Positions 1 through 64,000 of a DNA stretch of 64,000 nt are shown in pieces. This DNA comes from Haliotis asinina. Lineage: Eukaryota > Mollusca > Gastropoda > Lepetellida > Haliotidae. Positions within the stretch are counted from its first letter, which is position 1, and the number at the start of each line of letters is the position of its first letter. A program made the position numbers and the translations under genes. Location: assembly GCF_037392515.1 (NCBI RefSeq), contig NC_090280.1, forward strand, positions 61,517,504-61,581,503. Reading direction: 5' to 3'. The notes under the pieces are model-generated. The model ran no database searches. It saw only the letters and a program-made list of their open reading frames with translations, and was not told the DNA's origin.

Positions 1-375
1 ATACGCAGCCAGAAGCCAACATGAACAAATACCATTTAATCATGTTTTTCAACCAATCAGATCACAGAACACAGTGACTTTTGGTTTGCAATTAGGAAAT
101 TAAACATCACGTGTTGGCCAATTTCCAGGTGTTACTGAGTATTTGAAGCACGGGAATATTTCATTTGAAACCTCCGGCTGACGCCATCGGTTCCAAATGT
201 ATGAGAAGTTATATTATTAGGTAATTATTGGTAGGGATTATTCATGTATGTTTATATAACATCTTTAATATCTTTAAACTATGCATTGATGTAGTTATGA
301 ACTAAATGTTCATGTGCATTCTTGAATGCATGAATGTAAGGAATTCTCAAATGAGTGTATTTGTATCGTTGTTAG
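1..375. other. Presumed last intron of the upstream kinase paralog
   Basis: No coding signal was seen. The stretch is AT-rich and ends in an acceptor-like TTGTTAG directly before the coding exon at 376. It is probably the 3' part of the last intron of the tandem kinase gene whose other exons lie to the left of the window. Confidence 0.5.
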
Positions 376-546
376 GTACGTATACTTGGACGTGGTGGAA
401 AGCTGTCAGAGAGTGAAGACGTTCCCGATGGAGCCGAAGACGTCACTGATGGAGATGAAGACATGGATGTCGTCATCATGATTCCTCCACAGAGGAGAGG
501 AGGTTCTTCAGAGTCACCTGCTGACCCATCAGAAGCTGACCAATAG
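376..546 (+). CDS. Terminal exon of an upstream Fused-like kinase paralog (partial)
   Basis: This is a 56-residue reading frame with a stop at 544-546, preceded by an acceptor-like TTGTTAG. It encodes an acidic tail: V-R-I-L-G-R-G-G, then SEDVPDGAEDVTDG, DEDMDVVIMI, PPQRR and a short polar end. The same order occurs in the last exon of the complete kinase gene at 12291-12443 ([13 protein letters not shown] twice, [14 protein letters not shown]). Both exons start in the same phase and sit in the same orientation about 12 kb apart. I infer the last exon of a tandem duplicate whose kinase exons are outside the window. No kinase motif is present here, so the identity rests only on resemblance to the neighbour. 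Confidence 0.7.
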   Translation, partial: VRILGRGGKLSESEDVPDGAEDVTDGDEDMDVVIMIPPQRRGGSSESPADPSEADQ

Positions 547-679
547 TCTGTGTCGAGAGTACCTACTTGAGCTACTGTTGTATGCTGCAAGCATACAGCG
601 GACCACTCTTAGCGATGTTGATTGTTGTGGAAGTTTATGTTGGAGAGGCAGTCGCGTGGAATGAGAACTGTTTCAGATT

Positions 680-960
680 ATTAAGCAAAGTCATGCTCTA
701 CTGGATGCAGTAACCCAATCTCTGTGTTGCTCGACAATGTTGATGTTGGCTTGATAGAGATCTTTCCTTTACATCTAAGTCATAGCATCATGATGAAACA
801 ACAAAGTCGCCATAGAACAAATGTTATATTTGGGATTGCACTTTCTCGGTGAAGATTCTAATACTTTTGTTAGATTTAGTCTCACACGGAATTCGAACAC
901 TCACTGTCAGGCACCTAATCGACAGGCAAGTCAGCAATCTCACCCGCGCGGTCACTGCTG
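680..960 (-). repeat. Diverged tRNA-derived SINE, family Z (copy 1)
   Basis: The stretch shares ordered blocks with 2440-2720: CAGTAACCCAATCTC, an ATGATGAAACAACAAA-like block, a TGTTATATTTGGGAT-like block and an antisense B-box-like GGAATTCGAAC. The order and spacing of the blocks support homology. The antisense B box suggests a tRNA-derived SINE inserted on the - strand. A fragment at 15905-15990 may be a third copy. Confidence 0.55.
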
Positions 961-1317
961 TCTGCAGGTCGGTCCCTACTCTGTACAGCTACAATCAAAA
1001 TCCATTTTGTTGACCGGGAACAGCAGAGACACGCTGCTGATGCGCCATGGTGCCCGACAGTTTCGAGACACTGTATAACTGCTATCATTCATGGTCTCTG
1101 CGGAATTGTCATAATCTCGGTCGGTCTATTAGACGTATATCATGATACATGTAACTAGCAGACACTGGTGTGTGAGGGACATAAGTCAAGTCTCATGTCA
1201 ATCACCCTGAACTAGAGAGGGTGGCGTCTCCTGACTTTTACTGGTGTTCTGCAGATGGGGGATGACCAAGACCTCAAGCTGAAATAACTCAGTGAAGCAT
1301 GTGGTATAGAAATTGTT

Positions 1318-1389
1318 GTTGTTGACGATGACGACGACGACAACGATGATGATCATAATGATGATGATGATGATGACGATGATGATGAC

Positions 1390-1420
<31 letters not shown>

Positions 1421-1421
1421 T
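1318..1421. repeat. (GATGAT/GACGAC)n microsatellite
   Basis: About 100 bp of GATGAT and GACGAC trinucleotide repeats. No exon context was seen, so the implied poly-Asp reading is not treated as coding. The rest of 970-2150 shows no gene. Confidence 0.9.
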
Positions 1422-2159
1422 GTCCCTAAAGTGCAGGAGACTCCAGACTTCAAAGCTCAAGCCTGTTATATATAATTAACGGATCTGTACACATTCCGAT
1501 GGTATTTTCAGCTCTCTGGGGAATATACACCTCTGTTTACAGTGTCCCTGTATGATCAAGAGGTATTGTTGATAGTGTGAAACGCTATTGATATAACGAT
1601 TGTTTTAATGTTTCATATATATTAGCCAGAACTGCTGCCTTTGTATATGTTGTCACTAAGTGACTTGGTGAAAATATATTTCTGTTGAATTTATTTGAAT
1701 TTCGGTGTTATGTTAACCAATAATTACAGCCAGAATTCATATAATGTACGCGGTTGAAAGAAAGGTATCATGTAAACACACAAGGTGCCGTGAAAATTAC
1801 AGCTTACGCTTACAAACAATACAGTAGCCGGAATTAACAAACTTGTAATCAAAAACACAACAATGACAGTCCTGTGCATACAGCTCGGGTCACAATCATT
1901 TGAAATGAAGCAGCAGTGGGCGATGAGAGTCCTTGAATGGGTGACCGAGTTGCAGCTTGACTCCTGACAGTTTCTAGGACTTCGGTCCTGCCCCACAACG
2001 AAGCACCTGTGGTACATGTGGTCTCACCTTAGGCAAGTGAGTTTATTCAAAATTGCCTTTGTTCACCCAGCAGAAAATGGGTGCCCGGTGAGGTAAGTCA
2101 TTTGACAATAATCTTCTAGAGCCTCAAAAGCAGCTTGGGTTATCCCATTTAAGAGACCA

Positions 2160-2391
2160 GTGTGGGGTTGAATAGGCCTTCAGCAACCCATGATTGCCAT
2201 AAAAGGTGACTATGCTTGTCGTAAGAGGCGACTAACGGGATCGGGTGGTCAGGGTCGCTGGCTTGGTTGAACCATTACGCAGATCGATGCTCGTTGATCA
2301 CTGGATTATCTGGTCCAGACTCGATTGTTTACAGAATATTGCTGAGTGCGGCGTAAAACTAAACCCACTCACTCACCCACTCAGTCACTAT
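2160..2391 (+). mobile_element. SINE family A copy, altered 5' end
   Basis: The copy carries the family core CTTGTCGTAAGAGGCGACTA, then the region ATCGATGCTC...GATCACTGGATT...CCAGACTCGATT, and ends with GAGTGCGGCGTAAAACTAAA and a CACTCACTCAC tail. The usual ACCCGTGAAGG start is missing. The stretch just upstream (2070-2110) resembles the body of SINE family C instead. Confidence 0.85.
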
Positions 2392-2439
2392 CAAGACTAT
2401 GAGATGGCGATGGCGATTGTTGTGCAAGTTGGAGTGGAA

Positions 2440-2720
2440 TCAACAAAAAAAAGTCGCGATCCACTGTCTGCAATAACCCAATCTCAGTGCTGCTTTCTAC
2501 ACACGATTTTAATTTGAATCTCATGGATCTTTACTCGCAAGATCTATGTCACATAGCGCCATGATCCAACAACAAATTCGTCATGTACCTTCATGTGTTA
2601 TAGTCGGGATATCACATTCTCAATGAAGCACAGATTCTCATACGTGTGTTGCATTGATTCCAAGCCAGGATTCGAACCCACACCGTCAGTCATAGTCAGA
2701 CACCCAATCGCCATAATAAT
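2440..2720 (-). repeat. Diverged tRNA-derived SINE, family Z (copy 2)
   Basis: Homologous to 680-960 (GCAATAACCCAATCTC, ATGATCCAACAACAAA, TGTTATAGTCGGGAT). It ends with an antisense B box, GGATTCGAACC. The orientation is inferred from that B box. Confidence 0.55.
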
Positions 2721-2827
2721 GAAAGTTATATATGTCACGTTTGTGTCACCGCTGAGTACCAACAGGCGCCCGCTGGTGTTTGTGCTGACTGGTTTAAAAG
2801 GGAAGATGTCTTTCATTGTATTAATGC

Positions 2828-2998
2828 CAGGTCGGTGGGGTGGCCTAACGGTTAAGCCGTTCTCTTATCACGCCGAAAGCTCGGGTTCGATTACTTACAC
2901 GAGTACAATGCATGGAGCTGGAATCGACTTCCGTGATATCTCTGTGACATTACTGGAATACTGTTAACAGCGGCGTAAAACTAAACTCATTCACTGTA
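2828..2998 (+). mobile_element. tRNA-derived SINE, family B
   Basis: The head is tRNA-like: an A box in GGGTGGCCTAACGGTTAAG and a B box GGGTTCGATTAC. The body holds a GGAGCTGGAATCGACTTC-like segment. The tail GCGGCGTAAAACTAAACTCA is shared with family A. Confidence 0.85.
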
Positions 2999-3179
2999 AC
3001 CATAACAGTATTACCTGTCTGTTGCACTATTATAGAGATAGATGCTTTCGCCATGAATTGCATGAAAAGTCACGCATCGGTAGCTAAACTAGGCATACGA
3101 CTGTTAAGAATGTTACATTAGAATGATTAGCCCTTCACAAGGTAATGTCAGAACTGTGAAAATGAAATGTTCGTGAGGG

Positions 3180-3345
3180 AGTGTGTTTATTTTTACACCG
3201 CATTTAGCCGTGTTCCAGCAATATCGAGGGGGACACCAGAAATGGACTTCATACATTACACTCACGATGGGAATCGAACCGTGGTCTTCAACGAGACAAG
3301 CGAACGCTTTAACCAGAAGGCTAAGTGACCTCCCCTAGGAGATTG
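3180..3345 (-). mobile_element. tRNA-derived SINE, family B (antisense)
   Basis: Read on the - strand, this has a tRNA-like head with AACCAGAAGGCTAAGTGACC at its 5' end, a B box (GGGAATCGAACC on the + strand), the conserved CACCAGAAATGGACTTCATA body and the remains of the GCGGTGTAAA tail. Confidence 0.85.
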
Positions 3346-3474
3346 TAAAGTATGATTGTAAAGTCGTAGGGATTCGGTATTATAATTGTTGACCTTGTGA
3401 ATTAAAGCCCAATATTCTCGAAGAAAAATTGTCAGTTCACTTCAGATTCCGATGTCAACATGATGAACACGTGG

Positions 3475-3530
3475 GAGTCTACAGCCACGTCTACTTCCAC
3501 GTCTACTTCCACGTCTACTTCCACGTCAAT
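3475..3530. repeat. 12-bp tandem repeat (CCACGTCTACTT)n
   Basis: About four copies of a 12-bp unit. The following 3530-4810 shows no supported gene or recognised element. Confidence 0.85.
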
Positions 3531-4814
3531 GTGGATAGTAATTAGTCAAACAACTATTTCCACATACGCTAACAATGAATAGACACACAGACAGTCAACA
3601 CCACGTGTTAAGAGTCGTCAGTAACGTCATGGGTGTTGACGAACGTCGGGGGAGCGGTATACAGTGTACAAGTATTTCTCAAATTTTAGAATTTGAAGCA
3701 GCTGAAGGTTTTACTGAGCTGCAGTTTTAAAATAAAAAAGCCCAGACGACGTAAGTAAAATATCCACCAAGTTTGAGTTCAATATAGATTTCGGTTTATT
3801 CAAGGAAATGCATTTTTTGCATTTTCCCAGATTTGAATTAAGTCAAAACTCAGACTTAGCTTTGTTTCTGAAAAAAGACAGTGGTACAATTAACACCGGG
3901 TGTTACGAATCGTACATGGCGCTATAGGAAATTGGTGTTGAGGAACGTCAGGAGCAGTGAAAACACCGAGTCTTGAGGGAAAGTGAATGATACATTGAGA
4001 TATCCTCAGCTTCCAAAGGAACACTGCTACAATAATTCGTGGAATGATTGGCCTGATAGGACATGATGATAATGGAAGAGATCTAAGTCCAAAACACAAA
4101 ACTGTATCAGCAACACACGTTCAGGACGTTCTGCTTCCCCTCCTGTGAAAGTTTAATTTAAGCTTACCGCATGTCCTGGTAACCACCCGCTTGACGAGTT
4201 TGACCTGTGTTGCTAGTTGAGGCGGAACGTACAGCTGAATCCAGGTGTCTATTCATGCACTTTGTGTATACAATGAAAGTCGGTAGTTTGTATACAGAAG
4301 ACTCAATGAGAATGTTGTGGGTATACACATATGAATACATTGGTCTCGTTGCTGCACAGTGTCATGAAATATTAATAAGCTGTCCCCATAACGAAGTGCA
4401 AATTCAGTAAATGTGCAGCTTTTTGTTGAAGGAAAGAGGAATTCCCTACATATAATTAGGCATGACAAGATAGACAGGTAGCGTCATGTTCATAAAACTC
4501 TGAAGCGAGTTTCACTGGCAAGAGGAGCTGTATTGTCCAAGGTAAGGTGACTGCATTTTTATAAGTTTATACGTTATGAAGAGTCTATAATCATCAGTGA
4601 ATTTGTAGGGTTTTACAAGAGCTTGTACATATCAAACACGTATTGTTAGAATACAATGAGGCAGTTTGGTGACGAAGGAAGGTGAGTACATACAACATCG
4701 TGTGCAGTTTACATCGTGGCACATTCTCACACTCACTGTAGTAATTTAGCTCCACACAACACCACAACGTCCATGTAACACACTATCACACACCTTCCCC
4801 TGAAGACATGGAGC

Positions 4815-5130
4815 ACAATAGAACAGTGGTTAGGCGTCTGCCTATGACGCTGAAGGCTCGGTTTCGATCCCCGGTGGAGACACCTAGGTTCGGGTCCCGA
4901 GGGGGCACGTTTGCGCAGTAGCCTTGTACAATATAATATTAGATCCACACCCAGCTGTAAAATGGCTATCCGTGAGGATGTGCTGGCAATGTGAGTGTTT
5001 AGATGTATGGTCCCCAGGGAGTTGTGAAAACGTATCGTAAGGTATGACAGTGTCCTATGACCGGGGTTAGTTATGCACGTAGCGCCGTGAGTGGGACGTG
5101 AGTGAATATGAGCGCCTTATAAGCGGACTA
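4815..5130 (+). mobile_element. tRNA-derived SINE, family C (copy 1)
   Basis: A tRNA-like head has an A box in AGTGGTTAGGCGTCTGCC, a perfect GCGTC/GACGC anticodon-type stem with a seven-base loop, and a B box CGGTTTCGATCCCCGG. The body AGGATGTGCTGGCAATGTGA through GTTACTA matches 32548-32757. The acceptor stem is not convincing, so this is called a SINE and not a tRNA gene. Confidence 0.65.
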
Positions 5131-5146
5131 TTACTGTTACTAGCTT

Positions 5147-5147
5147 G

Positions 5148-5210
<63 letters not shown>

Positions 5211-5262
5211 CTCTCTCTCTCCCTCTCTCTCTCTCGCTCTCTCTCCCCCTCTCTTTCTCCAC
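5147..5262. repeat. (CT)n microsatellite with a (CTAT)n core
   Basis: A long polypyrimidine tract lying about 150-265 bp upstream of the kinase start codon. It could fall in the promoter or 5' UTR. A promoter role is not shown. Confidence 0.9.
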
Positions 5263-5411
5263 CTTACTCACTGCGACTATGACAGTATAACATCACCGAT
5301 TAGGAAAGGTAGAAAGGTTATACAGCCATCAGACCTTGGATTTGTAATTGATGTTGGTATTTTTCTTTATTAATTAGCAGTTTTCTAGAGAATCTCACGC
5401 CACGACACACC

Positions 5412-8400
5412 ATGAACGACAACAGATTGCTGACAGAGCGGAATATTCAAGACGACCGGTATGATGTGTCCGAGCTACTCGGGGAAGGCAGCTTTGGTGT
5501 GGTGTTTAAGGGGAAAAGAAAAGACGGGACCGGAGAGGTGAGGTATTGTACGCCAAATGAAAGACAGTTTACTTATTTCTACACCTTTGCAGCTATTCAG
5601 TTTGCTTACCTGAATTACTGAACAATTTGCTACGGAGAGTTACCTCCCTCTGGAAACTTGATCTTCTTTATCTTCTGATCTTATATTCGCGCTGATACGT
5701 TTCAAAGCCTTCAATCAGCATGTCCATGTAAGGTGGTAAACCTTTGATATGCACTTCAATTCAGGTATACCGTCAGATATACCGGTAACACTGTACAGAG
5801 CGGAGTTTAAACCAATAACCCACTCACTCACTCACTCACTCAAGTGAATGCTACTTTAGACTCGTACAACTGACTCTTACAATTCAATACAATACAATTT
5901 TATGGTTATGTTAGATTAGATGTTGGACACAAGGTATGTGCGACAGTTGTGGTACGTGATGTTGTAGCTGTTGTTGATGGTAAGAATGTGCCGACATTTG
6001 CACGAGGATGTTAGGATGTTGTTGATGTAGTTGATGTTGTTGATTTTATGGACCATATGGAAAATTACGATACCCATATGCAGTGTACGTTTTAGATGAC
6101 TTAGATAACATGAGCATGCACGATGTCGTGGATGTAAGTAATAAAGTGAATGAGCATTATTGTAACACGTGTTCACTTTATTATGTATTCATAGTCCACT
6201 CTCAAAAACATCACCCGTGAAGGTCCCGGGGTAGAACAGGCCTTCAGCAACCCATGCTTGCTATAAAAGGCGACTATGCTGGTCATAAGAGGCGACTAAC
6301 GGAATCGGGTAGTCAGGCTCGCTGACTTGGTTGACACATGTCATCGGTTCCCAAATGCGCAGATCGATGCTCGTGTTGTTGGTCACTGGATTGTCTGGTC
6401 CCGACTCGATTATTTACAGCCCGCCGCCATATCGCTGGAATATTGCTGAGTGCGGCGTAAAACTAAACTCACTCACTCACTCACTCACTCAAAAACATTA
6501 TAAAAACATTGTCATGTGAGTGAGTGAGTTAATCTCTAAATCAAGAAAACGTAATCCACGATCGCATTTTTATTTTTATGCGATGACTACATACCGATAC
6601 AAATGAATCCTCGCAAAGCATCCTCCCCGATCGATTTAGAGAGTGAGCGAGGGAGTGAGGGAGTTAATATTTGACGTCACATCGGCAAAGTCTCGGCCAT
6701 ATCGTGACGAAAACAGTTTAAACAATAAAACTTGAAAACAGTAAAACCTGTCGACGATGGACTCAGTCGACAGTAGAAACACTAGGGTATCACAGATATG
6801 AATGTTAAACTACTATGGAAAACTACACTAATTTAATTAAAGCAAACAATACAGTATAAAACACGGACTATAGACTGCCAACAACTGAAGGTCGGACACC
6901 ATACTAGGATCCAGGAGGACATACATTACTTTTGCTACCTGCATGGGCCCTGGTTGGATTTACACCATTCCTTCAGCCGTTGGCTACGGTATGAAAATTT
7001 AGCCGAAAATTATGTAATGTAACAAAAATACCCCGATTGAACAGTATGGTTGAGCGAAATTGAAATATGAAGGTTGACAATAAGGCAGATGATGGTATTA
7101 CGTTACAGTGGAATTATATAATATTGTAAGTAAGTAATATAAAATATGTCTATTACAGGTATGCGCACTCAAGTACATAATAACATCGAACAAAGATGAA
7201 GTCAATGACTTTTTACATGAAACCAACATCATGGAAAAACTGAACCACCCAAATATCATCCGTTTTTTCGAGAAGTACGAAATACCACATTACGTAAGTA
7301 CCGTTTTCAGGTCATTTGTAGCAAAACTTATTCAGAACTTCCGTCTGTGGATATGTGACAATAACCATCATTATTGATGCCCGTGTTGTTTGCTGTTTCA
7401 GCGAGTCCTTGCAATGGAGTGTGCGCCGAAAGAACTCTACAATGAGCTGTTGATTGTATGGACTTTTCCAGAAAATAGAGTTGAGTAATTTCATGACTGC
7501 TTATGCCATTCGTTATTTATAACTGTGCAATGTGGCAGTGTTAGTTACTGTTCAATCTGAGAATCGACGAGTAACATAGTGCACAGTGCAATGTGCATCT
7601 GTTACATAAGGTACGTGAGATTGCCAGTCAACTGTTTATTGTGCCATATAGTGCAATGTGCATCTGTTACATAAGGTGCTTGAGATTGCCAGACAACTGT
7701 TTATTATGCCATATAGTACAATGTGCATCTGTTACGTAAGGTACGTGAGATTGCCAGACAACTGTTTATTATGCCGTATAGTGCAATGTGCATCTGCCAT
7801 ATAAGGTACGTGAGATTGCCAGTCAACTGTTTTCCGCCGTCTTCCACCTTCACTCCAAAAGCATCCTCCACCGAGACCTGAAGCCCGAGAACGTTCTCCT
7901 CATGGGCGACGGCACCGTCAAACTGTGCGACTTTGGCTTCGCCCGTGAATACTTCTCTGAAATTGGACCGCTACCCACTACCATCAAGGTAATGTCTGTA
8001 TAAACGATAAACTGAAATGGAAGCTATTGAAGAAACTACTCAAATCCCACAAAACACAAAACAGAATGTTTACGAATTTCTTCCTTTGATACTCGTTAAA
8101 CCCCAGGCTAGAACTGATCAGTGACACACGCGTGTCGTAAGAGGCGAATAAGGGATCCGGTGGTCAAGGTCTAGGTTGACATATGTCATCTTATCCCAAG
8201 TTTGCAGACCAATGCTCATGCTGTTGATCACTGAATTGTGTGGAGCAGACTCTAACATTTTTTTAGCATGGCTGGCAGCGAAGGTTAACGTGTCCCATTG
8301 CAACTGAATGCTTGCCGTAAGGTGTGGTCAAATGGATTGGTGATCATCGGTGGGCAATGCGTTAGATACTACGATATTGTTTATTGTGAGCCATTGTAAT

Positions 8401-11400
8401 TCCCCAGGAGTGGGGATGGGGAGAAGCTGATGATATCAATCACTCTTCCGCACTAAAATGTTTACAGACAATCGTAAAATTGTTTTGACTTGGCTGAGTG
8501 CGGCGTAATGCAAACAAACGTAGGAAGCTGAAATCGCTGCGCAATCACGCATTGATTAAATAAAATTCAGATTCATGCGGTGTTATCCAGACTGTTATTT
8601 AGCATCTATGCTGTTACAAACGAGTAATCCTTTCAGACCACACCAGTGTACATGGCCCCTGAGATTGCTGGCAACAACGTTGTTTACTACAATGAGAAGG
8701 TGGACAATTGGTATGTACCGAATCTAATTAATTAAACACTGGATTGCGATAGTTAATTAAAGTCATTCAGAGGTATATAATCACGTTATATACCACTGAT
8801 TTTCCAGCACAAAGTGTGTTTTTTAAACCCTTAATAACGCGGTTATTGTAGAATTGAAATAAACGGTTTGGGTTTAAATAAAACGCACACCTAGTATTAT
8901 GTTGTTACCTCTGACTTCTCATCACAGTATGTCTGTTTCCTAACTGTACGTAGTTGTTCTATGATCGGACTGTCTGCAAGAGGATATGTGGTAGTAAAGG
9001 TGTGGAGTGCCCTTATATATTTTGTTACTCTGCTGAGAACGAGGGAGCCGGTGTTTTGTGTGCGTGTTATATAAGTGTCACTTGTCTCAGTCTCCCTATT
9101 ATAAACCTCGTCTCCTTGGCACAGTCAAACGAGTCTCCAAGCTACTGCCAAACGGGTCTCCTTGGCACAGTCAAACAGTTCTCTTTGTAACACTCACATG
9201 GATCCCCTTGTCCAAATCAAACAGGTTTTCTTTTCAGGTATTACTTAAACTGGTCACCGTGACAGTAAAACCTACATCCTTGTCTGGGAAACGGGTATTT
9301 TCATTGTGACGGAAAGGGGATCCTATTAATCAGGATCTCCTGAAAAATATATATTGTAAGTTACCCATGAAAGGTTTAGATCACCCACTGTATGTTACAA
9401 ATATCCATATAGTTACATCGAAGATGAATTTCTCCACTAACTTGGGGAACCAACTGCAAACCTTATGCAGATGAATTACACGAGGTTCATACATCAAATT
9501 GCCGAAGAGCAAGTGCAAATATCGTGCATGTGAACAGCTGCAGTTTGGTATAAAGTTTTGTTAAGAATTCGCAACTTGTCACCGATTTTTATCATTTACT
9601 GAATTATGATAATAACGTTTTCAACGTTATAAATTTGCTTTACAATGCATCAGTTCATGTGTAAACAGTACCTTTAGTATGAAATATTTTGCAAAATCTA
9701 GTTTAGAACAGACGACTGAAATAAGCTACATTTACATCAGTAAGTCTAAACTACCAAGTCACGGTCTAGTGACCTCTCATTTCCCTTTTATAATTTTCCA
9801 TCTTCCGTGACCATTTGGCAAAGTCCGGTGGGTATCTTCGCCCAGTTCGTTTACATTTATTGTCTATTATTTGCTTTTATCAGAAAACTAGGGACCAGTA
9901 AATCACTCACTCACTCACTCACTGCCTTCTCACGTTGATATGACTGAGATATGGCCGAGGTGACCATAAATTCTCACTCACTCACTCACTCACTCGACTA
10001 ACGGGATCGGGTAGTCAGGCTCGCTGACATGGTTGACACATGTCATCGGTTCCCATTTGCACAGATCGATGCTCATGTTGTCGGTCACTGGATTGTCTGG
10101 TCCCGACCCGATTAATACTCACTCACTCCTTTCACGTTAAACAAATGTTCCCATCTGTATACCGGAATACTTAATGACATGTTCCCTCTGATGTCTCCAA
10201 GGTCACTCGGGGCCATGGTATACGAGCTGTTTCTTGGCAAACCGCCCTTCGAGCACGATGAATCAAATGACGTACAAGAACAGGTGAGAAGCCTTGTGCA
10301 CTATATTGTACATTCTGACGTGGAGTTCCCGGACATCATCCCAGCTGAGCCGATGCAGCTGCTGCAGCAGATGTTGAAGAAGGAACCAAAACACCGTGCT
10401 TCCTGGACAACTATTTCAGACCACCCTTGGCTCAAGGGGTTTATTCAAGGTAGGCGTCCTTTCACCTTGTTAATACAGTATATAGATGAGCTTTGGTGTT
10501 AAGTCGTTATAGAACGTCAGTGCAGAGGTCTTTACTATGCTCAGAAACTAATTCCGTTTGGTAAACATTCATACATTAAAATCTATTTGTGGTCGAGTTA
10601 TACATGTTTATATAAATACATTTCGAAACAGATTTCTGGCCTATGCGTTTTTTGGGGGGATAGTATATCTAAGGATTGTAAGATATGTATCGTTTTTCAT
10701 TGATGTTTATGTTCCTTTGTTGGTATGACCGACATTGTCACACTTGGGTATCCGCACCAGCCTCAGTGGTTTGTTTTCATAACTATTCAATGGCAAATAA
10801 GTATCGATTACCTGTAATATTTACTGTTTTCGCTCGTATTGCTAGTGTCTTCTTATCACATGTCATTTCTGTTTGGTAGTGCCACCAGAAGATCGTGCCA
10901 GGGTCAGTGCCTTCACAAGACCAGGAATTCAAGAACAGACGAGAGGGAGCAAAAACATGGTCTGTGTCATGTACTGTCATAGAATATGTGCTATAAGTCG
11001 GATTGTTTCTGTTGGTAGTAACTTTACTGCATGTTTAGAATTGCAGTTAGTCACCTTTCATGGTATGAAGTTAAAGCTAGTTAGATTGCATCATTTGATG
11101 TGTTTAATCATACATCATGTCCTTTGCCGTATAGAACTGTTTTGGAAAATGTGCTTTCATTCATTCATAACACATGGTATTGCGTCACATCACATTCTAA
11201 AGACCCAGTTGCCATAAAGTTGCGTTAGCACCCATAGTTCTATCCTGTCTGTAATTATCCAAAGAACGTCTCCCCGTTTCTTTGTAAAATAGGTATTAAT
11301 CAGACCTTTGTGCTTTATGTGGCAGAGAAATAGAAACACTCGAGCACTTATATTTTTATGTGAGAAAACCAAACATCTAACCTCTCAGTTTACAAAACTG

Positions 11401-12443
11401 GCTCTCGCCTCAATATTGATATCACAAAGATTTTACTGGGGAACCATGAGTTGACCATTCTTACCATTACCAAGCAATGCATCAGTAAAGCATGATGTAC
11501 ATCTGCGGATCAGATTTTCTATTTCATAAAACATCACTGCCATTTGGAAAAATATATGTTTGGTGAAGATCACTCAGATTTCAATAGAAAATGGTTACGT
11601 CTCTGTCAAAATGACTAAACCAACAAACTGACATTTGTTTGTGCTGCGCTCTGCATCTTTCATTTTTTCTCATCTCCCCTCCCCTCCCATCTTTATAAAA
11701 CTATTACTTATGTAGTGTATGTATTGCAAGATAAATGAATACAAGAAGTCAAGTTCAGTTAATATATATAAAAAGGAACGTCTCTTCACTTTGGAGTAAG
11801 GTGAAGTGACGGGTATCATAGTCCCAAGCAGTGCATAGTGTTTAAAACGTTCGCTTCTCAAGCCAAGGATCGATTCCTAAAATGGGTGCAATGTGTGAAA
11901 CCCATTCAGGTTCATGTTTTCATTTTGCTGGAATATTACTTAATAATAGTTAAAGCATACTCACTCATTCACTCACTCACTCACTCACTCACTCATCAAG
12001 CGACGCAAATCGGGCCTAGAGCAAAGCCATGGTCCCGAGTGAACCAAGGATATCAGATACAATACCATTCTCTAGATGAAAAAAAATACCGAATTAAAAC
12101 GTATCGACAATTATTAATGCACTGTTAAAACGCCAATTAATAAGTAAGTGGTTAATTAGTATTCTTAAACTGAAGACAGTATTCATAAGAACTTTGATCA
12201 AGGTCAACGTTCTCGTTTATAAAAGGTATATGAAACATACACGTCTTAGGGTGTGCTCAATACTCGATGTGTACATGTTGTTTTCCGTAGGTTTACATAC
12301 GCTCTGTTGGAGGAGACGTGACCGATGGTGTTGACTCGGCGGACGTTACAGACGGAGCCGGTGACGTGGACATGATTGTTCTCATATCACCGTCACAGCG
12401 CAAGGCTCAACGTGCTGCTCGAATGATGGCGCGATGCCATTAA
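5412..12443 (+). CDS. Short Fused/STK36-like serine/threonine kinase, eight coding exons
   Basis: Exons: 5412-5537, 7159-7293, 7402-7455, 7782-7988, 8637-8710, 10202-10449, 10880-10959, 12291-12443. All junctions are GT-AG and keep frame, giving 358 aa. The ATG at 5412 follows ACACC, a good start context. The kinase domain spans about residues 17-280: glycine loop GEGSFG 24-29, K47, helix-C E63, HRD D137, DFG D155 and APE 181-183, so it should be catalytically active. The order LHRDLKPEN...CDFGFAR...TPVYMAPE fits the Fused/STK36 and ULK group. STK36 is about 1,300 residues; this protein stops after a 27-residue linker and a 50-residue acidic tail. Oddities: T175 replaces the usual G of the activation-segment GTP; the exon 7 donor GTCTGT is weak; exon 4 begins inside a 65-bp tandem repeat. 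The family assignment is by eye. Confidence 0.85.
6212..6487 (+). mobile_element. SINE family A, full length, in kinase intron 1
   Basis: The element runs from ACCCGTGAAGGTCCCGGGG to the CACTCACTCAC tail. It is flanked by an 11-bp target site duplication, CTCAAAAACAT, at 6201-6211 and 6488-6498. This fixes both ends and gives a length near 276 bp. Confidence 0.9.
6519..7105 (-). mobile_element. Antisense LINE 3' end (Nimb/I type) in kinase intron 1
   Basis: From about 6640 the sequence is the reverse of the LINE 3' UTR seen at 50160-50707: GTTAATATTTGACGTCACAT, a CATATCGTGACGAAAACAG block, a GCCAACAACTGAAGGTCGG block and a CTACCTGCATGGGCCC block. The 6526-6640 segment is foreign to that UTR and is bounded by short inverted repeats, TCTCTAAATC and GATTTAGAGA. 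Confidence 0.8.
7586..7832 (+). repeat. 65-bp tandem repeat across the intron 3/exon 4 junction
   Basis: Copies begin at 7586, 7651, 7716 and 7781, exactly 65 bp apart. The last one runs into coding sequence and stops near 7832. Each copy carries the acceptor-side TATAGTGCAATGTGCATCTG and the codons for V-R-E-I-A-S-Q-L, which in the last copy are real kinase coding sequence. The unit is not a multiple of three, so including an upstream copy would break the frame. Confidence 0.9.
8110..8520 (+). mobile_element. Eroded SINE family A pieces in kinase intron 4
   Basis: 8122-8254 has GTGTCGTAAGAGGCGAATAA, a GACATATGTCATC block, and ATGCTCATGCTGTTGATCAC, so it is a body fragment of family A. A detached tail-like GGCTGAGTGCGGCGTAA lies at 8493-8509. 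The middle is not recognisable. Confidence 0.65.
9412..9690 (+). repeat. Unclassified dispersed repeat X (copy 1), kinase intron 5
   Basis: Matches 36317-36590 over about 280 bp. Shared blocks are AGTTACATCGAAGATGAA, TCTCCACTAACTTGG, AATTCGCAA and AATGCATCAGTTCATGTG. No coding capacity, tRNA box or terminal inverted repeat was recognised. The strand given is only relative to the other copy. Confidence 0.75.
9925..10127 (+). mobile_element. LINE tail fragment followed by a truncated SINE family A
   Basis: 9940-9990 is a decayed LINE end (TGAGATATGGCCGAGGTGAC, then CACTCACTC). It is followed at once by a family A body that starts at CGACTAACGGGATCGGG and stops after GACCCGATTA. The short CACTCACTC runs at both borders may have helped recombination. 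Confidence 0.7.
11822..11995 (+). mobile_element. tRNA-derived SINE, family B, in kinase intron 7
   Basis: A decayed tRNA-like head (GTGCATAGTGTTTAAAACG, B-box-like GGATCGATTCC) is followed by GGTGCAATGTGTGAAACCCA and a TTTGCTGGAATATTACT-like block, then a CACTCATTCACTCAC tail. Confidence 0.75.
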
Positions 12444-12454
12444 GTTTACCTACA

Positions 12455-12605
12455 GAAGATGGAGTAGTGTAATGGATAGAGTGTTCGCTCATCCCACCAA
12501 AGACCCGGGTTTGGTTTTCGATGTGCGTAAAATGTGTATTGCCCATTACTGGTGTCACCCGTCGTGAGTTGGAGCATTGCTGAAGCGGCGTAAAATCTTA
12601 CTCAC
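12455..12605 (+). mobile_element. tRNA-derived SINE, family B, in the kinase 3' UTR
   Basis: An A-box-like GTAGTGTAATGGATAGAG and a B box CCGGGTTTGGTTTTC are followed by the tail AGCGGCGTAAAATCTTACTC. It begins 12 bp after the kinase stop codon and lies before the AATAAA at 12727, so it would be transcribed in the mRNA if that signal is used. Confidence 0.75.
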
Positions 12606-12726
12606 ACAGACAGAATGGATTGAAGACGAGCATGGCTGTTCAAAAGTAAATTTAATGTTTGTCGACAACAGATACTATTTTGTAGATACAATTCGTTACG
12701 ATATTATAAAAAAATATTTTCCTGTG

Positions 12727-12732
12727 AATAAA
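12727..12732 (+). terminator. Candidate polyadenylation signal of the kinase gene
   Basis: An AATAAA hexamer lies 284 bp after the stop codon. It is the first canonical signal I noticed downstream. Cleavage site not determined. Confidence 0.45.
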
Positions 12733-12739
12733 CATGTTC

Positions 12740-14970
12740 TTAAATAGGTGTTATCAAATATTAAAGAAGTATCACACTTTCCTATCATCTACGAAAGTAT
12801 AGCACTATATTTAATAACAGTATTTTACTGGGACATCGCAATATGAATTACCTCTATAGCTAATTGCATGAAACACGTTTTATATTCATTGACTTCAATT
12901 AAATTGTTGATAAAAAATATTGTTTACATGCAGAGTTCCTGTGACATAATGTTTCGTGGTCTCTGGCGTATAGTAGTTTGCCCAGCTTGCCGTGGAATGT
13001 TATCGTGGAGTTCACCTGTGCCTGAGACTGAAAAGACCAATGTACTTTCTTAGTAGGTCAGTCCGGTCAAGGTTCTTTTACACCCATGGCTTTTCATTAA
13101 TACTATTATTCAGTTTGCAGCAAGGCCTAGAATGAAATACGGCTATGATTTCACATGGGAACTTGCTTACATACAATTTGAATGTGAATGAAATTATGTT
13201 GTAAAGTGTCAAAATGTTTATTTCTGTGAGCACTTGCACGAAATTGGTAATCACTGGAATCATGCGTATAACAGAAAACACAAAACATGTATGAGATATT
13301 TCTGTTTTACTTATACGTATATTACACAAATAACACGACATAATGCATTAACACTAGTGTTGAGAATCGGAAACTAAATCCGCTATTGATTATCGAAAGA
13401 CTTGTGTGAACGATTATCGATTACTGTGTAATCGATAGCTATAATATTTCAGTGAAATCACCAATTCTTAATATTTTCACCCAGACTTTTTCTAACTGAT
13501 ATTTTGAAACTAATACTGCCATGCAATGAAATGTACTAATACACGAATGGCATTAGAACTGTAATTAAACAAGTCAGGATTTTACAATATGCATAGTTTA
13601 ACGCTGTTGAGTGTGAGCAATATCTCGGCAATATCTCGTGACGAAAACAATTTGTACAATAAAACATGGAAACATTTTGAAGAGTTACTCTGTTGAACGT
13701 ATGTTTATTCGTGAATATTCATCAAATATAATTGTTAGTTTAATTCATTCAGGGGTAATATACTAAAACAATAAAATTCTGATTAATTGAAAACATCATT
13801 TTTTACAATCGATGAGTGGTTTTAATTGTTCTTTCGATCGATTTTTCATTATTTTCGATAATCGGAACACCCCAAATTAACGCTCAGTATACTCAGTCAT
13901 ATGAAGAAACCTGTTAACAGTTATCACCGATATGTTTTATCAACAAAAATGTCACACTTTGTTAACATCCACGAATGTAGAGTGCAATAAATGTAAAAAA
14001 TATAATAACAGTATTTTAGTGGGAGCGAGAAATATGACTTACTTTGTAATTTCTAGAATACACATTTATATTTATTAACTTCTGTTGAATTCTTGGAGGG
14101 AATCATTGTTTTTGTAAGTTCAGTTCATGTAAGTCAGCCTCCCGTAGCCTCTCGTGTATAGGGACGGATTGGCCACGTGAGTGGTTCAAGCGTTCTGTGG
14201 TCACGCCCCATCACTCACTCACTCTCTCGCCCTAGCGATTAACTCAATGAAAGCAGTATTACTAAACTAAGGAATAAAAGAAACTATACTTCTCAGCTAT
14301 CTCGTCTATTTAACACTTGTTGATTTCCATTGATAACAAGCTGCATAATATTAGAAAAATCAAATGACCTGACGCTTCGTCAGCACTCAAAGAATACTTC
14401 TATATGGATTAATTTTGAAAATATGATTTGATATTAATTATTGATTTTACTTTTTTTATAATATCTAACGCTCACTGAATACACAACACAAGCGTCATAT
14501 AAATCATTTGCTTTTCTCGGGAAAAATAGTAGCATTTCAAATATGCTATGGCATAGTTTTTGCAAGTTCATTTATTACCAATGTCGTCATTTTACCAATA
14601 TATTTTTTACACAAACGTATCTGGCTGCAGATTACTCTTTAAAGATTTATAAGTAGCTATAATTTGTTTTGGTTCATTCTTTAAAAGGGAAAGGTGGAAA
14701 AGTGGCAGAAATTGTATTTGATGTGCTTACTGGTGATAGAAAAATGCGGTGTAACTAAAACAGGAAGTATTCATGAATGTTCAATATGAAGTTCATTCCT
14801 TTCAAACAGATATTTCAATGACATATTGGATTACTTCTGAACGTTAAGGCTGAATGCATGGTGGCCATAAATGTTTAAAATTTTGTTTTCTCTTAATATG
14901 CAACCTATGAATTGTTCTTGTAATTGTCTGGTCTGATTTTTAAGCATAAATCATACTGTGTGTGCTTAAC
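12740..14970. other. Gene-free AT-rich stretch
   Basis: No supported gene was seen. Inside it, 13350-13880 is rich in ATCGAT/GATTATCG words, begins with GTGTTGAGAATCGG and ends with GATAATCGGAACACCCC. These are loosely inverted, as in a decayed non-autonomous DNA transposon. A short antisense LINE 3' fragment (ATATCTCGTGACGAAAACAA) sits at about 13605-13690. Confidence 0.4.
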
Positions 14971-14977
14971 TGCTTAA

Positions 14978-15240
14978 GAGAGAGAGAGAGAGAGAGAGAA
15001 AATAGAAACAGAGGGGGAGACAGGGAGAGATACAGAGAGGCAGAGAGAGACACAAAGAGAATCAGAGACAGAGAAAAACAGAGAGAGAAAGGAAGAGGCA
15101 GACAGGCAGACAAAGAGAGAGAGAGACAGAAACAGAGAGAGGCAGCGAGAGAAAAAAATTAGACAGAGACACACACAGACAGACACAGAGAAAGACAGAA
15201 AGAGAAAGGGAGAGGCAGAGAGAGAGAGGCAGAGAGAGCC
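14978..15240. repeat. Purine-rich (GA)n imperfect microsatellite
   Basis: About 260 bp of AGAGAG and CAGAGA units. Reading frames stay open on both strands because of the low complexity. No coding evidence. Confidence 0.9.
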
Positions 15241-16629
15241 TGTGACTCCAACAGGGTAGTTGTGCTTGAAATATCTCTGACTGTGAATGAATGCTTCAAT
15301 GTGACTTTAGAAGAAAACGTTGCATTTATCAGAACAACCTTGACTTAGTTAGCCTTGTAAAGGTTAATACGACAGTTTGATATGAAATGCAGGGGTGTGA
15401 AGTTATAGATAGCACGACGTCATTGCATTCTAGGTTAATGTAGTATCAAGACTCACTCGTCTACTCGAGGTTCCTTCATACAAATTACCTATGATCTTCA
15501 TCCACTCCGTTTTTGTAATGTGTTATAATCCTGATTGTACGGCTTCACCCAAAATCCTAATTATATGAGTATGTGTCGCAATATCATTGTGGAAACACAT
15601 TGTTCAAAAGAATCCTTCTACACAATGCAAATCTTCTACACAATACTCTGCGTTTTAATACTTTCCTGACAAAAAGTACGTACCAAATTTGAAAGACAAA
15701 ATTCAAGTAAGTTGAGTCACTTAAGTGTCCCGTTAGCATTCAAACATCGTGACAGATGTATTCACCATGGAAGCATCCTAGCTTGACATATCTTTCAGTT
15801 GATTACGCGACCAAAAAGCGTGTCACGGAAGATTACTGAATGTTTTCTCTTCTAACAGGTGTTTTATTAGAGATATATTTTCTATCTTTATTTGAGATTT
15901 CACTTTTATCGGGTCGAGTCCCATCCGGGATGCGAACCCACCTAATCGCCAGCAGCTAATCGCCAGCACACTTAGTCAGTCGCCTATATATCCACTTACA
16001 TATCTGCAATGACTTTACCATTATAACTTTACCACTATACCATTATAAAGTGTGTGGGCGTTGTGTTAGTAAGATAATGCCCTTATCTTTTTACAAATAT
16101 AACTGCTTGTATTTGTTTGTTTCCGCCCTGTAATTCAACGTGACAAATGGTTATTTACACTGTAAAAACATGTCCGATTATATACTGATACAGCGACGAC
16201 GGAACTCACCCAGCTGTTCAAATATCATAAAGAGATAAGCGAAATACGTGAATATCAATAAGTTCGAGAAACTTCAATAGTTCCTCCAGGTTACCTCATT
16301 AACTTCCATGAAATGTGATAAAAATAATGACGACAAACATAAAAATAACGGTGCAAACATGTGAATTTATCGTCGCAGGTTAAGAACGTAACAATACCAG
16401 TGAACAAATAAATTTATTTTTTAAGTTGATCATGGGACCTCGTTTTACCTTTACAAGCTATATTAAATTGATGGTAAACATGGCAACCAGCCTATGATTA
16501 ACCATAGTCTTTTAAATACAGCTGCAATACATTTTGTTAAATGGATAAATGTTGGGGTTTTTTTCAATCGGACGTTGATCTTATGAGGGACACCCTTTAA
16601 AAGTCATCCTGGGATCTCATACCGTCTTC
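15241..16629. other. Gene-free stretch
   Basis: No gene was seen. At 15905-15990 the words GGATGCGAACCCACC and CTAATCGCCAGCA resemble the antisense B-box end of SINE family Z. Confidence 0.5.
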
Positions 16630-17560
16630 ACGAATGATATTTAGTACCTGTTGGTGACTTACGTTGCAGCAGATCCGAAACTCCGTATTTCTTGCGTCAC
16701 TGATCTAGCAGCTTGCATCTTCAGCACTTTGTTGCATACCATCCTCGGTGTCTTCACTTTTTTAGGACCTGCGGGTGACGTACGTTGCAGTGGATCCGAA
16801 ACATGATAAATCTTGCCTTATTGTTCTAGTAGCTTGTGTGTAAACAGTTCCTGACATCCCATTCCCAGTGTCTTCACTTTATCTAGGACTTACATTGCAA
16901 TGGGCCCGAAACAGGATAAATCTTGCCTTATTGTTCTAGTAGCTTGTATGTAAACAGTTCCTGACATCCCATTCCCAGTGTCTTCACTTTATCTAGGACT
17001 TACATTGCAATGGGCCCGAAACAGGATAAATCTTGCCTTATTGTTCTAGTAGCTTGTATGTAAACAGTTCCTGACATCCCATTCCCAGTGTCTTCACTTT
17101 ATCTAGGACTTACATTGCAATGGGCCCGAAACAGGATAAATCTTGCCTTATTGTTCTAGTACCTTGTATGTAAACAGTTCCTGACATCCCATTCCCAGTG
17201 TCTTCACTTTATCTAGGACTTACATTGCAGTGGGCCCGAAACATGATAAATCGTGCGTCAATGATCTAGTAGCGTCCATATTCAGCACTCCCTAACACCC
17301 CATTCCCAATGTTTTCACTTTACCTACGATCTTTGCGTGGCATACGCTGCAATGAATTTGAAACACGATAAATCTTGCCTCACTCGTCTGGTAGCTTGTA
17401 CGTCACCTGTTCCTCATATTCCATTCCCGACGTCCTCACTTTATCTAGGACTTCGTGGTAGCATACGCTGCAATGGATCCGAAACATTAGAGACCTTGCG
17501 TCACTGATCCAGTACCTTGTTTGTCAACGAATCCTGATATCTCATCCACAGATACATTTC
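16630..17560. repeat. Minisatellite array with 110-bp core and 120-bp edge units
   Basis: The landmark TCTTCACTTT (or a one- to two-base variant) recurs at about 16751, 16871, 16981, 17091, 17201, 17312 and 17433, giving periods near 120, 110, 110, 110, 111 and 121. The inner units are almost identical, and the outer units are diverged and about 10 bp longer around GGACCTGCGGGTGACGTACG. The inner units look like recent amplification of one shortened unit. Confidence 0.92.
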
Positions 17561-18589
17561 GTCAACAAGAGCTACCTACAGTTCTATTCCTTGATCCTGA
17601 ACCCATGAAACATGCAAAATGGTCCAGTTGGATTAAGTGATATGCATTTTATTCAAGGAAACACCAGCGACACATAATGTTTATACAAGAATAGACCACG
17701 GATTTATTCTGATCCCAAATTCTGAATTCTATATATCATATCAAGATCTCTCAGACGAAAAATTGCGACAGGTACCTTCCATATGTACAAAACGTCTCTG
17801 CCAACTCGGTGTCAACAGTACAATTATGACTGACAACACATGACACTTTCTTTATGAATGATTATCAAACACGCACTACTGATACATATATATTATCAAC
17901 ACGACAAGGCGTTGAGTAAATAAAAATCAGACGGACAACTGAACCAATGCATTAATCAGGTTGATTGTTCCTTTTTGATTATACTTGGCAATTCCATAAA
18001 ACACATTTTCATAAACTGGTAAAGGAAATAATCATTTTATGTTGATATGTATTTCATTAATTTACTCAGAATTTCATAACTTTAAATTCGGCGAGATCCT
18101 GCGAGAAGTGCTCGGCACGTTGAGCCTTTATACCTTTGTCTGCAGTAGCAGACAATTAAACCAAATCAATCTAAAGGAATGAATAGTTGCCACTTCTGGT
18201 TTAGTTAACGAAACATGTACATGAAAATCAAAATCTCAGCACAGAGAACAATGCCTAGAGTAAAATATAAATCATATTTGAATATGTCTATCTAACGTTT
18301 TCCAGTGTTATTGTGAAATTGTTTGTTCACCTGCACTCCTACGAATGAAATTATTTTTATTGCTCAAATACCCTATGCTCAATGCAACGCAGCAGTTTTG
18401 CCTTTGTAAAACTTGGAGGTAATTGCGGTGAGATAACAAGAGATCTAATCATCCGGAAATGTGTGTATCCGCACAGAATGTGAGCAACGCCAGTGTTCGG
18501 ATAAAACAGGAACAATCTTGTTGGTGCTGATAGTTTAGATGGTCTCTTGGACTGCAATTCATGAACCATTATTTACGTGTGGTTAAGTT
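17561..18589. other. 3' flank of the receptor gene, no feature seen
   Basis: AT-rich sequence lying downstream of the - strand receptor gene. No recognisable gene or repeat. Confidence 0.4.
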
Positions 18590-19666
18590 TTAGTTTAGAA
18601 CATAAACGAAGATCGAAATGAACAAGATCAGCCCCGATATCGCAAACAACCAAAACAACAGTCGGTCGACTCGTCTGTAGAAGGCTCTTCTTTCCTCCTC
18701 CTCCTTCTGATCTTCCTTGGCAGAAGCACCATTATGCTTCACGTGCAGAAGGACTACGGTACAACCGAGAGAGAGTGCGGATAACAACAGTTGTGCGCCC
18801 AGAAAAAATCCAATTACAGGCATGGTGTGTGAGTTGGAGGGGATGTTGCTGAAGATGTGGGTCAGCATGACGGAGTAGAACAGCAGGAGCGTTGTGGACA
18901 GCCCCATCTTCTCCCCACTCTCCGCCGGCAACAGGAACACGAAGGGGTTGAGTAACGATGTCACTACGGTAGGGGCGACAATGGTGATCAGGTAGTACTC
19001 TTGTCTTCGTTGCATGTATAACGTAACTAAAGCAACACTGTCCCCACTCGTTTCCTGGGTCAGGTTGCAGGTTGATTCGACAAATCTCCACTGGCCGTTG
19101 GGGAAAATATCAGAACCGTCCAGAGCAGTAATCTGAACGAACTGCACCTTGTCTTTACCATGGGAAAGAGCTTCAATGTACAGGGTACATTCCTGACTAT
19201 CAAACGGGTACTTGGTCATGACTAAAGGGCATAAGGACTGCCCAATGTAGTCAGCGATCCAGGACACGCTGCCGTTGGATCTAATGGTCACAAGTTGATC
19301 ATCCTTAAGCAGTCGACGCCTCTCGCTCAAGGCATTCTGGATGGCAACGTCAGGCACCCACATTCTCTTCACAGGAACAATTATGTCTTTGATGCCACCA
19401 AACATATCTTCTTTCCACGACAAACTGACATCAGTCCATGACAACGTCAACTGAAGATCGGTGGAGAGGATCTCGTGGATTTCATTAATCCCAATGATAT
19501 AGTTCATCTCGGCGTGGATGGAGACATTGACCGGCTGACCAAAAGTGTCACTTGGGAATACGTCACTACTGTAATTTGCGAACACATACTCATGAAGTTC
19601 CTTCTCATGGCGATAGCCATAAGCCTCCACAAGTAAAACACAGAACAATAATACTTTGCGTCTCAT
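18590..19666 (-). CDS. Intronless Cys-loop ligand-gated channel subunit, diverged
   Basis: One open frame, 358 aa from the ATG at 19666. An in-frame start lies 52 codons upstream (19822), but the M at 19666 begins a typical signal peptide (MRRKVLLFCVLLVEAYG) that aligns with the sister genes. Extracellular domain to about residue 222, Cys-loop C146-C160 with the 13-residue spacing and Y-P-F-D inside, four membrane segments near 225-247, 253-274, 285-308 and 334-356. The pore start is S-G-E-K, as in cation-selective nicotinic receptors, with L at 9'. The loop B tryptophan kept in the other three genes is replaced (IEALSHGKD), and loop C has one cysteine, not a vicinal pair. The M3-M4 loop is only about 25 residues and very acidic/basic (KEDQKEEEERR). 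Ligand unknown. It is the most diverged copy and lies 20 kb from the main cluster. Confidence 0.92.
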   Translation of the reverse strand: MRRKVLLFCVLLVEAYGYRHEKELHEYVFANYSSDVFPSDTFGQPVNVSIHAEMNYIIGINEIHEILSTDLQLTLSWTDVSLSWKEDMFGGIKDIIVPVKRMWVPDVAIQNALSERRRLLKDDQLVTIRSNGSVSWIADYIGQSLCPLVMTKYPFDSQECTLYIEALSHGKDKVQFVQITALDGSDIFPNGQWRFVESTCNLTQETSGDSVALVTLYMQRRQEYYLITIVAPTVVTSLLNPFVFLLPAESGEKMGLSTTLLLFYSVMLTHIFSNIPSNSHTMPVIGFFLGAQLLLSALSLGCTVVLLHVKHNGASAKEDQKEEEERRAFYRRVDRLLFWLFAISGLILFISIFVYVLN

Positions 19667-19798
19667 CTCGTCCAGTTCCAACGCACGAAAGAGAATCCAA
19701 TGAACTACTGATGGCAATGAGATCGATATAGGTGATGGGGAGTACAATTGCTGTACAAATATCAACTGGGAGGGGCTTTTAGTCGCGTATCGTGTGAT

Positions 19799-19809
19799 TG
19801 TATATATTT
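19799..19809 (-). promoter_or_regulatory. Candidate TATA element of the 19666 receptor gene
   Basis: On the - strand the sequence reads AAATATATAC about 135 bp before the ATG, close to the distance of the TATA-like elements in the 43337 and 59486 genes. Position only; no transcript evidence. Confidence 0.4.
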
Positions 19810-19829
19810 CTTTTCCATTCAAACTTCAC

Positions 19830-22069
19830 AGCTTGAAAAGCTTCGAACAAGTATTTGCATAATTCATATTTGATTTCTTCGTCACCTGATCGATTGGAGA
19901 GTTCAAACAAATCTTTCGAAATGTTAAATGGCTTTAGTATGTCAATACAATCCGTCTGTGAAATGCAGGTGCATGAAATCTATGTCGGTAATGTGTGGAC
20001 AGTAAGGACCATTGAATTTACCGATTGTACCATACTGTAAACATACTGCCTGAGCTAGAGAGTTGTTTACCATACATACAATCTGGTATTGTATTCATAA
20101 ATCTTGACTTTTGTTCCATTGCCACGTGACGTCTCACTGTTCACTGGCATTTGGTAATTATGGACAGTGGGGATTTTGGATTGGAACTTGTTCACTGCAG
20201 GTGATACCAGCCACAATGAGCGGCCCAAGAGAAAGGGCACCAGTCTGGTAGTCATGCAGGGTGATAATGTGTGTCCGTTTTGTTACACAATGTCGGGTAT
20301 ATCCGTTTTGGGAGGTACATAAATACCGATCTGGTATGTGTTTGATTTCAAAATACAAGGCGATCAGGTACATCCGTTTTGGAAACAAATGGGGATGGGG
20401 TACATCCGTTTTGCTACACATTGCCGATCTTTTATATCCGTTTTCGCATAATAATGTCGATTTTGCATATACGTTTTGCAAGATAAGTGAATGTCTGGAT
20501 AGGGTGTATCCGTTTCAGGAGGTACATGTGTATGAATATCCGCTTTGTGAAGCATGTAAATGCCGAAAGGGCATATCCGTTTTGCGAGGTACAATGTATG
20601 TACATACCGATAGGGCACGTGAGTGTTTTGGGAAAGCAATGATGTGTACACTTAGAGTTTGTAAGAGTTAATAACCTTGGCCATGGCCATGGTAAATCCG
20701 AAAAATAAAATAACTTGTATGGGATAACCGGATAATAATCTGGTCAATGTAACTTTCGGAGAGTAGGTAAATATATAAATAATGTATTGACACCTATAGA
20801 CGGCATGTTTAGAATCACGAAAATATCTGTGGAATAGGTGGCAAGTGTGTACCTAGAGAGTAACCAACATCGTTACGATCGAGAAGACTCTGCTAGGATT
20901 TATTGGTCAACAAAGGGGTGACAACTAGTCTATGAGAAGAACATATTTTACAGAAAAGAGCTCATAGTACAAAACTACAATATATTGACATGGAACCCTT
21001 ATACTTTCTTGCCACATTTTCTAGACTCGTGTGGGCTTTCTTAGATACATTTGCTCCAAGGCGTGTGGACAAAGGGCAGAGGTGCAGAAACTGTAACCAA
21101 GTCCTCTGTCATGAGATATTGTGCGGCTACAAACGTACCTAAACAACTTGTATCTGTACAAATAATGTGCATCAATGAATGAGACAAAACTTCGATAAAA
21201 ACCAAACACTTCTGTATGTCCCGCATTTAGCTTCTGCTAATTCCCCCATATCTCAGTTCTGAATCTGTTTATCCTGTTAGAACAGGAAATACTAATATTC
21301 AATACCTGAGCACTTTGAACATACAGCTGGTTGTCATACTATGGAGGAATAACATAATATATCTGAAATATCGGTGATAAACCTAGAAAACTATGATCTG
21401 TTTAGTAGGATGTGCTACTATCCCTTTCAGCTGTGTGAATGGCCGATGGTAGATGAACACGTTATCACAAAATAATTCTGTGTCTTATGCCGTGTGCAAA
21501 GTTCCATCTCGTTCTCAAGTCCTCGATGTATTGATGTAGGACTTAACATGAGTGGACACTTCGTCTGTCTCGAACTCAACACTTAACCCTATATATAATC
21601 TAAACATAAGTTATCTTTATCGAGAGAAGACATTAGAGTTTGGGTTGAAAAAATGCACAAGCTCAGCCCTCCACTTGACACGAACGTCTTTGTCGCCATT
21701 TATCTTTACAGATTATGTAACAGTGTGAGCTGTAATCACGTAGCATCTTAACATTAAACACAACGACGTTTCGAATAAAGATAATACTATGTAGTGTAAA
21801 GGCCCAATTTTGTGAATATTTGAGTTAAGGAGTATTTGAGGCATCTCCTCTGTGGTGTAGATATATAGTGAGCGGTCGTGACACTGTTATTGTAAACTAT
21901 ATATCACCAGGAAGACAGGTGACCCGCTTAACACCAGTGCAATGTTATCGCCTCTCGCCAACCAAACCTTGTACACGACGCCACACATATCATCGGAACA
22001 AACACCAGTTTAGGTCCGACATGGGCATTTGTCAAATGTTTTCGTTTAATGTTGATACTGGATTTTACC
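19830..22069. other. Gene-free stretch apart from a minisatellite
   Basis: No gene was seen. The only clear structure is the CCGTTTTG array at 20260-20600, listed separately. Confidence 0.45.
20260..20600. repeat. Degenerate interspersed TATCCGTTTTG repeat
   Basis: The word (T)ATCCGTTTTG and one-base variants recur about nine times at irregular spacing of roughly 25-65 bp, often followed by GAGGTACAT or a CACATTGCCGAT-like word. It reads as an old minisatellite. Frames stay open on both strands here without any coding evidence. Confidence 0.75.
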
Positions 22070-22135
22070 TCAAATGTGAGTGAGTTTAGTTTTACGCCGC
22101 ACTCAGCCATATTCCAGGTATATGGCAGCAATTGT
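22070..22135 (-). mobile_element. SINE 3' tail fragment
   Basis: GTGAGTGAGTTTAGTTTTAC and GCCGCACTCAGCCATATTCC are the reverse of the shared SINE tail. No head remains. Confidence 0.8.
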
Positions 22136-22284
22136 TTTTGGTGCTAGAAATCACTGTAGGGACAACAGGTAAAATTATTCATAACAGTAATAGCGATTTC
22201 ATAAAAACGTTGTACAAATATTTTTAACATTGCGTTTCTCTTTTCTTTTCTTTTCTTTGACCAGTTTAATTAATTATGTACAGG

Positions 22285-22475
22285 GGTGGGTTAGTGAGTG
22301 TTTTAGCTCTACGCCGCCTTTGGCAATTTTTCAGCCATCCAATGGTACCGGACACCAGACATGGGCTTCACATGCTTTCCTTCTGTTGAAATTCGAACCG
22401 GGTCTTCTACGTTATGAGTGGACGCTTCAACGACTAGGCCACCGAGTACTTGACCATTCTTACTCTATTGGAAGT
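22285..22475 (-). mobile_element. tRNA-derived SINE, family B (antisense)
   Basis: On the - strand: tRNA-like head with GGCCTAGTCGTTGAAGCG and a B box (AAATTCGAACCGGG on +), the CACCAGACATGGGCTTCACA body and an eroded GGCGTAGAGCTAAAACACTC tail. Confidence 0.85.
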
Positions 22476-22825
22476 CAGGCTCTACAGAATACATTATTAT
22501 TAAAACCGTTAGCATTGATACCGTCGTAACTTTTTCTGCTACCTAGTCAGAAAACTAAAAACAATATTAATTGTTGTTGCTGTACGTAGCAATTACCTCC
22601 AACGCGGTTTTAACTGAGTCTCTGTAATGGCAGCATAAGCAATCGAAATATGGAATCCGATCCTGCACAATCAGCCGTCATTGTTGCTGGATCGTGTGAA
22701 ATCGGAGAGAACACTGCCTTGCTTGGAATGAATCCAACAACCGGCATGTTCTTCTTAGCCATGAATCAATGAATGCATGTTGTTTAACGCCGCGTCAGCA
22801 ATATTGCAGCTATTCGCGGCGACAT

Positions 22826-23068
22826 ACCCGTAAAGGCCCGGGTAAGAATTTTGGTCTTCAGTAACCCATACTTGTCGTTAGAGGCGACTAGGGGGATCGG
22901 GTGTTCAGACTCACTGACATGGTTGACACATGTCATCGGTTCCCAATTGTGCAGATCGATGCCCATGCTGTTGATCACTGGATTGTCTGGTCCAGACTCG
23001 ATTATTTACAGACCGCCGCCATATAGCTGGAATAATGCTGAGTGTGGCGTAAAACTAAACTCACTCAC
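22826..23068 (+). mobile_element. SINE family A
   Basis: Starts at ACCCGTAAAGGCCCGGG and runs through CTTGTCGTTAGAGGCGACTA to GAGTGTGGCGTAAAACTAAA and CACTCAC. No clear target site duplication. Confidence 0.88.
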
Positions 23069-23249
23069 TTTCTCTTGTTGACCATGAACAACACGCTGTG
23101 ACGCTTTGGAAACAAAATGATGTGCAGTGAGTATTAGCTCCGTGTATGTTCCCATATCTTTTAAGGTTTACAAGCGTCTTGCCTTTGGATGTTTTTGTCG
23201 GACGGAACTGGCAGAGCAAGTGTGACAAATGTGACACTCGGGTTAGAAC

Positions 23250-23412
23250 TGTCTTCAGGAACCCATGCGTGTGATGCACACGGACGGCTGCAGACTCGTG
23301 TTATCCTGGTCAGTATACAACCAATTACGGGGATGCTCATGATTTCAATCACTGGATTCCATGGTCAAGACTATTTACAGGTAGTTGGCATATGGTTGGA
23401 ATATTGCTGAGT
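23250..23412 (+). mobile_element. Eroded SINE family A
   Basis: Retains CAGGAACCCATGCGTGTG, GGGGATGCTCATGATTTC, an ATCACTGGATT block and TGGTTGGAATATTGCTGAGT. It lacks the ACTC tail. Confidence 0.65.
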
Positions 23413-23617
23413 TCAGTAAACAGACACTGGCAAAAAAAACAACTTTCAGTTGACCCTGGCATATTCAGTGACGGCTGCTTATCAGTATTTTCCTATAATT
23501 ACTGGAAAGGGTTTGATCCAAAATTTTAGGGCTGAAACAAACGAAACCTGATTATTACTTCAACAACGTTAAATAAAACTTAGGGGTTAATGTATTCCGT
23601 ATTTCACCTTTTCAGAC

Positions 23618-23697
23618 AACAGTAATAAAGCTATATACAACGCAAGTACATCACCTACAATAAAGCTATATACAACGCAAGTACATCACCTACAATA
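23618..23697. repeat. 38-bp tandem duplication
   Basis: Two near-perfect copies of a unit beginning AATAAAGCTATATACAACGC and ending ATCACCTACA. Confidence 0.85.
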
Positions 23698-23825
23698 ATA
23701 TGTCCATAATAAATTAACGTCATTTTCCATTCTCGGTCACCTATCAGAGATTTACTGCATCTCGTATGTGACAGGTCCTAGAGTGTGTCATTGCTGACCT
23801 GAAAACTTGAAAACCCCTCAGTTAA

Positions 23826-24165
23826 ATGCGAGTGAGTTAAAACCGTACGTCACATCGACAATATATCAACCCTATAGTGACGAGAATATGATCACAAAGA
23901 CTAAATATATTAAGAATAAGATTTCTGTCATAGATGGACTTAGAATAACTAGATTACCACACTTATAAGTAAAAACTTGTTGAGGTCATTTAAAAGAAAA
24001 CAACAACAGGTTGAAAAAAATGGGCAGCATATCGCCAGCAATTGAGTCTGGACCACCATACTAGGATCCAATTGCCCATGGAAACATAACGTTATTTGCA
24101 CGATATTGGTGTATTCCTTTATGATCATGTTAACGACAGTGCCATTTGTGTGCAGCGTCTCTTTT
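23826..24165 (-). mobile_element. Antisense LINE 3' UTR fragment (Nimb/I type)
   Basis: GAGTGAGTTAAAACCGTACG, an ATCGACAATATATCAACCC-like block, ATAGATGGACTTAGAATAAC and ATACTAGGATCCAATTGCCC follow the order of the reversed LINE 3' UTR. Confidence 0.7.
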
Positions 24166-24599
24166 CAGATCATATAAATCTACATCCATACCGTTCCTTC
24201 TGACACCCAATGTAAATAATTTTCTGTAGCTGTAATAAATAAACATACCGTATTAATAGGCTTTGAACTATTAAATCGAATTTCACAAATTTGACACAAT
24301 TAAGGGCGGACCACCTGATTTCCAAGAGTAACGTGTGTAAAAAATAGTGTAAGAAATCGTCAACGTCCATCTGCTGGAACCCCGAAAGACTCAACCTCAA
24401 TAGGCCCAAACTCTTCAATACAAGGTGTTATGTGACCCAAGCGATAAGCCTTAACGAAGAAATATGAGAATGAGAAATGCATGACATGTTTATAAATGTT
24501 CATTTCAACTTGTCCATTTCAAGAGGTCTTATAGTGAAAGTCAATGTGTTGTATCCTTGGAAAAGGTTATTCACTTCTCATGCCCCGCTTACTCGGGTT

Positions 24600-24950
24600 A
24601 GAAGATCTGGGTTAGAAGTAGTCTTCAGGAACCTATGTCGTAAAAGACGGTTAACTGGATCGGGTGATCAGGCTCCATGACTGACTCGATACACGCCATC
24701 CTATCCAAAATGCGTAGATTGTTGTTCATGCTGTTGATCACTGGGTTGTCTGTTCCAAATTCGATTATTCACAGATCTTTTTATGTAGAAGCATGTATAC
24801 TGTTAAATATCCTACTAAAGATTATGTACAAACGACACAGATTCACAAATTCAATGACATCCAAAGCCCACCCCTAGTTTATTGTAAAAAAACTGATAAT
24901 CCCCCTATGTGGCTGGAATGTTGCCAAGCGTGGCGTTAAACAACACAACA
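24600..24950 (+). mobile_element. SINE family A split by unrelated sequence
   Basis: Body 24610-24776 (GTCGTAAAAGACGGTTAAC, GATCACTGGGTTGTCTG, AATTCGATTATTCACAGATC) and tail 24895-24950 (GGCTGGAATGTTGCCAAGCG, TGGCGTTAAACAA) are separated by about 115 bp that are not part of the family. Confidence 0.7.
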
Positions 24951-25256
24951 GCCAGTCTTGTCCCGTTTGTGTGTACGAAAACTTCAATCACAGTACATAC
25001 ATATTTGCCATCATTTTTAATTGTACAGTCTTTATACATTCTGGACTACAATAGTGTACGCATAATGGCTGGCAGCTAAAGGAATGGCTAAATCTAGCTG
25101 GGGAACCGTGTGGGAAGTATTGTAAATTCCCGCAGTCCCTGGTACGGTGGCCAAACGTACATCGCCAACGATCTCTTGCCACCGTTTTTCTCTCCTGTAT
25201 CGTTAATCGGTGTTATGTTTTATATGTATTGAATTGAGAATTGTTCAGTGACGATA

Positions 25257-25523
25257 CACCCGTGAAGGTCTTGGGTAGAACAGGCCTCCGGCAACCCATG
25301 CTTGCCATTAAACGCGACTCAGCTTGTCGTAAGAGGCGATTAACAGGATCGAGTGGTCAGACTCACTGACTTGGTTGACACATGTCATCGGTTCTCATTT
25401 GCGCAAACTGATGCTCATGCTGTTGGTCACTGGATTGTCTGTTCCAGACAGACATACCGCCGCCGTGTAGCTGAAATATTGCTGAGTGTATCGTAAAACT
25501 AAACTCACTCACTCACTCATTCA
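25257..25523 (+). mobile_element. SINE family A, nearly full length
   Basis: ACCCGTGAAGGTCTTGGG through GAGTGTATCGTAAAACTAAA and CACTCACTCACTC. A weak ACGATA pair at the two ends may be its target site duplication. Confidence 0.88.
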
Positions 25524-25529
25524 CGATAT

Positions 25530-27149
25530 GGCAGAAATACTGTAATTCGCCTTTGCATTTGTTTATGTCCACCCCGCACGGATATATGAGTTTGTAATCA
25601 CCCTTGTCACAGCAAGTTCCTAAGATGACATCTAGACTTTCTCCGGGTACAGTGTTTCTGTTTTGTACATAAGTATGTACTCTCAGCTTGGATGTGAATA
25701 ATTTATAAGTTCCTGATAGTGGGTGTTGGGTCTAGCTCAAAATACAACGTACCTGTACAGCACTTATTGACCTGCCTCACTCATGCCAGTGAACTCGCCA
25801 CAGAGTCATTCACGTTATGGGAGGAATGTCCCAGTTAAACTAAGCAGCCCATGAGCGAAAATATCACAAAAATTGACGTACTTGTCTATGTCAGTGTGTG
25901 ATGGGCTTGTCATGAATGTGACACGATAATGCCTCATAACTTACATGGGGATTTATTTAGGACATGACTGAATCTTCCTATTTTGTTTGGTCACTGAAAA
26001 CAAATTACTTCGTTGAGCTAACTGTACAAATAGAGTTTTAAGCTTGTTCTCTATCCTAAAATATATTTTATGAGATTGGAAAAAAATATAATGATACACA
26101 TTATGATACGAAGAAGAAAACAAGTCAATTTGTTTTGTTTAGTGATTATTGCCTTGTTTAACTGACGTAAAACAATGTAACATGGCTTTTCACTTTCTTA
26201 TTAACCTAAACGTCAACCTCGAGAGATATACAGTGTTACATTACATATGCCCCGATGTCCAACAAACACATAATGTATGTGAAATGTCAACTGGACACAT
26301 TAATTAGCTAGTTATTATGGACAAAACAAAATAAAAAAGACCTAATGGAGATCGCCAGCAGCTGACGGAAGATAACTGTACTTGGGACCTTGGGGACAAA
26401 CAATACTTTTCTATCCGCATGGTCCCTTCCTTGATTTATGTCATCCCTTCAGCTGTTGCTAATTGTAGTCGAATTCAGCCATTATTTAAAGTTACAGCTA
26501 CAATGAAGTGGTAAAAATTATACGGATGAAACTCTGAAAATACACGATGATTAAACAGGATGAGCATTTGATATGCGGGTTTACGATTTGATGGCACACT
26601 ACTAGCCACCTAATATATTAATAGAGGAAATGCGCCCAAATATATTTCGATGTACGAGTCTAGAATAATCAAAATCTATTCTGACCTGAGACACATAGAT
26701 ACTGAGTTACAGTGAAGGATACTGGTTGATTCGATCTTGGTAAACATACTCTCCTAAACAAAACCTTATCATGATGTTCAGCAAACGTGGATTCTGTTGT
26801 TGTCAACAAGCACGACATCGCTGTTATTTATATCTTGTCCAAGTTGACTGGTTGAAGTAATCTATGAGTTACGCCAACATATCTCCACAAGGATGGATAA
26901 ATACTGGCGTCAACATTATCAGGGCTCTGAGCAAACACAGATACGGTTCTCAAAAGGTTTCATATGTCTCATGTTGTACATTTAAATGAATATGAAACAT
27001 ATCCGATTATACCCATGTGGTAATCTCTTTACATTCGTTCGTACATCTTTACTGATATTTGTCTGAAGACAATGTTGACAGCACATTGCGCTGTCTTAGA
27101 GGAACGCAGGAGTACTAAACCTCTGCACTTTGTCTTAGCAAACCTAAAC
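25530..27149. other. Gene-free stretch with one antisense LINE fragment
   Basis: No gene was seen. 26328-26545 is an antisense LINE 3' UTR piece (ATCGCCAGCAGCTGACGGAA, CATCCCTTCAGCTGTTG, AATTCAGCCATTATTTAAA). Confidence 0.6.
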
Positions 27150-27745
27150 CAGTAGGTCACATTGATGTAAGCTGTAGAACGTGAAGACACCAGATGGTCA
27201 CGTCCTATGTAGGTTGTAGAACGTGAAGACACCAGTTGGTCTCGTCCTATGTAGGTTGTAGAACGTGAAGACACCAGATGGTCTCGTCCTATGTAGGTTG
27301 TAGAACGTGAAGACACCAGATAGTCACGTCCTATGTAGGTTGTAGAACGTGAAGACACCAGTTGGTCTCGTCCTATGTAGGTTGTAGAACGTGGAGACAC
27401 CAGATGGTCACGTCCTATGTAGGTTGTAGAAAGTGAAGACACCAGATAGTCACGTCCTATGTAGGTTGTAGAACGTGAAGACACCAGATGGTCACGTCCT
27501 ATGTAGGTTGTAGAACGTGAAGACACCAGATGGTCACGTCCTATGTAGGTTGTAGAACGTGAAGACACCAGATGGTCACGTCCTATGTAGGTTGTAGAAC
27601 GTGAAGACACCAGTTGGTCTCGTCCTATGTAGGTTGTAGAACGTGAAGACATCAGATAGTCACGTTGTCTTTGGGTTGAAGAACGTGAAGACACAAGATG
27701 GTCAGGTTGTCTTTATGTTGTAGAACGTGAAGACAACAGTTGGTC
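27150..27745. repeat. 42-bp minisatellite, about 14 units
   Basis: The unit contains CCTATGTAGGTTGTAGAACG, then TGAAGACACCAG and a variable part that is AGATGGTCACGT, AGTTGGTCTCGT, AGATGGTCTCGT or AGATAGTCACGT. The last two to three units are degenerate (GTTGTCTTTGGGTTG, GTTGTCTTTATGTTG). Since 42 is a multiple of three, one - strand frame stays open for 221 codons as a 14-residue repeat (SSRSTTYIGRDHLV). I see no start context, splice signal or conserved flank that supports a protein. Confidence 0.93.
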
Positions 27746-27899
27746 ACATTGTAAAACGTGAACGTGCCAAAACGTGACGTCGTCATGCCGTATTGCAATT
27801 GCAGTAACATTTAATGATGCACTCATGTAGACACACTAAGAAGTAATATGATATAATCTGTTGCAACAGTGTAGACCACATATCAGAACATAATATTTC

Positions 27900-28205
27900 G
27901 CAATAATTTAACCCATCCATACGGTAAAATATGATAACGTGATATGTATCAGTAATTTGACCCATCCAGAAGGTAAAATATTATAACGTGATATGTATCA
28001 GTAATTTGACCCATCCAGAAGGTAAAATATTACAATATGATCTCTTGCAATAATTTAACCTACCCATAAGGTAAAATTTTACAATAGATCTATTTTGATA
28101 ATTTAATCATCCCGTAAGGCCAAATATTTTAACATGACATGGTGCAATAATTTAACCCACCCATAACGTAAAATGCTATTACATGATATGTTGCAATACT
28201 GCAGA
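27900..28205. repeat. 49-bp tandem repeat, about six units
   Basis: Unit core TAATTTGACCCATCCAGAAG, GTAAAATATTATAACGTGAT, ATGTATCAG. Two units are nearly identical; the later ones drift toward TAATTTAACCCACCCATAA. It starts about 155 bp after the 42-bp array and is unrelated in sequence. Confidence 0.88.
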
Positions 28206-30805
28206 CCCATGTTAAGTCGAATAATATTAAGCATCATGCCTTGCAACAATATATGCCCACTAACAAGTCAGAATACCACGATATGGAATGTTGTTTTCTT
28301 ACGGACCCTCGTCAAATCTATCTGTTTCATGTTGCATCTATTATGCGGTGTCATTATGAGGCAGCCAAACTAGCAAGTCATGTTTTATATCGCTTCCGGC
28401 AGATGCCCTGGGAGAGGGCAGGATTTGGGCACATTTATCATCGAAACCACACTTCATTCATACAGCGACCCAAGCACGTCACTTTATTTTACGAGTCAAG
28501 CTCTGCCTTCTTTTCGCCGTTAGGACTGTCCATACAGGATTGGTCAAACCATACATGGTCTTTAGAAGATCGGTCCAGCTTTCACACGTGTGAAAATAGT
28601 TGATAACTATATCCACACGAAGCTGGCAGGGGGTCTTCTGTTTGAGTTGACAATATCGAGGCAAATGACCGTCGTCACATAGAGATACGTTGCGACCGTT
28701 TCCTTCGTTGGAGTTTACAGGGGAGCAAAGTGACGAATCAATCTGGAAAGTAAGTGGACATGTTATGCAAAACAAGTCAGAACATTCGTATTTGTGTAAA
28801 TCTGAGACATAATCACTTTATATCAATCCATCGACCCAGCTGCCTTTAGCGGCAAATGGTTGTATTTAATTGGTTCTTTAATATCTAACACGACACTGAC
28901 ATTCAGTTACAACAGTTTCCTGTATTTGCTTCAAAATGTTTCCGAATGAAAATATCCTATGATTTAACATACTTTCACAATTACCAGCCCATGTGAGTTG
29001 TTATATAGTTTGATCTGTTCACATGTCTATTCTGCTAGGCACGTTGCCCTTAAAGGTCGGCGCCTGTCAGTCAGATTAACACCTTCGTGATAAAACATTC
29101 CAACATTTCAATCAAATCTCTTTTTCCATTATTTGTTAGGCAAATATATCATATAATCAGAAAAACGAACTAATTTATGTGAAATCAATACATCAGATAT
29201 ATATGGATGTAAACTCAGAAAAAAAACGTTTTAAACATTTCAAGCACGCACCCTGGAGCATTGTACAAGGAAATGATAGTTTATAGGTTGCTTTTATTCC
29301 CACAAGGAGCACACCGACCTATGAACCGAGCGTCAACCTATAAACCGCATCCAGTATGTCACCAACACGATTGCATTCAACAGGTGTTGTGTGTGTATTG
29401 ATTACCACATCCAACTGTTCACCGAGAAGGTGGTGTAGTTGTTAAATCAATGGTTTATGAAGAAATAGCGTTCTGAAGATGAAAGAACATGAATGAACAT
29501 ACTAGAACATGTAATAACCTTTCCACCGGCCAACTCCGGCAAAGTGTGCGCAGTGTTAGGATGATACGATCAAATCGCAAATACCATGGTAGTTCATACA
29601 GTGCAGCCAGAACTGGCAAATGAAGTGATGGATTGAGTGGTCAAGGGCATGTGACTCGCAAAAGAATATTTACTTTAAACCACAGAGGAATTCGAAACAC
29701 AATGCCGAAAAAGGAACACAATGATACAGTGAACCGAATGGGACTGAGGAATTACAATAATTCATAATCAATATATTTATACCGAGGAAACACTACGGTA
29801 AAACAGAAACTCAATAAAACAGAAGAAGGATACCTATGTCATGTAGACTTGTGCGTCCAGTTGGTTTAAAGGAATACTTTGACTGGTCCAAATTTTCACT
29901 CTTACCTAGAGGATAATGAACTGAATCGCCGAGACAGTGAACTACTTACAGATTCACCGTGGTGTGTATGAGGGTTGTGTGCCCATTCCACACCTGTTGT
30001 AAAGAGGTTTTGAGGCACAGACTACTTCGAGAGCCATTTTGGCTTCAGAGATGGCAGGGTATTTTAGAGTACACGTTTATATTCCATCTTCCCAAGCTGA
30101 TTGTCATCAGACTTGACTTGATTTGATTGAATTGTGTGTCCCTGGAAAACGTTTAGGTAACACTTGATGACGATGTTTTAAGTTTGCCTCACACACATTA
30201 CCTTACTGAAACAGTAATTTTGTTTACCACTTTCCTAACCGTCATCACTATTTGATTCATGCGGAAATATCGGAAGTGGGCAATGGAAATAACATCTTAT
30301 GATTATGGATATATTTGTGTTGCTCTTACACACCAATTCAAGAATACAACCGAGAGGTTTATAATTTCTTGGGGGTACCAGTAAGGTTTGGTCTGATATT
30401 TGGAAGACATTGAGAAGTGGAATGCATTAGAAAAGCAAGACATGGATGTCAACTTATTTAGTTTTTGTGAATAACACGACGTTTCGGAGTGTATGCTTGC
30501 TACCTCATAAAGGTTCGGTCTGTTCAGGTTATTGGGTTGGATGGGGTGAAAATGGTTAAACATGGGTTGGCCAATACCGATTAATGTGATTTGCAGTTGT
30601 ACGTGTCAAACTGTATGAATATATATGTATAACTCATCGTATTGCAAGATAAGTACAAAGCAAACCTACTCATTAGATCCCCTGATACTGTAATAAGAAT
30701 GTATTGGATTTTATGCATTGCATGCACATACACTTTTATTGTATTTTTATCAAATTCGTGTCATGTAGATAACGTTTGTTTAGATCACCTCTTTTCTCTT
30801 TGCAG
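28206..30805. other. Gene-free upstream region of the UNC93-like gene
   Basis: No supported gene. A TTTTCTCTTTGCAG acceptor ends at about 30805, so an untranslated first exon of the UNC93-like gene probably lies somewhere in this stretch, but I cannot place it. Confidence 0.45.
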
Positions 30806-30832
30806 TTGTTGCACGCCAGCCATCTTGAGATT

Positions 30833-33800
30833 ATGCCTTCTACAGGGTCTCTCCTTGCCGCTCCAGACGGTGGCTCAGCTCGCAAGGGACCTTCCAGCTT
30901 CTGGTCGTCATGGCGGGAAACATTGGTGGTGTCGGCATCGTTCATGTCGGCGTACACCGCCTACCTAGCTCTACAGAGTCTGCAGAGCAGTCTCAACCAG
31001 GAACAAGGACTGGGGGTAGTGTCGCTGGCATGTCTGTACGGGACAATCATCCTATCCGGTATACTCACACCGCCTTTTATAAAGCTTGTGGGACCCAAGT
31101 GGACCCTAGTGGTGGCGTGGGTGTGTCACAGTGTGTATACAGCCAGCAACTTCTACCCCACGTGGGCCACACTCATCCCTGCGTCCATCGTACTCGGGGC
31201 CATAGCCGGGCCAATGTGGACGGCCCAGGGATTATACATCACCACCAACGGAGAACGTATTTCCAAAACAACTGGACAGAAACTTCACAGCATCTTGTCC
31301 AAACTGAACGGTGTGTTCTTCATGTGTTACGAATCTACTCAAATCACGGGCAACCTGATCTCTTCTCTTGTTCTCAAGCAAGGTTCCTACGCAGACACCA
31401 ACACAACCAGATGGTGTGGCGCAGACAACTGCCCAACTGCCGGCAATGGTACAGAGATAGCGGAGCCAGAACCGCAAATAGTGAACATTCTGCTTGGGGT
31501 CTTCCTGTTGTGTGATCTTATCGGGTTGGCTCTGACGGTGTGTCTGTTGCCACCTCTTCATAACACCCAACCTGAGGGAAAGAGCATAGAACAGCCAGGG
31601 TTAGGGAAAACGCTCGTGTCTTGGTGCACAGCTCTCTCAGACCCTAAACTCATCTGTCTGGTTCCTTTCTTCTTGTCCTGTGCTATGAGTCAAGGGATTT
31701 TATTTGCAGATTTTACAAAGGTAACAAACAATATATATCATGCCTTCTACCTCACTGACCAAACAATGTATTGCCACTACGAATATTTGCATATTTAATG
31801 AAGGAAATCAGTTCTGTTTTTGCATTGCTTCCGATGACGTGTTATGCTTTATCGGACGTTACACCTATATAAAGGTTTCTATGCAGAAGAGTCCCTAGAC
31901 GGTTGGATTTTAACACTGACGCTGTTGAATCGGTTCCTGAAGATGGTAACGAGGGCAAGGGCCCATGCGGCAGCTTCAATGTTCCAGTAGACAAAGTGAC
32001 CTCATGGATAGCATCCTTCCACAGGACTTTTGAAATTTTTTTTTGTTACGCAGAACACGAAATGTCCCGTGACTCATTTGTCTGTCTGTTAAACAGTGGC
32101 CTGGTGTCTCAGTTGGGTAGCACAGTGACAATATCGACAAACTCCAATCCCCGGCCTTAAGAAATATCTGCTACAAACATAGTCGATTGTAATATTGCAA
32201 CTCTATCAAAAGCACATGTTATGAGTCATTATGAAACAGAGATGATAATAGGTACTAGCCAAAGGTCCACACATTTGGCTTTCGTCATAAATATATGTTT
32301 CTCCCCTATAAAATAACGGTAAAATCCAACAGGGGAACTGATTCAGACACTGTTTTTGTCACTGATGCGTCAGATATTTACTTTTCCTTCACGTATCTAC
32401 CATAAACCTTTTATGAAGTTTTATTGAGGTCTGGAATGTTGTAACTTTGATACAACTTCGCAGCAGAAATGAAATGTTGACTGTATGAGAACGGTACTCG
32501 TACATAATCATGTGTCACTGTAATAGTGCATCATTCTTGAACGCTAAAATGGGTACCCGAGAGGATGTGCTGGCAATGTGAGTGTTTAGAGCATTGCACG
32601 TAACAGGCACCATGACTGCATGGTCCCCAGGGGAGTTGAAAACGTGTCTTGAAGTATGATAGTGCCCCATGACCGGCGATAGTACTGTACGTAGCACCGT
32701 GAGCAGGTAACGGGCCTGGATGTGAACGCCATATAACCGAACTGTTACTATTTCCATACTTCTTTGGGCTGTTAAGCATGTCGTCAGTTTTGTCCAGCAG
32801 CAAGTATTGAAGAACGATCCACCTTTCTCTCTTTGCAGGCCTTCATTAGTTGTTCTCTTGGCGTCTCCATGGTTGGTTTCATCATGGCTGCACACGGAGC
32901 CATCACGTCAATAATCGCCATCATATCCAGTCAAATAGCCAAGTACACGGGGCGATATGGGCTGTTTGCTATTGCATTCACGTGTAACATATCAATGGTA
33001 CTGACGTTGCTTCTGTGGAAACCGCAAAGCGACAACATTGCACCTTTTTTCGCCATTCCTATAATATGGGGAGTAGCGGTTGGAATATTCCATGCCCAGT
33101 TTAATTGTAAGTATATAGTATTTTGTAACGTTAAATTTTGCAAAACATAATAATGAACAAAGTGTTAGTGATGAAAGGCGAATTTCGATGCAAAGGATTC
33201 AAGGAGTTAACCGTCTCCATGCGAAATTTAGCCCAAAGTCATATTCATCAGATCAGCCTAAAGTTTAATAGAACTTGACCTTGACGTAAATATACAGTTG
33301 ATTTCATCATCCCATTGAAACAACCATGCATCACTTTCATGGAGTAAACCATCATGCGACCAGTGAGTGTGTGAGTTAAGATCTATACTGCAGCCGTATC
33401 GTGTCCAAAACAAGATATACATTAATAATAAAGTGACCCGTGAAGGCCCGGGGCAGAGTAGGCTTTAGCAACCCATGCTTGCCATAAAGGCGACTATGCT
33501 TGTCGTAAGAGGCGACTAACCGGATCTCGTTGTCAGGCTCGCTGACTTGGTTAACACGTCATCGGTTCCCAATTGCGCAGATCGACGCTCATGCTGCTGA
33601 TCACTGGATTTTCTGGTTCAGACTCGATTATTTACAGACCGCCGCCATATAGCTTGAATATTGCTGAGTGGGGCGTAAAACTAAACTCATTCACTAATAA
33701 TAAAGGTATCTAACAAAGTCTGCCGACAAAGGGCAGTAAAAAATAGATTATCATAGAGAATTAAAGGTAGCAAGTGAGTGAGTGAGTTAAAATTTGAGCA

Positions 33801-34551
33801 ACTGTGGCAATATTTCAGCCATATCGTAACTAAAACAATATACAGATTAACAATAATAAAAGGTAGATTATACAATCCTCTCATTGAAGGACAGTAAAAT
33901 AACTAGAATATCACAGATATACATGTAACACAATATAGATATTGCCCATAGATCGCCAACAACTGAAGGCAGATCAACATACTAGGGACCATAGGGAAAA
34001 GGTAGCAAGTGAACTACAGTTAAATAAATAATACAGACAATGCAATATGAAAAACGGACTGGTGACCACTAGCTCCTGAATGTAAATCGCTATGCTAGGG
34101 ACACAAATGTGGGATTAGCTCAATGGAGGGGAAGGTTTATCAAACATTGGAAAACGAAAATGCTGTCATTGAAGACGTAGGTACTTACCGAAAACCGAAC
34201 CTAAGAATTAGGAAAAATATCGTTATAAAACTGGAAAGTAGGACCATGCCATACATCTCACGTACTCTCTTTTCTGATTCAGCTCTGGTTGGCATGCTTT
34301 TCCCTGAGAAAAAACCCTCAGCGTTCGCCAACTACCACACGTGGAACGCCATCGGCTACACGATAACCTTCGCATACGGAGGTGTGTTGTGCGTGCGCAC
34401 CAAGCTGTACGTCTGTCTCGGAGCGGTTGTGTTTGGCATTCTGGGATACACAGGAGCGGAAATACTCTATAGAAGACAAACACGAGCAGATCGTAAGGAC
34501 ATGGCAAATGAGAATGTGACATTTCTAGGTCTTCAAAAGAAGCCAAGGTGA
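30833..34551 (+). CDS. UNC93A-like multipass membrane protein (MFS superfamily)
   Basis: Coding exons 30833-31720, 32839-33106 and 34283-34551 join in frame into 474 aa, close to UNC93A (about 457). The ATG at 30833 follows an acceptor ending near 30805, so a 5' UTR intron is likely; an upstream in-frame codon would lie inside that intron. The first exon holds most of the N-terminal bundle, with FMSAYTAYLALQSLQSSLN early, GPMWTAQGLYIT, and a loop with cysteines and N-glycosylation motifs (NTT, NGT) around WCGADNC. Exon 2 starts AFISCSLGVSMVGF and exon 3 has AFANYHTWNAIGYTITF, both matching the UNC93A C-terminal half in order. UNC-93 regulates a two-pore potassium channel in worms and UNC93B1 escorts Toll-like receptors; the role here is unknown. 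Introns carry a family C SINE, a family A SINE and an antisense LINE piece. Confidence 0.92.
32548..32757 (+). mobile_element. SINE family C, 5'-truncated, in UNC93-like intron 1
   Basis: Matches 4960-5130: GAGGATGTGCTGGCAATGTG, AGTGTTTAGA, TGGTCCCCAGG, CATGACCGG and AACTGTTACTA in the same order. The tRNA-like head is absent. It ends about 80 bp before exon 2. Confidence 0.75.
33434..33694 (+). mobile_element. SINE family A with target site duplication, UNC93-like intron 2
   Basis: Full body from ACCCGTGAAGGCCCGGGG to GAGTGGGGCGTAAAACTAAA. The 11-bp duplication TAATAATAAAG flanks it at 33423-33433 and 33695-33705. The ACTC tail is very short. Confidence 0.9.
33775..34105 (-). mobile_element. 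Antisense LINE 3' end (Nimb/I type), UNC93-like intron 2
   Basis: GTGAGTGAGTGAGTTAAAAT, CAGCCATATCGTAACTAAAA, ATAGATCGCCAACAACTGAA and ATACTAGGGACCATAGGG follow the reversed LINE 3' UTR order. Confidence 0.8.
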
Positions 34552-36157
34552 CATGACTCGAGGTTATGGAAAAGTGATACCAAATCAAACGCACATCATG
34601 TATTTGTCTCTATTTTATTCCTGCGTTCTGATTGGCTGACGACGTGGTTTTCCTCACTGGCTGCGCAAAGACAGTTGTAGTACAGTGTCAAATCTACGAA
34701 GTGTATTTCACCGGACTTCATTTCTGACTCATATTTTTTTCTTCATCTGTGTCTTCCTCTTCTGGGGGAAAATGTTTGAATCTGACACTTTCTGGCGTCA
34801 TTTAAATGGCCGCCTTTTCTTATCGACCTCCGTAACAGTTACAGGTCTTGAGCTCGTTTCTTCACTTTGCATGACAAGTCCTTGTTGTTGTCGAAAGCCG
34901 CACTCAGTAGATTCAGCTTTATAACGGTCTCTAAATATTCCCATTGTACCAGATAATTCATTGATGAACAACATAACCAATTTACACAATTGGGATACGG
35001 TGACAAGTGTCAGCCAAATCAGCATGCATGACCACCCGATCCTGCTAGTGACGTGGTACATCAAGCATGTGTTGCTGAAGACCGATTGTGGCCCGGATCT
35101 TCAAGGGTTCTTTGATTTGCTGTTGACTCTGTGACGTGTCTGATTCATGTCACACCACAATATGTAGTTCTACTCATGTATAGTTTATTTGTTATTATAT
35201 TTGTCTGCTCTTTTAACTAATTGTTAATATTTAAGTATTGTTGATATAACGTGTTTTCGTCGTCGAACTTAATCATACATAGTGGATGTACTGTTCGGGA
35301 TTCATTGTGATGTGAATCAGTAACCGATGTGTATTTTGTACGAGTGTCTGCACATTCATTCCCAAATGAATGGAAATCAGTAGAGCCAAATAATACTGTA
35401 CATCCCATTTGTGTTTCATGAAATGTTCTTCAGATACCTTACATCAATTGTTTTTCATATGTTTTCTTCGTGTCTATGCACCATTTCTCAGGTTGACATT
35501 CGAAGTAACAATAAATATCTTGCCGTAAGAGGCTTGGAAATTAATCTGTTTGTCAGGCTGGGTGAACTAACTGATTGTGGCCTACAACCCTTAAGTGTTA
35601 ATTTTAGTGAACAGATGAAAGCCAAATGTAAAATTCGAAGAAATCTAATCCTTGACCAATTGTTAGATGAAAAAAGAGACCAACCATGGCCAGTTCTGAC
35701 AGAATGAAATATTTCATTATTACCACCCAAAAAAACGTCCCTCACATTCAAATTGTGCTCAGTGAAAGCTATTTGCTTCATGGCTCACCAGCACGCAAAA
35801 CAATAATATATCCGATATAAGCTTTGCACGTAAAAGAACACTGACCATACTGACACACTCACCCACTTAGTAAGGGCACTGATCTTTTCAGGAACGTGAG
35901 TTCACTTGAACTTCATGATAACATCTCTCAACAAGCTGAACAAGTTGAAGTTCGTGTTTGCTGGGATAACAAGCCTTCGGTTTCCAAAGGCAATGTACTC
36001 AGATACAATATGTCAATACTTCTTATCTCCATTCACGATCTGCTTAACCAAACCCATATATTATTTCTGCTAGTCGTAAGAAGCCTTCATTCGAAAACCC
36101 AAAGCGGTGTCCTACTTACACTATGCATCCAGCAGTCTTTGAATTCGGTGTGACTTG
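34552..36157. other. 3' flank of the UNC93-like gene
   Basis: Includes its 3' UTR, whose end I cannot fix. A short relic of SINE family A (CTTGCCGTAAGAGGCTTGG, TTTGTCAGGCTGGGTGA) lies at 35518-35572. No other gene seen. Confidence 0.5.
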
Positions 36158-36840
36158 GTGAGTGAGTTAAGACTGCAGGTCACATTGGCAGTATTTCAGC
36201 CATATTGTGTCGACAACAAGCTATAAATTCACCTTAAATGCATGTAAAATTTAAAATGACATATATATTTCCGTTCACAATTATCGACTCACTTAAAACA
36301 CGCACTATATACATATATATGGTTACATCGAAGATTAACTTCTCCACTAACTTGGAGGAGCCCACTGCAACTTTATGTAGATGAATAGCACGAGGGTCAT
36401 GCATCAAATTCCGGAAAGGCATGTGTAAATATAGTACATGTTTCGATGTAAAGTTTTGATAGGAATTCGCAAATTTTCACTGATTTTTATAATTTTCTGA
36501 ACTCATGACAATAATCATTTCCACGTTTCGAACGTCTTAAACAATGCATTAGTTCATGTGTGTAAACAGTACTCTACAACAACTAGTACATCACATTTTT
36601 TAAAACTAGGTAGGGAGCAAATAAAATGGTAAAGTGACAACACAATATGTGCTATAGATCGCCAACAATTGAAGATAGATCACAATACCAGGGACCATGG
36701 GGACAGTATCTTTGCTACCTGCATGGACCCGAACTGGAATTACACCATCCTCACAGTATCTGGCGATTGCAGGAATTTCTCCAAGAGAAAAAAAAGAGAT
36801 CTTGTTCAAAATCTCAGGTATTTTTATAGTTCTTTTTAGC
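36158..36840 (-). mobile_element. Antisense LINE 3' UTR with repeat X inside
   Basis: Outer parts 36158-36245 and 36600-36840 are reversed LINE 3' UTR (GTGAGTGAGTTAAGACTGC; ATCGCCAACAATTGAAGATA; CCAGGGACCATGGGGAC). The middle, about 36300-36590, is copy 2 of repeat X (see 9412-9690), so X appears to have inserted into the LINE fragment. Confidence 0.7.
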
Positions 36841-37349
36841 TAATTTAACGCTTTGAGTGCTCATCAAATAACATCCACTGATCAGAACATAGTTGTATAT
36901 ACATTTTGACATCTCTGTTTACAAAGCCATTGAATACTAACAGCACAGTAAAGGGGAAACCCACGTGACAGATAACGGTTAGTGGCTATTCTCACATTAA
37001 TGTTTAGATGTGTAAGTTAATTACGCCATACTGGGAACAACCATTGACTTTGGTACAAGCTTTCCATCAGGAATCAATATGTGGCAATAACGTGTATGAG
37101 CAAATAGCCAGGTAGTGTTTATCTGTTATATGGACCTACCTTAAAAAACAACGAGTTATGGCATGTCTGGGAGACAAACACTACGTTTCATAATAATTAG
37201 ACGCGATATAGCTAGAAAAATGAGAGGCTTTAAATAACAGCTAATCTACCAGTCATAATGATTGAGTATTTTCATTATTATTCCACAATTTTTGTTGTAC
37301 AGCAAATCAAATATATCATAATAAAAATAAAATAAGTAAAGCTGTTCGC

Positions 37350-37665
37350 AACATCTGGAAACAAAGGGCAGTAAAACAACCAGGTTATCACAAACACAAT
37401 ATGAAAACAGGGATGTAGATCACAAACAGCTGGAGGTATATCACCACACTTGGGACCATGGGGGTTTACAGTACCTTTGCTACCTGCATGGACCCTAGCT
37501 GGATCTACACCATTAATTCAGTGTTGGTATTTTTTGCGCAATTTAGCCATACGTTAAAAGAACACATATACTGTGATTAAAATCACGGACAATACAATAC
37601 ACTATGAATGACTTACATACCGTCCCCGGGGGACAATAATTTTACGGTGCTTCAACCACTTTTGC
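37350..37665 (-). mobile_element. Antisense LINE 3' UTR fragment
   Basis: GGGCAGTAAAACAACCAGG, ATCACAAACAGCTGGAGG, CTACCTGCATGGACCCTAGC, AATTTAGCCATACG and GGGGGACAATAATTTTACGG occur in the reversed LINE order; the last block matches the CCGTAAAATTATTGTCCTCC of the sense copy at 50273-50292. Confidence 0.8.
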
Positions 37666-37869
37666 AGGTATAGTCACAAACGATCAACGTTATTCATTCA
37701 TTTTCCTTTTCATAAACCTTCATGCTCAGACCAATATACATGAACATTTATCAATTACTGCAAGTTCTTTTATGAAACGGATGTTAGAAGTATATGGAAC
37801 TGACACATATCACGTGCTGAGGTATTGTGGTTTTCACAGAAAATACAAGATCATTTCACCCTATTACAT

Positions 37870-38035
37870 GGAGTGAGTGGGTGATTATGGTTTTACGCCG
37901 TTTTTAGCAATATTCGAGCAATATCAAAGCGGGGAACAAAACAATTGGGCTTCATACACTGTACCCATTTGGGGAATCGAACACAGGCCTTCGGCGTGAC
38001 GAATGAACGCTTTGACTACTAGAATACCCAACCGT
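37870..38035 (-). mobile_element. tRNA-derived SINE, family B (antisense)
   Basis: GTGATTATGGTTTTACGCCG (tail), ACAATTGGGCTTCATACACT (body), GGGAATCGAACACAGG (B box) and TTTGACTACTAGAATACCC (head) in antisense order. Confidence 0.85.
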
Positions 38036-38216
38036 CCCTAGCCTACTACATGGGAATAGTTCCTGATGCTATACACTATCACAGTTCACAAAAACACCTT
38101 GACCACGCGTACAGAGCCCAAAGGTATCAGTGTCCATTTCTTGGCATTGAGTCACAAAACAAGCAAGCTCACCATAACGTTACATTGAACAGCTTGTGAG
38201 TTCATATGGAACGTCA

Positions 38217-38285
38217 TATTGTCAGTATATCAGTCAGTATATCAGTCAGTATATCAGTCAGTATATCAGTCAGTATATCAGTCAT
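38217..38285. repeat. 12-bp tandem repeat (TCAGTATATCAG)n
   Basis: Five to six units of 12 bp. Confidence 0.9.
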
Positions 38286-38404
38286 ACCCAAGACACAGGA
38301 CAATAAACATACTAGAGGACATACTATACACAATATCAGTCTAAAACTAGTACGCAAGCATGAAAACGTGGCTGCTGAAATCCATACATTCTAAAACTAG
38401 GCTA

Positions 38405-38720
38405 TACATCACAAGTGACAGAGTGAGCGAGTTAAAATCTATTGTCACATCAGCCACAAACAACCAATATAGTATACAACAGAATGACGGTAAAACAACT
38501 AGAATATCATAGAAAAGATTTCAAACTGGCATTTATCTGTAAAATCTGATTTGTATTTTGAACAATACAATAACAAGGAACGGACAGTTGGTAAGCAGTA
38601 GCCAAGGTTACGCTACAACACAGGGAACACGGAGCATACTGTACCTGTACTGCCAGCATGCTAAACCAGCTGGTTACACTGAAGGAACCTAAAGAGCAGG
38701 ACGATGCCATAAATCTAATC
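38405..38720 (-). mobile_element. Antisense LINE 3' UTR fragment, eroded
   Basis: GAGTGAGCGAGTTAAAATC, GACGGTAAAACAACTAGAAT and the CAGCATGCTAAACCAGCTGG block keep the reversed order of the LINE 3' UTR, with much drift. Confidence 0.6.
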
Positions 38721-38904
38721 TAACTATTCAAGGTGGTTTTCCAAACCGTATTAATAGCGAAAGTAGTACATTTCCGTCTATATTCACTTAATGTGATTTT
38801 ACAAGAAGCCATAAAACAAGTGTTGGGGCCTCGCAAAATGGAATTCAAGGAGTATACGGGTGGAAGTCTTTCGACAAAAACATTTTTGTATGGTCCCCTC
38901 AGGA

Positions 38905-39350
38905 GTGAGTAAGTGAGTTAATATTTAAAGTGACATCGGCAATATCTCAGCCATATTGTGACAAAATCAGTTCAGATAATAGAAATGAAATCATTTTCAA
39001 GATTAAAACCTGTCACCGATGGACAGTAAAATAATTACAATATCACAGATATGAACATAACACTAGCATAAAAAAACTGAAACAATGTTATGAAAGAAGA
39101 AAGGACAATATAAAACACTGGCTATAGATCGATAACAACAGAAGGTAGATAACCATACTAGGGACCATGGGGACTTAAATTACTTTTGATACCTGCATGG
39201 ACAGTAACTGGACTTACACCATCCCTTCAGACATTGACGATTGTACTGCAATTTAGCCATTATTAAAAAAAACAAATATACTACGATTAAATGTTTGGCA
39301 GAACTAAACTTACATAGAATGTTTCGGGACTTATGTACCCTCTAAACTAC
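38905..39350 (-). mobile_element. Antisense LINE 3' UTR fragment
   Basis: Well preserved: GAGTTAATATTTAAAGTGAC, TCTCAGCCATATTGTGAC, ATAGATCGATAACAACAGAA, CATACTAGGGACCATGGGGA, CTGCATGGACAGTAACTGG and AATTTAGCCATTATT. Confidence 0.85.
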
Positions 39351-39559
39351 CAATAATAAAGAAACGTATCTATTTACAAATCATTTAACAAAGCTAATTC
39401 TTTTTAAAATGCAGTAATTAAATGAGCATCCCATCAGGAACTGTTCGTGAATGTTTCTTTCGATTTAAGGAAACATGAAAGTCAAACTAGTTTGCTGACC
39501 ATTCAGGAAACTGGCATGGAATCATTACGAAGGACTTATGTAGCTTTGAGATAATAGCG

Positions 39560-39770
39560 ATCGCTCGTAACGCATGCCACTCGGTTTATGTTCCAGGTTT
39601 GTAAAAGGCGATTCCATTGTCCCTTGGTGTGATACTGTTGGAATGTTGCTAAAACGGTGTAGAAGTATTGTAGTGAGTCAGTGAGATAAAATTTTAAGTC
39701 ACATCGGCGGTATCATCCATATCGTGACTTCGGCGAATTTTATTAATCTACACTTAACAGGCTGAGCAGC
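39560..39770. mobile_element. Eroded SINE followed by an antisense LINE end
   Basis: 39590-39665 resembles a decayed family B body and tail (GGTGTGATACTGTTGGAATG, TTGCTAAAACGGTGTAGAAG). 39675-39765 is reversed LINE end (GAGTCAGTGAGATAAAATTT, GTCACATCGGCGG, ATATCGTGAC). Confidence 0.5.
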
Positions 39771-40050
39771 AAGAGAAATATGAAAAGCAAAAACATACAT
39801 AGCATGGCTCGTTGTACATGCATATACAAATTATATATAACAAAAAATAAAAACATATATATATATTACAAAATTCGAATTAGTTGCTCATTAATCAATG
39901 TCGTCATGGCAACGAGAAAATGTATACTCACTAATACATATAATGTCTCCGTTTCTCCCAACTCGGCTCATAATTTGCATTTTTTCTATTCTGACACTCG
40001 TTATTTCATTCACATCGGTTCCTGACGCTGATGATCACTGTGCTTTGGAC

Positions 40051-41131
40051 ATGTTACCATTCATCGTTGGAATTTACCGTGCTCTTATCTGCGTTGAAGG
40101 AAGCAGCATGGAAGCATCATTACATGGACATATTTTCAGCAACTATAACAACCATGTCCTGCCTGGAGGAGTAGGCGAACCTGTTGATGTGTCTGTGGAG
40201 GTAAGGTTGCTCTACCTCTGATGATGAGAGGAAGATTTTGTCAGTAGGGATGTACTTTATCATAACTTGGGTACATAGAGCCCTGTCGTGGAATGAAACG
40301 AAATTTCCAGGATTGCAAGAAACGTTCGTTCCAGATACACATATATGGACTCCTCCTATTTCCATTATGTCTGCAATAAGGACAAACAGATACCTGTAAG
40401 CAGAAAATTCCCTTGCGAGCATTCAGTCCAACGGGGCTGTAGAATTGAATTCCAACTTGATCGGAAATACGAAATGTCCAATAGACACAACAAGATTCCC
40501 ATTTGACAGTCAAGCATGTATTTTTAGGTTTACGTTGTAGATCCTAGCAAGTATACACACATTGTTAAGTCCAAAGTCATGTCAGATCGTCAATGAAGCA
40601 AAATGGACAATGGGAAATAAATGCCGTAGAAAATAACCTGTTTAAGCACTTGGGTCGACAAAACTATATAGACATCACTCTGAACATCCGCCGAGGAAGG
40701 GAGTATTGATTGGTAAGCATCGTTTTACCTTCAGTTGGAACTTACTGTTTGAACCCCTTTGTGTTCCTGTTACCGGCTGAGAGTGGGGAGAAGGTGGGAT
40801 TGGCCACAACCCTGTTGCTTTTCTATTACGTCATGCTGAGCCACATCTTTGATAGCATCCCGACTACGTCCCTCCCACTATGACCTTATTTGGGATTTTC
40901 GTGGGAGGACAGCTCATGTTGTCAGGTCTATCACTTGTCTGTACAGTGGTTCTTCATAAACTTAGCCGAAACAAGCGAGATGTGGCAGAGGATGCGGACG
41001 AGGCAAAGATTAACTGCTTGATTAGACGAACTACGACTATTTTGTTTTGGGCGTTGGCAATAATTGGAAGTGTGTTTTGTGGAACAGTGATAATTCTAAC
41101 GACTAAGTTCTCACTACATGTACACACATGA
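40051..41131 (+). pseudogene. Cys-loop receptor pseudogene (sister of the 43337 gene)
   Basis: Begins MLPFIVGIYRALICVEGSSM, almost the start of the intact 43337 gene, and follows it to the M3-M4 end (SRNKRDVAED, then a M4-like FWALAIIGSVFCGTVIIL). A frameshift near 40215 is followed by stops, the first near 40397, and more frame changes before M1. The codons for the Cys-loop (GTCCAATAGACACAACAAG) and for G-E-K in M2 are still visible. Upstream and downstream flanks also match those of 43337, so this is a DNA-level tandem duplicate that decayed. Confidence 0.93.
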
Positions 41132-41584
41132 ATGAGATGGACGTAGGTAATCGAATGAAGACTTCTCATCGACATCCAATGGGGTTGATATTTGTGAGTT
41201 TGTTTTGTAAAAGTGACCCTCCAGTAAAACGATTCCATGAAATACAACATGAAATAAACATTAATTGTGGCCTGTTCTGTGATGCTGTACACAATCGTTT
41301 GTTTGGGCTTCTCTTACTGTAATCGATGCTGTGTGCCATAAGGGTATAATATCTGTCTGCCTTATACTTTTCGTCATCTTTGTATGGATTTTATTTTCAA
41401 CGTGAGCTGCTTGGCTTATGATATTACCGTTTGTATTTTTCCATAACTGGATAAACATTGACACCATATTTTACGCATAACGACCAATATCCATGTTATT
41501 ACCTTCAATGTTGTTTCTGACAAAATGTGTTTGTATACTGCAGAGTTAACTATAAAATTTTGTTACGACATTACTCTTTTGGTT

Positions 41585-42065
41585 GAGCTTTAGACTGCAA
41601 AGAACTGAACGTATACTTGCCTTTTTCGGTAATGTCAGTTATATGCTTATGCATTCAATGGGAGTTCATGCATTACGAATGTACTGGCTGCACCACTGAA
41701 ATGGCAGAGAATACACGTTCATGCGAATGTGACCTGCCAGTGCGAATGCAGCCCAGGCTTTGCTATTACAGTGCATGTCTATGCGCAAAATTCATTTCAC
41801 ATGGGCAGGGTAGACCGTTGACGACTCCTTCTTGGGACCATCGAAATGGATAACAGTACCGAGTGGGCCAAACGAAATAAGAATTATTTTACAACTAAGA
41901 ATTATATTTCCCTATCATATTTTACGTTTAAGAGTCATTCATGCAGTTTTACCTGGGTAAGTTGTTGCATGTATTGTCCATCTTTAAATAGCAATTTAAT
42001 TTGTCTTTCTGAAAACTTGGTTTTATTTTTTCATGTGTGGATAAAATGACTAAGCTAGTAAACGA
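41585..42065 (+). repeat. Duplicated 5' flank (partner of 58035-58460)
   Basis: Ordered matches with 58035-58460: GAGCTTTA and AGAACTGAAC near the start, GACAACTCCTTCTTGGGACC-like in the middle (here GACGACTCCTTCTTGGGACC), and AAGTTGTTGCATGTATTG plus TAGCAATTTAATTTGTCT at the end. Both lie 1.0-1.7 kb upstream of an intact receptor gene. 41132-41584 is the 3' flank of the pseudogene and resembles 44408-44700. Confidence 0.75.
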
Positions 42066-42413
42066 AGACTGAAGGTTCGAAACCAGGCACCAACCCGATA
42101 TATTGGATGTGTTTAACAATGTGATATTTTACGAGCGTATTCAGTAAAAGCAAAACAAAGTTATATCGTTCTTCAAAATTTGCTCATGTAAAATCAGTGT
42201 ATGTCAAGGATTATTCCTCAGAAAATGCCGAGGATGTCAAGGAGAATGACAACGAAACCGCCTGTATTCCCCACAAATGTTAACGATGAGGAAAAGATAC
42301 TAGGTATATATTAAGGTAATATGGTTTGAGCACAAAATATGGTCTGGGGTTTTGGCTACGTTTTGAGTTAGTGTTTTAGCGTAATATTTTAGTCATATCG
42401 TGACTAAGACCAG

Positions 42414-42418
<5 letters not shown>

Positions 42419-42485
<67 letters not shown>

Positions 42486-42525
42486 ACACTCACACACTCA
42501 CACACACTCTCACACACATTAAAGG
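42419..42525. repeat. (CA)n microsatellite
   Basis: About 100 bp of CACACA with TCACACACAC interruptions at the 3' end. An eroded antisense family B SINE (AAATGGTCTTCACAGACTG) follows at about 42740-42830. Confidence 0.92.
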
Positions 42526-43179
42526 CTTGAGACTGACTGTCCGAAATACCGAAATATTTACTCGCCTATTACAGGGAGGCATTTTTACCTCGAATCCTGG
42601 GGTAGCAAAGTTTGATGATCATCTCAGATATTTCACAGATGAAAACACATGAAATATTCTGTTTAAAAAATGACGAAATTCTAATGAAGCATAAAAACAT
42701 ATAGAATGTAATTTAGATTTCACTTGAATGAGGTATGGATCTGCATGAGACAACAGAAATGGTCTTCACAGACTGTACCCATATCCTCGGCGTGGCGAAC
42801 GAACACTTTAAACCGATCGCCCCTACAATCGACAATGAAACTTGACTGAAAACCATTTCTCGTCACTACATGGCTGAAATACTGTCGAAATAAATTCATT
42901 TACTCACAGCACGGACAACAAAAGATGTGTAGAGCTGCATCTCAGTTGGTGTGCACTATAACTAGGACTCAATAATCAACATATGTATATGCTTTCATAG
43001 GAATAAAGTAAGAAAATAAGGACGGTACACTCTCACTAGCTTACTTATACAACTGAACCTTTGTCCACAAAATATGTACATATGTATATTCTTGAGATGA
43101 TAATGGTTGTCCAACCATTTAACTATTTGCATCTACCGGACTTATGTTTACACAATTCTCCAAACTGCGGTGGTTTAAA

Positions 43180-43216
43180 ATCAATGTCGTCATGATGAAG
43201 AGAATATATCTAAATG
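43180..43216 (+). promoter_or_regulatory. Conserved promoter-like block of the 43337 receptor gene
   Basis: ATCAATGTCGTCATG is followed by GAGAATATATCTAAAT, about 120-155 bp before the ATG. The same block precedes the 59486 gene (59341) and the 40051 pseudogene (39896). The TATA-like part is weaker here than at 59366. Confidence 0.6.
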
Positions 43217-43336
43217 ATTTTGATTCTCGCAACTCGACGCATAGTTTGCAGGTTATGTATTCTATCACGTTTTGCGCCTAACAGGTGTTATATCATTTAC
43301 AGAGGTTCGTGACGCTGTCGATAAGTGCATTTTAAC

Positions 43337-44407
43337 ATGTTATCTCTCATCGTTGGAATTTACTGTGGTCTAATCTGTGTTGAAGGAAGTCCCATGGAGG
43401 CATCATTACATCAGCATATTTTCCACAACTACAACAGAAATGTCCTGCCTGGTGGAGTAGACGAAGCTGTGAATGTGTCCGTGGACGTGTGGTTGTCTTC
43501 GCTTCTTGGTTTGGATGAGAAGAATCAGATGCTGTCAGTGGGGATGTATTTTACTGTTAAGTGGGTGGATGAAACCCTATCGTGGAATGAGATGGAATTC
43601 CCAGGTATTCATGAGACTTTTGTTCCAGATACACTGATATGGTTACCTCGACTGGCCATACCATCTGCAGTAAGGGCAAACAGATTTTTAGCTGCAGAAA
43701 ATTACCTTGCTAACATTCAGTCCAACGGGACAGTTGAATGGGTTCCGGACTATACCGGAAATATCCAGTGTCCAATAGACACAACAAGATTCCCATTTGA
43801 CAGTCAAACATGTACTCTTAATTTAGAGATATGGGTATACAAAAAGGAAAATGCACAAATTGTTGAGGCGAAAGCTGATGTTACACGTACAGTAAAACAA
43901 AATGGACAGTGGGAGTTTATTTCAATTGAAAGTAACCTCGTGACAGGTTTTACTGGACAGAAAGATATTAATATCACTCTGAACATACGCCGAAGACGAG
44001 AATATTACTTGGTCAGTGTAGTATTACCTACTGTTGTTACCTCTTGTTTGAACCCCTTCGTATTCCTGTTACCGGCTGAGAGTGGGGAGAAGGTGGGATT
44101 GGCCACGACCCTGATGCTTTTCTATTACGTCATGCTGAGCCACATCTTTGGTAGCATCCCAGCCAATTCCCTCACTATGCCTGCATTTGGGATTTTCGTG
44201 GGAGGACAGCTCATATTGTCAGGTCTGTCAGTTGTCTGTACTGTGGTTCTTCTGAAGCTGAGCCGAAACAAGCGAGATGTTGCCGAGGATGGGAACGAAG
44301 CAAAGATTAACTGCTTGTGGAACCGGATTGAAACTATCTTGTTTTGGACGTTTGCAATAACTGGAATTGTGATATGCGGAACAGTGATGATTCTAATACA
44401 AACGTGA
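43337..44407 (+). CDS. Intronless Cys-loop ligand-gated channel subunit
   Basis: 356 aa in one exon from the ATG at 43337 (MLSLIVGIYCGLICVEG signal peptide, aligned with the 59486 copy). Extracellular domain to about 222 with W76 in loop D, W166 in loop B, Cys-loop C145-C159. M1 about 224-246, M2 251-272, M3 283-307, M4 332-353. The pore start S-G-E-K-V-G-L with L at 9' predicts a cation channel. Loop C (ESNLVTGFTGQKD) has no cysteine, so it is not a canonical acetylcholine alpha subunit. The M3-M4 loop is about 25 residues, where nicotinic subunits usually have around a hundred. Possible ligands and partners are unknown. The pseudogene at 40051 and the gene at 59486 are its nearest relatives in the window. 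Confidence 0.95.
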   Translation: MLSLIVGIYCGLICVEGSPMEASLHQHIFHNYNRNVLPGGVDEAVNVSVDVWLSSLLGLDEKNQMLSVGMYFTVKWVDETLSWNEMEFPGIHETFVPDTLIWLPRLAIPSAVRANRFLAAENYLANIQSNGTVEWVPDYTGNIQCPIDTTRFPFDSQTCTLNLEIWVYKKENAQIVEAKADVTRTVKQNGQWEFISIESNLVTGFTGQKDINITLNIRRRREYYLVSVVLPTVVTSCLNPFVFLLPAESGEKVGLATTLMLFYYVMLSHIFGSIPANSLTMPAFGIFVGGQLILSGLSVVCTVVLLKLSRNKRDVAEDGNEAKINCLWNRIETILFWTFAITGIVICGTVMILIQT

Positions 44408-47400
44408 GGACTAAGTTCTTTCTACATGTATGCACAAAACAATTGGAAGTTCTATGTAACGATTCCAAGAAATACGACACTCTATCGACTTAATTTGTGA
44501 TTTGTCTCTGGTTCAGGTTTGTTGGATGTATTATTATGGACAAGGTGTATATAATCGACTGATTTGCTTGTCTTAATGTAATGCATACGAGTGACACTAC
44601 ATACATGTGTGACATTTATCAGATGGAAGTTTCTTTTTGTGGATTTAGTCTATAAATGCGTAATGTTGTATGCTATTACTTTTGGTTTTCAATGAAACAG
44701 TTATACTAAATGTTACGCAGCAAGCGGTATTGAATTAGGTCGAACTTTGACGAAGAGGCAGACAGATGTAGATAGGCCGAATGATGACACAACTCCAGTA
44801 CAACTCCGAGTGTAAGTTCGTGAGTGTGTCGTCAGCACAGCAATCAGCTTTATATATACAGTCACCGATTCTTGAACATTTGAACACTGTGCCACCACAT
44901 CACCATTAACTTAGTTCTTTCTCGTTCGGCCTCGTTTATACCAACAGTCAAAGCACATACTGATATACAGAAGAGCGCCTAAAGGGAGGCAACTGAAAAG
45001 CGATACCTTAAAAGGCGTGCCAATAAAACATCAATCAGGTCAGAGCAGCTGACAACCCATCCCGTTAGATGACACTTCCGACAATCATGGGCTGCTAAAT
45101 ACAAATTTTAATCCGGATTTTCGTGGGTTTGAACAAAATGTGATCATACAAGCAACACGAATGGCATGGAAGGAAAGAAAATGGCTGTGGTACGGAAACT
45201 GCATTTAGTTCTGAGTGGCACATTCTAGCGACATTACGTTAAACCCAGTTTATAATATCGCTAATGTGTCGTAAATCCGTGTTAAGCGTAGTTCATAGGG
45301 TGTTCCTAAATGTATTAGGTAAAACATAAACTTAACTTTTAATGATTTGCACTATCTTGTCACCACAGCATACCACGGAATACCGTTTGTGCTTATATGT
45401 AAATATTGATCAAGTTTCTTTAACATAACGTTTTCAAGCATTTTCTGTCTGCATCATACTCAAATATACGTAATCTCAATATTTTTAGCATACTGTACAT
45501 CACTAAATGGGCGATCTTTTTGTTGCGAGGGGCGATAACTCTCCTTTTAAAATGATATAAACGAAGGTCCAACTTCTCGCTTCCGGTCTGGTTCCCGAGT
45601 CAATGTGCGCAGCGACAACTTGGTACATGTGAAGACAGAACCCAGCGTATGCGTTGCCGTGTTCACATTAACTGACAAAAATATCGTTTACGACGAAAAG
45701 CCATTAACCGACGCATGTTTTGTTTTAATTTGTAGTTTAGAAAGGCATCCGTTGTTTAATTTCCAGATGCAGTACGAATTGACACGATAGAAGATAACAG
45801 GGAAAACGCCATGAAAAATCGGTATATTGTCGCGGCATTTCCTACGACAGAACACGAGGCAGAGCAAGTTTCGGGTGTCGTAGCATCGGTGAAGTAATGA
45901 AAATTCTTTTTTTATATGTTATCAGCCCTTATGTTGTTCCCAACGGTAATTCTTTAACTATTGCCACATTAAAATCTTACAAAGAGTTCCTATACAACCA
46001 CCGACTCAATGTAAAAAAATCGGGGCTACACCTCCAGTGAACGAGCATCCCCTGAAAGTTCTTTATCGAGAATTTATGATTATTACACATCCCTGACAAT
46101 TGAAGACAATGTAACAGTTACTTAGAAACATATATATTACGTTTTGAGCAGCAGTTCCTCACTCATCTGAATCCAAATTCTGACACTACTGTATATTTTT
46201 ATGTTTACATAATATGCAAGTGTCATACACCAATTATCCAAGCAATTAGTCGGTTGCATCAGAAACACCAGTCATAAATAAAATAAAATATTTCCTCCTT
46301 GAAAAATATGTCCACCAGTCAGTATTGTGAGTCATGTTATATGTGTGAATTTATTGGTTCATTTCTTACAAAAGTTTAACACCACTTAAAGCTCTTAATA
46401 TAACTAGTCATTTACAGAGATTTCTCTCAACGAACAACATATAATTCTGACCGACCAAACGGATGTGTATCATAAAATATATTTCATATGTTTCTTGCTT
46501 GGGTAACATTAAGCTGACACATGACAGACAATTTACTATCTAACTTTAACTATCTAACTTTCTGATTTTCATTCAACAGTTCTTAAAGAAAATTTTAGGC
46601 TATGTCTGTTTGTTAGGGATTAACACAGAAAATGTGTTTATTATCAAATATGTTTTAGATGATAAAAAATCGAATTTAACCCCACAATTATTATATGAAG
46701 ATATGTTTATGCATTTATATATATTAATACAAATTTAACAATACAATGACTGAATAAAGCCATGCATGTGTAATGTAATATAAAAGTACACACGCACCAG
46801 CATACAAAGAATCAGATGGAATTACAACATTGTACAGTGCAGATACAATGTAAAGTGGGAAAAGATGTTGACTTTATTGATATATTTGTGTTAGAATTTG
46901 AAAAATCAATTTAATGCAACAAAACATAAGAGCGAGATCTAAAAATGAAATATGAGCTTTTTCATGACTATTATAATAATCTGATCATTGTGAAGACAAG
47001 ATGTATGTAGACACTGCAGGAAAATGTAAACATTTGATGCTGACAACACTTAACAGTAGCATTTATTATGTTAGATATTGAAATTTATTATCAATATGAA
47101 TGTATGTATTGTTTAGTTGTGTAATGAAAATAGATTTTGGAAAGTGCTCTTGAATATGTACATAATCTAATGCTTGTTCTGTGTCTAAAATAGTATATTT
47201 AATAAATTAATATTTTAATATTATTTCCTTTATTAAAACTTAAGAAAATCAAAACATGTTAAATTATACCCTTAATTGATGGTAATTAAAATGCAGTCAT
47301 TGTAGAAATTTGCAATATCTTTATGTATTATTTGCCTATACAGTTAATTTATATTTCATGCATCACACACCGTTACAGACATATAAAAGTAGATTTTAGT

Positions 47401-47559
47401 TAAGCCCATGTTTATCGCATTGGAAAGTTGGCTCTGTATCTGCTAAATATCTGTGCTGTCCAAAATCTTAATCCCACCATGAACGAGCCGATGCAATTTA
47501 CATGAAAAGACATTCAGTGTTTCACATTTCGCGCACCGCATCAGCTCCCCGCCGTTGTA
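44408..47559. other. AT-rich stretch between a receptor gene and a LINE
   Basis: 44408-44700 is receptor 3' flank. 45900-47440 is very AT-rich with no recognised gene. No repeat family was identified. Confidence 0.45.
45540..45900 (+). other. CpG-dense segment, possible promoter or unrecognised exon
   Basis: Roughly 25 CpG in about 350 bp by eye, against a CpG-poor surround. It holds a 61-codon frame (start 45605) and a short ATGAAAAATCGG frame ending at TAA 45896. Neither product is recognised. It could be a promoter, a foreign insertion, or a fragment of a gene. Confidence 0.35.
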
Positions 47560-48191
47560 AATTGCACGAGGCACCCATGAAGAGCCACCTCCTCGTGGTG
47601 GGTGCTGGGTAACGCTATGTGCTCTTCTCCCGTGTGGACCCGGGACAGAATGTGTCCACAGCATCCCATTGCTTGTCGCAAGAGGCGACTAAATTGGGCA
47701 AACTTTTGGCCGTGGGTTGCGTCCCGTGTCGGTGGAGGACGGGATCCTGGTGGTTGAGGGCAGTTGGGCTTTTAACTGCGTTCCATTTGCCCAACACACC
47801 ACTTTGGCCCTTACTTCACCTAGACGGGTGGTAGAATCGGCCCGATTCTATCAATCGGCTGGTCACGCCAAGCCCTGTGTATGGACTTAAATTTTTGTCA
47901 TTACACTAATCTGTTTGGAAAATGTTGTTACTTGTGGTCTTGGCCGAATTGTTCTCTAAACATGTTTCTGATTTTGATGTATGATGTTTGCACTTTGCCT
48001 AGAGTCTTATGCCAGAAGGCGGTGGCTCATGGGCCAATCTGGTAGATGTGTTTTTAATAACTCTTCTGCTGGAGTATATCATCCGAGTATCCTTGGTGCT
48101 GCAAGTTGGAGACCCACTTGTTTTTAGCATTGTCCTTGTGATACTCCGTGGTGGGTGGGGAGCTCGGATGACGAACCATTGAAAATTAACC

Positions 48192-48755
48192 ATGGCTTAT
48201 GAAAACCCCCCTAAAAAAACCAAACGACAACTAGACACTGATCCAATTGATATTGATCAAAGACTGCCCACGTCCATTGCATACTGGTCACGATTTCTTG
48301 TAATTGAAACTGTTGACAAGAATTCATTAAAGTTGAACCCTTTTGCCATATCCAATGGCATACAGGGCCTTGCAGGTAATGTCAAGAATATTAGACGTTT
48401 GCGTTCCTGTGCTTTGTTGGTTGAATGTGGGAAAAGGCAACAAGCCACAAACCTTATGAGCACAGAATTGTTTGTTGGCGTTCCAGTCACGGTTACGGCT
48501 CATAAAACACTCAATACGAGCTAGGGAATCATCAGAGATCGTGACCGATTGTTTGCGGATATGACAGAGCTTGACATCATCTCTGAGATGAAAGGTCAGG
48601 GTGTACTCAGTGTGAAACGTTTCACAATCCGGAAGAATGATGTTATTACAAACACCAATACTTACCTCTTCTCCTTTTCCTCACCAACTGCTCCAAAATC
48701 TCTTAAAGCAGGTTATTGTAACATCAATGTGGACACGTATATTCCAAACCCGCTG
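48192..48755 (+). pseudogene. LINE ORF1 (gag-like) remnant
   Basis: Starts MAYENPPKKTKRQLDTDP and runs through FAISNGIQGLAGNVKNIRRL, VGVPVTVTAHKTLN, then past a stop at 48522 with RDRLFADMTELDIISEM and SLKAGYCNINVDTYIPNPL. In this family the YIPNPL motif is normally followed by zinc knuckles; here the SINE starts at that point. One in-frame stop is seen in the retained part. Confidence 0.75.
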
Positions 48756-48756
48756 G

Positions 48757-48945
48757 ACCCGTGAAGGTCCCGGGGTGGAATAGGCCTTCAGCAACCCATG
48801 CTTGCCATTAAAGGCGACTCAGCTTGTCGTAAGAGGCGACTAACGGGACCGGGTGGTCAGGCTCGCTGACTTGGTTGACACATGTCATCGGTTCCCAGAT
48901 CGATGCTCATGTTGTTGATCACTGGATTGCCTGGATTAGACTCGC
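48757..48945 (+). mobile_element. SINE family A inserted in LINE ORF1, 3' end deleted
   Basis: ACCCGTGAAGGTCCCGGGG to GGATTAGACTCGC. The TTTACAGACCGCC...GTAAAACTAAAC tail is missing and the LINE resumes directly at the end of the RT region, so the large LINE deletion also removed the SINE tail. Confidence 0.88.
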
Positions 48946-50162
48946 AACTTAAAATTATTAGATTCTGTTCTTCATCAAGGTCTAAGACTTTGTCTTGGGT
49001 CCTTTAGAACCTCTCCTGTTGACAGCCAATTGAAGCCCGATGAACCATCTCTTACACAACGCCGCATAAAATTAACTTTACAATATATAACAAAGCTATA
49101 CTCTAACGAATCTAACCCTGCCTATAAGTGTGTTTTCAATCCTCTCTACGAGGACTTGTACAACAAAAAGGCTTCTCTTGCTCCACCTCTCGGGCACAGA
49201 ATTAAACCATTTCTTTCTTCGGCCGGCATTGAGCGGGAAAACATAGCGCCTTCCCGTCTTCTTTCTTCTCCGCCTTGGCAGTTGGTTAGGCCACAAGTCG
49301 ACCTATCATTAACTACATTTAAAAAATCAGAAACTAGTGAATTACAATACAAACATGAATATAATCAGTTGAAACCTAAATATAGCAATTATAAATCTTT
49401 ATTTACAGATGGGTCTAAGGACGGTGGCGCAGTGGCTTGTGCCACTGTCATTGGATCCAGAAAAATGTCTTCTAGATTACCAGATAATAGTTCTATTTTT
49501 ACAGCAGAAGCTAACGCCATATTAACAGCTCTTAAATATATTCAAAGACATAACATAAACAGTACATAATCTATTCAGACTCTCTTTTGTGCCTTCAGGC
49601 TATTAAAAACCTATCATGTAAACATCCACTTTGAATATAAATTATTGAACTTTATAACTATTTTGCGACTGGCCAATACTACATCGTCTTCTGTTGGTTA
49701 CCCAGCCATGTTGGAATCTCTGGTAACACTTTGGCTGACCTTGCTGCTAAGGCAGCGCTAAACAAATCTGTGACGCCACTTCTTATTCCCTATACTGATC
49801 ATAAAGCTAAGATTAGATCTTACATCCGTGATCTGATGCAGAAGAAGTGGGACACCCAAGTAGGTATCAATAAATTACATGCAATGAAACCATATGTTGG
49901 TTACACCTACTTGGGTTGTCGATCCAGATTTGAAGAGGTCATTATACGACGATGTCGTATTGGCCACACTAGGTATACGCATGAATATCTTTTGAAAGGT
50001 GAGGATCCTCCGTTCTGCATCCCTTGTGATGAAATCATCACGGTCAAGCATGTCTTGCTTGACTGTGTTGAATTTTCCATCACAAGGGACAATTATTTTA
50101 AATCAAGAACTATGAAGGACCTTTTAGTAACGAACGTTCTCATTTACTTATTGCATTTTTAA
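48946..50162 (+). pseudogene. LINE ORF2 C-terminal remnant with RNase H
   Basis: LLDSVLHQGLRLCLGSFRTS marks the end of the RT part. An RNase H domain follows with FTDGSKD (first Asp), FTAEANAIL (Glu), YSDSLLCLQ (second Asp) and SHVGISGNTLADLAAKAAL (last Asp). The frame is interrupted near 49569 and changes again before 49731. The C-terminal region ends with CIPCDEIITVKHVLLDC, a C-x2-C...H...C pattern. Confidence 0.8.
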
Positions 50163-50709
50163 AAGAATTGAATTTATTGACTGACATGTAAATAAATAAG
50201 TATTTTATGATTGGAAGTTGAATTAGGAGCTAGGATTGTTAGTAGCTGTATCCTCGAAGGGGGTTGAAGTACCGTAAAATTATTGTCCTCCTGAGAGGAT
50301 ACGTAAGTCCCAAAACGGTTTAAGTCAGATTTAATCTTCCACTTATTTAATCGTAGAATATGTGTCATTTTCATTTGTGGCTAATCTTGCATACAGTCGC
50401 CAACAGCTGAGGGGATAGTGCAAATCCAGCCAGAGTCCCTGGTATGGTGATCTACCCTCTGTTGTTGGCGATCTATGGCCTGTTTTTATGTTGCACTGTC
50501 CAAATAGAGATGCTATCATTTTTTAAGTTTCCACGCTAGTTTTAATACTAACTGCGATAGTCTAGTGGTTTTACTGTCCTTCGTAGACAGGGTCTTCATA
50601 ATATCCATATATATTCTTTTTTGTCATGTATGTTCTCGTCACGATATGGCTGCAATATTGCCGATGTGACGTTAAATATTAACTCACTCACTCACTCACT
50701 CACTCACTA

Positions 50710-52149
50710 AATTGCATGAATGCAGCCATATCGGCCGTAATACTAAACTGATTTGAGTACATATACACTGAAAATACACTGCAGTTTTAAATGTGTGATA
50801 CTGAGACATCTACTGCCAGACTTAAATAACCGATTGCAAAACGTCAACAAAACGACAAAACATGACCTGAAAACGATCAGCTGATTCCACCGCCTCGCTT
50901 CGAACTGCCATTTCGCGATTCATACTTGCAAAGTAAGCAGTCATGCCTATCCCAGGTGTATCATAGAAGCATTGAATAAATATTTTAAGACATAACACTT
51001 GGCATATCATCGTAAAGGGAAAAGATATTCTGTCCATGCACCGGCGTGAACGTTACCGGTGAAGGCGAAGGCTATACTTGTTAACTGTCTCTAAGTGTAA
51101 TGGTAACACGTACGGCTCATATCGCGCATACGACGTGCGCTGTCAGTTTAAGGTTGGACCGTCCGGATCAGCGCACCTAGCGGATTAGTGAAGGGAAGAT
51201 AAGTTAAAAAAGATCGCCCATTATTTCAGGATGTGGAAGATTTCATGGCCATATATATGTATTCACCCTGACGGTTTGTTGACGTGACGTGATCATACAT
51301 CTATCTCTAAGTCATCAGCACCGTTGTCCCTTATGTTTTCATTCACATAAGACAAGGACTATCATCGTCTATCAGGAATTATATTTTGAAATGTCCCGTT
51401 TAACAATAACTTCACGGGAATTGTAGGACTCAAATGTAATGTTTTGATTCTGTTATATGAAGGTCATATTCGTGGGAACCCCTCGACAGTTAGATGTCCT
51501 GCCGCAGTGTGACCCCAACAACCGAGCAACCCAAGCCCAAGCCCAAAAAACTGAACAACCCAAATCCAAGCCCAAACCCCAAAACAAACCCTAACCCAAG
51601 CAACATAACCAAAATTCAAACCCACCTCTACAAAGATGTAAGTCTACACAACATTCTCATACAATCAAAACATATTAATAAGCACATGGGGTGTTTTATG
51701 GTTTAATGAAGAATATATTGTGCGGGAATATTTTTCCTCCAACAAATTGTCTTAATTACCAGTTTTACAAGTGACAAAAAGACACATCACTAGCCAATAT
51801 TTGTAGCATGAACACTGAAGTACGTATCTTCAGTAAATGAATCACCGATTTCCAAACAGTCCAGTTGCAATGGAGGCAAAAAAATTTATATTCGAGAAAA
51901 GGTTGCAATCTGTATCATGTATGATACAAAATATTATGGCTGTTAACTTTTCCTTATTGTATACATCAGACGAGGTAGCAAGGGATACTCAAGAAACCTT
52001 GTGTATTAAAAAAACGAAGTTCACATCCATAATATTTTGTCTAATACTTGAATACCAATTTTAATATGCCTCTAACGCACCCCAAACTACATCACACCAT
52101 TGCACTGTAGGTAGTAGTGCTCCATCGGTTACTCCTTTCCAGTTCTGCA
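50710..52149. other. Gene-free spacer
   Basis: No supported gene. 51520-51600 is a low-complexity CCCAAGCCCAAA tract. 51150-51215 is moderately CpG-rich. Confidence 0.45.
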
Positions 52150-53241
52150 TCATTGTTGTATAAGAATGAAAAGTGACCCACAAAAGGCCACTCCCATTAC
52201 AGTAAACACTGAAAACAGTATCGTGTCCAGTCGATGACAAATGTTCTTCCTCTTCCGTTCGCCTTTGGGAACTGTCCCGACAGAGCCATCTTCTGAATGT
52301 CTTTCTCCATAACTACACGTCTTTTTGACAACACAAACTATGCATACAAGGGACACAGCAGACCACACGAGGTGCACACCGATGAACATACCGAATAGTG
52401 GCATTGAGAGCGAGTTGGAGGGGATGCTATCAAAGATGTGAGTCAGTAAGACGGAGTAGAATAGAAGCAGCGATGTCGCCAAGCCCAACTTCTCCCCACT
52501 TTCAGACGGCAATAGGAATACGAATGGGTTGAGACAAGATGCAACCAAGGAGGGTAAGACGATGCTGATCAAGTAGTATTCCCGTCTTCGGCGAATAGAC
52601 AATGCTATTTGGACAACATTATTTTGTCTGTAAAATGAACAAAGGTCAGCCGTCAGTGAAAACATTTCCCACTGTCCATTCAGCATCACCGATGAGCTTG
52701 CATTAACGTTCACGTCGACAATGTTCATCTGGCATGCATCATATACCCATGACTCGATAACTATGTTACATGTTTGATAATCAAAAGGAAATCGTTTCAT
52801 ATCAACGGGGCAGTGCGTTTCACCGAAAAAGTCAGGAATCCAAAAGACAGTTCCATCATGTGCAATCCTTACCAGCTGATCTGCTCTTAGAAGACGACGT
52901 GTCGTCCTCAGCGCATTTGTCATTGCCAGGTCTGGTGTCCAGATTGATTCAGCTGGTGCAAATATCACATCTATTCCAGAAAACATTGATATATTCCAGG
53001 TCAAACCAGGATCAACCCATTTCACGCCCATGTGCAGGTCAGACATTAACATTTGTCTTCTCTCATCCAGACCAATGATAATGTTGAGCTGAACATCTAC
53101 AGTGACGTTGACAACTCCTTTGAACTTTCCAGGTATGGCATTCTTATTGAGGTTTTGGAAAATGTGCTTGTGCACAGCACGTTCCGCAATATCTCCTTTC
53201 ACAGAGGCTAGCAAACGAAGAGCACCTAGTATGAACAACAT
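52150..53241 (-). CDS. Intronless Cys-loop ligand-gated channel subunit
   Basis: 363 aa from the ATG at 53241, which starts a good signal peptide (MLFILGALRLLASVKG). A longer frame to 53319 adds 26 basic/polar residues that do not resemble the sisters. Cys-loop C144-C158 with R-F-P-F-D inside, loop D W75 and loop B W165 (ESWVYDAC). Loop C has a single cysteine (TADLCSFYRQNN). M1 about 223-245, M2 250-271, M3 282-306, M4 338-360. The pore start S-G-E-K-L-G-L suggests a cation channel. The M3-M4 loop is about 30 residues, basic near M4 (KGERKRK). Extra cysteines C170 and C201 in the extracellular domain could pair with each other; that is inference. Confidence 0.94.
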   Translation of the reverse strand: MLFILGALRLLASVKGDIAERAVHKHIFQNLNKNAIPGKFKGVVNVTVDVQLNIIIGLDERRQMLMSDLHMGVKWVDPGLTWNISMFSGIDVIFAPAESIWTPDLAMTNALRTTRRLLRADQLVRIAHDGTVFWIPDFFGETHCPVDMKRFPFDYQTCNIVIESWVYDACQMNIVDVNVNASSSVMLNGQWEMFSLTADLCSFYRQNNVVQIALSIRRRREYYLISIVLPSLVASCLNPFVFLLPSESGEKLGLATSLLLFYSVLLTHIFDSIPSNSLSMPLFGMFIGVHLVWSAVSLVCIVCVVKKTCSYGERHSEDGSVGTVPKGERKRKNICHRLDTILFSVFTVMGVAFCGSLFILIQQ

Positions 53242-53319
53242 CTTCTTCTGGAGGACGAGATGCTGTTGAATGTGTCTTCTTCTTGTGATGCAAGACTGAG
53301 ATGTGTGGTAATACATCAC

Positions 53320-55127
53320 AACCAGATCATCATTTCATGTTTGTTCATTCACACGATGAGAGTAAGAGAAACATTCAGACTAAAAGCTATCAAATGAAGG
53401 TTCGTGCGGAGTTATTAAACGTTATACCATGAAGTCAAACAATAGTCTGAAAACTTCAAGCACTGTAAACATCATGAGTATCCCCGCTACTTGAGTCTGG
53501 GACTAAGTCGTTCGTGGGCAGACTGTTTCATGCATTTTAAGCATAACATAAAGGTTGGAAACACACTGGAAAACTTTTAAAAGAAGTTAGTGATACTGAT
53601 TATCTTGAGGCAGTAATATTTGTTCTCGTGTTCGTGTTAGAGTGAATGACATTGGCAAGATAAAATATCCGTCCGATAGCAATGATGCTTGGCCATATCT
53701 TTCACCTAGTCAAGTGACGTCAATACACATGCTTTCAGTGTAGAACTTCGCATTTCAATCCAGTCCTAACTGACGTATGAGGGTTTCAATTAATCTCAAG
53801 GAGAAACGAACACGAGCCAGATGTAAGTTATGATAGTTAAATTATACTTCACACCGATTGTACAGTAGTAGTGGTTATTAATACTGAAAACTTACCCCAC
53901 ATCTTCTGCACAAATCACATAATGTTTGCGTCCATAAGGTATCATTCGAGGGAAGGAGAATTTACCTTAACCTTTATAGTGACACACGTATTCCTCCCAT
54001 CTCATATTTTGTTTAACCAACAGCGAAGACTTTGGCAAACAGAAGCTGAATTTGCTGGGGTTTATCGCCATCTTGCATTTTTTTCGAATCGATGGAAAAC
54101 GCTTGCGTAATCCACTTGCCTTGTTGACAACACCTGGTCATATCAAAACCAATTTATATGGCAGAACAGTCAGTCTACAAACGGTTGCATTGCACGTCGA
54201 TCAAAGAAACACCAAACATTGTTATTTGCTGAAGACTGGAGAGTAAGTCTAATGTTTTCTATACAAACACTCCTTTCCCCATTAAAGTACGCCACCGTTA
54301 TTTCTTTAATGAGTGTCTTTTTAGAGGAATCAAAATGTGTATCATTCTAAAATGATATGATAATAGCTGTCGTGTTATGACATAGAGACTTGTAGAGTGG
54401 TAACATTGTCATCTACTATTTTGTTGAAATGCAGTTTGGTCGATAAGACGCTATTAAAAATGTCATCATTGGATGAAACTGACATTAAGGAAACAGCCCA
54501 AAGTGAAAGATAAAACATTATTGTGAATGTTTCAGGATATGATGACATGCATGAATGAAGTCAGAGAGCCTGACTTCCTGGTCCCGTTTCCGTCTGAAAA
54601 TGTTTTATACAGACAATAACACGACACTTGATGCATCGTATAAGAGAAAATGACCACAAATAATCTGAAAGCAATCGCACTGTTTCTATGTTTCTACAAG
54701 TAATCTTCAGGTTTGTGTTAGAATAGCCAGTGATCCATATATTAATCTAGTTCTGCAATCACCCAAAACAGAATATATCCTGTTCATTACCCAACAATTA
54801 CACACTATGAAAATTATTATATACCCCTATTTCATCAGAACCTGATCTGAAGCCATCCGATCCCAATTCAGCATTCCAATGAGTTCCAATGGCAATTCAC
54901 CCGATATCCTTTTCTGAGGGTCCCCTTTTTGGTAAAATCTTATAAAAACTGATCGACTGCGGTCGGATCGTAATTCGAGGATTACCTGACACTAATCTTA
55001 CACTACCGATACTCGCCTGACCCCAATCCAACAAAGTCGTTACTATTTGTAGGATAATCATACACGGACCCAACGCTGGTTGGATTTGTCGTCCAAATCG
55101 GCAGTCGAGTATAAAAGTAAGCTGCAC
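53320..55127. other. Spacer, no feature recognised
   Basis: Upstream side of the 53241 receptor gene. I found no TATA block like that of the + strand copies. Frames of 60-80 codons at 53871-54246 have no recognisable product. Confidence 0.4.
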
Positions 55128-55141
55128 CTCCTGATAGAACT

Positions 55142-55409
55142 GACCCATGAAGGCCCCGGAGTAGAAAAGGCCTTCAGCAACACATGCTTGCCACAGAAGG
55201 TGACTATGTTTGTTGTAAGAGGCGACTGATGACATCGGGTGATCAGACTCGCTGACTTGGTTGACATATGTCATCAGTTTCCACTTGCGCAGATCGACGC
55301 TCATGTTGTTGATCAATGGATTGTCTGGTCCAGACTCGATTATTTACAGCCTGCCGCCATATAGCTGAAATATTGCTTAGTGTGGCGTACAACTAAACTC
55401 ATTAACTCA
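55142..55409 (+). mobile_element. SINE family A with a 14-bp target site duplication
   Basis: Body from ACCCATGAAGGCCCCGG to GAAATATTGCTTAGTGTGGC. CTCCTGATAGAACT flanks it at 55128-55141 and 55410-55423. The tail is short. Confidence 0.92.
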
Positions 55410-55720
55410 CTCCTGATAGAACTAGTCATGGATCAACTCCCTGGCAACGCTGCAGCCCTGGACCTTGATATAATTAACTCTTGAGGTCCCGAGAAGAAGG
55501 CATAGATGACCACGTCGTCATTGGGATTGATCATGGCTGCAAGCTGACAGAAGGATGTTACATGGGCACTACATCAGACTCACGAATGAACTGGGAATTG
55601 AGAATGAACGAGTTAAGGGTTAGGCCAGAATCTATTTAAGAACTACTTCAGAGCATCGTACCAAGACTCAATGTGTTTTTCTTCCATCGCATGACTCTTC
55701 ACTCTTTGGGTGCTCGGATG

Positions 55721-55818
55721 GTTTGGCTCAGTTTCAGAAGAACTGCAGTTGAGAAGATTGACGGAAATGACAATATGAGCTGTCCTTTATTGAAAATACC
55801 AAATACGGCCAAAGTGAA
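55721..55818 (-). pseudogene. Cys-loop receptor relic, M3 region
   Basis: On + the text reads TTTCAGAAGAACTGCAGTTG, TGACAATATGAGCTGTCCT and AAATACGGCCAAAGTGA, the reverse of the M3 coding region in intact genes (AGGACAGCTCATATTGTCAG). It is a separate copy from the pseudogene at 55978, which lacks the AGCTGTCCT part. Confidence 0.8.
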
Positions 55819-55977
55819 GAAACTATCGAGCAGGAAGTAGAGTACAGATTCTTAGAATCATTCACACACATGGAAAGCCATTCATCTTATTATTAGCTGA
55901 AACTTTAAATAGACATCTGTCCAATACAATGGATACAAATACCAACGGCAACTGTCCATCAGTGCATTACATAGTCA

Positions 55978-56915
55978 TCATGCTTGCATTAGAATTAACA
56001 CTGTTCCACAAAGTACAATATTAATGTTATTGCAAACAGTTTTAGTTCGTCTCCTGAGGTTGTTAATGTGTGGTTTGTTACCGTCCGTTGACACAGCTTC
56101 AGAAGAACTACAGTTAAGGTAATTGACAGACCTGACAATAAAAATCCCGAATACGGGCATAGTGAGGGAATTGGTCGGGATGCTACCAAAGACGTGACTC
56201 AGCATGACGTAATAGAAAAGCAACCGGCGCATCCCACCTTCTCACCACTCTCAGTCGGCAACAGAAACACAAAGGGGTTCAGACATGTGGCTACAACAGG
56301 ATGTAATACGGTGCTTACCAAGTAATACTTCCACCGTCGAAGGATGTCCAGAGCGATATCAGTAGCTTTCCGACTTTTCTTTCGGAGAATACATTCTATG
56401 TTAATATTCACGCCAGTGTTCATATTGTACTATGGGAGGTCACCAATTTTGGCATGATTCCTTTCGATTAACCATATCTCAACCTCGATAGAACTTGTTT
56501 AACTGTCAGGTGGGAATCTTGTGCCTATTGCGTAGTGGAATCCATGTTACGGTTCTGTTGATTTGATGTTAGCAAAGTAAATCTCAGCGGTCAGGAATAG
56601 GTTTTTACTGAACACTGAAGGCATGGCCCTTTTGGGTAAACCATAATTATGTTTAAAAGTCTCACAAATATATGGGAATTCCGTTTCATTCCACGACAGG
56701 GCTTCATCCGTGCACATAACAAGTTATATACATCCCTACTCATAGTATCTTCTCATTTAAACCAAGGAGCGAGGACAACCTGATGTTCACAGATACATCT
56801 ACAGGTTCAGCTAATCCTCCAGGCAGGACATGTTTGTTGAAAATATTCTGGTGTAATGATGCTTTCATGCTGCTTCAATCAACACAGATAAGACCACAGT
56901 AAATTCCCATGATGA
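55978..56915 (-). pseudogene. Cys-loop receptor pseudogene
   Basis: Read on the - strand: GIYCGLICVD then a stop, SSMKASLHQNIFNKHVLPGG, LRRWKYYLVSTVLHPVVATC, PFVFLLPTESGEKVG, a frame change within M2, LFYYVMLSHVFGSIPTNSLT, M3 with a short deletion, and a M4 remnant ending CGTVLILMQA. Several stops and frame changes lie in the extracellular part and the Cys-loop cysteines are not readable. Closest in wording to the 43337 and 59486 genes. Confidence 0.92.
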
Positions 56916-58034
56916 GAAACAAGTGTGTTGATCGACTCCGTTAGGGACAAATGTGAATGGAATGACGGTTGATACACGCCGCTGGTTCGAACCATTTTAA
57001 AATTACGTGTAGAAACCAGGCATCTCCATATATTCTCACTGATTTCGTAACGCCACCAGGTGATGTAGTACTGCACACAGAGTATACTGTGTACCATGAG
57101 AAACAAATGTTCATCAACTGGTGAGTTAGGTAGTGTGTTAGAACTGTGATCACTATCCTCTATAAGGGGTGAACAAACACACTGACGGCTACTGATAACA
57201 TCAGGTCGGCTTCTATATCTGATATTAAAATGCTTGCTAATGCCAGTGGTTGACAGGCAGCCAGCATGTATTACGACTTACTTAACTTGTATGTTTTGTT
57301 AAATATTTGATTGCTGTCACAGCAATGCAGTGCGTTACTGAATAATCAGACTACGATTGTGGCTGAGTGATCTGTAGATTGCATTAGACGCCACTTTGAA
57401 CAGTAGGGGCATCACGGTACCTCAGCTTCGTAAGGTCGGAATGTCGGGTGCCACCAGTAGCACAGTGCATTCTTACCCCTTTGCGCAATACCTGATGTCA
57501 TCACTCCAGAAATACGATGACGGGGGACACCAGAAGTGGGCTTCATACATTCTACCCATGTTGAGAATTGAAGCTGGGTCTTCGTCGTGACGAGCGGATG
57601 TTTTATCCACTAGTCCACTCATGTAATTTTCTAAGCTATTTTGACCTTAGGGACTCGTCTCTTCTCCATCGGTAAATAATCAAACCTAGATATGTTTATA
57701 AGCACTTATATCAAGCTCGTCCTTCCTCACATACCGGGTTCCTGCTTATGTAAGGCAATGTACTTATATATACATATATTAGCATGTGAATACTGAGTCT
57801 TCAGGTCAGGCTCCGCAACTTGGCTGATTTGTGCTCTATCGGCAACATGGAACGTTCTTTACTGAACCATGGATTAATTATATCCGAGAAGGAACGTTTC
57901 TCAGACAATGTTTTACGTTGATTACCCAGTGGGTCAGTGTGGTAGTATTTCCAATGTCGTTTCTCAGAGATTGTTTTACGTTAATATCATTATTCCCTAT
58001 ACTGAAGAGGTTACAAATTACACCAGAACGTTAT
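56916..58034. other. Spacer with one antisense SINE
   Basis: 57480-57625 is an antisense family B SINE (ACACCAGAAGTGGGCTTCAT, GAATTGAAGCTGGGTC, TTTATCCACTAGTCCACT). 57896-57990 holds a short direct repeat, TTTCTCAGACAATGTTTTAC and TTTCTCAGAGATTGTTTTAC. No gene seen. Confidence 0.6.
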
Positions 58035-58460
58035 TATATTTTATAGCTTTAGTTTGTAAAGAGCTGAACAATACTTACCTTCTTTTATCAGCGTCAGTTA
58101 GGAGTTCATGTATTTATTATTCATGCAGTAAGACTGTAGTGGACGTACCGATGAAATTGCACAAAATGCACGTACATTTGTATTCAAGTGTTATACAGAT
58201 TCATGCACGTTTTGAATGACATTATTTTCTAACCGCATAGTAGATCTACGAGTGCAGTTTTTTCTTCAACTGGAAACAGTGAACCTCCTGTATTCATTTG
58301 TACCGAATTATCTTTACATTTGATTTGAACCATTGACAACTCCTTCTTGGGACCATTTTTAAAAGTGTCATTCATAACGTGGACCAGAAGAAGTTGTTAC
58401 ATATATTCTGCGTCTTTGAATAGCAGTGGTGATTTGTCTGTCTGAATGTTTGTTTGATTT
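58035..58460 (+). repeat. Duplicated 5' flank (partner of 41585-42065)
   Basis: ATAGCTTTAGTTTGTAAAGA, GACAACTCCTTCTTGGGACC and AAGAAGTTGTTACATATATT with TAGCAGTGGTGATTTGTCTG match the other flank in order. Confidence 0.75.
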
Positions 58461-58494
58461 TTGCTTTATCAAATCTGTAATTCACAGGGTTTAA

Positions 58495-58495
58495 T

Positions 58496-58542
<47 letters not shown>

Positions 58543-58572
58543 TTTTATTTTATTTTATTTTATTTTTATTAT
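58495..58572. repeat. (TTTA)n then (TTTTA)n microsatellite
   Basis: About 50 bp of TTTA tetramers followed by TTTTA pentamers. Confidence 0.93.
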
Positions 58573-58909
58573 TGTTGTTGCTGCTGTGTGGTTTTGTTTG
58601 TTGCTACAGTGAATGAATGAATACGTACAGCTGACTTTCATTTAAAAGCCCTCCTTTTACGCTGCAGGAGTAATCTCAATATGTGTTACTGGATGAAATT
58701 GAGAAAGAAGGAAGTTCTTGTTTCATAAATAATACTTACTGATATTATGACAGAATCATTTACACGCAAATAGTGAATCAGTTACACCGTTTAGTCCAAT
58801 CCTGCAACAAAACCATTTCTTATCATCCTATCAGGAATTGTAATCATTCGTGGAGAATTTCCTTTCGGTGTGTGAAAACATGAAAAGCAAAGTATGTATT
58901 CAGTAAACA

Positions 58910-58976
58910 ATTGGGTTCAAATGGAAATATCCAGTCTCAAATAGTTACATCGAGATTTTCCTTTGACAGTCAGGAG
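58910..58976 (+). pseudogene. Cys-loop receptor relic, Cys-loop region
   Basis: TTGGGTTCAAATGGAAATAT, CCAGTCTCAAATAGTTACAT and CGAGATTTTCCTTTGACAGT correspond to the region from W-V-P to F-P-F-D-S in the intact 43337 gene, with a small deletion and both cysteine codons lost. Only about 70 bp remain, 510 bp before an intact gene. Confidence 0.7.
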
Positions 58977-59340
58977 GGTGTGCCCAAAAAGCCTAGGACT
59001 CGACAAACAGCAGGCATCTCTGCTTTAATGGAAATGAAACAAAGGCACTGACTAGTTTGTAAGCATCAATAGACTGGTGAACATCCATTATGATTAACAA
59101 GTATTGAACACCACATTATGTGTTATCAGGAAGAATTACTGGCTTCCCTTAACGTTTTCTATCATGTTTACATATTGCTGGAACACTTTTTCACATTTCC
59201 CGATTAATTAATGTGACACATGTCTATTTGACCCTCGTCCACAAACTGTTTTCAAACATTCTGGAAACGATGATCGGTGTGTAACAACTGAGCTATTTGC
59301 ATCTACTCAATTCTCCAGAATCAGTCGGCTGGTAGATGGA

Positions 59341-59375
59341 ATCAATGTCGTCATGGCAGCGAGAATATATAAATA
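59341..59375 (+). promoter_or_regulatory. Promoter block with TATA box of the 59486 receptor gene
   Basis: ATCAATGTCGTCATGG then GAGAA and a canonical TATATAAATA at 59366-59375, about 110 bp upstream of the ATG. Conserved with 43180-43214 and 39896-39926. Confidence 0.65.
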
Positions 59376-59485
59376 AAATTCTTTCTCTACACACATGTAC
59401 ATTTGCAGGGTATGTGTTCTGACGCGTTTCGTCTGACGTGCCTTATTTCATTCACTCCTGACCCTGTCGACCACTCCACTGAAAC

Positions 59486-60574
59486 ATGTTATCTTTCATA
59501 GTTGGAATTTACTGTGGTCTTGTCTGTGTTGGTGGTAGCAGCATGGAAGCATCATTACATCAACATATTTTCAAACACTATGACAAAAATGTCCTTCCTG
59601 GTGGAGTAGATGAAGCTGTAAATGTATCTGTGGACACGAAGTTTTCCTACTTAATTGGCTTGGATGAAAAAAATCAAATGCTTTCATTAGTGATGTATTT
59701 CATTATAACGTGGGTGGATAAAGCCCTATCGTGGAATGAGACCGAATTTCCAGGTTTGCAAGAGATTTTTGTTCCAGATACACGCATATGGATTCCTCAA
59801 ATTGCCATTCCTTCTGCAATGAGGACAAACAGATTCCTGACGGCAGAGAATTACCTTGTTAACGTTCAATCCAATGGAACCGTACAATGGGCTCCCGACT
59901 TTATCGGTACTATCCAGTGCCCAATAGATGCAACAGGATTTCCATTTGACAGTCAGACATGTGTAATTGGCATCAGAATGTGGGTATTCAAAAAGAGCCA
60001 AGCAGACATAGTTATGTCGAAAGTTCATGTTAGATCCACCATGAAACAGAATGAACAATGGGAGATAATGTCCGTAGAAAGTAACCTGATTACACTATTG
60101 GGTCGAAGGAACTATATTGATATCACTCTGAACATCCGTCGACGAAGGGAGTATTACATGGTTAGCATCATATTGCCTACCATTGTAACTTCCTGTTTGA
60201 ACCCCTTTGTGTTTCTGTTGCCGGCTGAGAGTGGGGAGAAGGTGGGGTTGGCCACGACGCTGCTGCTTTTCTACTACATCATGCTGAGCCACATCTTTGG
60301 TAACATACCTGCTAATTCCCTCACTATGCCTGTATTTGGGATTTTCATTGGAGGTCAACTCATATTGTCAGGTCTATCAATCGTCTTTACTGTGGTTCTT
60401 TTGAAGCTGAGCCACAACAGCAGAGATGTGACAGCAGACCCGAAGACTAAAGGGTCAAAGGACGGGTATAAAACACAGATCTGGAAACGAATCGAAACTC
60501 TTTTGTTTTGGGTGTTTGCAATCACTGGGGTGGTGTTTTGTGGAACGGTGGTAATTCTTATTCAAACACGATGA
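59486..60574 (+). CDS. Intronless Cys-loop ligand-gated channel subunit
   Basis: 362 aa. Signal peptide MLSFIVGIYCGLVCVGG; Cys-loop C145-C159 (PIDATGFPFDSQT inside); loop D W76 and loop B W166 (RMWVFKK); M1 about 224-246, M2 251-272, M3 283-307, M4 337-359. The pore start S-G-E-K-V-G-L with L at 9' predicts cation selectivity. Loop C (ESNLITLLGRRNY) has no cysteine. The M3-M4 loop is about 30 residues (DPKTKGSKDGYKT), differing clearly from the 43337 gene although the rest aligns without gaps; this loop and loop C are the fast-changing parts. The start ATG is shared by all close copies. Confidence 0.95.
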   Translation: MLSFIVGIYCGLVCVGGSSMEASLHQHIFKHYDKNVLPGGVDEAVNVSVDTKFSYLIGLDEKNQMLSLVMYFIITWVDKALSWNETEFPGLQEIFVPDTRIWIPQIAIPSAMRTNRFLTAENYLVNVQSNGTVQWAPDFIGTIQCPIDATGFPFDSQTCVIGIRMWVFKKSQADIVMSKVHVRSTMKQNEQWEIMSVESNLITLLGRRNYIDITLNIRRRREYYMVSIILPTIVTSCLNPFVFLLPAESGEKVGLATTLLLFYYIMLSHIFGNIPANSLTMPVFGIFIGGQLILSGLSIVFTVVLLKLSHNSRDVTADPKTKGSKDGYKTQIWKRIETLLFWVFAITGVVFCGTVVILIQTR

Positions 60575-60634
60575 CTGCAACATTGGAATATTATGACATT
60601 GTGGAAAATTTACATAGCATGGTATGTGAATAAT

Positions 60635-60870
60635 TCCATTGGCCAATGCAGATAGCAAAGGCACTATAAGTCCCCATGGTCCCAAGTATCTTGATCTACC
60701 TTCAGTTGCTGACGGTCTACTGCACATTTTTTTAAGGTGTATTGTCCTGAATAGTATATATTTCCCACGCCAGTTGTTACCCTGTAACTGTGATATTCTA
60801 CTTCCTTTAGTGTCCTCCGCAGACAGATTTCAAGATACACCACCAGTAATTGTTTAAATATGACGCTTTT
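60635..60870 (+). mobile_element. Sense LINE 3' UTR fragment (Nimb/I type)
   Basis: AGTCCCCATGGTCCCAAGTA, TTGATCTACCTTCAGTTGCT, GACGGTCTACTGCAC and AACTGTGATATTCTACTTCC follow the sense order of the LINE 3' UTR, about 60 bp after the receptor stop codon. It may contribute 3' UTR sequence to that gene. Confidence 0.75.
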
Positions 60871-60899
60871 GAGTCACTAAATGACCCAAATATATGAGT

Positions 60900-63478
60900 G
60901 GCTATAATTTTTAACTGACTCACTGATTCTAAGAATGTTGATAATCCACCTCTAAGTGCTGAGGGTAAGGCTGCACGTCAGCCTGCACGAAAATCTCTAA
61001 AGACATTTAGGCGTAAGCGTAACAATATCAATAAAAATAGATTTAAAGAAACTTAACAAAGACATCTAAACGTCCGACGTCATTTTGGAAAAAAATCAGA
61101 TATTTAAAAAGTTGACCAACACAACAAAATGTAATTCCAAATGCGGAATGGTTAAATTGCTTTAGAAATTTGTTTTATAAAGTTTTTTTATGATATTTTT
61201 GATGATTGTCCTTGGCAAGATGATGCAACACCAGAGAGAGTATCTGCAGATGTTCCACATGTCGAATCACTTGTATCAGACTCACCCATAACAGTTAAAG
61301 AAATATCAGAAGCGCTATTGCATTTGAAAAATGGAAATTCACCTGGCCTCGGCCTCGTCGTTGTAAAAATGTGGAAAGGTTTGTTATCATGCCCCTTTTT
61401 AACAAGTGTTTAAATAAATTGTCTAAAACTGGTATTTTCCCGGTTATTGGGCGCAACCAGTTACTATTTCCTTACATCAGAAAGATGATGTCACCAATCC
61501 AGATAAGTATAGAGAAATTTCTGAGTATTTTAGGTAAGACTTATAGATCTGTTCAAATGGCAGACTCACTAAATTTTGGAAACAACTATTCAATTTCTGA
61601 TCATATCTTTACACTTTTTGCATTAGCCCAGAAATGTCTAACTGTATCTAGCTTTTGTTGATTTCTGTAACGCATTTGATTCAATCAATCGTTCTAAATT
61701 GTGGTACTCTTTACGTATTGTTGGCCTGAAAGGTAGAATGTGCACATGTATTTGATTTTAAAAGCAATGTATGCCAATGCAAAAGCTTGTGTACGTTGTG
61801 GTGATGATAAGGCTGAATTTTTCGACCCCGCCTTTGGATTCAGACACGAATGTGTTGTGAGTCCAATTCTGCTTTCCCCGTTTATCAACGAATTGTACAT
61901 CGATATTATCGCAAACGGTAAGCATGGCATCAGAATGTTTCCAGATCTCTTAGAATGTTTAGTTGACTAGAAATCAAGTTGAATGTTTTGGAACAATATA
62001 CTAAAACATGGGATTTATCCGTTAATCCAGATAAAACTAATATTGTTACGTCTAGAAATGTGGCCGTATATCTTTTAAAAACCTCCCTGTAATTGTCTCT
62101 GACCTTTATCTACATAAATGTCTACATTTATCTTGGCATAAGGTTTACATCCACTATGAATTGGAAAACACCTCTTGCTGAATGATCATTTAAAGCTAAG
62201 AAAGCATTGAAAAGTCTTTATCTGCCTTGCATAACATTGGAGTGTTGACACTCAGTGTTTACTTCAAACTATTTGATATGTCACAATTCAACCGATTCTT
62301 TATGGATCCGTGATCTGGTGATTCCAACGGTATGAATGTATAGAAAAAATACATGTGGTATGTAAGATCTAAATGTTGGACTATCTACACCGAATTGTAT
62401 GGTGTATGACGAATGTGGCAGCTATCCCCTGTATATGAATGCTCATATTCGATGTCTAAAATTCTGGTTTAAGATATTGTGTATGCAACAACATGGATTA
62501 CCCAAAAGGCCTATAACACGCTTGTTCATTTGGACAACACTGGTAAAGTGACGTGGGCATCTCTTATATAGAAAATCCTCTGTTTGCACATGGTTATGGT
62601 TTTGTATGCTTAAGTCAGTCAGTGGGTGGTGCAAGTTTGTTTTAACTTAGTTTCGAGAAAGAAGTCTTGATATGTTTAATCACGAGTGACATTCAGTAAC
62701 AGATTAAAGTTTTGACGCCTATAGAAAATACAAATCACTAGTCCAGCCAGAGAAATGTCTTTCGTGTTTAACATCAAAGAAATTAAGACATCCTTGTATA
62801 CGTTCAGGTGAGGTTTGTCCAGCATGACGGTACACGAAGGAGGACGTTTTCATATTGAACGATGTAAGAGAATGTCCCTTCTTTGTAATTTATTATACTG
62901 TATTGAAATAAAAACATATAAGTTTTAACTTTCCACTCTACTTATAATGCTAATTGTGATATTCTAGTTGTTTTAATGTCCTTTGTCGACAGGTTTTTAC
63001 AATACACATGTATTCCATTTCAGTGCTAAATGTTCTCATGACGATATGGCTAATACACTGCCGATGTGGCGTTAAATATCAAGTCACTCACCCACTCTTT
63101 GTAATTTCGATGTAAAACATAAATCCATATTTTATTTCTATGACTTTTCATAAACATTTGCGTACGAGATATATAGCTGAATATTATCAGTGTAAGCCAT
63201 CTACATTATTAAACTACTTCTTTCATCACCTGACAAGCTTGTGATAACAAAGCTGTCGAACTCTGTCAGTTATGTTCTTATTAAACATAACAATCTGATA
63301 TAACGTTGTAGATCCATCGTATTTCACTACTTGTTCATAGTTTACTGCATGTATCATGATTTGCTGTTTGGATCACTAATTACGACCTATTGCACCATAT
63401 GTATACTGTATATGTGTCACACCAATGTATAGGGGTCGGAGGCTTTTTGCACAATAAACATCTTTTGACTTTGACACC
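60900..63478 (+). mobile_element. Decayed second LINE (CR1/RTE-like, no RNase H)
   Basis: Frame-shifting but ordered RT blocks: EISEALLHLKNGNSPGLGLV, FCNAFDSINRSKLWYSLRIV, KACVRCGDDKAEFF, GFRHECVVSPILLSPFINEL (the G-x-R-Q-G-C-x-x-S-P type motif with changes), KTWDLSVNPDKTNIV, then CMVYDECGSYPLYMNAHIRC and YRKYKSLVQPEK. The 3' end is GGGTCGGAGGCTTTTTGCAC followed by AATAAACATCTTTTGAC. Many frame breaks; the F-A-D-D box is not readable. It is interrupted by the LINE fragment at 62892-63096. Confidence 0.8.
62892..63096 (+). mobile_element. 5'-truncated LINE 3' end nested in the second LINE
   Basis: Carries TTGTGATATTCTAGTTGTTT, GTCCTTTGTCGACAGGTTTT and GCCGATGTGGCGTTAAATAT with an ACTC tail, the 3' end of the Nimb/I-type family. 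The 11-bp duplication CTTTGTAATTT lies at 62881-62891 and 63097-63107, so this is a clean target-primed insertion. Confidence 0.88.
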
Positions 63479-63639
63479 ATGTCTATTTAGGCATAGTCGT
63501 GTGGCTTTGATCATTGAATGAAAAGCATATTCGTTTATGTTAACATGTATACAGATAACATTTAAATTTTTTAAACAATATTTCGAATCTACGTCAGAGT
63601 TGGTCTTTTTCTGTTGTGTATGTTTTTTGTGCTGTACTC

Positions 63640-63911
63640 ACCCGTGAAGGTCCCGGGGTAGAATAGGCCTTCAGCAACCCATGCTTGCCATAAAAGGTGA
63701 CTATGCTTGTCGTAAGAGGCGACTAACGGGATCGGGTGGTCCGACTAGCTGACTTGGTTGACACATGTCATCGGTTCCCAATTGCACAGATCGATGCTCA
63801 TGTTGTTGATCACTGGATTGTCTGGTCCAGACTCGATTATTTACAGACCGTCGCCATATAGCTGGAATATTGCTAAGTGCGACGTAAAACTAAACTCACT
63901 CACTCACTCAC
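63640..63911 (+). mobile_element. SINE family A, intact, with 13-bp target site duplication
   Basis: 272 bp from ACCCGTGAAGGTCCCGGGG to the CACTCACTCACTCAC tail. TTGTGCTGTACTC flanks it at 63627-63639 and 63912-63924 without mismatch. It is the best reference copy for the family in this window. Internal A-box-like TGGTCCGACTAGC and B-box-like GGTTCCCAATTG suggest a tRNA origin. Confidence 0.93.
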
Positions 63912-64000
63912 TTGTGCTGTACTCTAACTATTCGATAGCAATGGGGTATGATAAACTGTTTATGTTTTAAGGTTTAGGTTGTTCGAATGTAGTGCTGAGA

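Follow-up and report, generated by a model that had tools for sequence, protein, structure and literature searches.

Arrays of intronless receptor genes raise the question of what their products respond to, and of whether they represent a signalling system that has not yet been described. The question is posed here by a stretch of 64,000 nucleotides of the abalone Haliotis asinina (C1:61,517,504-61,581,503 of a 1.14-Gb assembly), hereafter called the window. A first-pass annotation of the window had claimed four intact, intronless genes for Cys-loop receptors, two long pseudogenes and two short relics, and had proposed that they might belong to an undescribed chemosensory or transmitter system. 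The features of the window and of its right-hand continuation are collected in Table 1. The best explanation, and a rather probable one, is a tandem array, so far recorded only from Haliotis, that encodes nicotinic-type cation channel subunits which would be gated by a small molecule other than acetylcholine.

Table 1. Features of the array and its surroundings, in window coordinates
Feature	Position	Strand	Description
Tandem repeat	16777-17326		downstream of R1; 110-base unit, 5 copies, 93%
R1	18590..19666	-	intact single-frame nAChR-like subunit, 358 aa; Leu in place of the loop B Trp; M3-M4 loop 25 aa
Tandem repeat	27165-27747		42-base unit, 13.9 copies; a 207-aa frame of 14-aa repeats reads through
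UNC-93-like frame	30833-31798	+	between R1 and psA; Pfam E 2.7e-18
MFS-like match	32776-33147		near the UNC-93-like frame; weak, below cut-off
psA	40051..41107	+	long pseudogene, R2/R4 type; tblastn matches over three frames; stops in every frame
R2	43337..44407	+	intact single-frame nAChR-like subunit, 356 aa; M3-M4 loop 24 aa
R2 His269 codon	44141..44143	+	CAC; M2 17', His in all seven array genes
Adjacent long open frames	48940-49569 and 49641-50162	+	209 and 173 aa stop to stop; no Pfam match at E 0.01
R3	52150..53241	-	intact single-frame nAChR-like subunit, 363 aa
Short relic	55702..55818	-	M3 region, adjoining psB; tblastn E 4e-5
psB	55984..56922	-	long pseudogene, R2 type; tblastn; stops in every frame of 55702-56922
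Possible short relic	58923..58982	+	Cys-loop region; weak, tblastn E 0.056-0.22
R4	59486..60574	+	intact single-frame nAChR-like subunit, 362 aa; M3-M4 loop 29 aa
R5	67,094-68,164	-	beyond the window; 356-aa open frame
R6	82,295-83,365	-	beyond the window; 356-aa open frame
R7	89,577-90,647	-	beyond the window; 356-aa open frame
psC	94,915-95,750	+	beyond the window; long pseudogene, resembles R3

Intact genes and dead copies

All four reading frames proposed for the window are indeed open over their whole length. The Pfam domains Neur_chan_LBD (PF02931; E 7.5e-38 to 2.6e-41) and Neur_chan_memb (PF02932) are recognised in each of the four proteins. R3 can also be read as an alternative frame of 388 aa from an upstream ATG; the 363-aa start agrees with the paralogs. 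Pairwise identity among R1-R4 ranges from 41 to 71%, and their likeness is not a matter of chance because tblastn relates them to one another at E values of 6e-86 or better. The motifs ascribed to these genes are likewise in place, as all four have both Cys-loop cysteines, Glu at -1' and Leu at 9', and all four lack the CC pair in loop C. Coding is in a single frame throughout, so the description of the genes as intronless is sound for the coding sequence only, the 5' UTR lying outside its scope. Both long pseudogenes are confirmed by tblastn and by stops in all frames. One of the two short relics, that adjoining psB, is clear; the only other candidate is weak.

Reading of the window together with 20 kb leftward and 40 kb rightward revealed that the array outgrows the window, with seven intact genes and three long pseudogenes in 77 kb. 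The ten long copies span window positions 18,593 to 95,750 in the order R1, psA, R2, R3, psB, R4, R5, R6, R7, psC. Local multiplication had been claimed from the window, and it extends to the right with three further intact genes and one pseudogene. Both cysteines of the Cys-loop are present in 7/7 array genes, and AlphaFold models show M1-M4 in R2 (mean pLDDT 81.8) and in R1 (88.8), placing the products among the Cys-loop (pentameric) ligand-gated channels. Scans of the window for tRNA genes and Rfam families gave no matches.

The mode of growth can be read from the DNA around the genes. R5-R7 share 2.4-3.9 kb of common sequence at 81-94% identity, which marks them as DNA duplications; recent growth is therefore tandem. 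Older pairs have little in common beyond the coding sequence (upstream at most ~170 bases), and AATAAA, sought as a mark of retroposition, is absent from the 200 bases that follow each of the seven genes. The comparison of R6 with R7 gives a mosaic: identity is 80-83% in three of the four 150-base bins at the 5' end, reaches 96-100% from base 600 onward and is complete (200/200) over the first 200 bases after the stop; gene conversion between the copies is its likely origin. With three of the ten long copies dead, copies are evidently born and lost locally. When the whole genome was searched with R3, eight places reached at least 243 bits, all of them in the array, and the next place, outside it, reached 164.5 bits (of 407 candidates, 112 were scored); within this search, the subfamily has one locus in the genome. 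A further nAChR-like array, at C9:32.7 Mb, was seen only in the R3 genome search.

Genomic and molluscan context

Two proteins that NCBI assigns to H. asinina, P0025 and P0029, are identical to frames of this genome (L025 and L056). A genome search with the LBD reported 151 matches, 150 of which were listed (150 of 515 candidates scored). Among those 150, 132 have long nAChR-like open frames (at least 340 aa, no stop), which is a lower bound for the genome, and 121 of these 132 fall in 24 clusters with gaps of up to 200 kb. Clusters at C16:20.0 Mb, C16:48.3 Mb and C6:12.8 Mb, for instance, hold 13, 12 and 12 frames, respectively. The DNA was read for 83 of the 150 listed places, seven in the array and 76 elsewhere. 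The CC pair is missing from the loop-C stretch in 77 of the 79 distinct single-frame Haliotis proteins aligned (seven from the array, 72 from elsewhere). Two single-frame relatives, L077:793-2025 and L080:122-1249 (C10:12.15 Mb), have F and I at the aligned Cys-loop cysteines and keep G-E-K.

The array is thus one of about two dozen similar clusters in the genome, and this type of expansion is already known in molluscs. According to the available text of Jiao et al. (2019; PMC6896357), molluscan nAChR expansions are intronless or intron-poor, tandem, lineage-specific and mostly non-alpha, with orphan ligands; alpha genes make up 33 of 132 in oyster, and complete principal binding sites are found in 13 of those 33. 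With its seven intact single-frame genes (coding sequence only) in 77 kb, the array belongs to this expanded intronless class. The lophotrochozoan context to which the first-pass annotation had pointed is right, as is its reading of the genes as nAChR-like with cation-type pores. Its proposal of an undescribed system holds in part: the array genes do form a clade of their own and are ligand orphans, but intronless, tandem and CC-less genes are the rule in this genome and in the molluscan survey (PMC6896357).

Relatives of the array genes

The named members of the subfamily all come from Haliotis, and the closest proteins in public databases are from Haliotis, together with P0004. R1 shares 90% identity with H. 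rubra P0006 and 78% with H. cracherodii P0007, R2 and R4 show nearly the same identity (74-75%) to one H. rubra protein, and R3 finds its best match among the proteins retrieved in P0004, at only 47%. This pattern suggests that R1 is stable and that R2-like copies are turning over, as judged from the public gene models of other species, which are incomplete. Outside Haliotis, the nearest named relative is a limpet protein at 30% identity. Among the R1-R4 proteins, only R1 was returned by public protein searches (as P0005). The models P0001 (H. rufescens) and P0024 (Saccostrea) resemble two fused tandem copies, with their domains repeated; automatic annotation may miscount such arrays.

In phylogenetic trees the array rows form a clade of their own on a long stem, so that the outcome named beforehand as a refutation, a place within a characterised acetylcholine-gated clade, did not arise. 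In a tree of 93 rows, 12 rows (seven from the array, four other Haliotis proteins and P0004) form one clade with an SH-aLRT support of 100 and a stem of 1.16 changes per column. A tree of 146 rows under a simpler model recovered the same clade, reduced by thinning to 11 rows, with a support of 100 and a stem of 1.10 changes per column. Its neighbour is a group at C1:91.8 Mb / 58.5 Mb in the 93-row tree (support 93) and another group in the 146-row tree (support 29); no sister group is claimed because the neighbour changes between the two trees. The feature table of the analysis left out duplicate copies, L017 (locus edge), three rows below 250 aa, P0001 (fused), P0005 (= R1), P0011, P0013 and P0020-P0023. 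The 93-row tree additionally left out the truncated L022, and the 146-row tree also seven near-duplicate Haliotis rows, P0024, P0025, P0029, P0031, P0034 and proteins outside 340-560 aa.

Pore and M3-M4 loop

Glu at -1' and Leu at 9' in 7/7 array genes place them in the nicotinic-type (cation) branch, and cation selectivity is thus predicted. Among the best 60 solved sequences, the closest is nAChR alpha7 for R2 and muscle alpha for R1. A more distinctive residue is the histidine at M2 17', which occurs in 7/7 array genes, in 5/6 relatives from other sources and hence in 12/13 known members overall, and is absent from the 148 other distinct proteins that could be parsed (of 175 distinct rows 14 were unparsed, mostly rows already in the feature table or remote). 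The exception is the H. rufescens model P0001, with Val in both halves. Furthermore, 2' is Gly in 7/7 array genes; of 72 other Haliotis rows, seven share this Gly and 54 have Ser instead. From the beta9 Trp to the pre-M1 Arg there are 27 residues in 7/7 array genes, as against a median of 30 (range 22-32) in the others and 32 in alpha7.

The M3-M4 loop measures 24-32 aa in the seven genes and 24-42 aa in five aligned relatives. Elsewhere in the Haliotis rows its median is 58 (range 25-109), and in Callorhinchus alpha7 it reaches 152; the short loop of the array genes is not unique. In the AlphaFold models M3 is joined to M4 by a turn of five residues in R2 and of seven in R1.

Binding site and selection

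The array genes lack the marks of nAChR alpha subunits, as 7/7 are without the CC pair and without Tyr at the aligned loop A position and at two loop-C positions. The loop B Trp, which belongs to the principal face, is present in 6/7 and replaced in R1. The loop D Trp is kept in 7/7 and also in 70 of 72 other Haliotis rows; given this wide retention, it may be structural. Taken together, the fold family, the Cys-loop, the cation-type pore motif, the loss of the principal-face tyrosines and of the CC pair, and the very short M3-M4 loop are all evident at the level of sequence.

Variation among the copies is concentrated around the pocket. When R2, R4-R7 and two relatives are compared, residue states average 2.25 in the pocket loops against 1.80 in the remainder of the ECD (permutation 0.0022). 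Variability peaks at five sites, 134, 160, 162, 164 and 183 in R2 numbering, three of which alternate on the stretch toward the loop B Trp. In 7/8 arrays compared the pocket loops are above the remaining ECD, with permutation values below 0.05 in four (uncorrected for multiple tests), and ECD omega exceeds M1-M3 omega in 7/8 arrays compared. The loop boundaries in the variability and omega comparisons are the analyst's choice.

Omega among five genes (R2, R4-R7) ranges from 0.24 to 0.45, with values mostly near 0.1 in M1-M3, which shows purifying selection on these five members of the array; for R1 and R3 dS is saturated. Part of the raw contrast between ECD and TMD differences is explained by gene conversion toward the 3' end, which inflates it. 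The omega contrast persists in pairs with even dS, such as R2-R4, in which dS is 0.67 in the ECD and 0.62 in the TMD and omega is threefold apart (0.31 and 0.10). No positive selection was detected among R2, R4, R5, R6 and R7 over 353 codons, as M2a was no better than M1a (LRT 0.57, p 0.75; low power with five sequences). This codon test was run with purpose-written M0/M1a/M2a code rather than a standard program, and the R6/R7 mosaic breaks its single-tree assumption. Without support for M2a, the pocket variability may reflect relaxed constraint only.

Possible functions of the array

According to the preferred reading, the subunits would assemble as homo- or heteropentamers, a small molecule other than acetylcholine would bind at the subunit interface below the shortened loop C, and its binding would open the cation pore. 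R1 would be the conserved member, and the R2-like copies would turn over, varying chiefly in the pocket loops. Additionally, a ring of 17' histidines may confer zinc or proton sensitivity on the pore. A different and unlikely account holds that the products serve ordinary acetylcholine receptors as non-alpha (beta-like) structural subunits, contributing the complementary face only, with alphas encoded elsewhere. The loop D Trp in all seven genes and the absent principal-face CC pair would suit this role, and vertebrate beta subunits are likewise without that pair. The name 'acetylcholine receptor subunit beta-like', given by NCBI to a H. rubra relative, points the same way, but others are named alpha-like and automatic names prove nothing. 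However, the loop B Trp retained in six of the seven belongs to the principal face, the loop D Trp is so widely shared in Haliotis that it may be structural, and turnover within Haliotis together with variable pocket loops would be unusual for an obligate partner. It is very improbable that the array is non-functional retrogene debris. The three dead copies among ten, and the return of R1 alone among the window's four proteins from public protein searches, would accord with decay, but seven frames are intact, the omega values of five of them speak of constraint, and R1 is well conserved in two other species.

A special case of the preferred reading, possible but tentative, is that the subunits are peripheral chemoreceptors, an independent gastropod counterpart of the cephalopod chemotactile receptors (CRs). 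Intronless, tandem and CC-less genes with variable pocket loops, here and in other arrays, are consistent with it, as are the descriptions, in the available parts of the two sources, of CRs as intronless nAChR derivatives for hydrophobic molecules (PMC11526382) and of the gill as the site of highest nAChR expression in the bivalves studied (PMC6896357). However, the codon test found no positive selection, whereas strong diversifying selection is described at the octopus CR pocket sites (PMC11526382). Moreover, bivalve expansions are, in the text available, expressed also in eggs, larvae and gonad and upon infection (PMC6896357), which makes other uses as likely. It is rather doubtful, but conceivable, that the abalone intronless nAChR-like arrays as a whole make up a large ionotropic contact-chemosensory repertoire, independent of the cephalopod CRs, in which this subfamily would have a zinc- or proton-sensitive 17' His pore gate. 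If they are sensory, the gastropod nAChR-derived repertoire would exceed the up to 26 chemotactile receptors given for an octopus in the available text of PMC11526382. The array offers a small testable set, comprising R1 with close relatives in two species, six more intact genes, a map of pocket variability and the 17' His prediction.

Comparison with known systems

No description of the Haliotis array was found in the open-licence literature searched. The array resembles the molluscan families of PMC6896357, as far as its available text describes them, in its intronless coding, tandem arrangement, non-alpha character and orphan ligand. Its 17' His, its very short M3-M4 loop and the clade that it forms set it apart, as these are absent from the descriptions in that text; Haliotis has 0 occurrences in the main text.

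Cephalopod CRs, as portrayed in the review PMC11526382, are cation channels activated by hydrophobic molecules rather than acetylcholine. The abalone array and cephalopod CRT1/CRB1 are both nAChR-derived and intronless, with no special sequence closeness, as judged from PDB rankings. For R1, R2 and a 40-row profile, CRT1 does not appear in the top 60 solved sequences; the same holds for P0014, a second profile and two other Haliotis proteins, nor did it turn up in a broad protein search. It appears only for the limpet protein P0008, at places 59 and 60 among the best 60 solved sequences. Further comparisons had no CR structures among the matches listed and are uninformative in this respect.

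Alpo4 of Alvinella is a lophotrochozoan orphan nAChR-like channel with a cation-type pore, for which no agonist is given as found in the available text of PMC10338036. Unlike the array proteins, it has an intracellular domain of ~105 residues (308-412), 2' Thr, 16' Met and 20' Asp, as stated there (PMC10338036). Neither R1 nor R2 has Alpo4 in its top 60 solved sequences.

The 17' histidine also has a counterpart in another kind of channel. GABA-A receptors are anion channels. In GABA-A beta3, three 17' His267 bind Zn2+ and so block the pore, according to the available portion of PMC11490885. The 17' His is common to GABA-A beta3 and the abalone array, and for the abalone channels the zinc analogy is put forward as a prediction only.
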